64,000 bases of DNA, taken from contig BDDD01005167.1 in the NCBI GenBank assembly GCA_001972305.1, positions 1-64,000 of the forward strand, in the 5' to 3' direction. The stretch's first letter is position 1, and each line of letters starts with the position of its first letter. The notes beneath the pieces are model-generated. The model did not search any database. It saw nothing but the letters and a program-made list of their open reading frames with translations, and had not been told where the DNA came from. The translations under genes and the position numbers were made by a program. This document shows, one piece after another, positions 1 to 64,000 of this stretch. The DNA comes from Cephalotus follicularis. Lineage: Eukaryota; Streptophyta; Magnoliopsida; Oxalidales; Cephalotaceae.

Positions 1-20
1 ACGGAGTGCGGCGGTGATGA

Positions 21-115
21 CAAGACGTATGAGTAGACATGCTAGGTCTATACGAAGTACGGCAACGATAACGGCGGCAAGACGTATGAGTAGACATGCT
101 AGGTCTATACGAAGT
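21..115 (+). repeat. Two direct copies of a 38-bp word, period 57
   Basis: The word starting CAAGACGTATGAGTAGACAT occurs at 21-58 and again at 78-115, essentially identical, with a partial third echo (CGTATGAGTAGACTCC) near 131-146. The window starts inside the array, so more copies may lie to the left. No function is evident. Confidence 0.8.
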
Positions 116-539
116 GTGTTCATTGCGACAAATCGTATGAGTAGACTCCGTTGAATTGAGCACCATTTATTCGCCAATCTTTAAGCTTCACCGACAAGAT
201 GTTTGTGGATTTTAATCAGACAGACAAAGTGTGTGTGAAGGCAGAAATATTGAAGAACAAATCAAATATTCAAGGATTTTTATTGATGGAATTGAAACAA
301 TAACAATCTAGGCTTTGTTCTTCCCTAAAACCTTGAAAAGGTTTAGCTACTAAACATTGTGAAGAAAACTAAATTGATGAAAAGAAATTAGGGTTGCCTC
401 TACACTACACTACTCTGTTTCTGCCGGCCATAGCATTGTTTTTATACTACAAGTTTGATCAAAAACGGAATAAAAGTAATCCTAGTTACAAAATATGGAA
501 AAAATCTAAACTTTCTATTTCTGCTGCAGAGGAAGGCAT

Positions 540-880
540 CGACTTCTTTAGGAAAGGAGTCGACTTCTTTGTGTAAAAATCGCAACTTTACTGAGATGCG
601 AGTGAAAGGCATCGACTTCTTTTTGAAACACGTCGACTTCTTTTGCTCCAAAAGCTACAGACCAGTTTTGTTAAAAGACATCGATGTGTTGTGTGAAAGA
701 CATCGATCTGCATGAAAGGCGTCGACTTCTTCTTTAAAGACGTCAACTTCTTTTTCATAGCTCCTTGAAGATTGTTGCATTTTTCCAGAAAAGACATCGA
801 CTTGTATGAAAGACATCGATGCATTTGATGAAGCCCAGAAAAGACGTCGACTTCTATTGAAGGAGTCGACTTCTTTGGTC
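540..880. repeat. Cluster of GTCGAC / ATCGAT palindromic motifs
   Basis: About 14 occurrences of a (G/A)TCGA(C/T) core are flanked by a recurring CTTCTTT or AAAGG. Spacing is irregular, about 15-35 bases. Both orientations occur because the core is its own reverse complement. Runs of the peptide pattern D-F-F in the frames are a by-product. The cluster resembles those found inside LTRs and a Copia leader elsewhere in the window. Confidence 0.75.
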
Positions 881-1084
881 TGTTTTCTGCAGAATTCAGC
901 ATTTCTGCAATCTTTGCACTTCAAACTCCAATTTTGCACAGTTTTGGGTAGTATTTTTGCACTTTGGTCATTTAGAACTTGTACCTGAAAATCATTAAAA
1001 CACAACCAAAGTAGTCTATTCCAAGCCTAAAAATATCACAAATAATGCATTAAAAACAACACATTTTTATGCTAAACATCCCTC

Positions 1085-2055
1085 CATATTTGGAAGGCAG
1101 TCTCGTAGCTCTCAGCAGAGGAGAAGAGGTTGTGGCTCTCGAAGAAGGGACAAGGGATTATTGTCACCATAGAGGAGTCACTCTAGACTTGCTGGCTCTA
1201 GTAGTCAGGCCCCTTATGAACCGTGTATATATTGTCAACGTACGAATCATTCATCATGATTGTTCGTGGAAAATCAGTAAATGTATGGTATGTGGAGCTG
1301 CTGATCATAAAGTTATGAAGTGTCCTTATGGAAAGTACGGAGATGGCAATCAGCCAGGATGGAGTTCAACTTCCTATCAGGGAGGTCCTCAGCAAAGCCG
1401 TAACTCTGAACAACAATATCGAAGCCGTCCTAGCACCAGCTCAGGACGAGGAGACCGTGGAAAGCAACCAATGGGATCAACACCTACCGTGCAAGGTAGG
1501 GAGTATGCTATGGATAAACATTCCATAGCAGGGTCTGCCTCGGTTATCGGAGGTATGGTATCTATATTTCACTATATGGCACAGACCCTTATCGACTCAG
1601 GCTCATCCCATTCTTATATCGCATTGCATTTTATACGCCATATGAATGTGAAGCCAGAACCTTTGCCCTTTTTAGTGGAAGTTAGCACACCCGTAGGAGA
1701 GTCTGCTACCTCCGAATGGGTGTGTAAGTCTTGTACTATTGAGATCACCAGGCATGTCCTATTGGTAGATTTGATTGTATTACCGATGGGTGAGCTTGAT
1801 GTAATTCTGGGAATGGATTGGTTATCGATGCACTATGCGTATATGGATTGTAACAGAAAGGTTGTGACTTTCAATGTGCCAGGACAATCTCCGTTCCAGT
1901 TTATTAGAACCTTAGAATGTCAGCTGATTCAAATGATATCTGCTATACAGGCTGACAGACTCTTGAGACAGGGTTGTGATGCTTATCTTGCACATGTAAT
2001 GGATGGTAGGAGACGAGTACCAAAGTTGGAGGATGTCCCGATGGTATGCGAGTAT
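1085..2055 (+). pseudogene. Element A gag C-terminus and protease remnant
   Basis: A CX2CX4HX4C zinc knuckle is readable at about 1282-1323, with a partial second knuckle just upstream, as in two-knuckle chromovirus gags. Downstream is a retropepsin-like domain with a D-S-G active-site triplet near 1594 and the conserved ILGMDWL motif near 1805-1825. Gag would package RNA and the protease would process the polyprotein. This is a fossil and is broken. Family placement as Ty3/Gypsy rests on domain order with the RT to the right. Confidence 0.85.
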
Positions 2056-2369
2056 CCGGATGTAATACCCTGCTTGTTCGTATGTGCTTTGTGGATATTT
2101 TATATATGTATGTGTGTTGTTTTCGGGCTTTTAAATTTGTTTTATTTTTAAGTCTGGTCGCCCTGTGTTTTGGGCTTATGTGATTTGGGCTGTTTGATAC
2201 TAGCCTGAATTTTTGGATATGTTTATATGTTAATGTACGTTGAGTTGGGCCTATGTTATGTCTTTTTATTTTTATTTTTATCAAACTTAATTGTACAACT
2301 TTCAAAATATTAAAACAATTCCTTTTTATTTTAAAATCCTTTTATATTATTTTATATTATTTTCTTTTA

Positions 2370-2460
2370 TTCTTTTTCTTTTATTCTTTTCCTTTTCTTT
2401 CTTCTTCCTTTCTTTCCTTTCTTTCCTCTCTTCTCCCGAACTCTCTCCTCCCCTCATTAT
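2370..2460 (+). repeat. Polypyrimidine tract in solo LTR Q1
   Basis: About 90 bases are almost entirely C and T (CTTTCC/TTCTTT repeats). It lies about 310 bases from the LTR start. Pyrimidine- or GA-rich stretches at a similar place recur in the LTRs at 42140, 55194 and 63450, and may mark the promoter-leader part of the LTR; that role is inferred. Confidence 0.65.
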
Positions 2461-3822
2461 TTCTACACGTTTTCAATCCTTTTCTTCCTTAATAATCCGA
2501 TTCTTGTCTCCTCTTCTTCCTTATTCATCCCTCAAATTACTCTTTCTTTCATGTTTAAGAATGCCTTGCCATTGTTATGGGTTATCTACCTCATCTTTGC
2601 AAAGCCTGTCACTACCGAAATTACAAGTGGAAATTACTGTGTTCTGGTGTTGTTTCATTCATCAAAAATCAGGGTTGTTATGCCCTCTCAATCCTATGTT
2701 ATTTTGTGTTGGGTTATGTCTTTCATTGGATGGCATTAAGGTTGTATTTGGTTTGCATTCCTTCCTTTTCTGTTTTGTTCACAGCTGGTTAACAATTGTT
2801 CAGTGGTATTGTTTCTACTGTTTTTCCGCGTTCTTAATACCATTACAGGTTAGATAATTCGTTCCCTACTGTGATGGATTTGCTACAATGTTATAATTCC
2901 AGTTTTGTGTTCTTAGTGTCCTTTGGTTTTGATTCCTACATATATATGTTCTGTCATGGTAATTCTAAGTCTGTCAGCATGTTTTAAACACTATGAACAT
3001 GTTATAATCTGGTTTTAATGGCTGCAAGTGATGATGGACAGAAATCTGGACATATATATATGTATGCACATGTTAAATGCTTTTCCTGCTTTCCTTAGAA
3101 GTTAAGCCACTGTCTATCTTTTTCCCTGTCAATTATGTGTTTCTGTATCATCTAAATGTCAAATAGGGTCATATGTTTATGTTCTTGTGTCTCTAGTTTA
3201 ATTTCATTTTCGTTCAAACTGGTTTCTGCATTAATATGTCGAATTTCTGCTGTTCTGTGGTCCAGAACAGTCGGCTATTCTTGTGGACAGGCAGCTTGAT
3301 AAATCAATGTTTTCGAAATGATTGAATACTGAGTATTGTACCCACCTATGGGGCATACCATAGGCATGTCGTAGGCTTGGCACGGGGACATGACACTTCC
3401 GTAGCGGTGTGATTAGTGTACGACATCTCTGAATGTTATGAATAAATCCCATGAGGTGGATTTATGGATCCATTATGTGATAGAGGCGTATGAATCGATT
3501 CTAGTATATGATATGTGATATGTGAGAATTGACTTGTGTAGTGCCGTACACTTCAATTCTAGTGGGCATGTGGAATTAGCGCCTCCCTTGCCAAAATATG
3601 TGTTATGTGATATGTATGTGGCTCAATATGACTTATGAATCGTGATATGATGTTTTGAAATGTTTCGTAAATGTTTCGAAAGTTATATGAATTTTATGAA
3701 TGTACCAATGTGACTTTACGAATGTTTTATTGTTTTTAATTACTTAAGATTTCTGTTATGAATTTTATTGAAATCTTATTGCTTTCAAACTTATTGTTTA
3801 TTGTTTTCTTTCCTTATCCGTA

Positions 3823-3837
3823 CTGAGGTTTGCTCAG
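3823..3837 (+). other. Hairpin near the 3' end of LTR Q1
   Basis: CTGAG-GTTTG-CTCAG is a perfect 5-bp stem with a 5-base loop, 343 bases before the LTR end. Hairpins in a comparable place occur in other LTRs of this window. Alone, a 5-bp stem is weak evidence. Confidence 0.45.
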
Positions 3838-4171
3838 CCGCGTTTTTGTTTTCCATGCGGCAGGTTATCAGGAGCAGAGGGGGAATGTGTGAACGAGAGA
3901 TGACCACCTTATATTTTGGATCCCTAGGAGTGTGATCCCGTTATGTTTTCTGTTTAAATGGTCATGAACAATAAGATACATATGTTTTAGTTTTGAACTG
4001 GAATATGTTTAAGTTTTCTGAAATTGTTAAGTTTTTTTTTAAGTTTTCAGTTATGCTATGACCACCACGTTTTGGCTGATAAGTTATGTTTATGTTCGGT
4101 TATGTTATGTTATGATAGTTTCTGTATTATGACCTATGACGACTCCCGCCGCTCGGGGGTGTTACACCGGA

Positions 4172-5899
4172 TGTGTTTCTGGAAGACTTGACATCCTTAC
4201 CCCTTGAAAAAGATGTAGAGTTTACTATAGATATTCTACTCATAACAACACCTATATCCAGAGCTCCTTATCGAATGGATCCTCCTGAATTAAAGGAATT
4301 GAAAATACAATTGCAGGAGTTACTCGATAAAGGCTTCATTCAAGCGGGCGTTTTTTCGTGGGAGCACTGGTCTTATTTGTCAAGAAGAAAGATGGATCAT
4401 TGCGAATGTGCATCGATTATCGGCAGCTTAATAAGGTAACTATCAAGAACATATATCTGCTACCACACATTGATGAGTTGTTCGATAACTGAATGAATCA
4501 ATGGTGTTCCCTAAGCTAGATTTGAGATCCGGATATCATCAGCTCAGGGGTAGAAAGGAAGACATCCCGAAGACAGCTTTCAGATCACGTTACGGACAAT
4601 ATGAATTCGTGGTTATGCTGTTCGGGGTGACTAATGCCCCTGCTGCATTTATGAGTCTGATGAATCAAGTGTTTAGTCCATATCTTGATCGATTCATTGT
4701 AGTCTTTATTGATGATATCCTGGTATATTCGAAGACGATGGAAGAACATGGAGTACACCTACACTTGGCACTGTAAATTCTAAGATATCATCGATTATAT
4801 GCCAAGTTCAGTAAATGTGAATTTTTATTGTCAGAGGTAGCCTTTCTTGGTCATATTATTTCCAGTGTTGGCTTATCAGTCGACCCATCAAAGTAGGCAA
4901 CAATAATGGACTTGAAACAACTAATGTAACGAAAATCAGAAGCTTTTTAGGCTTAGCGGGGTACTACCGTCGTTTTGTTGAAGGATTCCCCCGCATAGCC
5001 ACACCTCTGACCCGATTGACGCAGAAGAACATGGCATTTGTATGGGATGAACATTGTGAATGGAGCTTTGAGGAACTGAAGCAACGATTGACCTCTGGGC
5101 CAATCTTAACCTTACCAGAAGGCAATGAAGGTTTTGTAATATATAGTGATCATCAGAAAATGGCTTGGGATGTGTCTTGATACAGAATGGAAAGGTGATC
5201 GCTTACGCCTTTAGGAAACTAAAGCCCCATGAAGAAAATTGCCCAACTCATGATCTTGAGTTGGCGGCAATAGTTTTTGCATTGCGAAAATGGAGGCACT
5301 ATTTGTATGGTACGAAGTTCGAGGTGTACACGGATCACAAAAGTTTGAATTATCTATTCTCTCAAAAGGTCTTAAATATAAGACAGAGAAGATTGATGGA
5401 ATTACTCAATGATTATAATTGTGAAATACAGTACCATCCAGGCAAAGCTAATGTAGTGGCAGACGCATTGAGTCGTCAGTTAGCGTGCCAAACGATTTCC
5501 CACATCCATGCACTCCCATGGTTAATGGACAGAATAAAGGAAGTTCAAGGCAAGGATGTTAATTTGCTTTCAATGGCATTAGATAGTCAAGGTGGATTAA
5601 AGTCTGACTTCGCTATGCGAAATGACGGATTGATCAGATATCATTATATAATTTGTGTTCCAAATATTAAAGAATTGAAGAATGATCTTTTGTCACAGGC
5701 CCATCATTCCAGATTCTCCATACATCCGGGGAGTACCAAGATGTATCAAGATCTGAAGCTTAGCTATTGGTAGAATGGTATGAAAAGAGAAATAGCTGAA
5801 TATGTCGCTTCTTGTCTGACATGCCAGCAAATTAAAGTTGAACATCAAAGGCCAGCAAGGTTACTTCAACCCTTACCGGTAGCACATTGGACATGGGAA
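4172..5899 (+). pseudogene. Element A reverse transcriptase, RNase H and integrase N-terminus remnant
   Basis: This right-hand continuation of A after the Q1 insertion carries recognisable Ty3/Gypsy RT blocks (LDLRSGYHQ near 4512, a F-I-D-D catalytic box near 4710), then RNase H with the TDHKSL block near 5330, and the H2C2 integrase zinc region with HPGSTKMY near 5725. These would copy the RNA into cDNA and prepare integration. It is broken, with several breaks. It stops at the Copia B insertion. Confidence 0.85.
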
Positions 5900-5904
5900 C
5901 ACAT

Positions 5905-6434
5905 TGTTAGATATAGTGACCCGACAAGCCATTAGATGAGTTGTCATATTATATCTTATCTTGTATGGAAAAATCTTATTCCTTATATATATGATGCGTG
6001 CTAAAATATTTTATGGCTATATCACCTGTATTTTATCACATAATTGAAGTAGTTTATTAATTACCTACTTATACTAGTGATGCCCTGACATAAGGTTGGA
6101 TGCCTGGCATGGAGGCTATGAGACTGGTTACCTTATTCCTTATGTCAAATTTGTTCCAAGTCATAGGTTCACTTTGTGGGCATTAGTGAACCGGATAGAC
6201 CTACGCGTATGTTGTCTGCTCGTGGAATCGGGGGATGGATTCTCTCACGGTGACACCAATTCAATTCTGTTGATGTTGTGGTGATCCATGTGGTCTGTGG
6301 ACGTGCCATAATGGATTGTTTTTTGTTATATAGGGTGTTATTCTGCTGTCATGATTGTATGTTTTGTTTTATTCTACACCCTATACACCCTTGTCCATTT
6401 ATGGCATTGGATTCGGTTTTTTCCGTTTCCATCA
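5905..6434 (+). repeat. 5' LTR of Copia element B
   Basis: It is 530 bp, starting TGTTAG and ending CCATCA just before the primer-binding site. Its last 185 bases match 9841-10026 at about 97%. Confidence 0.9.
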
Positions 6435-6435
6435 G

Positions 6436-6447
6436 TGGTATCAGAGC
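6436..6447 (+). other. Primer-binding site of element B
   Basis: TGGTATCAGAGC is complementary to the 3' end of initiator tRNA-Met, the usual primer of plant Copia and Gypsy elements. It sits one base after the 5' LTR. Confidence 0.9.
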
Positions 6448-6729
6448 GTCCCACATCATCCTTGATTGAATATGTATGCCTTAGATGATATACTGATTAA
6501 TAGTTTAATTAATGGATGTGTTTTGTGATCAAACTAAAATTTCAAAGTGCCTTAATGAAAATTGCATGAAATTGGATTTCATTGTGTTTTTGTGCTGGGA
6601 ATGTTGTTTTAATGTGTTTAGAATTATGTTTGGAACATGCATAGTGCATTTTAGAATGCCAGAATGGTATACCATCCTATAAACCATTGTTTTCTGCATT
6701 TTTCGAAGTGCAGAAACTGCCCAGAGGGA

Positions 6730-6998
6730 TATAGACGTCGACTTTCTTGGTAGACGTCGATGTCTTGTTCATATTCCCAGGGAACACGTCGACGTTCTTG
6801 ATAGACGTCGATGTCTTGTTCGTTTTCCCAGAAAATGAGTCAATGTTTTCCCAGAAAAAGCGTCGATGTTTTTGACAAACGTCGACTCCTTTTTCAACTG
6901 TTCTTGAGAAATGCATTGATGCTCCTGTTATGCATCGACGCCTTGTTCAAGTATTTCCAGAAAACACGTCGATGCTTTTGATAAGCATCGACGTCTTT
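6730..6998. repeat. TCGA-core palindrome and hairpin cluster in element B leader
   Basis: About ten copies of ACGTCGA(C/T)G-like words are separated by TTCTTG or TTTTGA and CCCAGAAAA spacers. The last pair forms a perfect hairpin: ACGTCGATGCTT, loop TTGAT, AAGCATCGACGT (about 6966-6994). The cluster lies about 300 bases after the primer-binding site, in the untranslated leader. It closely resembles the clusters at 540-880 and in several Gypsy LTRs. Confidence 0.8.
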
Positions 6999-7788
6999 TA
7001 TAAAAAAAATCTGTTTTTAATAAAATTGGATTTTATACATTTTGGCACTTGGAAAATTAAAAATCATTTCTTGATTTAGTGAGAGTTTGATCAATTAACA
7101 ATCCTTGAATTAAATTGAGTAATTGGTTATCATTTATGGCATTTGTTATGTTTATGTTTTATTATATTGGATATAATATAGATCTTATGCACAATGGATG
7201 GCCCGAAAAAAGGACATAGACCTAGTTTATAGTTTTCTATGTGTGGATGGGTTTTATTTATTTATTATCTTTAAAGGTCTGTAATTAGGTACCTGCGTGC
7301 ACCATTTATTTTTCCTTACTTTTGTTATTTCTCCTTGTAATTTTTAAAATGTAATTATCTTTTCGAAAATGTAATGTTCTTTTTGTAAAAGAACACCTTG
7401 CAAGGAGAGATGGAGGAAAGGAGAAATGAAGTACAAGACTTTTGAAGGCCATGTATGCATGGTTATTGTTGTAATAAATAGATTTAAATCATTACACCTA
7501 GGAAGACCTAGTAGTAACTTTGGGCTCAAGTCATTACTAATATTGTCCTGGCCAATCCATTGACATATTTTAGAAATATGTCCAATGTGCATAAGATACA
7601 CGTCATGCATGCTAAGCCGTAATTAATTGGAATTGGGTAATACAACCAATGAATTAATTAATGGCTCGGTATTTAAAATTTGAGACCGCAAATTCCCTCA
7701 CTTCAATAATAAGTCTTAACGTAGGAACCCATGGATTGGTTCCCCGTGGCCTTCCACAATTTTCGTTGAGTAGTGTTCCTGGGTTGTT

Positions 7789-8093
7789 GGTTTGTCATGC
7801 CCTAGCTGAGGCTGATGACTTGGGGATATTATGTCAACGTCGGTGTTGGGCACCGCAAAGGGTGGCTATGTTTTAGCACTTGGACACGCCTACGTGTGGG
7901 TGTTAAAACTAGTGCATTCCAATGAAAATTTTGGGTACCTGACTTATTAAGATTCTGATGGTTTGTCATACCCTAGCTGAGGCCATATTGAATCTAAGAC
8001 CGAATACTATGATTGGATCTTGTATTGGATAAAAATTGACAACAAAAGCCTACCCATTGGATATATTATAGTTTGTCATGCCTTAGCTGAGGC
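7789..8093 (+). repeat. Three spaced copies of a CCTAGCTGAGG-core motif in the Copia leader
   Basis: The words around 7789-7812, 7961-7983 and 8071-8093 share about 21 of 23 bases, beginning GTTTGTCAT and ending AGCTGAGGC. Start spacing is about 171 and 110 bases and the DNA between is not repeated. All three lie in the leader between the primer-binding site and gag, where packaging and dimerisation signals usually reside. That function is an inference. Confidence 0.75.
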
Positions 8094-8289
8094 TATAATA
8101 TGATTGCAATGGATTCCAATCCAATCCCCACTAGGAAGTTAGACTTCTCGAATTCCATATGGGGGTATGGGATACGATTAGAATAGTGGGAGGAACCATA
8201 AGCACTAAAGACCAAGTGTTATGGTTGTCATATATTAAAACTGTAATAGATGCTGACTCAACTTATATTTCCTTATCTAGGTTGCTAGA

Positions 8290-9170
8290 ATGGCTTTATC
8301 AAATGCAATGTCCCGCATTCTAGAGACAAATAAACTTGAGGGGCCCAACTTCAACGATTGGCACCGTAACCTCAAGATCGTCCTTACGGCCAATAAAATG
8401 GCCTATGTGATGACTGGGGGGCCTCCTTCACTAGGTGAAGACCCGACGCCCGAAGAGAGTGAGCGACTAGCCAAGTGGCTAGAGGATGACGAGCAGGCTA
8501 GATGTCTTTCCCTTCTCAGGTTGACACCTCAGCTTCAGCGTCAGAATGAGAAGATTGAGACCTTATCTGCTATACTACTTCACCTTCAGGGGATGTATGG
8601 AGCTGAGTCAAGGACTCAAAGGTTTAATCTATCTCGCAAACTCTTTAAGGCTCAGATGCAAGAGGGAGCTTCAGTCCATGAGCATGGATTGAAGATGATA
8701 GACATGATTGAGCAGCTGGCTCAATTAGGGTTTGTCATGGACCATGATCTATATGTAGATCTTATTCTGACGTCCCTTCCTAAGTCGTCCTCACAGTTCT
8801 TGGTGAACTTTCACATGAACAAGATAGAGGTAACTCTACCTGAGCTAGTTGCTATGTTGAGGACGACTGAGGTCGATTTTGACTATGGGAAGTGAAAGAC
8901 CCACTCCCTACTCCTTCCTTCTTCTAGGTCTGCCCAAGGAAAGGGCAGTGCCTCGTCTTCATGTAAAGGGAAGGGCATGCTCATGCCTGTCAACACAAAA
9001 GGCAAGGGTAAGAAGAAGCAAAAGAAGAAGAAGGGGAAGCTTGGAGCTAGTGGGGGTGTTGCCAAAGATCGTATGAAGAAGTTAGCTGCTGAAGGTGCTT
9101 GTTTCCAGTGCGGTAAGACCGGACACTGGAAAAAGGATTGTCGTGTTGCTGTTGCTACTGTCTCTGCTGA
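8290..9170 (+). pseudogene. Element B Copia gag remnant
   Basis: The N-terminal part (from the ATG at 8290) has the Copia gag signature: a start of the type L-x-G-x-N-F-x-D-W near 8334-8364, then the helical UBN2-type capsid region to about 8895. A basic lysine-rich stretch at about 9000-9040 precedes a CX2CX4HX4C zinc knuckle at about 9100-9141. The protein would form the particle shell and bind RNA. This is a fossil with few breaks in this part. Copia assignment is firm; the lineage is not determined. Confidence 0.85.
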
Positions 9171-9224
9171 TAACCCGCATGGTGCGAGTACGTCAGGTAT
9201 GTTCATGATTGAACTAAATCTAGC

Positions 9225-9725
9225 TTTGAATAATAGTTCTTCATGGGAATTGGATACTGGATGTGGAACTAACCTTTGCAATTCGTTGCAGGGACTAAGA
9301 AAAGTTAGAAAGCTTGGAGCTGGAGACTTGGAGTTACGGCTTGGAGTTGGATCTAGGATCATTGCTCAAGCTGTTGGTGTTTATGATATTAGTTTGTGTA
9401 ATAATTTTACTTTGACATTGGATCCTTGTTATTTTGTTATGAATATTGTTCGGAACATTGTAAGTGTTTCTCACTTATGTAGTATGGGCTTGGAGCTTAG
9501 GTTCCAAGACATTGGATGTCTTATATATTCGAACAATGTTTATGTTGGTAATGGTATTATTGCCAATGGATTATATGTCTTAAATACTTCACAAACAAAT
9601 ATCTTGTCCATTGAGCAAAGTAATAAGAAAAGACAAAGAGAAACTAAGTTAAATAAAACCTATACCTGGCATTATAGACTTGGTCATCTTAGTGATGCTA
9701 GACTATCACAGCTTGGAGAACATCA
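9225..9725 (+). pseudogene. Element B protease and pre-integrase remnant
   Basis: After the zinc knuckle comes a Copia protease-like region (W-E-L-D-T-G near 9247) and then a GAG-pre-integrase signature (WHYRLGHLSDARL near 9668-9710). Integrase core, RT and RNase H of this element are not found; about 115 bases of unassigned sequence lead to the 3' LTR copy. The element is broken. Confidence 0.8.
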
Positions 9726-9839
9726 AAGGGGAATCTACTCAAGCTTGTAGCGGCAAAGAAAGAAGGAGCCTTCACCCACTGGTATAATTTCTTCGTCCTT
9801 CTTCCTTTTGCCATGCTTGTGTGTCACCATTGTTTGCAA

Positions 9840-10026
9840 TGGTGACACCAATTCAATTCTGTTGATGTTGTGGTGATCCATGTGGTATGTGGACGTGCCA
9901 TAATGGATTGTTTTTTGTTATATAGGGTGTTATTCCGCTGCCATGATTGTATATTTTGTTTTATTCTACACCCTATACACCCTTGTCCATTTATGGCATT
10001 GGATTCGGTTTTGTCCGTTTCCATCA
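9840..10026 (+). repeat. 3' LTR copy of Copia element B
   Basis: It matches the last 185 bases of the 5' LTR at about 97% and is followed directly by the CACAT target duplication. It is shorter than the 5' LTR. Confidence 0.9.
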
Positions 10027-10031
10027 CACAT

Positions 10032-10635
10032 CACCAAGGATTTTGTGACTGGTTTGCCAAGAACAAGGACTAACCGTGACTCTATATGGGTGATCGTTTA
10101 CCGCTTTTCTAAATCTGCCTATTTCCTCATGATTAAGACCACCTACTCTCTTGAACGGTTAGCACCCTTGTACATTGCAGAGATTGTTAGGCTCCATTGG
10201 GTGCCAATCAGTGTAGTGTCTGATAGGGACCCTCGATTTATGTCCCGATTCTGGAAGAGATTGCAAGCAGCTCTTGGTACCCAAAACTACTTTAGCACTG
10301 CTTTTCATCCCCGGACTGATTCTCAGTCTGAGAGAACTATTCAAACTCTGGAAGACATGCTTAGAGCATGTGTAATGGATTGGGATGGCAATTGGGATGA
10401 ACATCTGCTAGAGTTCTCATATAATAATAGCTATCATGCCAGCATTGATATAGCACCATTTTAAGCTCTACATGGAAGGAAATGTAGAACACCGATTTGT
10501 TGGTTTGAAGTCAGTGAACGGAGTCTTTTGGGACTAGAGTTGATACAATAAGCAACGGAAAAGGCTAAAATGATATGAGAAAGACTTCTAATAGCTCAAA
10601 GTAGACAAAAAAGTTATACGAATAATCGCAGAAGA
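10032..10635 (+). pseudogene. Element A integrase core remnant
   Basis: This continuation of A right of Copia B reads as a Gypsy integrase catalytic core: D-F-V-T-G-L-P near 10035, V-S-D-R-D near 10218 (second catalytic Asp), and [10 protein letters not shown] near 10305-10335 with the catalytic Glu. It is broken, with a few breaks. It ends at the second solo LTR. Confidence 0.85.
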
Positions 10636-10640
10636 GAACT

Positions 10641-11887
10641 TGTAACGCCCCTGATCCGAGTTCACTAAATGCTCAAAGCGAATTTTGAGGATTCGGTGCG
10701 TTATAGGGGTGTGACCTTGAATCATTTAATCATTTAACGATCTTGCTTATTTCTAACATCTTTCAACCATTAAATCGTTTAACAATCTTGATATTATATC
10801 ATATTCAATAACCTCATAACTTCCAAATGTACATACAACTTTGAAGACTAAACCCTCGAATCATCATACTCTTAATTGAAACTATTATATATCAAAAATC
10901 TTGTTTATTGCTAGCATCTTTCGTTAATTTCTCATAATCTCAAATATGTCTTACAACTTTCAACACTAAACATCATACTCTCATGTGATAATATCTTACC
11001 ATATGATTCAAGCTTGGGGTGCAAGTTCCATCCCNACCCCCCCACCTGCCACCCTACTTTGTGAGTCATCATGCTAGTTGCCCATGTGATTATATTTTCC
11101 CATGTGATTGAAGCTTGGGGTGCAAGTCTCCTTGGATTAGTCACCAAGTCTTTCCATTAAAATCATGCCACCTAGCATTCTAGTTGCACATGTGATGATA
11201 ATTCCCATGTGATGCTATCCTCTCTCTCTAACATGGTGACACTTGGCTTAGAATATATGATTCCTCACTCCCTGGCTTGACACGTATCCTTTAATTAATA
11301 TAATTAATGCTCAAATAGACATACAGCTAGATTCCTCAACTGCTCTGCAGTTCAAAGCACTGACGCTTTGAACTGAAGTGTCACCGCTTACGAGTTATAC
11401 CAAGATTCTTCAACTGATTCGTAGGTTAAAGCGTTGCCGATTGGGGTAAAGAGTCACCGCTTAAGGCAAAGCGTAGACGCTTTGAAACTAAGCATCGCCG
11501 CTTAAAGGTGTTGCCAAATATTAAAAACGTATTGGTTTAAACTGTCGTTGGAAGGGGTACAAGCGTCGTTGCTTGACTACTTAAGCGTTGCCGCTTTAAT
11601 AAACCGTCGGTGCTTAAGCCAATTTGTCTGGCATCCAGGAATTCAGTGGACGCTTTGAGGCATCAATTCAACACTTAAGGTTAATCATTGACGCTTTAAA
11701 CTAGACTGTTGACGCTTTCTTTTTGGCAGTCGATGCTTCCAACTCAACGCATGATACCAAACATACAAAACATGATGCAAAACAATACTCAATGCAAAAC
11801 AACATACTCCACAACCACAACACACAAGACTTAGAGCAAGCACATTTCCATAAACCATAACTTCAACTAAAATTTTAGGTCATTACA
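10641..11887 (+). repeat. Solo LTR Q2 inside element A
   Basis: It starts TGTAACGCCCC, ends GTCATTACA and is flanked by the perfect duplication GAACT (10636-10640 and 11888-11892). At 1247 bp without coding sequence it fits a solo LTR. Its first 250 bases resemble the start of LTR I at 46820 (GATC(A/C)GAGTTCACT near the beginning), but the right ends are not alike. One ambiguous base (N) lies at 11035 in a C-rich run. Confidence 0.9.
11340..11740. repeat. AAGCGTNNACGCTTT palindrome cluster in LTR Q2
   Basis: About 15 half or whole copies of AAGCGTYGMCGCTTT-like words are separated by short unique spacers. The clearest is a perfect hairpin, CAGTTCAAAGC (11348-11358), loop ACTGAC, GCTTTGAACTG (11365-11375). 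The same word family (AAGCGTCGACGCTT) appears in the K LTR near 63343. Confidence 0.75.
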
Positions 11888-11892
11888 GAACT

Positions 11893-12325
11893 GGAATTTA
11901 AAGTGGGAGACCATGTTTTTCTTAAGGTCTCACCCTTTAAAGGCATTATGAGGTTCGACAAGAAAGGAAAGTTATCCCCTCGCTTTATAGGACCTTTTGA
12001 GATCCCTAAAATAATAGGTTTGACTACCTAAAGACTTGCCATACCTCATAGTTTATTGAATGCGCTTGATGTCTTTCATGTCTCAATGTTAAGGAAATAC
12101 CAGCCCAATCCTTCTCATGTTCTTCAGTGGGAACCATTGCAGTTAGGATCGGACATGAGCATTTTTGAAACTCCTATCCAAAACCTTAACTGTCAAATTA
12201 AACACTTGAGGAATAAATATATCCCTTTACTGAAAGTATTGTGGCAATATCATGGAATTGAAGAGGCTACGTGGGAACGTGAGGATGATATGAGGGCAAC
12301 ATACCCTCACCTGTTTTTACTCTAG
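11893..12325 (+). pseudogene. Element A integrase C-terminus and chromodomain-like tail
   Basis: Right of LTR Q2 the sequence shows the GPF/Y-type region ([14 protein letters not shown]-like near 11965), the FHVSMLRKY motif near 12075, and a short chromodomain-like end (EEATWERE near 12265) closing at a stop at 12323-12325. Chromodomains steer integration into heterochromatin. It is a fossil with a few breaks. Confidence 0.85.
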
Positions 12326-12346
12326 AATCTCGGGATGAGATTCCTT

Positions 12347-12361
12347 TAAATGGGGGAGGAT
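12347..12361 (+). other. Polypurine tract of element A
   Basis: AAATGGGGGAGGA follows the stop and directly precedes TTGT, where A's 3' LTR would begin. It primes plus-strand DNA in this family. Confidence 0.75.
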
Positions 12362-12364
12362 TGT

Positions 12365-12502
12365 TATCACACCCCGTTTCATTATTTAACACATGGTTAA
12401 CATTTAATCTAAAATTTATCAATAATTCAAAACTTTAAAACTTTGTGGAAGCATAAATATAATACTGGATTATTCAAGGCACTGTACACATGTAGCCCAT
12501 TC
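12365..12502 (-). repeat. Left piece of F's 3' LTR
   Basis: These 138 bases are the reverse complement of the D-family LTR end (AAACGGGGTGTGATA). The LTR is interrupted by element C; the word CATTC at 12498-12502 pairs with CATAC at 34834-34838 as C's target duplication with one difference. Confidence 0.75.
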
Positions 12503-15141
12503 TGTAACGCCCCGTGTTAATTTTTCACGAATAAACGTTTGGGCCTTGAGAAAATTTTTTCCTTTTTGCATTGTTGGATTGGGCTTTGTGGTGGCTGTAA
12601 GGCCCAATGAAGTGGAGAAAAGGAAGATATTTGGTTCAGTGTGATGCTGTCTTGGGAAGTGTTAAGCTTCTTGGGGAAGTCTTGGCTTTTGCGTGCTAAG
12701 TTCGGCTGAGGCAGGTATGTGTCATGCATTCTGTCAGTTTGCTTGGGAAAGGTGAGCTTTGCTTGAGAGCTTTTCCCTTTCTTCTCCGTTCATCTTTGAA
12801 GCTTTCTTTCGTTATACCGTAGGTTTGAAACGTTCTTGTCGACTACGAGTTTAGCAAGGTGATTTTTCTTACTCTCAGTTTTGGTACAACTATGCGATGT
12901 GCTGTATCTTCTATGGTAGTTTCGAGGCAGAGCGATTGAATGTGAAGGCCAGATAGGCTTTGTTATGGCTTTTATGCATGTGGGTGTTCATGCATGTTGC
13001 CCGGATGTATGTTTAGCAAATGATGCTAAGTTTGTTGTGTGTTGATCTTGTAGAGGAAGATCTAGGCGTGGAATCCACACAGTAAGGGAGCTAGTCAGAG
13101 GACTTACGATTTACTAGTGAGTGGGATATTCCTTTTTCTATCAATTGATACTGAGAGTTTTATTGTGAAATGTGCCTTGTTTCCATGATGATAATGCTTG
13201 ACCATGAGTTGTTTTCCTATTGTCTTTCTTGACTGTTGCATGTTGAAATACTATTTCTGAGTAGGTATGGTCGATGTCTTAGGTTGATATGTTTTTCCTC
13301 TGTTGTTTAAAGTATTTCAGCTTCTTGATATCATGTGTTATTCTCGGATACTGGGTACTGGTAAGCTCGGGTATATGAGACTCGAATGACTGAGGAGGAG
13401 GGTTGCGTTGGATCCCAATTCCATTCAGTAGTTTCATTGTCAATGATGGGCTGTTGGATGTGACTGTCCCCGGGTTCTGTTACCTAGATTCGCTCAATTC
13501 GTTGGTGTATGACGGTATGTTGTGTTGAGTGCAGCCAATGGATCCTGTACTTCCTTGGTCAGGCCATGCTGAGTGATTGGACATGAGATTTTGGACTAGA
13601 AAAGGTTCGAGCGGTGATTCGCTTACCTCTTTGTCGAAGTTGTCCTCTGTCATTTCTGATGAGGGAGGAGCTGAGCGGTGAATCGTGGGCCCCTCAGTCG
13701 ATGTTAACTGCGTGATTGCCAATCAAGGAGAGCTTGCTTAGCCCTTGGATCGAAGTTCATGTGGTATGCTCTGAACATGTGGTATCTATATGCGTATATG
13801 AGGGATGTGTACAATCATGTAGCCCATGACCTTGCCGATGTGGTTCTGACAGAGCTATTACTTGTGGATGTCGATGTGGTTCTGGCACTGAAGAGGATTG
13901 TATGGCCGAGGTGGTTTCGGCAATGGTATGTATGGTTACAATGTGTACGTGAATCCGCGCGGTACCTTTGTTCCTCTGATCAGTGTGATCCTCAGAGTCC
14001 TTGATCATTGTTGAATCCTCGAAGTGGATGGCACTTCGACATATTTTTACTTTTGTTCTTGAGATTTGTAATTGAGTTGGTCGCTTTGACGTTGTTCTCT
14101 TACTCTTTTATTATTTTCTCATGACATATACATATTAACCTATTTCTCTGTTTTAATGAGCAGTGTAATATGTTTTATTGTCGGCCCAGTTGGGGCATAA
14201 TACGAGATGTTGCTTTTGCGAGTCCAAATTATTGTGGATCACAAAGGGGGTCTCCTTGTTCTCACTCGCTAGTTAGTTGGACTAATCTCCTCTCAGTTTT
14301 TGTGCAGTGGATGTCGTGGTTCGATGTTCTTGTGATCCACCACACCAAGGCGTGTTTTGGTTTAGGCAGACCTTAGCTTGAGCACTTTAGCTGGTCCTCG
14401 GCTAGTCTGAGCTGCATGCATTGGGGGAATTTTGGGATTTTGTATATATTCTATTGTAGATCAAGAGAATCATTAAAGCCTTGTAATTCTTTTGTAAATC
14501 ATCTTTGTATGTATGCTATCTATGGATCATGATGCCTTGGGTATTTTGTGGTTGCTCGGTGAAGCATTTAAAATAGATTGAATGATTTTATACATTTATA
14601 TGTTTACAAGATCTTGATGATGGTTGTTGAGCTTTCTAAGTTCATAGGAGGGTTAGTGTCGAGCTACTGAGCTGCCGAGATGGCGTGGATCGATTTGGTG
14701 TCTTGTCCGACCATAGGTGATATGGTGGCCCTCCTCGGCTTTTTAGTCAGACCTGACCTCTAGGGTTGTTGGCAGAGTCGCTTGTACAGAAACCTAGTCC
14801 TCGGACGTTGGGTGTGACGTCGTGTGTTGAGGTTTAACCTCGAGTTTGTTTTGCCCGACCTCCCAACCAACCATGTTACATGTTATGTAGTTAAACGCTG
14901 GTGTTTGAGAGCTCGGGTGTAACATTGTTTGTGTCCTCGGGCTTTAGGTCCTTACCGTACATTGTCGTTTTGGGGAGCTCGGTTAGTTAGCACCTTCTGG
15001 CGTGTTTTACGTTGGATCTCATACCTTAGAATTTTAGGCTTCTATCGAGGTGGTGTCCGAGGTTGAGGATTCCTTCAGAGGTATCCTTCCTCCTGGCACG
15101 GCTCGTCTCGCCGAAGGGTGTAAGGGAAACGGGGCGTGTCA
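12503..15141 (+). repeat. 5' LTR of element C
   Basis: It is 2639 bp, from TGTAACGCCCCGTG to GGGGCGTGTCA, directly before the primer-binding site. It is GT-rich with many CCTCGG and GCTCGGG words between 13880 and 15000. The short open frames within it (e.g. 13480-14376) match nothing I know and are not conserved in the 3' copy. Its mate begins at 20031. Confidence 0.9.
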
Positions 15142-15147
15142 GTTTTA

Positions 15148-15159
15148 TGGTATCAGAGA
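15148..15159 (+). other. Primer-binding site of element C
   Basis: TGGTATCAGAGA, a near-perfect match to the initiator tRNA-Met complement, lies six bases after the LTR end. Confidence 0.85.
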
Positions 15160-15273
15160 GACCGGTTTGAGTTTTTCCTTGTGATTTCTTTTGGGAGTTT
15201 GGGATATGCATTGCACGCATTTCATGTAGTATATTTCCTAGTAGTATCCTAACCTTGCATGTGAAGGTAGATA

Positions 15274-16375
15274 GTGCTCCACCGTCAAGCCAGAGGACGT
15301 GGTCGGGGTAGAGGTAGAGCTGCCTCCCCACCCCATGTGGATCAAGAACTGCCTTCGGTTGAGCCTGGAGTGCAGGCAGACCCTATGGTGGTAGGACCAG
15401 AGGCTAGATCAGCGATGGCAGCCGATGTAGTGGCGGCACAGCTTGCAGCCCAGGTGACTCCTCCAGTTGGTACGGTTAATAAAGCTGAGTGGATGCAATT
15501 TGCTTCGATGATAGCTCAAGCGTTAAGTGCTTCTCGACCTCAAGCTTTGCCGATTGAGATTTTTCAGCATTTAGGCGCTACAACCTTTGAAGGGATAGAT
15601 GACCCATCAGATGCTGAGGCATGGTTGAATCATTTAGAGCAGATTTTTGGTCATATGGGAATTACCGATGACTCACAAGTTGGGCTTGCATATTTCTCGG
15701 TGCGGAGGAATGCTCTTCGCTGGTGGGAAGCCCCCAAGGCTAGGAATGCCAATGTTATGGCAATATCTTGGGAGATATTTTGAAGAGAGTTTCGTCGATA
15801 TTTCTTCCATGCTACATGTGTGAAGGAGAAGAGACAGGAATTTCTTCAGTTGCGTCAAGGGAGTATGATCGTAACGCAGTATGAGTACCACTTTATGGAT
15901 TTGTCTCATTTTTCTCTGGCGTTAGTTACTGACCAAGAAGAGAGGTGTGAAAAATTCTTGGAGGGTTTGAGGCCCGAGGTGAGACACACAGTGGTAGTAA
16001 CAAGCTGGACAGTCTTTGGTGATTTGGTGGAATCCGCAAAGAGTGTTGAACAGAGTATTTTGGAACAGAGGAGCCGACAAGACAAAGGTCAGAAATGGGA
16101 TGCCCCACAAGCTATGCAAGGGAGAGTTCCTCTAAGGGTCAGGGGAGACGAAAGAAACGCTTCTTTTCCAGACCAGCTGATGGTGGAAACCGTGGACAGA
16201 CCAGGTCTAAGTGGCAGAGAACATTTTCTCTGCAAACAGCTTATTCTCCAGTGGCTAGTGGTGCACAGCAGAGTACAACGGCTTCTCAGCAACGCCCGAG
16301 ATGCAAGAGGTGCGGCCGATCTCATTTTGGCAATTACGGAGTAGAGAACAGAGTATGCTTCCAGTGTGCTTAGGT
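15274..16375 (+). pseudogene. Element C gag remnant
   Basis: It opens with an arginine-glycine-rich N-terminus (near 15295-15320), then a retrotrans_gag-type capsid region (F-x-G-x-x-D-P-x-x-A-E-A-W-L near 15587-15630; R-W-W near 15720; the LRQGSM segment near 15853), and ends in a zinc-knuckle region with CKRCGRSH near 16300. It would form the particle core. It is a fossil with several breaks. Confidence 0.85.
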
Positions 16376-16589
16376 CGAACATATCAAGATGAATTTTCCA
16401 CAGGCTCAGAAGACCTTGATGATGCCTGGACCAATTGCTTGTAGTAGGCAATCCACCGGACCAAGAGTTGGATCAACAGCTTCTCAGGTGGGTACATTGA
16501 AAGCAGGAGGTAGCTGACAGTAAGGCAGACCTGCAGCGACTGCAAGAGTCTACACTCTAAACAGAGATAATGCTCTGGGATCCGCGGAT

Positions 16590-19500
16590 GTGGCAATAGG
16601 TAAGGCTCATATTTTTGGCAGAGATGCCATGGTTCTGTTTGATACGAGAGCCTCTTTATCTTTTGTTGGTCATGCCTTTTGCATTCATGCTTGTTGTGAG
16701 TTGAGTTCTTTGGATGGGAAGATTGTGGTATCTGTTCCAACGGGCCAGAGCTACCTAGTGGAACGAGTCTACAAGGGTTGTGGCATCGTGATTAAAAAGC
16801 ATACCTTCCCAACCGACCTTATTCCTTTCCACATTGAATACTTTGATGTCATTCTGGGCATGGATTAGCTTACGATGCAACGAGCTATAGTGGATTGTTC
16901 GAGGAAAGTTGCTTCCTTTCGTTTGTCCGTCGACTCAGACTTGGAGTTAGTTTGTGAGTGACGCTCAGCACCAGTCAAGATGATCTCGGCTATTGTGGCA
17001 CGTAAGATATTGGGGAAAGGTGGACAAGGATTCTTGGCTCATGTGGTAGACACTCGGATGTCTGAGCCAGAGATGGGGAATATACCAGTGGTATGTGAGT
17101 TCCCCGATCTGTTTCCAGCGGAGTTACCAGGTCCTCCGCCTGACAGAGAGATCGACTTTGATATCGAGTTAATCCCAGGTACGACTCCCATATCCCTTGT
17201 TCCCTACCATATGGCACATGTAGAGCTGAATGAGTTGAAAATGCAATTGCAAGATTTGTTGGAAAAAGGATTTATCCGACCTACCAATTCTCCATAGGTT
17301 GCTCATGTCTGATTTGTGAAAAAGAAGGATGGTGCTATGCGGCTATGTATCGATTATAGGCAGCTCAACAAGGTCACTGTACGTAACAAGTATCCATTGC
17401 CGTAGATTGATGACTTCTTTGACAAGTTCCCTAGCACCCGTGTGTTTTCTAAGATAGATCTCCGATCGGGATATCACCAGTTGAAGGTGAGGCAAGAGGA
17501 CATTCCGAAGACAGCGTTTAGATCTCGATATGGTCTCTATGAGTTCTCGGTCATGCCATTTGGGCTGAACAATGCACTTGCTGCATTTATGGATTTGATT
17601 AATCGACTATTTCAACTTTTTCTTGACACCTTTGTGGTGGTGTTCATAGATGATGTTATAGTGTATTCTTGGAGCCTGGCCGAGCATGATGGGCATCTGA
17701 GGATTGTGTTACAGACCTTGAGGAACCATAAGTTGTACGTCAAGCTCAGCAAGTGTGAATTTTGGTTGGACAATGTAGTATTTTTGGGTCATGTGATCTT
17801 GGGCCAAGGTATTGAGCTGGACCCGAGGAAGGTCGAACCAGTGTGAGCTTGAGAACAACCCAAAAAAGTAACCGAGGTGAGCAGTTTCCTCGGATTGGCT
17901 TGTTATTACCGATGGTTTATCGAAGGGTTCTCTTCGATAGCAGTTCCTCTTTCGAGATTGAAGAGGATGGATGTGAAGTTCGTTTGGTCCGAGGACTGTG
18001 AAAAGAGCTTCGAAGTGTTGAAGGATAAGTTGACGCCAGCCTCGGTGTTGACTTTTCCTTCTCTGAATATCAGGATCATGGTGTATAGTGATGCCTCCCA
18101 TCAAGGCCTCGGTTGCGTATAGATGCAAGAAGGGAAGGTTATAGCCTACGCTTTGCGACTATTGAAGAGTCACGACCTGAACTACCTACCCATGATTTGG
18201 AGTTAGCTGCGGTGGTGTTTGCTTTAAAGATATGGTGTGATTATCTATATGGTGAAGTTTGTCAAATCTTTACCGACAACAAGAGCTTAAGGTATTTGTC
18301 CTCCAAACCGCATCTGAACATGAAGCAGAGGAGATGGATCGAGCTCATCAAGGATTATGATTGCACCATTGAGTATCATCCCAATAAGGTAAATGTGGTA
18401 GCTGATGCACTAAGCAGGAAGTCTTCCATTTCCCTGGCTCACATTCATTTGGTTTACTTACCGATGTTTGAACAGTTGAGATCTTTAGGCGCAGATCTGT
18501 TAGCCGAGGACAGTGGAGTGGTGCTACCTTCTCTGGGAGTGAGATCTGTTTGGGTATAGCAAATCCGAGAAGCGCAAGAGAAGGATTGGAGATTGGTTAA
18601 GTTTATGAAGCAAGTCAGAGAAGGATCTCGGACTAACTTCCACATCAAAGATGATGTTGCTCTGATGTTTTGGCAAAGGATATGTGTACCGCATGTTGAG
18701 ATGATTAAGAAAGAGATTTTGGAGGAAGCACATTGTTCTCCTTGGTTGATGCATCCGGGAAGTACCAAGATGTATCGTGACCTAAGGTAATCATTTTGGT
18801 AGCGTGGCATGAAGCGTGAGATTGCCAGGTTTCTGGCAAAGTGCTTGGTGTGCCAGCAAGTGAAGGCTGAGCGTCAGAAGCCCTCAGGTCTTCTCCAATC
18901 ACTTCCTATCCCTGAATGGAAATGGGACCATATAACCATGGATTTTGTCTCGGGTTTTCCTTTGACGAGGAGAAAGCACGATGCTATATGGGTGGTAGTG
19001 CATCGACTGACAAAGTCGGCTCACTTTTTACCGATGAGGATGGAGTTTATCCTAGACAAGCTAGCTCGGATGTATGTGGACGGCATTATCAGGTTGCATG
19101 GGATTCCTAGCAGCATTGCCTTGGACAGAGATCCCATGTTCACATCGAGATTCTGTAGGAGCTTGCAGAGAGCATTGGGTACGGAGTTGCAACTCAGTAC
19201 AACGTATCATCCTCAGACCGATGGGCAGTCTGAGCGTGCTATCCTGATTCTTGAGGAAATGTTGAGAGCCTGTGTTATGGATTTCAAAGGTAGTTGGGAT
19301 GACCACCTGACCTTGATCGAGTTTGCCTACAACAATAGTTACCAAGCGAGTCTTGGTATGTCTCTTTATGAAGCTTTGTGTGGCAGACGTTGCAGAACCC
19401 CTTTATGTTGGAATGAAGTAGGAGAGCAAAAGTTGTTGGGGCCAGATTTGGTCCGAGATGCGGCAGAGAAGGTGAATATCATCTGAGAAAGATTACGTAC

Positions 19501-19700
19501 GGCCCAGAGCAGGCAAAAGAGTTATGCCGATAAGCGTCGTAAGGATTTTGAGTTCTCGGTGGGTGATAAGATTTTCCTTCGGGTGTCACCTTACAGTGGG
19601 ATCATTCGTTTTGCCAAACGTGGCAAGCTTAGCCCGCGGTTCATAGGTCCATTTGAGATTTTGAAGAGAGTCAGACCTGTTGCTTATAGTCTGGCGTTAC
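16590..19700 (+). pseudogene. Element C pol remnant (protease, RT, RNase H, integrase)
   Basis: Domains in order are: protease-like region with the ILGMD motif near 16850; RT with LDLRSGYHQ-type block near 17450, F-G-L-N near 17560 and the F-I-D-D catalytic box near 17645; RNase H with TDNKSL near 18275 and YHP near 18375; integrase H2C2 zone with HPGSTKMY near 18750; integrase core with D-F-V-S-G near 18940, the second catalytic Asp near 19120 and TDGQSE near 19220; then the GPFEIL region near 19645. This is the standard Ty3/Gypsy order (RT before integrase). It is a fossil with several breaks. Confidence 0.9.
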
Positions 19701-19879
19701 CTCCAGTGTTGGCCAGAGTTCACGATGTTTTCCATCTATCTGTGTTGAGGAAGTACATCGATGATCCTACCCATGTTTTGGTTGAGCCAATTGAGTTATC
19801 TAAAGAAGAATTACCAGTTTTGGCTTACGAAGAAGCTCAGTGCAAATTTTGGATCGCCAAGAACAGATTTTGCGAAGCA

Positions 19880-20000
19880 AGACCATTCCATTGGTGAAAG
19901 TCTTGTGGAGGAACCATGTGGCTGAGGAAGCTACGTGGGAGTCCGAGGACCAGATGAAGGAATGTTATCCAAACCTATTCCTAGGATCATTGCTCAATTT
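19880..20000 (+). pseudogene. Element C chromodomain-like tail
   Basis: After FHLSVLRKY (near 19730) the C-terminal segment includes an E-E-A-T-W-E-S-E-D-Q-type word near 19925-19955, the usual closing part of Tekay-type chromodomains. It lies just before the polypurine tract. It is broken. Confidence 0.7.
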
Positions 20001-20015
20001 TTAGGACAAAATTTC

Positions 20016-20030
20016 ATAAGGGGGAGAGAT
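20016..20030 (+). other. Polypurine tract of element C
   Basis: ATAAGGGGGAGAGAT directly precedes the 3' LTR start TGTAATGCCCC at 20031. Confidence 0.85.
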
Positions 20031-22035
20031 TGTAATGCCCCGTGTTAATTTTTGACGAATTAACATTCGGGCCTCGAGAAATTTTTTTCCTTATTGCTCT
20101 GTTGGATTGGGCTTTGTGTTGGCTGTAAGGCCCAATGAAGTGGAGAAAGGAAGAAATTTTGTTAAGTGTGATACTGTCTTGGGAAGTATGAAACTTATTG
20201 GGGAAGTCTTGGCTTTTGCGTGCTAAGTTTGGCTGAGGCAGTTAGATGTCATGCATTCTGTCAGTTTACTTGGGAAAGGTGAGCTTTGCTTGAGAGCTTT
20301 TCCCTTTCTTCTCCGTTCGTCTTTGAAGCTTTCTTTCGTTATACCAGGGGCGTTGAAATGTTCTTGCTGACTAAGAGTTTAGCGAGGTGAGTGTTCTTCC
20401 TCTCAGTTTTGGTACAACTATGCAATGTGTTGTATCTTCTATGGCAGTTTCAAGGAAGGACGATGGAATGTGAAGGCCAGATAGGCTTTGTTATGGATTT
20501 TATGCATTTGCGTTTTCATGCATGTTGCTCGAACGTATGTTTAACAGACGATGCTAAGTTTGTTGTGTGTTGATCTTGTAGAGGAAGATCCAGTCGTGGT
20601 ATCCACACAGCAAGGGAGCTAGTCAGAGGACTTGTGGTTTACTAGTGAGTGGGATATTACATTTTCTATCAATTGATACTGAGAGTTTGTGTAATGTGCC
20701 TTGTTTCCATGATCATAATGCTTGACCATGAGTTGTTTTCCTGTTGTCTTTCTATGACTGTTGCTTGTTGAAATACTATTTCCTTGTAGGTATGCCCGAT
20801 GTCTTGGGTTGATATGATGTCCCCTGTTGTTTAAAGTATTTCATGCTTCTTGATATCATGTTATTCTAGGATGCTGGGTACTAGTAAGCTCGGGTATATG
20901 AGACTCGTACTGCTGAGGAGGAGGGTGGCGTTGGATCCCAATTCCATTCAGCAGTTTCATTGTCTATGATGGGCTATTGGGTGTGACTGTTCCTGGGTTC
21001 CATTACCTGGATCTGATCATTCCGTTTGTCTATGATGGTATGTTGCGTTCAGTGCAGCTGATGGATCCGCTACTTCCTTGGACTGGCCATGCTTATTGCT
21101 CGAACATGAGATTGCCGACTAGAGAAGGTTCGAGCGGTGATTCGCATACCTCTTAGTTGAAGTTTTCATCTGTCATTTCCGATGAGGGTGGAGCTGAGTG
21201 GTGATTCGCGGGCCCCTTAGTCGATGTTAACTGCGTGATGGCCAATGAAGGAGAGCTTGCGTAGCCCTTCGATCGAAGTACATGTGGTATGCTCTGGACA
21301 TGTGGTAGCTATATGCGTATATGAGGGATGTGTACAATCCTGTAGGCCATGACCTCGCCAATGTGGTTCTGGCGGAGCTGTTACATGTGGATGTCGATGT
21401 GGTTCTTGCAGTGCAGAGGATGGTATGGCCGAGGTGGTTCTGACAATGGCATGTATGGCTACAATGTGTATTTGAATCCGCGCAGTACCTGTGTTCCTCT
21501 GATCAGTGTGATCCTCGGAGTCCTTGATCATTGTTGAATCCTCGGAGTGGATGGCTCCTCGGCATATTATTACTTTTGTTCTTGAGATTTGTCATTGAGT
21601 TGGTTGCTCTGACGCTGTTCCCTTTCTCTCTTATTATTTTTTCATGACTTATACATATTTACCTCTTTCTCTATATTATTGAGCAGTGTTATATGTTTTG
21701 TTGTCGGCCCAGTTGGGGCATAATACGAGATGTTACTTTTGCGAGTCCAAATGATTGTGGATTGCATAGGGAGTCTCCTTGTTCTCACTCACTAGTAAGT
21801 TGGACTAATCCCCTCTCAGTTTTTGTGTAATGGATGTCGTGGTTCGATGTTCTTTTGATCCACCAGACCAAGGCGTGTTTTGGTTTAGGCAGACCTTAGC
21901 TTGAGCACCTTAGCTGGCTCCTCGGCTAGTCCGATCTGCATGCGTTGGGGGCATTTTGGGTTTTCGCATAGATTCTGTTGTGGATCAAGAGAATCATTGA
22001 AGCCTTGTAATTCTTTTGTAAATCATCTCTGTATG
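20031..22035 (+). repeat. 3' LTR of element C, first piece
   Basis: It aligns with 12503 to about 14515 of the 5' LTR at about 89-90%. It ends at D's target duplication GTATG (22031-22035). The rest lies at 34220-34833. Confidence 0.9.
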
Positions 22036-22189
22036 TGTAATACCCGCAATTTTAAATTTGATGTATATTTTACAATTAATTAATAAAGTATACATTGAAC
22101 TGAGAATTACTGCTTAATAGTCTTTTAATTGAGCTATGTGACACTGAATTAATGTGAAACTTAATTGTATGGCATTAAGCTGAAGAGGG

Positions 22190-22330
22190 ATTGCCAAACA
22201 ACCGACTGTTGGTAAAACAGTCGACTGAGAAATTTTAAGTGGCAACAGCCAACTGTTAGAGAAGCAGTCTACTAGATAACTGATGAATGGAACAGCCGAC
22301 TGTCCAAAGGAAGCAGTCAACTGTTAGAAC
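22190..22330. repeat. CAGTCGACTG motif cluster, first, element D 5' LTR
   Basis: About six copies of ACAGYCRACTGTTRG are spaced 15-30 bases apart, about 155 bases from the LTR start. The matching cluster in the 3' LTR is at about 31900-32035. Positions are conserved between the two LTRs, although several copies have drifted. Confidence 0.8.
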
Positions 22331-23069
22331 ACAGACAGCTATCCTGATATGTGTTGCATGAAACAGGGCAAGCGTGTTTTCAGATTGGACCGGTGATGGC
22401 AGGCGAGAATCGCAAAGAAAGGTGGCACAAAACGTGTCACCAGCTGCCTACACTGATGCATTAGTGTCCTGTGTATGTGTCCTGAGTTACTACACCTGCA
22501 AAACAGAAAAAGGAGTAAGAAAATGTGCATAGGACAGAGAGAGGGAATAGAAAAGGTTGAAACCTTGAGTTAATGACTGAAAGTGGTTACTGGAATACGA
22601 TTCATTTATAACAGATATTGTATGTGTGAATTTGAGTGTTAAAAACATTGAAAGGAGAGAGAATCATCTACTACTGTGTGCATGTGGAAATTGGAGTTCA
22701 AAGTAGAGTCAGGAAGCTTGAAATCTAATTTGTAAGCTTCTGGTTTAATTTCGGTTTTTTGTTATAGTTATTTCAATAGGTATATGTGTACTAAATTAGT
22801 TATGTACGCCAACTGTTAACATCACACTTAGATTAATTGCTGGATTATTGCGGTTGATTGAAATTGAAAGTGTATTGGAGTTAAAGAGAAGAATCACTTA
22901 ACTGATTCTGGGCTAGCGAATTGAGGTAGGAACTTTGACATGATTACGAAATATATAGCATGCATATCGTGTTGAGATTGTCTGTATTTGATTGCATGTT
23001 GATTGGAGTGAATTGAAATGTTATAAAGCATGCTCTGTTTTCTGTTTCTGTTGTGAGCGAATCTGGGCA

Positions 23070-23230
23070 AAACCAGTCGACTGTCATGGATAATAGTCGA
23101 CTACTAAATGTAGACAGCCAACTGTTAGTGCAAAAAGTCGACTACTCAAGGCGAACAGTCGACTATTCATAAGTAATAGACGACTGTGCAAGGAATCAAC
23201 CGACTGGTAATGGAAACAGTCGACTGTTAA
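23070..23230. repeat. CAGTCGACTG motif cluster, second, element D 5' LTR
   Basis: Seven or eight copies include the perfect 14-base palindrome AACAGTCGACTGTT at 23215-23228. The matching cluster in the 3' LTR is at about 32765-32905, with fewer copies because that LTR is shorter here. Confidence 0.85.
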
Positions 23231-24144
23231 ATGATTTTATCGCCACTAATAGGTATTGTTTAGGCTAAATGACCTGTAATTATAGTAGCTTCAGTAAGGG
23301 ATGATTCCAATAATCAACCCCTGCTATGTATAATCAGAATACTCAGAATCTAATGGCTTAGGCATTCTTGTGTGATTGGCATAAATTGATATTGAGTGCA
23401 CCGTGTAATGTTTGGTCTTTGCACTACTAATGTACTGATGCAATTGCTACTGTATTGTTTGTTATCAAAGTATTTCATAAATACTATTGTTCAAGTGTTC
23501 TCCTAAAATAATTGAAAGTGTTTCAAGTGATTCTAAAAAGGTAAGTGTTGAAGTGTTCAAGTGTTTTCTCTATAATGAGAACCCATGATAAGTGTTATTT
23601 TGCCATTGAGCAAAGATCGTTTTACTATCTTCAAAAGGGAATTATTGTTATCGTTTTCTCTACCAAGGAGAACTTATTATGTTACATTGCATATATGTAA
23701 TATCAGTGAATTGATTGTGAATTAAGTGATGTTGATGGTTTAGTGATCAGTGTGTATCACTGACTACGGTGGTGTGCCTATGGGCCAGGAGTTTATGGGT
23801 AGAGCTTATACACCAACTTATCTGCAATGCAGATCGTGAGTGAGTGATTGCCCGCCAAGTGCCGGCAATAGTGTTTTCGTAGTCTACCATCGCCGGAGTG
23901 CATGGTGGTAGTCAGGTGGTACATCGGTTGGGCTACGAGGTAGCACTAGATGACACCCACTAGTGGTCTTCGGACAAAGTGATTGATTGTTTGTACCCTT
24001 GTGCGGTATGATTGATACTTGAACGAGTGTAGCCACTTGGCATGATTGTTTATATATTGTCATATATATATTAGCTGTTTTAAAAATGATAAACTATCAT
24101 GCATGATTGCATCTATATATTCACTGTCATGCATACTTCATTCT

Positions 24145-24167
24145 TAGCCGAGTGAGGATAAAGGCTA
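24145..24167 (+). other. Hairpin in element D 5' LTR
   Basis: TAGCC, 13-base loop GAGTGAGGATAAA, GGCTA, about 325 bases before the LTR end. CTACTATTTCAG follows 1-16 bases later. The same structure is found in F (35021-35045), K (45245-45269) and J (59812-59836) on the other strand. Confidence 0.6.
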
Positions 24168-24493
24168 CTACCTACTATTTCAGATTAACGAAGTGAAGTG
24201 GAAATCGACTACGGAAGCCGTTCTTTGAAGGCTTGTCATTTTAAGGTTGTTAATGTTGATTGTAATAAGTCATACTTCCGTTGTGTTATATTTACATTTA
24301 TGATATGTAAAAATATAAATGTGTTATACTTGTACGCTTGTAATATGGGTTGCATGTGGATACTTAAAATAATCCAGTATATCGAAAGCTTCCGTAAAGT
24401 TTTATGTTTTGAATATTTTGGATTATTATTAAATGCTGGATTATTAACTGATAACCATATATATGTTGTTAATGGAAAACGGGGTGCGACAAC

Positions 24494-24506
24494 AAGGTAT
24501 TAAAGC
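24494..24506 (+). other. Primer-binding-like site of element D
   Basis: AAGGTATTAAAGC, three bases after the LTR, is a decayed match to TGGTATCAGAGC. K has the related word TGGTATAAGAGCT at its 5' LTR edge (minus strand, 61933-61921), which supports the call. Confidence 0.6.
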
Positions 24507-24594
24507 TTATATTTAATTATAAGCTATCGCTGGGATACTATCCTTGGTAACTAAGTGAATTGTTTCCCGGTGATTGCTATCATTCCTTATGGGA

Positions 24595-25700
24595 AACAAT
24601 ATGGATCTCCGAAGAGGTAGACGGGGAAGACGTAGAATCGGAAAAGGAGTCAATATTCCACAAATGAATGAGGAAGTCAATGTTCCGCCAGTGAATCAGG
24701 AAGGAAATATTGCGCAAATGAATGAAGGTGGGAATGTTCCACCGATGAATGAAGAGAGAAATGTTCCGCCAGTGCACGATGAGAGGTGTAACTTTGATCA
24801 CATGGCAAATCTCTTTTAACAGCAGATCCGGGGCAATGCGGCAAATATTGAGCACTTGTGGCAAATGTATGAAGTGAATCAAGCCTATCAGTGTGCTCCT
24901 GAAGTTTATCATGCTGGAGGTTTTTGGAGATATTTGGAGAGATTCACGCGCCAGAATCCTTCGTCATTCAAGGGAGAATTGGATGGTACTGTAGCGGAGC
25001 AGTGGATGAAAGGCATGGAGAAAATGTTTACGGCTCTGGAGTGTTCTGATGAGCAAAAGGCTACCCATTGGTGGGCGATGATTGGAGCAAAGTGGGATCT
25101 CTTGATCTTGGCAGAACTTGGGACATATTTCAGTCCGAGTTCAATGATGCTTATGTTCCATAGACGGAGTGTGACCAGAGGGAGACAGATATGCTAGAGC
25201 TACGTCAAGGTGACATGACGGTGGCTCAGTTCCAGACCAGATTCATTGAGCTGGCCAGGTACACGCCCTATCTTTTGGAGGGTGAATCCAGAAAAATCAG
25301 TAGATTCTTGAAGGGTTTGAGACCAGACATCACATCCAAACTAGTAGTGTTACAGTTGACTTCTTTTGTGGATGTTATTGAAAAGGCTAGGATTTTTTAG
25401 GTCGATGCAAATGAGAGAAGGATGGAGAGATCTCGAGGTTCTCAATCGAGACATGCTGCTGCAAACTGACAGTGAAGCAATAATCCTGCTGGTTCATCAA
25501 AGTCTTGGAATAGGGGACAAGGAGGCTCTCGAAGAAATACTTCTCGTTCCCAAACTCCAAACCAGTGAAGCCAACAGAGTTTGGGAGGATGTAGTTTTTG
25601 TGGTCTCCCAGGGCATGATGAAAGTGGTTGCTGGAAGAAGGCAAGGAAATGTCTGAAATGTGGCTCGCAAGAGCATCGGTTGAAGGATTGTCCGATAATG
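24595..25700 (+). pseudogene. Element D gag remnant
   Basis: An Arg-Gly-rich start (near 24605-24645) leads into a repeat array (24652-24786). Then comes the capsid region (F-x-G-E-L-D near 24975, E-Q-W-M near 25000, LRQGDM near 25203) and two zinc knuckles, CX2CX4HX4C-like, near 25590-25695 (CSFCGLPGHD and CLKCGSQEH). It would form the particle core and bind RNA. It is a fossil with several breaks. Confidence 0.85.
24652..24786 (+). repeat. 27-bp tandem repeat, five copies, in element D gag N-terminus
   Basis: Five in-frame copies of a 9-residue unit of the form N-(V/I)-P-P-(V/M)-N-E-E-x. The unit length is a multiple of three, so the array keeps frame. Repeats at this place in gag are not a standard chromovirus feature. 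Confidence 0.8.
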
Positions 25701-25749
25701 CTGGCTCAACAAGGAGGTACTGGAGCGAGTGGTAGTGGTGCTGCTGCTC

Positions 25750-28700
25750 AACCGCGAAGAGATACTGGGAAGGCGATAATGAAAGGTAGAGTCTATACCC
25801 TATCTAAGGAAGATGTACCGGAGTCTACTTTGGTTGTGGGAGGTACCATTCTCACATATGGTATATCGTCTAGAGTATTGATTGACCCTGTGCTACTCAT
25901 TCATTCATTGCATCATGTTTTCTGTCTGATTTGCATTGTATTACTGCTTGCTCGCCTTATATGCTGGAGGTGAATACTCCAACTGGTTGTTCCTTGTTGA
26001 CCGATACTGTAGTGAACAGTTGTTAGATCACGATAGCTAGGGTTCAGTTATTCGCTCATCTAATTGTGCTGCCGATCCAAGATTTTGATGTTATCTTAGG
26101 GATGGACTTGTTAGATCTACATTGAGCGTGCGTGGATTGTTATAATAAGGCGATGACCTTTCATCTGTTAGATGGAACTGTGTTTCAATTCGTGGGAGAG
26201 AAGACTGCTTCTGATCCGATTATTTCTTACACTCAAGCACAGAAATATCTCGAGCAAGGACGTGAAGGTTATTTGGCGTATGTGATTGATCATACCAAAG
26301 GTACGCCTAGTCTGGAACATGTTCCTATTGCTTGCGAATTTCCTGACCTGTTTCCCGATGATCTTGTTTCATTGCCGTCGGAGTGAGATATGGAGTTCAG
26401 TATTGAACTGATGCCTGGGACTGCTCCGATATCCAAAGGTCCATACAGAATGGCTCCTATTGAATTGAAGGTGTTGAAGACTCAATTGCAGGACTATCTT
26501 GATAAGGGATTCATTAGACCGACTGTGTCACCGTGGGGAGCACCGGTCCTGTTTGTGAAAAAGAAGGAAGGATCAATGCGGCTATGTTATCGGCTGCTGA
26601 ACCAAGTGACCGTGAAGAACAAGTACCCTCTAGCACATATCGAGGAGTTTTTCAACCAATTGCAAGGCTCAACTGTATTCTCCAAACTTGGCCTGAGAAC
26701 AGGTTATCATCAGTCGAGGATCCGGGAAGGTAATGTTGAGAAAACTGCATTTCGAACCAGAATGAGCACTATGAATTTCTGATACTGCCGTTTGGTTTGA
26801 CGAATGCTCCTGCAGCCTTTATGTGTTTGATGAATAGGGTGTTTCATCCCTATCTTAATAATTTTGGCATTATCTTTCTAGATGACATTCTGATTTATTC
26901 GAGGAGTGTTGAGGAGCACATGCAGCATCTCAGGAATGTGTTACAGACACTGCAAAAGGAATGACTATATGCATAGTTTAGCAAGTGCGAGTTCTGGCTG
27001 GATCACGTGACATTTCTGGGTCACATTGTATCGAGTGGAGGATTATCAGTGGATCCTGTAAAGATTGAAAGTATTGTGAGTTGGCCCCAACCAAAGAACG
27101 TTACTGAGGTTCGTAGCTTCTTGGGATTGGTAGGCTACTACCAAAGGTTCATCGAAGGGTTTTCGAAGCTTGCTATGCCATTGACACGGTTGACTCAGAA
27201 GAATTCAAGCTTTAAGTGGGATGATTCTTGTGAAGCAAGTTTGCATGAATTGAAGAGTCGGTTGATTCAGCTCTAGTGTTGGCACTACCTGAGGGTAATG
27301 AAGGTTTTACTGTTTATAGTGATGCTTATGGGAAAGGTTTGGGATTCATCCTTATGCAACGTGGTAGAGTGATTGCATACGGATCGAGGAAGTTAAATCC
27401 ATACGAAGAAAATTATCTCATACACGATCTCGAGTTGGCAGCCATAGTGTTTGCTTTACAGGAATGGAGACACAGTCTCCATTATGCTCAATTTGTGATC
27501 TTCACTGACCACAAAAGTTTAAAGTATTTGTTTTTCCAGAAGGAGCTGAACATGAGACAGAGAAGGTGGGTGGAATTCTTTAATCATTATAACTGTAACA
27601 TTCAATACCACCCAGGAAAAGATAATGTAGTGGTGGATGCACTGATTCGCAAGGCAATGATGGCCGGTCCAATGGTTTCACAGTGGAAGCTATTGGAGGA
27701 TTTTCAAAGATGGAATCCGTTCATGGTTTCCCAAGGAGTTATTGTGGCTAATCTTAGAGCTCAATCAGAACTTCTAGATCGTATTCTGAATGCACCGTTC
27801 AGTGATACTGAGTTATGGAACATTCGTGAGAATTTGGATCCTGATTTTGATTTCACCATACATGCTGATGGCATATCTAGGTTCTGAGGAAGAGAATATG
27901 TTCCGGATGACAAGAGCATCAGAGGTGAGTTATTGCAGCAAGCTCATAAATCAAATTACAGTGTTCGTCCAGGAAGCTTTAAGATGTGGCATGACATGAA
28001 GAGAAACTACTGGTGGAGTGGCATGAAGAGAGAGATTGATGAATACGTAGCAAGATGTTTGACCTGTCAGATGGTGAAGGCTGAACATCAGAAACCTGCG
28101 GGATTGGTATAATCATTACCAGTGGTTGAGTGGAAGTGGGAGCATGTGACCATGGAATTTGTATCTGGTTTACCGAGGTCACAGAACATGCATGAAGAAG
28201 TGTGGGTAGTGGTGGACAGACTCACCAAGTCTGCTCACTTTCTTCCGATGAACATGACATATTCCATCGAGAAGTTAGCTCGATTATATATTTGGGAGAT
28301 TGTAAGATTGTATGGGGTTCCGGTCAGTGTTTTTTGTGACCGTGATGCGAGATTTACTTCAATGTTCTGGAAGAAGTCCCAAGCAACGATGGGAACAACC
28401 TTGAACTTCAGTACTGCATTTCACCCACAAACTGACGGACAGTCCGAGCGTACCATTCAGACTCTTGAAGATATGCTTCAGGCTTGTGTTATTGATTTCG
28501 CTGGGAGTTGGGAGGATCACCTTTCCCTGATTGAATTCTCCTACAACAACAGCTATAATGCTAGCATCGGGATGGCTCCTTGTGAAGCCTTGTATGGGAG
28601 GAAGTGTAGATCTCCTATTTGCTGGGATGAAGTGGGCGAAAGACAAGTTTTGGGACCAGATCTTATGCAAGAGACTATTGATAAAGTGGAGATAATCAAG

Positions 28701-28985
28701 AAGAGGTTGCTCGCTGCACAGAGTTGGCAAAAGAGTTATGCCGAAAAAAGGAGGAAGCTAGAGTTTGAGAAGGGGGATCATGTTTTTCTGAGGATCTCGC
28801 CTTTGAAGGTAGTGCAGCAATTTGGCCTGAAAGGGAAATTAGCTCCAAGGTACATTGGACCTTATGAGATACTGGAGAGAGTTGGGGAAGTGGAATATCA
28901 GATCGCACTATCACCCAACTTATCGAATGTTCATAACATATTTCATGTTTCCATGCTACGGAAATACGTACCTAATCCATCTCAT
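25750..28985 (+). pseudogene. Element D pol remnant (protease, RT, RNase H, integrase)
   Basis: Protease-like region near 25790-26140 (with ILGMDLL near 26095); RT near 26390-27270 with the PYRMAP block, GYHQ near 26705 and an L-D-D box near 26880; RNase H near 27300-27640 with TDHKSL near 27505; integrase H2C2 region near 27940-28080; integrase core near 28140-28460 with TDGQSE; GPYEIL near 28858; and FHVSMLRKY near 28940. The domain order is Ty3/Gypsy. It is a fossil with several breaks. The end abuts the Copia-type solo LTR. Confidence 0.9.
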
Positions 28986-28998
28986 GTGTTGAGCTATG

Positions 28999-31498
28999 TG
29001 TTGGAATGGCTCTATGCGAAAGAAATTGATTGGAACAATTTAGGGAAACATTTTAAAAAAATTCATCTAACTAGTCTCCAGTCAATGAGACATTCTAAAA
29101 CTCTAAACCCATAATTGTCCTAATAAGCACTAGGATCACTAATTAAGCTTTCAAATGAACCAATTGAACATATCCAAGCATCAAGGTTTCGGCCATGGAG
29201 GAGGGAATTCACAACCCTAAGCATAAACACTCAATTACATGGACTAGGGTCACACACAAAACCCTTATGTCCATAACCTCCAAAACCCGAACCCTAGGCA
29301 AGAAAAACCCTTAGGGATTTCAAGGGTTTCTTTAAGGAAACATTAGAGATTGTCTAGGGTAAACAAACCCTAGCTCAAACTCTAAATTTCCAGCACATAA
29401 AATTCAAACAATATAACCCTAAAAAGAAAGGATTAGAAACCCTTACCTAAGTCTTTAACTCCTTCCTTCAAGTACTCCCTCTACACTTTGATCCAAGCAT
29501 CTATCTCCTCCATATTACTCCATGAATATGCTGCCTCGAACATGTAGAAAGGATGGAGGCTCAAGTGGTTAAATCCTATACTAAAATCACTCAAGATAAA
29601 GGTTGGATGCAGAGCACAAACAACCTCCACCTTTAGTGAACATGGAGAGTGAAAGGAAATTGGTTTGTTCTCCTCTCTTAAAGAGCACCAAGCTCTTGGT
29701 TTTTCTCTCAAAGATGAGAGCTCTCATGGCAAGAGAAGGAAGAGAGAAAGAGAGAGCATGTACGGGTTCATTGAGAGAGAAACGTGTGGTGTGTATTTTT
29801 TAAAAGATATATGCCTTATATATCTTTTTAATTACTTGGCCATCAAGTAAAGTCTTTAATTAGCCATTAAGCAAATTTTACTTAGCCACCAAGCTAAGTA
29901 ATCAACTCATTTTCTCTATCTTTTAGACACCACATGGGCGGCCAAAAGAAGGCATAAAAATGGCTCGAAAAATTCGGCCAAAAGGAGCATTACACATGCA
30001 CATTTGAAAAGTCTATAAAACTGGGCTTAGCATATTTACAATAATGCCATAAATGAAATCACTTTTGGCCAACCATGAACCGAGAAAATTTAAAGCATAA
30101 ATTAGGCCCAAATGGGATAGTGAATCCCTATCCCAATATTGTATAAGACCATAAGCTCTCTCCCCAAACAAATGCCCAAGTGCATTCGTTAGTGGAAACA
30201 AACAACCCTTTGCTCGGAACATATCATTATGGTGATGCTTGAACTCATTTCAATGAAATGATATGATCAGCAAATGAAATATTCTTTTGCAAAGTAACAT
30301 TTTCCTTAGATGTTATCCTTTCACTAAATGATATGTCACCTGACATATCAACCTGTTCCAAAATCAGGGGGGACCCGAAAGCCAGGTTGGTTCCCGGTAC
30401 ATATGATATATTTCCCAAAAATCCTAGAATTCTGGTACGACTATCCTAATAGTCCAAAACAATCCTATAGCCCCGAGTTGAACTCCAATCACTCCCGGAT
30501 TAGTGTACACCATGTCTATCATTCATTAGCCAGTTAAACCTGTACTATATCACTGTCACCGGCATATGTGTCATGTATCCCTCATCATCTCGGCTACGAC
30601 CGCAACTGGGGTTTGGATTAATGTCACCACTAGGTAAAACAAGTTAACTATAATTCCATGAACTTATTGAGACTATGAGAGATATCCCAGGAAACCTCTC
30701 GTTCCCAATCTCCCAGTGTCCGGCCGTAACTTCAAGTCGTCAATAGTCACAGATGCTATAGAGCCTATAACCTTCAACACAGGTGTGATGATCCCATCTT
30801 GCGCACTCCCCATACATCTCAATACAGCGCCCACAAGGCCCAAAGACAATCCTTTTGCCAGCACGTGGCTAGTACTGGGGAAGGCCAAAATCAAAGCCAA
30901 TTTGTTACTGCACAACGCATGCCAACCGCTCAGGTCTAACGACACAACGCAAATCACGTATGATCTACTAGTCACCTTTGACTAAACACTACCGCCACAA
31001 TAGGAACTCTATTGACAGAGGTGTTTACTGTCCAAGTAGATAACCTATGGTGGGTCGGTTCAATGTCTAGCTCTCAGCATGCACCCACATCAGCTTTAAG
31101 GTAAACCAAAATGGCAATGAGATGATCCATGCTCCCCAACATTGGGAGCAAGCATAATACGGCAAGTCTTTATGGTTCATCAATTGCCCTAAGAGAGTGA
31201 AACTATGACATGGAACATTTTTTCACAAGGGAGTAAGGATCTCATTCTCATAACCTCTCAGGCATGAGATCCAACCTTTTATGGATAGGGCACTATATGT
31301 GTATTCAGTTAACACGGTAATTAACTAATCCGATTCAACGGTTCGGGATTGATACATATAGCTAAAATGCCAATCTTTCACGAATATGCACAATAGGACA
31401 TGAATGGAACTAAGAATGTATTGACAAAGAGTGTATCATATGTTAAGAACATATGCCTGCAATCATCTCTTGGCTTTTAGGGACACCCATATCTAACA
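28999..31498. repeat. 2.5-kb Copia-type solo LTR inside element D
   Basis: It starts TGTTGGAATGG, ends ATCTAACA and is flanked by the perfect duplication CTATG (28994-28998 and 31499-31503). TGTT...AACA ends suit Ty1/Copia. There is no coding domain in 2.5 kb; the small frames (29481-31000) match nothing I know. AAACCCTA-like words are frequent at 29205-29450. Its last 110 bases resemble a short fragment at 40674-40797. Read on the other strand it begins TGTTAGATATGG, and I cannot fix its direction. It could also be a coding-free complete element, but I see no second LTR inside. Confidence 0.85.
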
Positions 31499-31503
31499 CT
31501 ATG

Positions 31504-31696
31504 CCCCTGGATTCATCAGTGATAATTTATCTTATGAAGAAAGGCCGACGAGGATTATTGATTGGAAGGAGAAGGTACTGAGGAATAAGACTATTCCTAT
31601 GATAAAGGTATTGTGTCTGTTTCACGGAGCTGAGGAAGCTACATGGGAACGTGAAGCCGAGATGATTGAAATATTTCCTCACTTGTTCAGAATGTA
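31504..31696 (+). pseudogene. Element D chromodomain-like tail
   Basis: Right of the solo LTR the sequence reads as the end of a Tekay-type chromodomain (EEATWERE near 31630) with a stop at 31694-31696. It is part of D's integrase C-terminus and is broken by the insertion. Confidence 0.8.
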
Positions 31697-31723
31697 AAGT
31701 TAAATTCGAGGACGAATTTTCTA

Positions 31724-31738
31724 TAAGGAGGGGGGAAT
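31724..31738 (+). other. Polypurine tract of element D
   Basis: ATAAGGAGGGGGGAA sits directly before the 3' LTR start TGTATTCCCCGC. Confidence 0.9.
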
Positions 31739-34214
31739 GTATTCCCCGCAATTTTAAATTCGATGTATATTGTACAATTAATGAATAAAATATACATTGA
31801 ACTGATAATTATTGCTTAATTGTCTTTTAATTGAGCTAAGTGTGATACTGAATTAATGTGAAACTTAATTGTATGGCATTAAGCTAAAGAGGGATTGCCA
31901 AACAGCCGATTGTTGGTAAAACAGTCAACTGGGCAATTTCAAGGGGCAACAGCCGACTGCTAGAGAAACAGTCAACTGGATGACTGATGAATGGAACAAC
32001 TGACTGTCCAAAGGAAGTAGTCGATTGTTAGAACACAGACAGATGTCCTGATACGTGTTGCATGAAACAGGGTAGGCGTGTCTTCAGAATGGACAGGTGT
32101 TGGCTGGCGAGAATCGCAAAGAAAGGCGGCACAAAATGTGTCACCAGCTGCCTACACAGATGCATTAGTCTCCTGTGTGTGTGTCCTGAGTCACTACACC
32201 TGCAAAACAGAAAAAGGAGTAAGAAAATGTGCATGAGAGAGAGAAGAGAAAAGGTTGAAACCTTGAGTTAATGACTGAAACTGGTTACTGGAATACGATT
32301 CCTTTATAACAGATATTGTATATGTGAATTTGAGTGTTAATAACGTTGAAAGGAGAGAGAATCATCTTCTACTATGTGCATGCGCAAATTGGAGTTCAAA
32401 GTGGAGTTAGGAAGCTTGAAATATAATTGGTAAGCTTCTGGTTTAATTTTGGTTTTTTGTTACAGTTATTTCAGTAGGTATATGTGTACTGAATTAGTTA
32501 TGTATGCCTACTGTTAACATGCACACCTAGATTAATTGTTGGATTATTGCGATTGGTTGAAATTGAAAGTGAATTTGAGTTAAAGAGAAGAATCACTCAA
32601 CTGATTCTAGGATAGCAAATTGAGGTAGGAACTTTGACATGATTCTAAAATATATAGCATGCATATCGTGCTGAGATGGTATATATTTGATTGCACGTTG
32701 ATTGGAGTGAATTGAAATGTTATAAAGCATGCTCTGTTTTCTATTTCTGTTGTGAGCGAATCTGGGTAAAAACAGTCGACTATCTTGGATAACAGTCGAC
32801 TACTAAATGTAGACAGCCGACTCTTAAGTGTAAGCAGTCAACTATTCATAAGTAATAGAAGACTGTGCAAGGAATCACTCGATTGGTAATGGAAACAGTC
32901 GACTGTTAAATGATATTATCGCCACTAATAAGTACTGTTTAGGATAAATGACCTATAATTATAGTAGCTTCAGTAAGGGATGATACCAATAATCAACCCC
33001 TTCTATGTATAATCAGAATATTCAGAATCTAATGGCCTAGGCATTCTTGTGTGATTGGCATAAATTGATATTGAGTGTACCGTGTAATGTTTGGTCTTTG
33101 CACTACTAATGTATTGATGCAATTGCTACTGTATTGTTAGTTATCAAAGTATTTCATAAATACTATTGTTCAAGTGTTCTCCTAAAATAATTGAAAATGT
33201 TTCAATTGATTCTAAAAAGGCAAGTGTTCAAGTGTTTATCTCTATAATGAGAACCCGTGATAAGTATTATTTTTCCATTGAGCAAAGATCGTTTTACTGT
33301 TTTCAAAAGGGAATTATTGTTATCGTTTTCTCTACCAAGGAGAACTTATTATGTTACATTGCATATATGTAATATCAGCGAATTCATTATGATTGAAGTG
33401 ATGCTGATGGTTTAGTGATCGAAGTGTATCACTGACTACGGCGGTGAGCCTATGGGCCAGGAGTTTATGGCTAGAGCTAATACACCAACTTATCTGCAAT
33501 GCAGATCGTGAGTCAGTCATTGCCGGCCAAGTGCCAACAATAGTGTTAACCTAGTCTACCATCGTCGGAGTGCATGGTGGTAGTCAGGTGGTGCATCAGT
33601 TGGGCTAGGAGGTAGCACTAGATGACACCCACCAGTGGTCTTCGGACAAAGTGATTGATTGTTTATACCCTTGTGCAGTATGATTGATAATTGAATGAGT
33701 GTAGCCACTTGGCATGATTGTTTATTCCCTTGTGCGGTATGATCAATGCTTGAATGAGTGTAGCCACTTGGCGTGATTGTTTATATATATATATTAACTA
33801 TTTTCAAAATGATAAACTATCATGCATGATTGCATCTTTATATTCATTGTCATGCATACTTCCTACTTAGCCGAGTAAGGAAAAAAGCTAATACCTACTA
33901 TTTCAGATTGACGAAGTGAAGTGGAGATTGACTGCAGAAGCCATTCTTTAAAGGCTTCTCATTTTAAGGTTATTAATGTTGATTGTAATAAGTCATACTT
34001 CCGTTGTGTTATATTTACCTTTCTGATATGTAAAAACAAAACTGTGTTATACTTGTACGCTTGTAGTATGGGATTCATGCGGATACTTAAAATAATCCAG
34101 TATATCGAATGCTTCCGCAAAGTTTTAAGTTTTGAATATTTTGGATTATTGTTAAATGATGGATTATTAACTGATAACCATATACATGTTGTTAATGGAA
34201 AACGGGGTGTGATA
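31739..34214 (+). repeat. 3' LTR of element D
   Basis: 2476 bp, aligned end to end with the 5' LTR at about 90-95%. It ends GGGGTGTGATA, then GTATG. Motif clusters lie at 31900-32035 and 32765-32905. A short duplicated segment (GTGCGGTATGAT...GAGTGTAGCCACTTGGC) at 33672-33770 is single in the 5' LTR. Confidence 0.92.
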
Positions 34215-34219
34215 GTATG

Positions 34220-34833
34220 TATGCTATCTATGGATCATGATACCACGGGTATTTTGTGGTTTCTCGGTGAAGCATTTAAAACAGATTGAATGATTTTATA
34301 CATTTATATGTTTATGAGATCTTGATGATGGTTGTTGAGTTTTCTAAGCTCGTAGGCGGGTTAGTGTTGAGCTGTTGAGTTGCCGATATGGTGTGGAGTG
34401 ATTTGGTTTCTTGTCCGACCATAGGTGATATGGTGGCATTCCTCGTCTTTTTAGTCAGACCTGACCTCTAGGGTTGTGGGCAGAGTAAACCTAGTCCTCG
34501 GACGTAAGGTGTGACATCGTGTGTTGAGGTTTAACCTCGAGTTAGTTTTGCCCGACCTCCAACCCAACCATGTTACATATTATGTAGTTAAACGCTGACG
34601 TTTGAGAGCTTGGGTGTAACGTTGTTTGTGTCCTCGGGATTTAGCGCCTTAGCGTACATTATCATTTTGGTCGGTCAGTTAGTCCCTTGTGGCGTGTTTT
34701 ACGTTGGATCTCATACCTTAGAATTTTAGGCTTGTTTTGAGGTGGTGTCCGAGGTTGAGGATTCCTTGAGAGGTATCCTTCCTCCTGGCACAGCTCGTCT
34801 CCCAAAAGGGTATAAGGGAAACGGGTCGTGTCA
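34220..34833 (+). repeat. 3' LTR of element C, second piece
   Basis: It continues C's 3' LTR right of D's target duplication and aligns with about 14516-15141 of the 5' LTR. It ends GGGTCGTGTCA and is followed by CATAC. Confidence 0.9.
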
Positions 34834-37086
34834 CATACTACATGCTTAAGCTTTATGCAGTACAGAGTTATATAATACATATTGGTAATGTAAATATAAC
34901 AAGGGGTAGGACTTAAACATTTTACAAATAAGAACCTTAAAATAAAACCTTCGTCGCGAAACTTCAGCAGCAAGTCTCCACTTTCCTTCATTAATCTGCA
35001 ATAGTAGGTATTAGCCTTTGTCCTCATTCGGCTAAGTAGGAATCATGCATGAAGATGAATATATAAATGTAATCATACATGATAGTTTATATTTTAAAAC
35101 AGTATATATATATAAGCAACTATGCCAAGAGGCTACAAACAGTCAGCCATCAAGAATACCACAATGGGTACAATCACTCAGTCCAGTTGTCTGAAGACCA
35201 GTAGTGGGTGTCATCTGTCGCTACCTCCTAGCCCCAACGATGCACCACCAAACTGCCACCATACACTCCAATGATGATAGAAAAGGTAAACAGTATTGCC
35301 GACACTTAGCGGGAAATTAACAGTCACGATCTGCATTGCAGATAAGTTTGGTGTATAAGCTCTAGCCAACTCCTGGAACCTAGGCCCACCTCTGTAGTCC
35401 ATGATACACTCCGATCACAAGAACATCAGAACTATCAATCACAATCAATACAGTACAGTACAGTTATTACATGTTCAATGTAATAGAAAATAGTTCTGTT
35501 TTGAGAAATCAGTAAAACACTTCAGTAAGTAGTCATTTCGAGAAAACAATACAGTAATAGTAGTTCTCCTTAGAGAAAACAGTACAGTGTAAACCTTTAA
35601 TCGTGCATATAATAGTCAGTCCTTGAAGACCTTAAACATTAGTATTATATAAAATACTTTGATAGATATGAAATATCTATACAGTAAACAATATGCAATG
35701 CATAACAGTACAATCATTGGCAATTGAAGGATCAAACAGTACAATCAATATCAATTCAAGAATCAATAGTAATAAAGCACAATTTATGTCAAGTACTGAT
35801 CATAGAAGCATGAATCATGAAACCAGTATAATCTTATGATCGTCAAGCTTAAACAGTAAGAAAATGACCTATTTCAGTACTGGTTTCCTCTTAATTGCTG
35901 ACAATTCTCTTTAACAATCGATTGTCTTTCTTGAATAGTCGATTGTCCTATTGCATAGTCGACTATTTTCCTTTAACAGTCTACTGTTCCTATTGAGTAG
36001 TCGACTGGTTACCTTAAATAGTCTTCTGTTTTCCTTAGAATATCGGTTCACAGTGTAACATAAAACATAGCATGCATTTTGCACAATGCAATTCACTCCA
36101 ATATTAACATGCAATCATATATATACCATCTTGGCCTAATATACATACGATATTTTCAAAATCATGTCATAAGCCCTACCTCAATTTGCTATCCCATAAT
36201 CAATTGATTGATTCTTCTCTTTACACTCAATCCTCTTCTACTCCAATCAAACTTCACAATTCCAGAATTCAATCCTTTGTATATGTTTAATAGTAGATAT
36301 GGAACCGGAATCAGTATGTATATACGAATTAAAGAACTATAACAATAATTGAATTTGAAAACAGAAGCTTACCAATCAATCTCAGCTTCTATTTCAACCT
36401 TGAAACTCCAATTAGCATGAACACTCAATACAGTATATGAACTCTCTCTTTTCAGTAACATTTCTAACTCAACTCAAGCCTCTCTAACATCTGATATAAA
36501 GGAATCCCGTATTCCAGTCTGTTTAATTCTGTAACTCAAACTTCTACCATTTTCTTCTTCTTCTTCTCTCTCTCTCTCTCTCTCTCTCTCACTTTATTTC
36601 ATTGAACTCTTTTGTTTTCTATCAGTTTGCAGGTTACAAAAGCTCAGTACATAAATGCCTTAGTCATTCATTAGCTGGCGCCACATTTTGGCATATTTCG
36701 ACACGTTTCTATTCCATTTAAGCTAGTAAAACACCTGTCCAAGCCATGCCCGTTGTTACTCTATTCTAAGCAACACGTAACAGACTTATGTCTGAGCTCT
36801 CCCAGTCAACTGCCTCCTCTAACAATTGGCTGTTTCCTTTATGAGTCGCTTAGTCGACTGTTTTCTCCAACAGTCGACTGTTAAGCACCGAATTTTGTTT
36901 CTTTAAGTTTCTTTCAACATAACTTTCCATTTCATTGAATTTAGTCAAATTTCAATTCAATTGAGCCCTCAATTTAACTCATTAACCACAATTCACATAA
37001 TAAATGGACATTTAATTTCAATTTAATGTTTAATTTATTCATCCATCGCATAATATACATTAATTGAATTTTTGCTGTTATTACAG
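34834..37086 (-). repeat. Right piece of F's 3' LTR
   Basis: On the minus strand it starts TGTAATAACAGC at 37086, next to a polypurine tract. It carries D-family features in reverse: CAGTCGACT clusters at 35910-36030 and 36795-36885 (including perfect AACAGTCGACTGTT at 36869-36882), a TTAGCC/GGCTAA hairpin at 35021-35045, and a CT microsatellite at 36552-36590. With 12365-12502 the LTR totals about 2.4 kb, matching D's LTR length. Confidence 0.8.
36552..36590. repeat. (TCT)n/(CT)n microsatellite
   Basis: TTC repeats pass into a run of CT dinucleotides inside F's LTR, in the place where other LTRs here have pyrimidine- or GA-rich tracts. Confidence 0.9.
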
Positions 37087-37101
37087 TCCCCCCTCCTTAC
37101 C
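37087..37101 (-). other. Polypurine tract of element F
   Basis: On the minus strand GTAAGGAGGGGGGAC precedes the LTR start TGTAATAACAG. This fixes F's direction. Confidence 0.9.
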
Positions 37102-37109
37102 AAAAATTT

Positions 37110-40100
37110 GTCCTCGAATTTAGATCATTACATACCAAACAAATTAGGGAATGTTTCCATCATTTCAGCTTCACGCTCCCATGTAGTTTCTTCAGTTCCA
37201 TGAAACTGCCGTAGGACTTTCACCATTGGAATGGTCTTTATGCTCAAAACTTTCTCCTTCCTGTCCGGAATCCTCATTTCCCTTTCTTAGTATGAGTGAT
37301 TGTCACTGATAAATCCCGGATCGTAGGTCAACACATGAGAAGGATCGGGTACATATTTCTATAGCATAGAAACTTGAAATACATTATGCACATTAGATAG
37401 GTTGGGTGGTAATGCTATTTGATATGCTACTTCCCCAACTCTCTCCAATATGTCGTAGGGTGGTAATGCTATTTGATACGCTACTTCCCCAACCTCTCCA
37501 ATATCTCGTAGGGTCCGATATACCATGGAGTTAACTTTCTCTTCTGGCCAAATCTGGATATCCCTTTCGAAGACGAGATTCTCAGAAAAACATGATCTCC
37601 CTTCTAAAATTCCAACTTCCTGATCCTTCTATCGGCATAACTCTTTTGACGACTCTGTGTCGCAAGTAAACTTTTCTTGGCAATCATAACCTTGTCGGTA
37701 GTTTCTTGGACAAGGTCCGGTCCCAACACCTATCTTTAACATACTTCATCCCAGCATATAGGAGATCTACATTTCCTCCCATACAAAATTTCATAAGGAG
37801 CCATCCCGATGATTGAATGATAACTGTTGCCTTAGGAGAATTCGATAAGTGGAATATGATCCTCCCAACTTCCAGCAAAGTCAATCACACAAGCCCGGAG
37901 CATATCTTCTAGAGTTTGAATGGTACGCTTGGATTGTCCATCAGTCCGTGGATGAAATGCAATACTAAAACTCAAGGTTGTTGTCGTAGCTATTTGAAAC
38001 TTCCTCTAGAATCTCGAGGTAAACCTTGCATCACAATCACAGAAATTTCTGACCGGCACTCCATGTAACTTCACAATCTCCCGAATATACAGTCGAGCTA
38101 ACTTCTCAATAGAATATGTCATATTCATCGGAAGAAAGTGAACAGACTTGGTGAGTCTGTCAAGGACAACCCAAACTGCTTCATGGAGATTCTGTGATCT
38201 CGACAAACCCGACACAAAATCCATGGTTACATGCTCCCACTTCCATTCTACTAGTGGTAAAGACTCTAACAATCCAACAGGTTTTTAATGTTCTGCCTTG
38301 ACCCTCTGACAAGTCAAACATATTTCCACGAATTCGACAATATCTCTCTTCATACCACTCCACTAGTAGTTTCTTTTCATATCATGCCACATCTTAGAAC
38401 TTCCTGGATGAACACTGTAATGTGATTTATAAGCTTGCTGTAATATCTCATCTCTTAAACTCTCATCATTCGGAACACATACACTTCCACGGAACCTCAA
38501 TATACCGTCAAAATGTATGGAGAATTCAGAATCAAGATCTAAATTCTCACGAATGTTCCACAATTCCATGTCACTGGACTGAGCATTCATGATGCGATCA
38601 AGAAGTTCTGGTTGGGCTCTAAAACTTGCAACAATTATACCTATGGAAACCATCAATGGATTCCATCTCTGAAAATCCTCCAAAAGCTTCCACTGTGAGA
38701 CCATCGCACCAGCAATCATTGCTTTGCGACTCGAGGCATCTGCCAGAACATTTTCCTTCCCTGGGTGGTACTGAATGTTACAGTTATAATTGTTGAAGAA
38801 TTCAACCCACCTTCTCTGTCTCATGTGCAATTCTTTCTGAGAGAATAAATATTTCAGACTTTTGTGGTCGGTGAATATCTCGAATTGAGCACCATAAAGA
38901 CAGTGTCTCCATTTCTGTAAGGTGAACACTATAGCAGCTAATTCAAGATCATGTACAAGATAATTCAATCATACCGTTTTAGCTTCCTTGAATCATAAGC
39001 AATTACTCGACCGCGTTGCATGAGAACACATCCCAAGCCTTTCCCAGAAGCATCACTGTACACAGTAAAGTCTTCATGACCTTCAGGTAATGCTAAAATA
39101 GGAGCCGAAATCAACCGACTCTTCAGTTCCGGAAAACTTGTTTCACAAGCATCATCTCAATCAAAACTTGGCTTCTTCTGAGTCAAACGGGTCAACGGAG
39201 TAGCAATTTTAGAAAATCCTTCAATAAGCCTTCGATAATAACCGGCCAATCCCAAGAAGCTACGAACTTTAGTAACCTTCTTCGGTTGTGGCCAATTCAC
39301 AATGCTCTCAATCTTTGAAAGATCCACCGATAACCCTTCACTAGACCCAATATGTCCAAGGAAAGTCACACGATCTAGCCAAAATTCACACTTATTGAAT
39401 TTAGCAAATTCCTTCCGTAGAGTTTTCAACACAATCCTCATATGCTGCATATGCTCGTCAATGCTCTTCGAATATATCAGAATGCCGTCTAAGAAGATCA
39501 CAACAAACTGATCCAGATAGGGTTGAAATACTCGATTCATTAATCACATGAATGCTACAGAGGCATTCATCAAACCAAATGGCAAAATCAGGAACTCATA
39601 ATTTCCATATCTTGTCTGAAAAGCAATCCTCTCCACATCTCCCTTATGAATCCTCAACTGATGATAGCCTGTCCTCAAGTCAAGTTTAGAGAACATAGTT
39701 GAGCCTTGCAGTTGATCGAACAATTCCTCAATGTGTGGAAGAGGATATTTGTTCTTCACAGTCACTTTATTCAACAACCGATAATCAATGCATAATCGCA
39801 TCGATCCATGCTTCTTCTTTACAAAAAAAAAAAAAATCGGTGCTCCCCACAGTGATACACTCGGTTTGATAAATCCTTTGTCAAAATAATCCTGCAATTG
39901 CACCTTCAACTCCTTCAGTTCAGCAGGAGCCATTCTGTATGGAGGTGCAGTTCCTGGTATCAAGTCAATACTGAACTCAACATCTCTCTCTGGTGGCAAT
40001 TAAACAAGATCTGCTGGAAAGACATCAAGAAATTCACAAACAACAGGAATCCGTTCCAGACTAGGCAACCTTTTGTCTTATCCACCACATAGGCCAAGTA

Positions 40101-40673
40101 ATCTTCACACCCTTTCTCGAGATATTTGTTTGCTCGAGTAAAAGACCTAATCGGAGTAGAAGTATTCTTCTCTCATACGAACTGGAATACATTTCCATCT
40201 AATAGATAAAAAGCCACCACCTTATTGTAACAATCAATACAAGCTCAATGAACGTAAAGCCTGTGCATCCCCAAGATAACATCAAAATCTCGGATAGGCA
40301 GTACAATAGGATCAGCTAATAGCTGAACCCAAGCTATCATGATCTCACAGTTATTTATCACGGTATGAGTCAATAAGCAATCACCAGTTGGAGTATTCAC
40401 TTCCAGCATATATGGCAAACAAGAATTCACACAATGCAAGTTGCAAACAAATTATGATGCAACGAATAAGCATGTGGCTCCCGGATCAATTAAGACGCGA
40501 GCTAATATGCCAGATATGAAAATAGTACCTCCCATAATAGACGTAGACTCTGGTATGTCATCTTTAGATAAAGTATAGACTCTACCTTTCACCACTCCTT
40601 TTCCAGTATCCCTTTGCGGTTCACCACCTACACCACTTCCACTAGCTCTAGTACTTCCTTGTTGGGCTCTCAC
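37110..40673 (-). pseudogene. Element F pol remnant, minus strand
   Basis: Read right to left: protease with I-D-P-G-A-T near 40480 and a VILGMH-like motif near 40260; RT blocks PYRMAP near 39920, LDLRTGYHQ near 39680, the F-L-D-x-I catalytic box region near 39500; RNase H with TDHKSL near 38875; integrase H2C2 near 38410 (HPGSSKMW); integrase core near 38270-37900; and GPYE-type and chromodomain-like segments between about 37560 and 37130. It is very similar in residues to D's pol. Fossil, with several breaks. Its gag is not found to the right. Confidence 0.88.
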
Positions 40674-40797
40674 TGTTGGACAATATTTTAGTTAGAACAC
40701 GAATAGAACTAAGAATGTACGATTCAAGAGTGTGTCATATGTTAAGAACATATGTCTGCAGCCTCCTCATGGCTTGCAAGGACACCCTAATCTAACA
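40674..40797. repeat. Short Copia-type LTR fragment
   Basis: It begins TGTTGGACAATA and ends AATCTAACA. The last 105 bases resemble 31390-31498, the end of the Copia-type solo LTR in D (shared TATGTTAAGAACATATG). I see no target duplication, so the fragment may be deleted or translocated. Confidence 0.65.
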
Positions 40798-41260
40798 TTG
40801 CAGTTATCAAACATGAAAATAATAATAATTCCCTTATGTCCGCATGCATGCATGTGTTATTGGCCAACTCTGCCAGTATAAGGTGGCTGTATTCCCGTGG
40901 TCTACCTTTATTAAATTCAAGTGCTACTGGTCTTGTAGATCAGGTGGATCATCCTCTGCTGCCTCAACTGAAAAATGTAAATAAGAGGGGGTTAGTCCAA
41001 ATGACTAAGTGAGTTGGGACAAGTCATTCCTTGCTGCATCCATACCAAAACGGGATGCGCTAAAAAAACGATATGGCATGATCAAGAATAAATATAAAGT
41101 CATAGATAATGTGGAATAGCCATGGAATGAATACAACATCAACGAGACTCCAAAAAGAAAGAAACTCGTAACTCATCAATGAAATATACTGAACAAATTT
41201 CATACTCAGATAGAACTTCTCAAGTATAAAAGAATCACAATAAAAACAAGGATGCAATAT
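40798..41260 (-). repeat. LTR fragment related to the LTR at 42140-45244
   Basis: Its reverse complement resembles 44270-44780: shared words around GAGTTACGAGTTT and the hairpin AATGACT...AGTCATT (41000-41028 here, 44657-44681 there). No coding sequence. It abuts TGTAATGCCC at 41261. Confidence 0.65.
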
Positions 41261-41809
41261 GTAATGCCCTTTTGTATTATAAAAGAAACATTATGTGTTT
41301 GAATCCTACTCTTCTTCCTTGGGCCGAGTATGGAATGGACTTAAGGAAAGTATTATTGGGCTTTATAATGGACAAAGAGAGGAAGATGAGCCGTGCGCCG
41401 GCCACATTGGGAATTCCAGCCCATTTTCCCTTGTAGAAGGGGCAGTTTTGTGTAGCATTCTATAAATCATCCCCACACCATTATAAAAATTGGGGATGCC
41501 CGTGAGATGATTTTTGGACATTCTCACACTCTCCCACTTTAGAAGAATCGAGAAAAGAGAGAGAATGGGGCCTGATGTAGAAAGAAGGAGACAAAGGGGA
41601 ATAGTCTTCTCAAGAGAGTTCGATACATAATGTGCTCCAATATAAATACTCATATCCCGGAGATAAAGGAGTAATAGAAGCGTGAAGAGCAAGAACCAAG
41701 GTGTGTGGCGTTAGAGCAAGCCCAGGAGCAAAGGGAGGAATCGCATAATCTCCGTTTTCAACCGATATCCAGGTATGTTGCTATGTGTCCGAGCGCCTAC
41801 CAGCATATG
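41261..41809 (+). repeat. LTR-like segment N
   Basis: It starts with an LTR-like TGTAATGCCCTTTTG and runs 549 bases to element K's edge. No coding sequence or family match. Its right part may lie beyond K, outside the window. GA-rich words near 41540-41600 resemble the leader part of other LTRs. Confidence 0.5.
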
Positions 41810-42139
41810 TGTCACACCCCGTTTTTCCATTAACAACATATATATGGTTTTCAATTAATAATCCAGCATTTAACAATAATCCAAAATAATCAAAACTTAA
41901 ACTTGGTGGAAGCATTCGATATATTGGATTATTTTAAATCTTTGCATGCAGCCCATACTACAAGCGTACAAGTACAACATAGTTATATTTTACACATCGA
42001 AAATGTAAATATAACATAAAGGAAGTATGACTTATTAAAAATCAACATTAACAACCTTAAAATAAGAAGCATTCGAGTATAGCTTCAGCAGTAGGTCCAC
42101 AACACCTTCACTTCAATCTGAAATTGTAGGGGGTTTGTT
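41810..42139 (-). repeat. K 3' LTR, first piece
   Basis: TGTCACACCCCGTTTTTCC on the + strand is the reverse complement of a D-type LTR end. It aligns with 61934-62255 in K's right LTR. Confidence 0.75.
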
Positions 42140-42599
42140 GTGACACCCCGTGTCACATTTAAGGTGTGACGTGCAATTTTATGTGAGCGTGTATTATTAT
42201 TAATTATTCTTACTGTATTTATTACTATTATAATTATTATTATAGAAAAAATTAAAAATTAAAAATAAAAATTAATTAAAAGAAAAATGAAGGCACCCGT
42301 CGTTTCTAGAAGAAACGCCAGGTGCCTTAACAAAGATAGAAATGCACGGGCGCATAGCGCCCATGCCAGTAAGACTAACGAAGAGGGAACCAGAGAGAGC
42401 GGGAGACATGAGCAGCGAGGCGTCTGACCGACGATCGGGTAGAGCCGACGAGCCCGCTCTGACCACCATAGTAAGTCCCTTCCTTTTCTACTTTTATCTC
42501 TTTCTTTCTTCTTCTTCTCTGGCGTCACTGTCGCTCACCGCCTGCCACTGTTGTCGTCATGGATTGGGTCGGTCATGGTCTAGAAGACCACCTCTTCCC

Positions 42600-42960
42600 A
42601 TGTTGATGACAGTTGAGGCTTAAATCGGTCAAAAATCGACCGAAAATTAGTCGATTTAGTAGACTGAGTCGAGCCGACGTGCTGCCGCCTGTGACGCCAC
42701 TTTTGGTGCCAATTCCCGGTGAGTCTCAGCCACCAACGCATAGACCGAAGGCTGTGGAGGCCAATAGTGACGAGACCAGAGCAATGGCGGCTCGGCCGGA
42801 GCTCTGGCACGACGACAATCGTCGATTCTCGGTGAGTCGCAGGTGGAGATGCGTAGAACGGACTATTTGGACATCTTTTTGTGAAGCAGCCTAAATTGTT
42901 GGATGACCGGTGAGTCGACTCAGTGAGTTGAACTCACCGCAGGCCGTGATCCGGCATTTC
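42600..42960. repeat. GAGTCGACTC-type cluster in the 42140 LTR
   Basis: Words such as GAGTCGACTCAGTGAGTTGA recur, together with CGGTGAGTC (42717, 42829, 42910). Equivalent segments occur at 46700-46800, 48880-49110, 53180-53260, 55620-55800 and 55915-55990 in other LTRs, so this is a shared LTR module. Confidence 0.65.
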
Positions 42961-43864
42961 TGCTCCAAGTCACAGCCGCTCCTCAGCCGTAATGCGTAGC
43001 TCAGTTAATGTAGGGGCTGTTGGTGTCGTGACTGGAACTTCGGAGGGTTTGCTGGAATCTGGCCGGAGCTCCAGTGACGCGCGGTGTTCGTTGTATGTAT
43101 ATATAATATAATGTGAGTGTGATTTTCCATGCAGAGTGAAGGATTTGATCGATGATAGTGGAGTTTCTAATCCATGACATGGAATTCGATAGCCAAACTA
43201 GATTTCAGCATCTAGCGAGACGCGGATCTTGTAGTTGATTCAGAGCATCGATGAACTAGTTCGCGGGGGTTATTAGCATTGATACAGTGAGTGGGACATT
43301 CCCTTCCTTTATATTTGAAATTCTTGTTTGATATATGTGCCCTTTTGTATTGAGTCATTGATCGGGATATCGAATCCCACATGTCTTATGTTGAACATGT
43401 TCATTGTTTGATTTGTATGTATTTGTTTTGATTCTGGGTGACAATGTCACCTTCCTTTTTTGTGTGTCTTTTTCTGTGTCATCCTGATATGTGATTTCAT
43501 GCTTTGTATTTTGATGCTGGGAACTATGTCATATGTGACATGCAATAATGGTCTAGGGTGAGGTGTACGTTTGACGCTCAACTCTCCTTAGCATACCCAT
43601 TGGTCCATGATGGGGTGTTATATGGAAACTGCCCCTGGGTTCCATACCTGGATCTGTGGCATACTATTGTCTATGATGGTATGCTGAGTGTGAGTGCAGC
43701 AGAAATGCTCCGTCACTCACTTGACAGACCATATTGCTAGTCTGATGATGTCATGCCTATATGGCTACAACCTGTGTGGCTGGTGGGATGATATTTTACC
43801 TGTGTGGTGATATGGCAGCCTCTGTGGCTATGATGATATGATGAGATGATATGGAGATGTTATG

Positions 43865-44160
43865 CATGTATTCCCCTTGGACGAGGGTGGCTCAGACTTG
43901 GGTGTGTTGCGTGCACCATAGCGGGGAGTGCTACGTTGTAGGCCTGTAATGGGCTGAATTGTGATACGAGATGAGATGTTTATGCACGTATTCCCCTAGG
44001 ATGAGGGTGGGGTGCGTGTGGTGACACGTACACCCCTCAGACAGGGTGTGTTGCGTGCAGTGTAGTAGGCCCCTCGGCAAGGGTGGGGTGCATGCGGGTC
44101 ACGTAGGCCCCTTGTCGAGGGTGGGGTGCTACGTTGTAGGCCTGTAATGGGCCAAACTTA
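43865..44160 (+). repeat. Degenerate direct repeats in the 42140 LTR
   Basis: About five to six imperfect copies of a unit containing GTAGGCCCCT, CGAGGGTGG and GGTGCGTG, at 35-60 base spacing; GTTGTAGGCCTGTAATGGGC appears twice (about 43935 and 44133). No coding function. Confidence 0.7.
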
Positions 44161-44656
44161 GCTGATGATGACAGAGGTATTAGTATCCCTTAGTTTTATT
44201 GTATATGGGCACATTGATTGATGCACATTTCTTGATTTATGATTGTTGATCATATCGGCAATTTCTTTGATATTTTTATGCTCTCTGATGCTTTTTGTGA
44301 TTCTTTCGTACTTATGGAGTACAACTTGAGTTTTGAAGATTTGTTTAATGGAGTTTTATTGTTGAGTTACGAGTTTCGTATTTGGAGTTGTTTTGATATG
44401 TTTTTCATGTTTATTGTGATCTTGTTATATTCGGATGGTATTGCTCCAAGCTATGCTGTTTCGTTCAGCGGATGATCAGATGTTATGTTGAGTTTATAGT
44501 CCAGTTTCAGTTATTGTATTTTCAGTTTCAGTATTGAGTTGTTAGCTTTCATCATTAAAATCTTGTTCATGACTATGTTCTTTTCGGGGTTTTATTCTTC
44601 TATATTGTGGTTTATATTTCTTTCAGCACATCCGATTATTCATGGATGTAACAGGG

Positions 44657-44681
44657 AATGACTTGTCCCAACTCAGTCATT
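44657..44681 (+). other. Hairpin in the 42140 LTR
   Basis: AATGACT, 11-base loop, AGTCATT: perfect 7-bp stem. GGACTAACCCCC and ATTTCAG follow within about 35 bases. The related fragment at 41000-41028 keeps the same 7-bp stem with a 15-base loop. Confidence 0.6.
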
Positions 44682-45244
44682 TGGACTAACCCCCACCCAT
44701 TGTTTCCATTTCAGATGATGGCAAGGAGTTGCTAGGTCAGCTGTAGTAGATGTTGGACCACGAGGGCAGAGCATGCTACCAGGGCTTCAACACATGCATA
44801 GCATAACTACAACAACATTTAAATTATGCATTTACTTAAGTTTTTATATAAATGTTTTCTCTTATGGTTTTGTTTTGAAAGGGCAGAGCCCAATATATTT
44901 ATGATTCATGCTTGCTGATATGGTTGAGGCATAGCCCAACCTATACATGTTTATTAGTTTAAACTGTTGATTCCTCCTTCGGGAGTGTGTTTTGCTGAGG
45001 GTTGAGCCCGTTTATAAAATGTTTTTTTCTTTATAGGGGGCATAGTCCGATAAACAGATACTACATCCCCGATTTTCATAAAAATTTAAGAGTTAGACAA
45101 ATTTTCAAGTTTTTGCAAAAGATCAACTTTATGATGGTTTTTAATAAGTTTCAAAACAGGTTTTTAAGTTATCACGTGGAGGTTTCCGAAAGGAGGCTTG
45201 TCATGTGATTGTCACATTCCGTTTCCGTTGGGTCGGGTGTGACA

Positions 45245-46819
45245 TTAGCCTTTGTCCTCACTCGGCTAAGTAGGAATTATGTATGAATGTGAAAAAATAT
45301 ATGTAATAATGCATGGCATTTATGATTTTTGAAATAGTTTATATATATGCCAATATATACGAAAACATGCCAAGCGGCTACAATCAATCAGTTATCAAAG
45401 ATACCGCACAAGAGTACAATCAATCAGTTGTCCGAAGACCAGTTGTGGGTGACACATGTTGCTAACTCCTAGCACAAACTGCGCACCACCTAACTACCAC
45501 CATGCACTCCGATGATGGTAGAAAAGGTAAACAATCCTGTCGGCGTTTAGTGGGCAACTAACACTCAGGATCGGCAATGCTGATAAATTTGGTGAGAGCT
45601 CTAGCCAACTCCTGGCACAAAGGTTCACCTCTATAGTCAGTGATGGCTCCTATCACCCGACTAACAGAAACTAGCAATCACAGTCAATACAGTGTATTAC
45701 ATATATAATGTAATAAAACAGTTGGTCTCTTTTGTAGAGAAAACAGTAAAACAGTATCAGTGGTCCTCATTTGGGACAAAATAGCAGTAACACTTTCAAT
45801 AGGTTCTCGTAGAGAACAAGATAACAGTAACAGTAGTTTGTGCATTTAGCACTCAGTTGTAACAGTAACAGTAAAATGTGCCTATAGCACCCAGTTATTG
45901 AAAACAATAAACAGTAGTTTGTTCGTATAGCACTCAATCTTTGAAAACAGTAAACGGTAGTACATTTCATGATATGAAATACATAACATCAATTTAGTCC
46001 ATTTCAGGAACAACAACAATAACAGTACATGTAAACTCAATGCATGGAATCAGTCAGGGATATATAAGTCGCTCGATTCCTATAAACTAGCTGAACAAGG
46101 CAGGGATTGACTATGGACATCATCCCGTGTAAAAGACAGTGTGATTAGAGTGAATAGGCGCAAAGCAGGGCTTTAAGCCTTGACAGTTTCGTCCAATGTG
46201 TCGACCGTCATCATAAAGCGTCGATGTAACTTTGCCTAAATCGTTGACATTTATGCCTTAAGTGTCGGCGCTTTTTGGCTTGCAGCCAATTTCCAGAAAA
46301 ACATCAAGAACATAGCATGTACATTTCACAATCAATGTATCTCAAAACAGCATGCAATCATATAGAGATCATTCAGACGTAATATACATGCTATATGTTC
46401 AAAATCATGTCAAAGTTCCTACAAGCTAAAGTAGTGGCAACAGTACAGTCGAGTTGCAGGTTCAATTGTCGAACATTTCCAAATTGCTACCAACGGTCGA
46501 TTATCACTTCCCTTCATTGACGAACAAAATTACCAGCTCACTCACTACACATACAACACATTTCCATTAAGCTTAACACACAGAAACCAACACTGCCGTC
46601 ACCGGAGCGCCGACCAGATTGTAGCCGACTCGCCCAGCTTGTTCAACACCCATAAAAAGTTTCCACATTGAATTGTCTACACAGAACCATTGGAGACTCG
46701 GCGCCGAACGCCGTGTCATAGGTAGCAGTGGGTTTGACTCACTGAGTCTACTCGCCGGACCTCCACCACTTCTGTCACCACCGAAAAACGCCATACAACC
46801 ATCAGTTCTATGCGCCACT
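45245..46819 (-). repeat. K 3' LTR, middle piece
   Basis: It aligns with K's right LTR (62256-63449) at about 92% up to about 46370. It includes a TTAGCC/GGCTAA hairpin (45245-45269), imperfect AACAGTAACAGTA tandem words (45780-45960) and a GTCGAC cluster (46180-46275). From about 46430 it resembles the corresponding part of LTR I (48640-49000). It ends at LTR I. Confidence 0.7.
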
Positions 46820-47474
46820 TGTAACGCCCCCGATCAGAGTTCACTTTATGCTCAAAGTGAGCCTCGAGAATCGGTGAGTTAAGTGGGGTGAACAATTAAC
46901 CATCAAATCGTTTAATCATTTAACGATTCATTAACCATTAAATTTTAACTTAGATTTAAAACCTAACATCGTTACTCAACGGAAGCATCACATCATATTC
47001 AATAACTTCACAGGATCACAATATGCTTACATCTTTGATCACCATATTTCAAAGATATCATATTCTCATTACCATAATCATTTCTAATACTTTTGCATTT
47101 GTACATTACTTAGCATATAACCTTACACAACGGAAAAAACATAAACTTATTACATCGTAAAACAGTCATATACATTACTCTCCTTGACCATAAACTTCAC
47201 ATACTCTCAAGTATGTTCAATAACTTTTGATATCATCATCTTACATGAAAACATCATAACCTATAACATTCATTTCCTTACTTTAGCATCTATACATCGT
47301 CTATCATAAAACCTACATGGCGGAAAACATTAACGCATGAAATTAAGCATAAAACTTCGTAGCGTAGCATACTTCCCTTCCGATAATTCGTTTACGAACT
47401 TCCTCTAAAGCTCGCACTTTCACGTTCAACCATTTCCTGGAAAAGTTTATTTGAAAACAAGACATTGAAAGGAG

Positions 47475-47491
47475 TGAGCTCAAATAGCTCA
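47475..47491 (-). other. Hairpin in LTR I
   Basis: TGAGCT-CAAAT-AGCTCA, perfect 6-bp stem, about 655 bases from the LTR's 3' end (minus direction). Confidence 0.5.
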
Positions 47492-49989
47492 GTAAGAATC
47501 ATAGTCATAAAACGTTATTAAAATCCATTATTTTTGATAATCTTTATCAAAACGTTTGCAAATCATACCTTTCAAAACATCATTAAAAATCATCTTTCAG
47601 TTTTATTTTATAAAACTAGAACATTTCGCATGTCGAAATCAAATTTTCTTATAATTTTCGTAAAATCAGAACATTTCCAAAATCATACATTTTCTAGAAT
47701 ATAACCCAGCCATACTTAAAAACAAACATCATTTAAAATCCTTTTCTGGTATAACCACCATCACATTTCACATTCATTTCCTTTTCAAAATCACATTCAT
47801 TCTTTTCTGTTCATATCTAATGAAACAGAACATTTCATTTCTTTTTCTGATCATATCTCATGAATTAGAACATTTCATAAATAACTGAGGGGTTGTATAG
47901 ACTTAAATAACCCAATTGAACCAGTCACCGGGGCAAGGTGCACATCCCCGATCACCAACTTACATCACATGCATGTCCGTGAGCACTCTCCACTCATAAC
48001 ATTAATCTTTTGCTAGATTAATCCTCCCTGGATCATAATCCAGTAGTTGTTCATCTCAGTTCATTGCATTTTCTCATTTTGTAAAAACATTTCATAAACA
48101 TTTATTAATACTCTGAGTGATCAACTCAAAGCATTCATAAAATAAATTCGTACAACCTTTGTAAAACCGAGTTTACATATAGCAACGTAAAACAGTAAAA
48201 TCATAAAATCATAACCTTCATAATGAAGTATAACCATATAATTTTATCAAGAAATTGACAGAATTTTGGAATATATAAAGCATGATAAGAAAATTTAAGT
48301 ATTAACATTCAGGTAAATATCTCAACGAATTTAGAAAGCTAAAATAAGTGGAATATCAGAAAATACAACATTTTGAAAACAAATGGAATAAAATACTTTG
48401 GCGAAAGTAAAATTTTTCCTTACACCCATAAAATACTCTGGAAAGGTGATCAGGATTCCTTACCTTGCTTTAATCTCCTTCTCTCCCATGATTCATCCTA
48501 GCCAAAACTTAGCAGAAACTAATCCCTTCTTAGCCGAAACTACACATATATGTATAGCATTTATCAAACACAACATGCATGCTAAATGTTCCTAAACATG
48601 TCATAAAACTCACCTATTAACAATATAAACTGTACAGTTGAGCCGCAGTTTCACTTCCGAACATTTTCAAGTTGTTGCCAATTATTGATCATCACTTCCC
48701 TTCATAGTCGAACCAAATTACCAACTCGCTCACTGCACACAATACATTTCCATTACGATCAACGCACATAGATCAACATTTCCATCACCGGAGCGTGGGC
48801 TAAATTCGGCATTTCTGGCCGACTCACCCAGCTTGTGCAACACCCATAAACAGGTTCCACATTGAACGGTCTACTAGAATCCGCTCAAAACTCTTCGTGA
48901 ATCGGCGTCGAACGCTTTGTCACCGGCGGCAGCGACTTGTGACTCACCGAGTCAACTTGCCAGACCTCAACAGTTCCGATCACCACCCAAAAATGTCACA
49001 CAATCACCTAGTTAACACATCCTTGCCCTTGACTCACCAAGACTCGGCGCCAAATGCGCGGTCTTAGGTGGCCATGATTCGACTCAGTCAACACATCCAG
49101 GCCGACCCCGACCGAGAAACGCCTCAATGACGGTTGAAATGGATAGAGCGGGCCTCCTAGATGAAAACCCACTGCATTCGCAAAGCCAACAACGTCAGAA
49201 AATGCACAGAGAGGCGGCGACAGTGGCGGGGAAGAAGAAGAAAAGAAGAAAAGAGAAGAGGAAATGAGGTGTTACCTTCAGCCTGTGCGCCAGGGTGGTC
49301 CGCCTTCCTCTCCCTGTCACGTGGCTGCCTCCGGCGCCCATTCTCCCGCTGTCTCTCCCGGCCTCTCTCATTTCTCTCTGATGCTTCTTCATTTGCACAG
49401 GCGCTAATGCGCCCGTGTCCCTCTCCCTATTCCTTTAATATTTTTGCTTCCACTTTAGTATTTACGGGAAAAATACTAAAGCCTAGGTCCCGATTATTCT
49501 GCAAATTGTGACATAAATTATCCAAATGGCAACAAAAATAATAGTAAAAATAATGCGAACATAGGACCTTACTGTCGCGCATTAAAAAAATAGACTTTAT
49601 TGGCCGTTTCGAGCATCATAATCGCGGCTTCAAATGCGCAATGCCTTATAACATTTCCTTATCATTCCTCTTTCAAAACTCGACCTGTAACGCCCCAAAA
49701 CCCAAGGGTCAATCCCCAAGGTTTGACGCGCTACGAACAGTACCATTCATTTACAATTTAGCGGAATAATTAAAAACTTTCAACAATATAATAATGCATA
49801 CGGAATAAATAATCACTTGTGTGGATATTACCCAATGTTATACAATGCTGTTCATAAAAAGCTCTGCCACATGTCGGCAGGTCAAGAAATACAATATTCA
49901 AAAATATAAATAAGTCGGTCATCGATCTGCTGTGGAGGAGACTCACCCGGGGCTTCAATCTTTGGCTAGCTGCGAAGCTCCACCTGTAC

Positions 49990-50021
49990 CTGACCCATTA
50001 CATTAAAATGCAATGGGTCAG
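49990..50021 (-). other. Hairpin in LTR H
   Basis: CTGACCCATT, 12-base loop that can pair further (CATT/AATG), AATGGGTCAG: perfect 10-bp stem. LTR L carries the same stem at 57834-57867 with a different loop. Confidence 0.75.
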
Positions 50022-50464
50022 CGACCATTGGTCGTGTAGGAACTACAGCCCACTCAGTCATGGAGATGCAGATGTAGCAGGCAGTATGCAATGCAATGAG
50101 ATGCAAAAATGACAATACAGTATAACACTTCATTCATTCGCTACTAGCAGTCAATAACAGTACGATGCACTTGTATCATTCATTAACAGTCATTAACAAT
50201 CATTAACCGTCATAATAAATCCTTCCTCGGCATCCCTTACTAAGGAGGAGCGATAACGCACTCCAGACGTTAAGGCAGAGGATCCGGGACAAGAATAATC
50301 ATTACATTTTAGGCAGACCGATTCCTCGGGTTCCTCGGCCGTGGGAAGAGCAATATACGCGCTCTAGGCGTTATAGGCAGAGGAGAGGAACATAATCATT
50401 ATACAGTATCCGTAATAATCGTTTAGTACCCTATACAATAATAACAGTAACAGTAACAATCAGT

Positions 50465-50640
50465 GTGGCTCATCTCGGTCGGTGATCCGTCGGCTCATCT
50501 CAGTTGGTGATCCGTCGGCTCATATGGGTCGGTGATCCATTGGGCTATCTCGGTGATCCACCAGGCTCATCTCAAAGATAGTCCTACCGGCTCATCTCGG
50601 TCGGTGATCCCCATAGGGCTCATCTCAGTTGGTGATCCAG
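50465..50640. repeat. 25-bp tandem repeat in LTR H
   Basis: About six to seven copies of a unit containing GGCTCATCTCGGT and GGTGATCC, with a few bases of variation and small length changes. No coding role seen. Confidence 0.8.
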
Positions 50641-50849
50641 TACAGTACAATGCATTATACTACACTACATTAACAATACATTACATTCATTGAGGTCTGC
50701 CTTTATCGTTTTATACTACACTACACTACCCTTTATTATTTATGATTCATTATACTCACCATTGCATTTATACCCCATTTGCTATTAATATATACTTTTC
50801 CTGCACACAGCCATCATGTCATTACTTAATGCGCAAGTGGGGAAAACTG

Positions 50850-52450
50850 TTAGCGCATGGCCACACCCGGCATACAACGCGTCATCCTTTGGATGCATGC
50901 ATGTTCTCATGGAAGGCAGAAGTCATGCCTACTCGTCACGACAGTGAGAAGCCCGGCACGCATGGAGCATGGGTACCATGCTCGGACGCCAGATGTGTGC
51001 TAGAGGAGAGCTCAGATGTGTGTATGCCAGGGTGATATGCAGAGGGTGACTTGGTGCATTCATGGGAGCTATGGCGCTTCCTCGGATGCCAAGCAGAGGA
51101 CGATCTCGGCAGTGTGCATGGCCGATGACGAACTCAAGGCAGAGGAAGGCTTGACACTTCACAGTGTATGGTGCTCACAGCAGAGGGGAGTTTGGCCATT
51201 GCCAGTACGTTACTTCACACTGGCGAGCTCGGGTAATTCAGTGCTACCTCGGGTGCCATGGCAGGGTAGAGCTAGGCACCTCGGCACGTGGCTGCACGAT
51301 AACCCATCATGCTCGGGCGTTGGAAGGGGGCTCGGCAGGTGTGCTTCTGGCGTTATCAGTGGAGCCAGGCACTGGTATCCTCGGCACCTTGGACTTGCAG
51401 AGGATGCATGCAGTGGACAATGATGTCCTCTGCGTATGGACACCTGCTGGCAGTGGTTGGGCGCCTTTTTGTATGCTGAGGACGCATACATGAACGGTGG
51501 TTGTAAGGCAAGTTGTGGCGTCCTCAGGCCTTCACCCGTGAAGAGCTTAGGTGCTTAGCATATAGCAGCTATGGAGTGCTACACTAAACTGTTGCGTCCT
51601 CGGCATGCTGGTCAGAGGAAGGCCATGGTGGCTCCTCGGACGCATGGCAGAGGATGGTTTCACGGCATTGCTCCACTGGCGCATGCAGTGAATGGGACGC
51701 ACGCAGAGGATGGCTCCACGGGTATTGCTCCACGGGCGCATGCGGTGTTCTTCTTGGCACAGACCATCTCGGGTACCATTAATAGGGAGCTCGACACTGG
51801 TACACTCGAACGAATGGCAATGGTGCCTCACCACCTCGGGCACATAACGAGGGCTCCTCGGGTGCATGGTGTCCTCGGGCGCCTTAATGCTCTTCTCAGC
51901 ACGACGCCTCCTTGGACATCATGCCCCCACTGAAATGGCTCCTCTATACAACGCTTCCATGGACACTTGGCCTCCTCGACACATGCCTCCTCGGGCAGTG
52001 CCTCCTCAGTACCATACTTCTCTGGAGCAATGCTCCTCGGCAGGTGGCCTCTTCGGCACATCGCCTTCTCGGGCATTGTCACGGTAGATCGACATGTGCC
52101 TCCTCGGGCATTGCAGTGGAAGGTCGGCAGGGGTGCGGAGGATGCACTACTCGAGTCCAAGGATGCAGTGCCGTATGCTCAAAGTATGGGTGGTGAAGAC
52201 GCATGCTCAATAGACATGCTAATCATGCTTGCTTGCGTGCCAACGTGAAGGGAGCTTTGGGTGTTGGACAAGAGGATGCGTGAGAATGGCAAGCCTAGTG
52301 TGCATAGTAAAGGTGAATAGTTACTGCACATGGACTCATTCTCAGCACGGACGATGTGATATGGTGCTTGGGGCACGCACGCCACATGGCCTTCTCGACT
52401 TACGCACAAAAGCACCTATATTGTCCATTCCACTGTTGTACAGTGGTAAC
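50850..52450. repeat. G+C-rich degenerate block in LTR H
   Basis: About 1.6 kb is clearly richer in G+C than its AT-rich surroundings and made of recurring CCTCGG, CTCGGGC, GCATGC and AGAGGATGG words with no fixed period. Similar words are sparse in element C's LTR (13880-15000). Frames of 90-135 codons occur on both strands and overlap, which is expected from base composition. Confidence 0.6.
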
Positions 52451-53165
52451 TAATCTAAAACATCAATTGCAGAGGGACAATACCACTCTAACATTTGTCT
52501 AGCACTAACATTCATCACTAACATAACATATATAACAATTCACAGTACAAGTGAAAACACTGAGTAGGAAGTAGATCCTACCTAGACATCCTCTGGAGTC
52601 AGATCATGCCTTCATTTTCCTTGCTCATCTGTTTTAAATGCTCCTTTCTCCTCTGTTTCCTCCTCCATTGCTCCTTGGTTATGCTTTCCTTGTCTCATTC
52701 CTTTTCTCCATGACAACAACAGTCGTCTGCACTCATCTCCCTTCCTTTATATAGCCAACTCAAGGAAGGTTCTAGAATTTTTGAGACAATTCCAACCTAT
52801 TCCTTCACATAGTGGGCTAAGGACTAAAGAAATAGGCCCAATTCTTTATTCTCTCCAATTTGGCCCAAATTTCTCCACCTCCTTAATCCAATACCTTTCA
52901 AGCCCAAAGACCATTTGGTACATTTCCAAGGCCCAAACAACAATCAAAGCCCACATAGCAATAATAAATATTTCAAGCCCAATTCTTTATTAACTCAATT
53001 TCTACCCCAATACATTTTGAGTCCAATTTTCACTCTTTAATTATTTATAAAAATTTTGGGTATTACACGACCTTATAAAGGGAAAACATCATCAAATTCA
53101 AGAATTTCACTATTCTTATTAATTTTGTAATAAGATTTCATTTTACGAAAAACTCGGGTGTTACA

Positions 53166-53935
53166 TCACTGCCCGAGAATCACCGACACTCTGCACCAAA
53201 CACCGTGTCACAGGTGGCATTGAGTTAGATCGGCTGAGTTGACTCAATCGATGATTTTCGATCGCTTTTGGCTGAGAAACGCCTCAACGGTGGTCAGAAG
53301 AGGAGGAGCTAGCTTTCTAGATGAAGACCCGCTCCATTCGCGACACTAATGGTGCCGGAATTGAGCGGTAGAGGGGCGCAGTGACGGGGAAGAAGAGAAG
53401 AAAAAGAAGAGGAAAAAGGAGGAGAAAGAAGGGGTTATCGTTGTGTTGAGGGTCCGGAATGCTCGTCCGCTCCTCCTGGCCCGGTGGCTTGAGTCGGCGT
53501 CTTCTCCGGCGCTCTCTCTCTCCCTCTGTCCCATGCTCTCTCTCCCGCTCTCTCCCATACTCTCTCCCTCTCCCTCATTTTTTTCTTTTTCACAAGGGCG
53601 CACAATGCACCAGTGATCTCTCCTTATTTCTTTTAGTCATTTGCTCCCTATTCTTTATTGGTATTTACCAACAAAACATTAAGGTCTGGGTCCTGTTTAT
53701 TCCGCACATTGCGATATTAATTAATCTGAATGCTCACTAAAATAACCAGAATAATAATGTGAACATTAGGCCTTACTATCGCGCATTAAAAATAGGTTTT
53801 ATTAGCCACTTTAGGCCTTATAATTGCGATTTCAATGCGCAATGCTTTTATCGCTCCGGGCCTCTTTTGGCTTTGTCACGGCCATACCCTGTACCAATAT
53901 CAGAATAATTATTTACAAAATTCCAGGGCATTACA
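53166..53935 (-). repeat. K 3' LTR, last piece
   Basis: It ends CCAGGGCATTACA next to a minus-strand polypurine tract, which defines the LTR boundary. It has GAGTTGACTCA words (53235-53250), a GA-rich tract (53385-53430) and CT-rich stretches (53500-53600). Its last 150 bases are a reverse match to the start of LTR P at 63450. Confidence 0.75.
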
Positions 53936-54090
53936 TTCTCCCCTCCTTAGAGAAATCTCGTCCTGAGATTCCCTAGGTTAAAAGATGGGAAGGTAGAATG
54001 CCTTCATTTCTTCCTCACGGTCCATATGGCTTTTCAAGCCCATTGTATTACCATCACACTTTCACCAATGAAATGTCTTTCTCCACTGTT
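53936..54090 (-). pseudogene. K polypurine tract and chromodomain-like end
   Basis: On the minus strand the tract TAAGGAGGGGAGAA directly precedes the LTR. Upstream, the sequence ends like a Gypsy integrase/chromodomain tail (V-K-V near 54040, a proline-histidine-leucine-type end near 53975). Only about 120 bases are recognisable. Fossil. Confidence 0.55.
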
Positions 54091-55193
54091 TGATTCAATG
54101 ATCGATAACCCAGATAAGTATCTTCAAGACTCGTATCCATCCTTAACTCATGTTAATCATATTCCTAAAAGTGCTATAATCTAAAACTCTGATCAATCAG
54201 ATTATCCCAATGGAAACCTCAAACAATATATAAAATAAGTATGGATACCCATTAAAAATCATACCCTTAGGATTTCCCGAAAATCAGGTATGTAGTATCC
54301 GTTTATCGGACTTCATGCCACCTGATAAACCACAGTTTATATGTTTGGGCATCAACCCTCATATCTCATCACAATCTATATGCTGGGGGGGCTTAGCCCG
54401 CACCAGACAACATCACAACTAAATCAAATATATCATTTGCATGCGAAGGACAATCCTTTCAATACTCTTAATGATGGGCTTGATCATATCCAATAATATC
54501 ATACGCATGCGAAAGATAATCATGTCAATGGAATAATCAATTGAGTACATTCTAACTCTTAAAATCTCCTGAAAATTGGGCGTAGTTTTTGTTTATCGGA
54601 CCTATGCCCCGTGTAAAGAAAACATAATTTATATCCATACTCTCGAAGGAGGAACCAACAATTATAAATGGGCTTAGCCCTCAGTAAACCACAATTTAAA
54701 TCCGAATTACCATTCCAATCTCTCAAGTGATGAACCCATGCATACCCAATACATCAAGCTCATATATATAACAGCACTGCCACATGTCGGCATGTCATAT
54801 AATGTACAATAACCAGCCTCAAAATATCAGTTCCCTTACTTTATTCATATAATACAACATAGGCTGGAGAAATGTAATTTCTTACCCTGCGATTGTCCTG
54901 ACTAATAACTGTAGTTGTCATCTGAACCTGAACATGACCCACTTCATTTCAATGAAACAGGTCAGCAACTAATGACTGTGTACAATATACATATGCAATG
55001 AATGTGTGCCAGGGTATAGTAGATATACATATAATGTCATTCATGTGAGATGCTTACCTAGAATAAAAGATGTGAACAATGTCATTTCATATCCATATAA
55101 GCCATAACACAATCCGTCACAAACACTCCACCATATACTATCATCCAGAACCTTTCGTCTCGTATCAATCCATGACCGTGCTATATCCATTAC
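54091..55193 (-). repeat. LTR-derived block left of LTR L
   Basis: No gene seen. Reverse complement of 54540-54800 resembles LTR L near 58260-58480 (shared GATAAACGA-type and CTGCCACATGTCGGCA words). A TTTATCGGAC-containing segment appears twice (about 54300 and 54592). A hairpin TGACC...TTCATT/AATGAA...GGTCA lies at 54935-54964. Probably the 3' half of a minus-strand LTR; its left edge is not resolved. Confidence 0.55.
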
Positions 55194-55199
55194 TGTAAT

Positions 55200-55285
55200 G
55201 CCCCAGATATATATATACATATATATAATATTATAGATATATATATACATATATATTATATTATATATATATATATATACATATA
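55200..55285. repeat. (AT)n-rich microsatellite at the start of LTR L
   Basis: ATATATAC/ATATAT units over about 85 bases begin six bases inside the LTR. A hot spot for length change. Confidence 0.9.
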
Positions 55286-56544
55286 TTATAAAAAAAGAGT
55301 GCGTCAAAAGGAAGAGAGGACACAGAGCGTGGGAGAGAACACGAGAGAGAGCGAGAGAGAGATGGCGCTAGAGGAAGGGAGAGACACCAGCGACCGGGAA
55401 AAGTGACGGCGAGCTCCCCTGCTGCTTCTCCATGGCTGGTAACCTCCTTCACCTTTCTTCTCTTCTCTTTTCCTTCTTCTCCCCGTCACAGTCGCCATCA
55501 CTGCCTTGCATTCTACTGCCGGTAAGCGTCGCGGATGGAACGGGTCTTCCTCTAGAAGGCTAGCTCTTCCCGTTTTGACCACTATTGAGGCGCCATTCGG
55601 CTGAAAATGGCCAGATTCGAACTGACGAGTTGACTCAGTGGAGCCAACTCACTGCCGCCTTTGACCGCGCGTTTAGCGCTGAGTCTCAGCAAGTTAAGGG
55701 CATTGATGTGTTTGTCTGGTGGTTGTGATGCGTTTTATGGTGGTGGCCGGAGCTGTGGTTGACCGTCGAGTCAACTCAGTGAGTTGAACTCACTGGCCGG
55801 CCGTGACAGCGCGTTCTGCGGCGAGTCACGACGATTCTCGGGTCGCCAATGGACTGATTGAAAGATTTTGATGTCGGTTATGGCATTTTTGGGTGTTGAT
55901 CGAAACTGTTGAATTTCGGCGAGTTGACTCAGTGAGTCGAACTCACTGTTGTCCGTTAACAACTCGTTTCACGACGAGTCACAGTGGTTCCTCGGCAGAT
56001 ATGAATTGATCGACCAATGTGGAGTCTGTTTATGGGTGTCGCTGGAGCTAAGTGAGTTGGCCAAAAACTGGCCAAAGCTCCGATGGCGGATGTGCTTGGT
56101 TTCCGTGCGTAGAGTGTAACGAAAACGTGTTGTATATGCAGGGTGAATGAAGTGATCAAGGATAGGAGGTTTCCAAGCGATGGCGATTCGATAGCCGGTT
56201 CAATCTTGGAGGAGCTGACGGTTCGTCGGTTCTGCTACAGAATCCCTGGAATAGCAAGCCCAACTATTGTTACTGCTTCAACTGGTAGGTTATACTATTT
56301 GCACTGCATTCGTGCATTTCAATGAATTGTGTGGATTGTTACTGTACTACTGTCACTGAGTGTTGATTGACTGCTATAGTTACTGTGGGAACTGTTACTG
56401 TTTGACTCTGATTACTGGTTGTTGCACCGACTGGGAACTGGGTATGGATTTACAAACTGTTTATACTGAACTGAAATGGATTTCATGGATTTCGGACATA
56501 TTTCCATTGATTTACGAACTGCTTTGCGAACAGTTGTTTCTAAT

Positions 56545-56710
56545 AAAACCGTCGACACTTTACTGCTTCCAAAACTGACCCATCGACACTTTCATACCTT
56601 CAAACTGAGTAGTCGATGCTTTATAATTATGTTTACTAAAACCGTCGACTCTTTTGTGTGTTAGACTGAATAGTTGACACTTTACACTTTTAAACTAAAC
56701 TAGTCGACGC
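56545..56710. repeat. GTCGACNCTTT motif cluster in LTR L
   Basis: About six copies of (C/A)GTCGACRCTTT or close variants at 20-35 base spacing. Same word class as in LTR Q2 and K. Confidence 0.75.
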
Positions 56711-57272
56711 TTAGCACCCTGTTTTGCGAAATGGCACTGTTTCTCACTGCCTTCAATTTCAAACTGTTTCTTCTTTACATTGATTCCATAGGAAGCCTCC
56801 CTAAGGCCTTGTATCCTATGCGAATCATCTTTTAACACTGTTGAATCTTAAATCAAGTTTTCAAAGTGATTCTTGAAACAATGCAACAAAAGAGTTTTCA
56901 TGCAAATGGGTTTTAAGAATGGTTAGGATAGCTCCTTTTTGGACATATGGGCCCGGATATACAATTGGACTTCCTCTCCATTGTTTTACAAACTTTGATA
57001 GGGACCAACAAACTGATACTATTACTGAAACTGATATTGTCACTGATACTGTACTGAAACTGTACTGAAAACTGTTTTACAAATGTTTTGACGGATGTGG
57101 ATCGTACGTTGATCCTTTAGGTCCCTATCACTTCTACTATTTGCTGTTACTGTTACTGGGTGCGACTACTGTATGATTACTGTTATGACTGATACTGTTT
57201 GAGACCAAATGGGATAACCCATTCATGACTCTCATCTTCGTCATGAAAATCATGAATGTTAGACCAAATAAT

Positions 57273-57432
57273 ATAGGCTGGACAGTTGTGAACAATCGAG
57301 ACAATTTAGGTTGGACAGTTGTGAACAGTCGAGACAATACAGGCTCGACTATTGTGAACAGTCGAGACAACATAGGCTGGACTGTTGGGAACAGTTGAGA
57401 CGATATGAGATTGGACCATTGTGAACAAGCCC
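57273..57432 (+). repeat. 32-bp direct repeat array in LTR L
   Basis: Five imperfect copies of a unit with GGCTGGACAGTTGTGAACAG and TCGAGACAAT. Each unit again carries an AGTCGA half-palindrome. Confidence 0.8.
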
Positions 57433-57833
57433 TACTGTAAGCACTGTGTGGTCAATGTTATCTCAACCCTACTCATCTACGACTCAGAGAGTGCGTAGAT
57501 AGTGGGATGGACCTATGGATTGTTTGTCCCTATGTATGATTACTGACTGATTACTGAGTGTCTGCAGGCCTATGGCCTTGGATGTGATTAGGACCAGCTA
57601 GATATACCCCGCTTAGGGATGGTTGGTATATCGAAGCTGTCCGCAATTGTACATTGATATACTGTACTGCACTGTTACTGCCACTGCACTGTACACCATT
57701 ACTGTTCACTGTGCACTGTATTGTTACACGACATACTGTTACACTATCACACTACTATACTGATGCATACATTGCATACTATTATAACTGTTGCATACAT
57801 AGCACATAGTATACCCTACACGACATTATGTCG

Positions 57834-57867
57834 CTGACCCATTTCTCCTGTGTGCGGAATGGGTCAG
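57834..57867 (+). other. Hairpin in LTR L
   Basis: CTGACCCATT, 14-base loop, AATGGGTCAG: perfect 10-bp stem, about 785 bases before the LTR end. Its stem equals that in LTR H (other strand). Confidence 0.75.
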
Positions 57868-58655
57868 GCTTAGGCCCAGGTGATGGATTACAGTGAAATG
57901 GATCAAGATGGATGGATACTTAAGCTGGATCTTGGATAGTAGTGGTGTTGGGATTGTATTGTTATTGTATATGGTTTTGTTATGATCATATTATGGATTT
58001 ACTTATATGAATTGAATTAAATGAGACAGGCCGAGACGGATGGGTTCTCTGTAGCATATTTTGGTTTTCCATATTGTATATGATCTTACTTATGGTATTG
58101 GATATGGGTTTACTTATAAAGAATAGTACAAAAGGGACCTTATGTTTATAGCTGAACTGTACTGATATATATAACTTGTTATGTAAAGAGACAAATCTAA
58201 AGATGTATAAGAGATGTTTTATTTCAGCTATCGACCTGCCGACATGTGGCAGTGCTTATGATATATGTGTTGATGAATTAAACAGGGACAGACCCATCGT
58301 TTGAGGCATTAGAATGATGTGATAACGAGTTAAGTTGTGATTGCTGAGGGCTGAGCCCCATATTTATATAAACTGTTGATTCCTTCTTCAGGAGTGTGAA
58401 TATATAAAAATGTGTTTTTCTTTACAGGGGGTTAAGTCCGATAAACGAATACATCATGCCCGATTTTTGAGAGATTTTAAGAGTTAGTTTTTATTTGAAT
58501 TGACTATTCCGATGATGTATATGACTTTGACTTAAATATTTATATTTATAGCACACTTTGGAATATGAATATAATGATGAATGACTGAACGGATGATACA
58601 TATCACGCGTCGGATCATGGGGGTTTACTCTCATGGTTCGGGGCATGACAATTAC

Positions 58656-59423
58656 ACTTCATATCCATTTACAGTGCAGAGCCGTTTACGGTCCATATAC
58701 ATTTACAATCCATATCCGTTTATGATTCATAGCCATTTAGCACTCCACTAGGAATCTAGAGGTAAACTCCATATGTAGTTGACATCGAGTGGTTGACTAA
58801 ATACATATATCGTCCCATACCGGCATATATAAGTAGTTAACCGTCCTATCAGTTCATTCACAATCTATTTCAAGCATCCATGCAATGCCCGTCCATTCGA
58901 TAACAGTCCATCCGATCACTAACCATTCAATAAAGGTCCATTCGATCACTAACGGTTCAATAACGGTCCATTCTATCACTATCCATTCAATAACGGCTCA
59001 AACGATCACTATCCATTCAATAACGGCTCATATGATCATTATCCGTTCAATAACGGTCCATTCGATCACCAACCGTTCAATAATGGTCCATTACGATACG
59101 ATACGATCGATGATGATACGTTAGCCACCCATAACCATCTATACACTATCCATTCGCAATAACCATTCGTATTCTATCTCGATCAACCACTATTCGATAC
59201 GGAAACTGTTCAGAGAACACTCATGCCTTTCGGTCCATTCGATCGATCACTTAGCCATCACGACTTATTCAGTCAGTCACTTAGTCGCTCTACAGTTCAT
59301 AGCCCTCATTTTCACTTCATTTGGTATATCCCATAGGATCTCAGCAGGCCTGCCTTCTTGAGGTCAGCCTTTCGGGCAAGTCTAGACGCTTGGTAGCCTT
59401 ACGTGCCATTTGGAGGCTTAAAC
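58656..59423. other. Unassigned segment right of LTR L
   Basis: No gene or LTR end is recognised. It contains the 30-bp tandem array at 58890-59095 and scattered CCATTTACGGT-type words to either side, which look like decayed array copies. Before L inserted it was continuous with 54091-55193. Confidence 0.5.
58890..59095. repeat. 30-bp tandem repeat, about seven copies
   Basis: Unit made of TCCATTCGATCACTAACC and GTTCAATAACGG with roughly 85-90% agreement between copies. The unit is a multiple of three, so it gives a repetitive open frame (His-Ser-Ile-Thr words) that I do not take as a gene: it has no domain, and its flanks are LTR debris. Confidence 0.85.
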
Positions 59424-61310
59424 TGTCACACCCCGCTTGCATTAACAACATACAACATGGCAATTTAACAGATATCCAGCTTATACAGAGAACGATAAAA
59501 TTTAAAACTTTTAAACAGACATCATCTTGCGGAAGCATTTATATATAAGCTGAAAGCAAACGGAACCATGCGTCCCATACCACATGATCCCCACAACATC
59601 CACGGTAAAACATGTTAAAAAGCCCACAAGCGGAGCATGATCCAAAGTTGATACAACAACAATAGCAAAACATTAGTACATAAACCAAAGTACAACATGT
59701 TCGCTACAAAGCTTTACAAAACTTAAAGCAGAAAACTCCGTCACATCACTGTCCGATACGGCCATGCTTGGTGATATCCAAAACGCGGCATCAATCAGCA
59801 ACAGTAGGGGGTTAGCCTTTGTCCTCACTCGGCCAAAGTCATATAAGCAACACAATATCAATAAAACCAAGTATGAAAGCAGTATGATGCAGTACATACT
59901 ATATCTCGATGCATATATATAAATATAGATATGCATATGCCAAAACACAATGTCACGATATCACCGAAACCACGGTGTCACAATATCACAATAATCACGA
60001 TGCACGGTCTCAAACAAGTCCAAAGGACTACACAATACACGGTTCACGGTACACGGTAGGTACGAAGAGCGTCGCCAACTCCTGGCCCCGACGTCGTACA
60101 TCCCGACATCGGCCCCGTCTCCGGACGGCACGAAGCAGGTCACGATACAGTAAGTCACCCAGCCAACTCCTGGCCCCTGAGTCGACCAGACCACTAGTCA
60201 TCGCTGGCATCTCCGCCACGCAACTAGTACGGCCACAATCAAAATCACAATCAGAAATCACAGTCAAGCTCAATCACAATCACAGTCATCTAGATGCTTA
60301 AAACAGTTTTCCAAGTAGTTTATAAAATAAAATACCTGAAACAAACTCATTTTCACAATATCACGGTTCACGGTTCTAGATATCACAAAACTCAGTTCAC
60401 GGTGTTTTTGGAAGCCATTTTCACGGTTCGAAAGTATATATTTCTCAAAACATATATTTCGTATAAAGTAATGATTTTTCATTAACTACAATGCACTTCC
60501 AGAAATATGTTATAACAATTCAAACTCAATGATCACGATATCCAAAGCAGTTTATAAAGCTTCACGAAGCAAAACATCACAATACACAATGCAGCTGCTA
60601 AAACAGCCACCAACACACACCCAACACAACCCAAAATGACATATTTATGCACATGCACGTTCCAAACTCACAATATAACATAAACATGCATTTTATTTCA
60701 TCAAAAACATTTACAATTGAAATTATGTTGAAAAAGTGACTTCCCCCTACCTTAGAACTCCAAGTTAGGAGTTGCAATCCACCTCTTTAAGCTTGAATCC
60801 GAAGCTCTTGCAACCCCAACACGATCAGCCACCTTCAACAAGCCAAAAATCCCACTGTCAAGCCTCCAAACTTTCGGTTTCAACACAAACTCCACAAAGC
60901 CACAACACACACACACACTTTCACTCTCAAACTCTCTTGAATCACAAGAAATGATGGAGAAAGAAGAGAGAAGCATGTGTTTTAAGGAGAGAAATCCCGG
61001 ACCCCCCTCTGCCAAAAGCCAAAAAATAACAAAACACTCTCCCATTTCTCATTTAAGGCAGAAACACGTGGGCTGTCTGGCGCATGGCAGTCGACTGCCT
61101 CGCTTGGCAGTCGGCTGTTTCTGCCGACACTCCCACCAGTCGGCTGCCTCCTCACGGCAGTCGGATGCCCCTGCACAAAAACACACAGCAACACACTTTC
61201 TTGCAACGTTTTCAACACGGGGAAGAGGGAAAACACGATTCTCATTAACACAAGGTGTAAAATTACATTGGAAAGCAAAATTACACATAAATGAAAATCC
61301 CGGGCGTTAA
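59424..61310 (-). repeat. LTR-like block J
   Basis: Left end TGTCACACCCCGC is LTR-like and resembles the reverse of D/K LTR ends. A TTAGCC/GGCCAA hairpin (59812-59836) and the following words place it in the D/K group. Right edge is uncertain, near CCCGGGCGTTA at about 61297-61307; no clear target duplication. A cluster of GGCAGTCG(A/G)CTG words lies at 61071-61172. No coding sequence; frames in 60752-61362 are composition effects. Confidence 0.6.
61071..61172. repeat. GGCAGTCGRCTGCC palindrome cluster in block J
   Basis: Four copies of a GGCAGTCGACTGCC-like palindrome at 20-35 base spacing: same CAGTCGACTG core as D, with a GC-rich flank. Confidence 0.8.
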
Positions 61311-61374
61311 CTAGCCTGATCTCAATTGGAATCAAAATCCAAGAAAAACCAGGCAGTTTCACTAAAACAAGGCT

Positions 61375-61735
61375 ATTGGCGTCAACACCATCCTTATTGT
61401 AACAGTCTACACAAGTTTGATAAGTGTGGAGCTAGTCCATCCCCAAGACAACATCGAAATCTCAGATCGGCAATACAATCAGATCAGTGAATAACTGAAC
61501 TGCAGCTGTCGTGATCTCACAGTCATTCAGTACGGTATCAATCAATATGCAGTTTCCAGTTGGAGGGCTTACCTCCAGCACATAAGGAAAACGAGAGGTC
61601 AAACAATGCAAGTTGCAAACAAAATAAGATGCAATGAATGAATGTGTAGCTCCTGGATCAATCAATATGCGAGCTTAAATACTTCGTATCTGGTATATCT
61701 TTTTTAGATAAGGTATAGACTCTACTTTTCATGAT
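61375..61735 (-). pseudogene. K protease remnant, minus strand
   Basis: Reads as the retropepsin-like part of a D-family element: I-D-P-G-A-T active-site motif near 61660-61645 and a conserved L-I-V-L-P-I segment near 61465-61485. Close to the protease regions of F (40245-40673) and D. It would cut the gag-pol polyprotein. Broken. Confidence 0.8.
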
Positions 61736-61920
61736 TCCGTTGCGTCGACGTGTCCACGTTTTCCTTTGCGTTGACGCGGTAAGGTACGAACCTTATGTGT
61801 CAACGATTTCCTTTCGGTGATCCATTTTGTTTCCTATAAGGACAATGATGTAAAGAATCAGGAAACAATTCACTTGATTGCCGAGGATAGTATCCCAGCG
61901 ATAGCTTATAATTTAATATA
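61736..61920 (-). other. K leader remnant
   Basis: Between protease remnant and primer-binding word. 61820-61920 is the reverse complement of D's leader (GTTTCCC, GATAGTATCCCAGCGATAGC in shared order with 24510-24600), so K belongs to the D family. Contains GTCGACGTG/GTTGACGCG words near 61743-61775. Confidence 0.65.
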
Positions 61921-61933
61921 AGCTCTTATACCA
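61921..61933 (-). other. Primer-binding site of element K
   Basis: On the minus strand TGGTATAAGAGCT, one main difference from TGGTATCAGAGC, lies directly inside the 5' LTR. Confidence 0.75.
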
Positions 61934-63449
61934 TGTTTTCACTCCTCGTTTTTCCATTAACAACATATATATGGTTATCAGTTAATAATGCAGCATTTAA
62001 CAATAATCCAAAATAATCAAAACTTAAACTTTGTGGAAGCATTCGATATACTAAATTATTTTAAATCTCCGCATGAAGCCCATACTACAAGCGTACAAGT
62101 ACAACACAGTTATATTTTACACATCAGAAATGTAAATATAACATAACTAAAGTATGAATTATTACAAATCAACATTAACAACCTTCAAATAAGAAGCCTC
62201 TGAGTATAGCTCCAGCAGTAGGTCCATAACACCTTCAGTTCAATCTGAAATTGTAGGGGGTTCGCCTTTGTCCTCACTCGGCTAAGTAAGAATTATGCAT
62301 GAATATGAAAATATATATGTAATCATGCATGACATATATGATTTTTGAAACAGTTTATATATATGCAAATATATACAAAAACATGCCAAGCGACTACAGT
62401 CAATCAGTTATCAAAGATACCGCACAAGGGTACAATCAATCAGTTGTTCGAAGAGCAGTAGAGGATGACACATGTTGCTAACTCCTAGCACAAACTACGC
62501 ACCACCTAACTACCACCATGCACTCCGATGATGGCAGAAAAGGTAAATAGTACTACCGATATTTAGCGGACAACTAACACTCAGGATCGGCATTGTCGAT
62601 AAATTTGGTGAGATCTCTAGCCAACTCCTTGCACATAGGTCCACCTCTGTAGTCAGTGATGGCTCCTATCACTCGACTAACTCAAACGAGTAATCACAGT
62701 TAATACAGTATATTACATATATAATGTAATAAAACAGTTGGCCTCTTTAGTAGAGAGAACAATAAAACAGTATCAGTGGTCCTCATATGGGAAAAAAATA
62801 GCACTAACACTTTCAGTAGGTTCTCGTACAGAACAAGATAACAGTAACAGTAGTTTGTGCATTTAGCACTCAGTTGTAACAGTAACAGTAAAATGTGCAT
62901 ATAGCATGCAGTTCTTGAAAACAGTAAACAGTAGTTTGTGCGTATAGCACTCAGTCTTTGAAAACAGTAAACAGTAGTACATTTCATAATATGCAATGCA
63001 TATAACATTAATTCAGTCCATTTCACGAATAGCAACAATAACAGTACATGTAAACTCACTGCATGGAATCAATCAGGGATATATAAGTCGCTTGATTCCT
63101 ATAAACTGATTGCACATGGCAGGGATTGACTATGGAAATCATCCCGTGTAAAAGCCAGTGTGATTACAGTGATTTGGTGTAAAACAGGCCTTGAAGCGTC
63201 GACTTTTCTGAATTAAGCATCGACTGTATCGTCCAAGGTGTCGATGGTCATCATAAAGCGTCAACAATTTCTACACTTAAGCATCGATGTAACTTTGCCT
63301 AAAATGTCAACATTTATGCCTTAAGCGTTGACGGTCCTAACCTAAGCGTCGACGCTTTATGGTGTTCAGGCAATTTCCAGAAGAACATCAAGAATAGAGC
63401 ATGCATATTTCACAATCAATCTATCTCAAAACATCATGCAATCATATAG
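61934..63449 (-). repeat. K 5' LTR (part), right side
   Basis: Starts TGTTTTCACTCC on the + strand. Matches 41810-42139 and 45245-46370 at about 92%. Carries the AACAGTAACAGTA words (62830-62980) and a GTCGAC cluster (63190-63355). LTR P enters at 63450 and the rest is outside the window. Confidence 0.8.
63190..63355. repeat. AAGCGTCGACGCTT cluster in K 5' LTR
   Basis: About eight copies of AAGCRTCRACN-type words, including the perfect 14-base palindrome AAGCGTCGACGCTT near 63340-63353. The left K LTR has the same cluster (46180-46275) with fewer copies. Confidence 0.8.
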
Positions 63450-64000
63450 TGTAACGCCCCGAATTTCATAAATAATTATTATGAAATTGGTGCGTGTACG
63501 ATCGTAATAAAATCGATAGAGGCCCGGAGTAATAAAAAGGCATTACGCATTTAAGTCGTAATTGTGTTAGCCAAAACGGCTAATAAAGCCTATTTTTAAT
63601 GCGCGGCAATAAAGCCCAAATGTTCGAAATATTATTACGATTATTTTGGTGGTTGTTCGAATAAATTATGTCGCGATTTGCGGAAAAATCGGGACCCAGA
63701 CCTTAGTAATTTACCAGTAAATACTAAAGAGAAAGCAATTTGCATAAAGGGAGGGAGAGAGAGACACGGGCGCATCACTCGCCCGTGCAAGAAAGAGGCA
63801 GTGGGCGCTCTGTGCGCCCGCGCCAGAGAGAGAGAGAGAGAGAGAGAGTGAGTGAGATTAGGAGAGAGAGCGACAGAGAGATCGGGAGAGGACGCCGAAG
63901 CAACTACCGGACCAGGAGAGCACGACGGTCAACCAAGGCACGCCACCGACCGGTAACCTCCTCCCCTTCCTTCTCGTTTCCCGACGCCGTTAGCGGCGCA
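63450..64000 (+). repeat. LTR P, start only
   Basis: Starts TGTAACGCCCCG after CATATAG. First 150 bases resemble the reverse of 53785-53935. Then a GGGCGC-containing, GA-rich leader-like part with an (AG)n run (63825-63849) and CCGGTAACCTCCTCC near 63948, also found in LTR L (near 55437). Runs off the window. Confidence 0.7.
63825..63849 (+). repeat. (AG)n microsatellite in LTR P
   Basis: Uninterrupted AG dinucleotides, about 12 units, within a wider GA-rich stretch (63750-63890). Confidence 0.95.

What the first reader, a model, noticed from the sequence alone, without database searches (positions are those of the whole stretch)
540..63355. TCGA-core palindrome clusters recur in unrelated retroelements
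Dense groups of short palindromes around TCGA occur at 540-880, 6730-6998 (Copia leader), 11340-11740, 22190-22330, 23070-23230, 31900-32035, 32765-32905, 35910-36030, 36795-36885, 46180-46275, 56545-56710, 57273-57432, 61071-61172 and 63190-63355. The core stays the same while the flank is family-specific: AACAGTCGACTGTT in D/F, AAGCGTCGACGCTT in K and Q2, GGCAGTCGACTGCC in J, ACGTCGATGC in Copia B. Inference: a shared, repeatedly acquired or selected site, for example binding of a dimeric host factor, hairpin RNA, or a small-RNA source.
Basis: partly seen in the sequence, partly recalled or inferred. Interest (0 to 1): 0.7.

Follow-up and report, generated by a model that had tools for sequence, protein, structure and literature searches.

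The report
Phased palindrome arrays in many retrotransposons
Many dissimilar retrotransposons in this plant-like genome carry small arrays of a short mirror-image DNA site with the same centre, mostly about two DNA turns apart, which looks like a docking platform for a host protein that different jumping genes have each adopted.

Summary
Genome-wide, AACAGTCGACTGTT occurs 11,812 times and AAGCGTCGACGCTT 18,108 times; reversed strings 25 and 15. Twenty sampled 10-kb loci hold 23 arrays, 0.1 expected. Arrays sit in LTRs of at least three dissimilar Gypsy families and in a Copia leader. Units are imperfect palindromes of about 14-18 bp. In nine mutually dissimilar arrays 40 of 72 gaps are 19-22 bp, with a 10.2-bp period (three of the nine are not phased as wholes). 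In related Gypsy LTRs the array keeps its place while its flank type (CAG or GCG) changes at least twice, probably by module exchange. Mismatches show no G·U preference, so an arrayed site for a dimeric host DNA-binding factor fits better than RNA hairpins; the factor is unknown. Nearest known kind: palindromic repeated motifs of Sireviruses. This is a wider, phased variant.

The parts
22036..24491 (+). 5' LTR of Gypsy element Y (TG...CA; target-site duplication GTATG at 22031-22035 and 34215-34219)
   Evidence: Pfam RVT_1, RNaseH, SH3_Tf2-1 in the internal region
22190..22330 (+). upstream, more degenerate type I cluster in the Y 5' LTR
   Evidence: one perfect palindrome; 3 centres
23070..23230 (+). 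main type I array (CAGTCGACTG units about 21 bp apart) in the Y 5' LTR
31738..34214 (+). 3' LTR of Y (TG...TA), about 91% identical to the 5' LTR
31900..32035 (+). copy of the upstream cluster in the Y 3' LTR (no perfect TCGA palindrome of 8 bp or more left)
32765..32905 (+). copy of the main array in the Y 3' LTR
35910..36030 (-). type I array in a related, inverted LTR (Z); includes ACAATCGATTGT, the same 12-mer as the repeated motif reported for Tnd-1
36795..36885 (-). second type I cluster in Z, with AACAGTCGACTGTT
46180..46275 (-). degenerate type III cluster in LTR K, same place in the LTR as the Y array
63190..63355 (-). type III array (AGCGTCGACGCT) in LTR Q2, same place in the LTR as the Y array
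61071..61172 (.). GGCAGTCGACTGCC with degenerate GGCAGTCGGCTG neighbours
6251..6434 (+). 184-bp 5' LTR of a Copia element (TG...CA; second copy 9843-10026, 97% identical)
   Evidence: Retrotran_gag_2 at 8281-8895
6436..6447 (+). primer binding site TGGTATCAGAGC of the Copia element (initiator-Met type, recalled)
6730..6998 (+). type II array in the Copia 5' leader; copies differ in the number of about 65-bp two-palindrome modules
540..880 (.). type II array (AAAGACRTCGACTTCTTT-like units), host element not classified
12503..15141 (+). LTR of Gypsy element X: no array (negative comparison; 16 TCGA, 1 palindromic centre)

Best explanation
The clusters are cis-regulatory arrays of a palindromic binding site in non-coding parts of LTR retrotransposons. 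One unit is an often imperfect palindrome of about 14-18 bp with centre GTCGAC (less often ATCGAT or GCCGAC) and one of three flank types: I CAG|CTG, II (A)GAC|GTC, III AGCG|CGCT. Neighbouring units are most often 19-22 bp apart, so they face nearly the same side of the helix. Arrays grow and shrink by tandem duplication, which keeps units alike within a family. Shown: enrichment, unit structure, spacing, presence in Gypsy LTRs and a Copia leader, and change of flank type at a matching LTR position. Inferred: a host DNA-binding protein that acts as a dimer (or paralogues preferring different flanks) docks cooperatively on the array, raising transcription or keeping the element open; different elements came to carry the same core because they use that same protein; flank types spread between LTR families by recombination between co-packaged RNAs.
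For: Exact genome-wide counts hundreds of times above the reversed-string control. TCGA is the commonest centre of palindromes of 12 bp or more in the 200-kb sample, 27 in all, and is enriched 7.2-fold as a centre with 4-bp arms, against 2.3 or less for the other 29 centres listed. 23 arrays in 12 of 20 sampled loci, 0.1 expected. Arrays in both LTRs of two sampled elements (L007 at 95.3% and L008 at 94.7% LTR identity), in Y, and in the Copia leader; no BLAST match (60 bp or more, E 1e-6) among nine array regions. 40 of 72 gaps are 19-22 bp; best period 10.2 bp, reached by 0 of 2000 jittered sets; the 31 gaps of 25 bp or more alone give Rayleigh p 0.017-0.030. Units match their own reverse complement (10.37 of 14) at least as well as their neighbour's (10.18). 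Sense-strand mismatches are not skewed to G-U (Y: 77 G/T against 168 A/C; Copia: 113 against 108), so pairing in RNA is not what is kept. In the Copia copies the central CpG is kept more often (0.937) than the flank CpGs of the same motif (0.845). The array lies upstream of the conserved LTR segment in Y but downstream of the LTR in the Copia element, as a position-tolerant enhancer could.
Against: No protein, expression, methylation or small-RNA data; the factor is unknown. Inserted copies show little extra conservation of the motif: non-CpG identity to the majority base 0.918 in motif against 0.908 in spacer (Y), 0.945 against 0.928 (Copia); central CpG kept 0.729 against 0.690 in the two spacer CpGs (Y). 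Taken as whole arrays, 3 of 9 (Copia, L008, L012c) are not phased at 10.25 bp. A 21-bp tandem unit could give the main spacing without any protein. Arrays also fold strongly as RNA, and adjacent units are slightly more complementary than shuffled ones (10.16 against 9.91, permutation p 0.0165; Mann-Whitney p 0.09).
Confidence: 0.58

Rival explanations
1. The arrays act as RNA: adjacent palindromes pair into hairpins in the element's transcript and serve packaging or dimerisation, or are diced into small RNAs by the host, as reported for palindromes in maize Sirevirus LTRs.
For: RNA folding z-scores -8.4 (Copia leader), -5.3 (Y array), -2.4 (Q2 array) against dinucleotide shuffles; adjacent units slightly more complementary than shuffled units (permutation p 0.0165); precedent that smRNAs map in excess to Sirevirus palindrome clusters, as cited in PMC10760457 (passages).
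Against: Palindromes fold as RNA automatically. Self-complementarity of units (10.37) is no lower than neighbour complementarity (10.18). Sense-strand mismatches do not favour G-U. In Y the array lies well upstream of the conserved LTR segment, so probably in U3 (start site not mapped), while in the Copia element it is in the leader.
Confidence: 0.22
2. Neutral tandem duplication: a few ancestral LTRs gained a 21-bp minisatellite with a palindromic unit, and everything seen is descent, recombination and amplification without function.
For: Units and about 65-bp modules clearly duplicate; related LTRs share one array position; inserted copies show little motif constraint.
Against: Nine mutually dissimilar arrays, in Gypsy LTRs, a Copia leader and unclassified elements, share core, unit length and the 19-22-bp gap; eight other tested palindromic cores with G or C gave 1-17 close neighbours against 112 for TCGA; the core stays GTCGAC through flank changes.
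Confidence: 0.15
3. An element-encoded DNA-binding protein recognises the arrays and counters silencing, as VANC does for VANDAL elements.
For: Formal likeness: short motif, arrays in non-coding DNA, tandem growth, family-specific motif (PMC5735166, passages).
Against: In Y and L007, where array-bearing LTRs bracket a coding region, the Pfam matches were gag-pol domains only. Transposase_32 in L018 and DUF4216 in L019 lie in loci with arrays but were not tied to the array-bearing element. The same core in Gypsy and Copia elements argues for one host factor.
Confidence: 0.05

Closest known systems
Palindromic repeated motifs (RMs) of Sirevirus Copia elements (PMC2829016, section 9 and passages seen; Bousios et al. 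2016, PMC4728375, not held, known only from citations)
   Same: 8-32 palindromic units clustered in non-coding DNA, family-specific sequence with a shared signature, in LTRs upstream of the TATA box; two of the 13 listed RMs have a TCGA centre (Vitis CGGTCGACCG, Tnd-1 ACAATCGATTGT), and the latter 12-mer occurs in array Z here.
   Different: Here the arrays are in Gypsy LTRs and in the leader of a short-LTR Copia element, whereas that paper calls RMs Sirevirus-specific. Signature is GTCGAC rather than CGG-CCG. The 19-22-bp spacing, 10.2-bp periodicity and flank-type switching at one LTR position are measured here; the parts of that paper that I saw do not mention them.
Shared palindrome CACCGGACNNNGTCCGGTG in maize Copia elements and Helitrons (PMC10760457, passages seen)
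   Same: One palindromic motif abundant in two unrelated element classes of one genome.
   Different: Different sequence; reported as RNA-structured regions; no spacing or flank-type analysis in the passages seen.
VANC-bound motif arrays of VANDAL DNA transposons (PMC5735166, passages seen)
   Same: Short family-specific motif multiplied by tandem repeat in non-coding DNA of an element.
   Different: VANC motifs are not palindromic and lie in one orientation; the binder is element-encoded; no such gene was seen here.

Membership tests
Sirevirus repeated motif (RM) | host element is a Sirevirus (Copia) | tested here: not met
   Array-bearing Y, L007 and L008 are Gypsy: RVT_1, RNaseH, SH3_Tf2-1 or rve matches (Y, L007), or DNA similarity of the internal region to Y's (L008). 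The window Copia element has a 184-bp LTR; its Sirevirus status was not tested.
Sirevirus repeated motif (RM) | palindromic units, several per cluster, family-specific sequence | tested here: met
Sirevirus repeated motif (RM) | CGG-CCG signature | tested here: not met
   dominant signature is GTCGAC with CAG, GAC or GCG flanks
Sirevirus repeated motif (RM) | location in the upper half of the LTR or the linker before ENV | tested here: inconclusive
   upper half in Y (about 1035-1195 of 2456); lower part in L008 (about 1094-1389 of 1612); leader in the Copia element
VANC-type anti-silencing target | element encodes its own motif-binding protein | tested here: inconclusive
   no such domain among the 50 ORFs scanned (30 of the window's 58 of 110 aa or more, and 20 from sampled loci); copies are decayed and not all ORFs were scanned
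Host transcription-factor site array (enhancer) | a named host protein binds the unit | not testable with these tools
   no binding data. GTCGAC fits the string RYCGAC listed with CBFHV (co-occurrence seen in a search listing; the barley CBF meaning is recalled); this does not explain the conserved flanks

The most novel reading that the evidence does not exclude
Many unrelated LTR retrotransposons of one genome depend on one host DNA-binding protein (or small family) and have converged on helically phased arrays of its palindromic site; the flank types are interchangeable keys swapped between elements by recombination, so that elements track changes in, or split between, paralogous host factors.
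Probability: 0.3. Interest if true: 0.78.

Novelty: new variant of a known kind. Interest (0 to 1): 0.55.

Why it matters
If the arrays are binding platforms, a single host protein would sit at a large share of this genome's retrotransposons: about one array per 8 kb in the sample, a rough extrapolation. That would tie silencing or activation of many families to one factor and give a direct, testable bait for finding it. It would extend palindromic repeated motifs beyond Sireviruses to Gypsy LTRs and to a leader position. Flank-type switching at one LTR position would be a natural experiment on how element and host-factor specificity co-evolve.

Tried and rejected
Chance: rejected. AT-only palindromes cluster too (ATAT 81, TATA 86 neighbours within 100 bp), but of the eight other cores with G or C that were tested none gave more than 17, against 112 for TCGA; CCGG, GCGC and CGCG were not tested. 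CpG decay as the cause of the flank types: it can blur ACG to ACA but cannot turn CAG into GCG. RNA pairing as the kept feature: not supported by the mismatch counts, though not excluded. Retroelement target-site palindromes (PMC6911290, passages): those are 5-6 nucleotides at insertion sites, a different thing. [quoted passage not shown] A CBF/DREB reading (RYCGAC) was considered; it covers the core only and stays a guess. Literature: one exact-string search with five array strings gave four papers, all through CCAGTCGACTGG only; by title and abstract they are unrelated work. Searches (13 of 13 listed; 12 of 369; 12 of 104; 2 of 2) showed no title reporting such arrays in Gypsy LTRs; one search gave one paper whose GTCGAC hits are cloning primers. 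These cover the open-access library only, and two listings were capped.

Limits. The 20 sampled loci were picked by hand at round coordinates, not by a random generator; 8 of 20 have no array by the strict rule. The tree has 9 rows, and type was known before the test. Two changes of type is a minimum. Copies for searches were best BLAST matches (20 of the 39 matches other than the window's own for Y; for Copia 16 pieces out of 40 match rows other than the window's own, one piece spanning two rows), so they are biased to close relatives. The nine arrays were chosen for lack of BLAST similarity among themselves; the 12-array version gave the same period but includes related pairs. A second palindrome class, with centre TCCAA/TTGGA, was seen and not resolved.
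Full report
WHAT WAS CHECKED. The window (64,000 bp; contig 5167 of a 1.58-Gb assembly) holds 237 TCGA. Perfect TCGA-centred palindromes of at least 8, 10, 12 and 14 bp number 34, 15, 8 and 5, against 11.9, 3.3, 1.0 and 0.37 on average in 30 first-order Markov copies. The claim is too generous in detail: 5 of 14 intervals have no perfect palindrome of 8 bp or more and 3 have one, and the exact K/Q2 14-mer is only in Q2.

GENOME SCALE. AACAGTCGACTGTT occurs 11,812 times and AAGCGTCGACGCTT 18,108 times in the assembly; the same strings reversed occur 25 and 15 times. In 20 loci of 10 kb picked by hand (185,133 non-N bases), TCGA is the commonest centre of palindromes of 12 bp or more (27; next ATAT 20, TATA 16). 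As a centre with 4-bp arms it is 7.2-fold enriched, against 2.3 or less for the other 29 centres listed. Arrays (at least 3 TCGA centres with 5 of 7 pairs, gaps up to 110 bp) number 23, in 12 of 20 loci, against 0.1 in second-order Markov copies. That is about one per 8 kb; any genome-wide figure is an extrapolation.

WHERE THEY ARE. Element Y (5-bp duplication GTATG; LTRs 22036-24491 and 31738-34214; Gypsy by Pfam) is nested in the 3' LTR of element X. X and Z carry a stretch that I recall as typical of a Tekay/Del chromodomain (visible, not scored by any tool). Y has its main array about 1.0-1.2 kb into each 2.5-kb LTR. X's LTR has 16 TCGA but one palindromic centre; Y's has 8 and 6, so not every Gypsy LTR has an array. 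Sampled loci L007 and L008 have LTR pairs of 95.3% and 94.7% identity with arrays in both LTRs. L007 has gag-pol domains of Gypsy type; L008's internal region matches Y's at about 70%. The window's Copia element has a 184-bp LTR, the primer site TGGTATCAGAGC, a Copia gag, and its array 300-560 bp after the LTR. Nine array regions (Y, L007, L008, Copia, 540-880, and four from L005, L011, L012 and L017) show no BLAST match to each other at E 1e-6 and 60 bp or more. Five of these nine are not assigned to a superfamily.

ANATOMY. Three flank types recur: I CAG|TCGA|CTG, II GAC(A/G)|TCGA|(C/T)GTC, III AGCG|TCGA|CGCT, with mixtures in L008. Units are often imperfect: mean self-complementarity is 10.37 of 14 over 230 units. 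In the Y family (22 sequences) the array is a visibly degenerate tandem repeat of about 21 bp, one palindrome per unit; in the Copia family (17 sequences) modules of about 65 bp with two palindromes are present in different numbers. Among nine mutually dissimilar arrays 40 of 72 gaps are 19-22 bp. The best period over 6-17 bp is 10.2 bp, and none of 2000 sets with each gap jittered by up to 5 bp reached it. Gaps of 25 bp or more alone (31) give Rayleigh p of 0.017-0.030. Six of nine arrays are phased as wholes; the Copia leader, L008 and L012c are not. Gaps of three and five turns cannot come from repeats of a 21-bp unit, but they could still be inherited within a lineage.

FLANK SWITCHING. 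The LTRs of Y, Z, L009 and L011 (type I) and K, Q2, L020 and L028 (type III) align on both sides of the array (L011 has only about 40 bp of upstream sequence). On a tree of the segment after the array, type III is not one clade (AU p 5.8e-6; two changes at least). L009 (I) and L020 (III) are 91.5% identical over 342 bp ending about 100 bp before the array, but about 74% identical after it. The simplest reading is exchange of the array between related LTRs by recombination; switching unit by unit in place is less likely but not excluded.

DNA OR RNA. Units match their own reverse complement (10.37 of 14) as well as their neighbour's (10.18); other pairs in the array reach 9.91. Counted in the sense strand, departures from symmetry are 77 G/T and 168 A/C in Y, and 113 and 108 in the Copia leader; pairing in RNA would favour G/T. 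The arrays still fold well as RNA (z -8.4, -5.3, -2.4), as any palindrome array would, and adjacent units are slightly more complementary than shuffled ones (permutation p 0.0165, Mann-Whitney p 0.09). Inserted copies show little extra conservation of the motif; only in the Copia copies is the central CpG kept more often than flank CpGs (0.937 against 0.845). The case for function therefore rests on recurrence and geometry, not on constraint within copies.

COMPARISON WITH THE KNOWN. PMC2829016 (section 9 and one passage seen) reports palindromic repeated motifs in 13 Sireviruses, upstream of the TATA box and before ENV, with a CGG-CCG signature except Tnd-1, and calls them absent from classic retrotransposons. 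Two of its 13 have TCGA centres, and the Tnd-1 motif ACAATCGATTGT is in array Z here. [quoted passage not shown] PMC5735166 (passages) shows how family-specific motif arrays grow by tandem repeat and are read by a protein. The present case works like a Sirevirus motif array but is not a member of that class as defined: the hosts that could be classified are mainly Gypsy, and the signature differs.

VERDICT. A real, very abundant feature, best read as phased arrays of a site for an unidentified dimeric host DNA-binding factor; a new variant of a known kind.

Noticed in passing
window 6572, 7026, 7167, 9512; L008:3566, L009:5207, L009:5225, L012:7078, L023:7104 and others: Inverted repeats with a constant 5-base centre TCCAA/TTGGA and different 6-10-bp perfect arms: 15 found with arms of 6 or more against 0.71 expected from the centre's frequency (window plus 20 loci; at least two pairs look related). 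Constant loop with variable stem; of 17 with arms of 5 or more, 9 lie within 400 bp of a TCGA palindrome; some are inside coding stretches.
   Followed up: partly
window 12503-34833: Nested insertion: Gypsy element Y (22036-34214, duplication GTATG) sits in the 3' LTR of Gypsy element X (LTRs 12503-15141 and 20031-22035 continued at about 34215-34833).
   Followed up: yes
window 58877-59116: Degenerate minisatellite with 15/30-bp period (TCCATTCGATAACGG-like), from the repeat finder.
   Followed up: no
window 6251-10026: Copia element with 184-bp LTRs and a 1.8-kb leader; only gag, zinc-knuckle, Pol_BBD and pre-integrase matches were found within its 3.8 kb, so it seems to lack most of pol.
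   Followed up: partly
   Followed up: partly
L018:572-1381 and L019:5611-6168: ORFs with Pfam Transposase_32 (1.1e-21, its 5' end beside the TCGA array at 1351-1475) and DUF4216 (2.6e-14, about 3.6 kb from the array at 9791-9932) in loci with TCGA arrays; arrays might also occur in DNA transposons, not tested.
   Followed up: no
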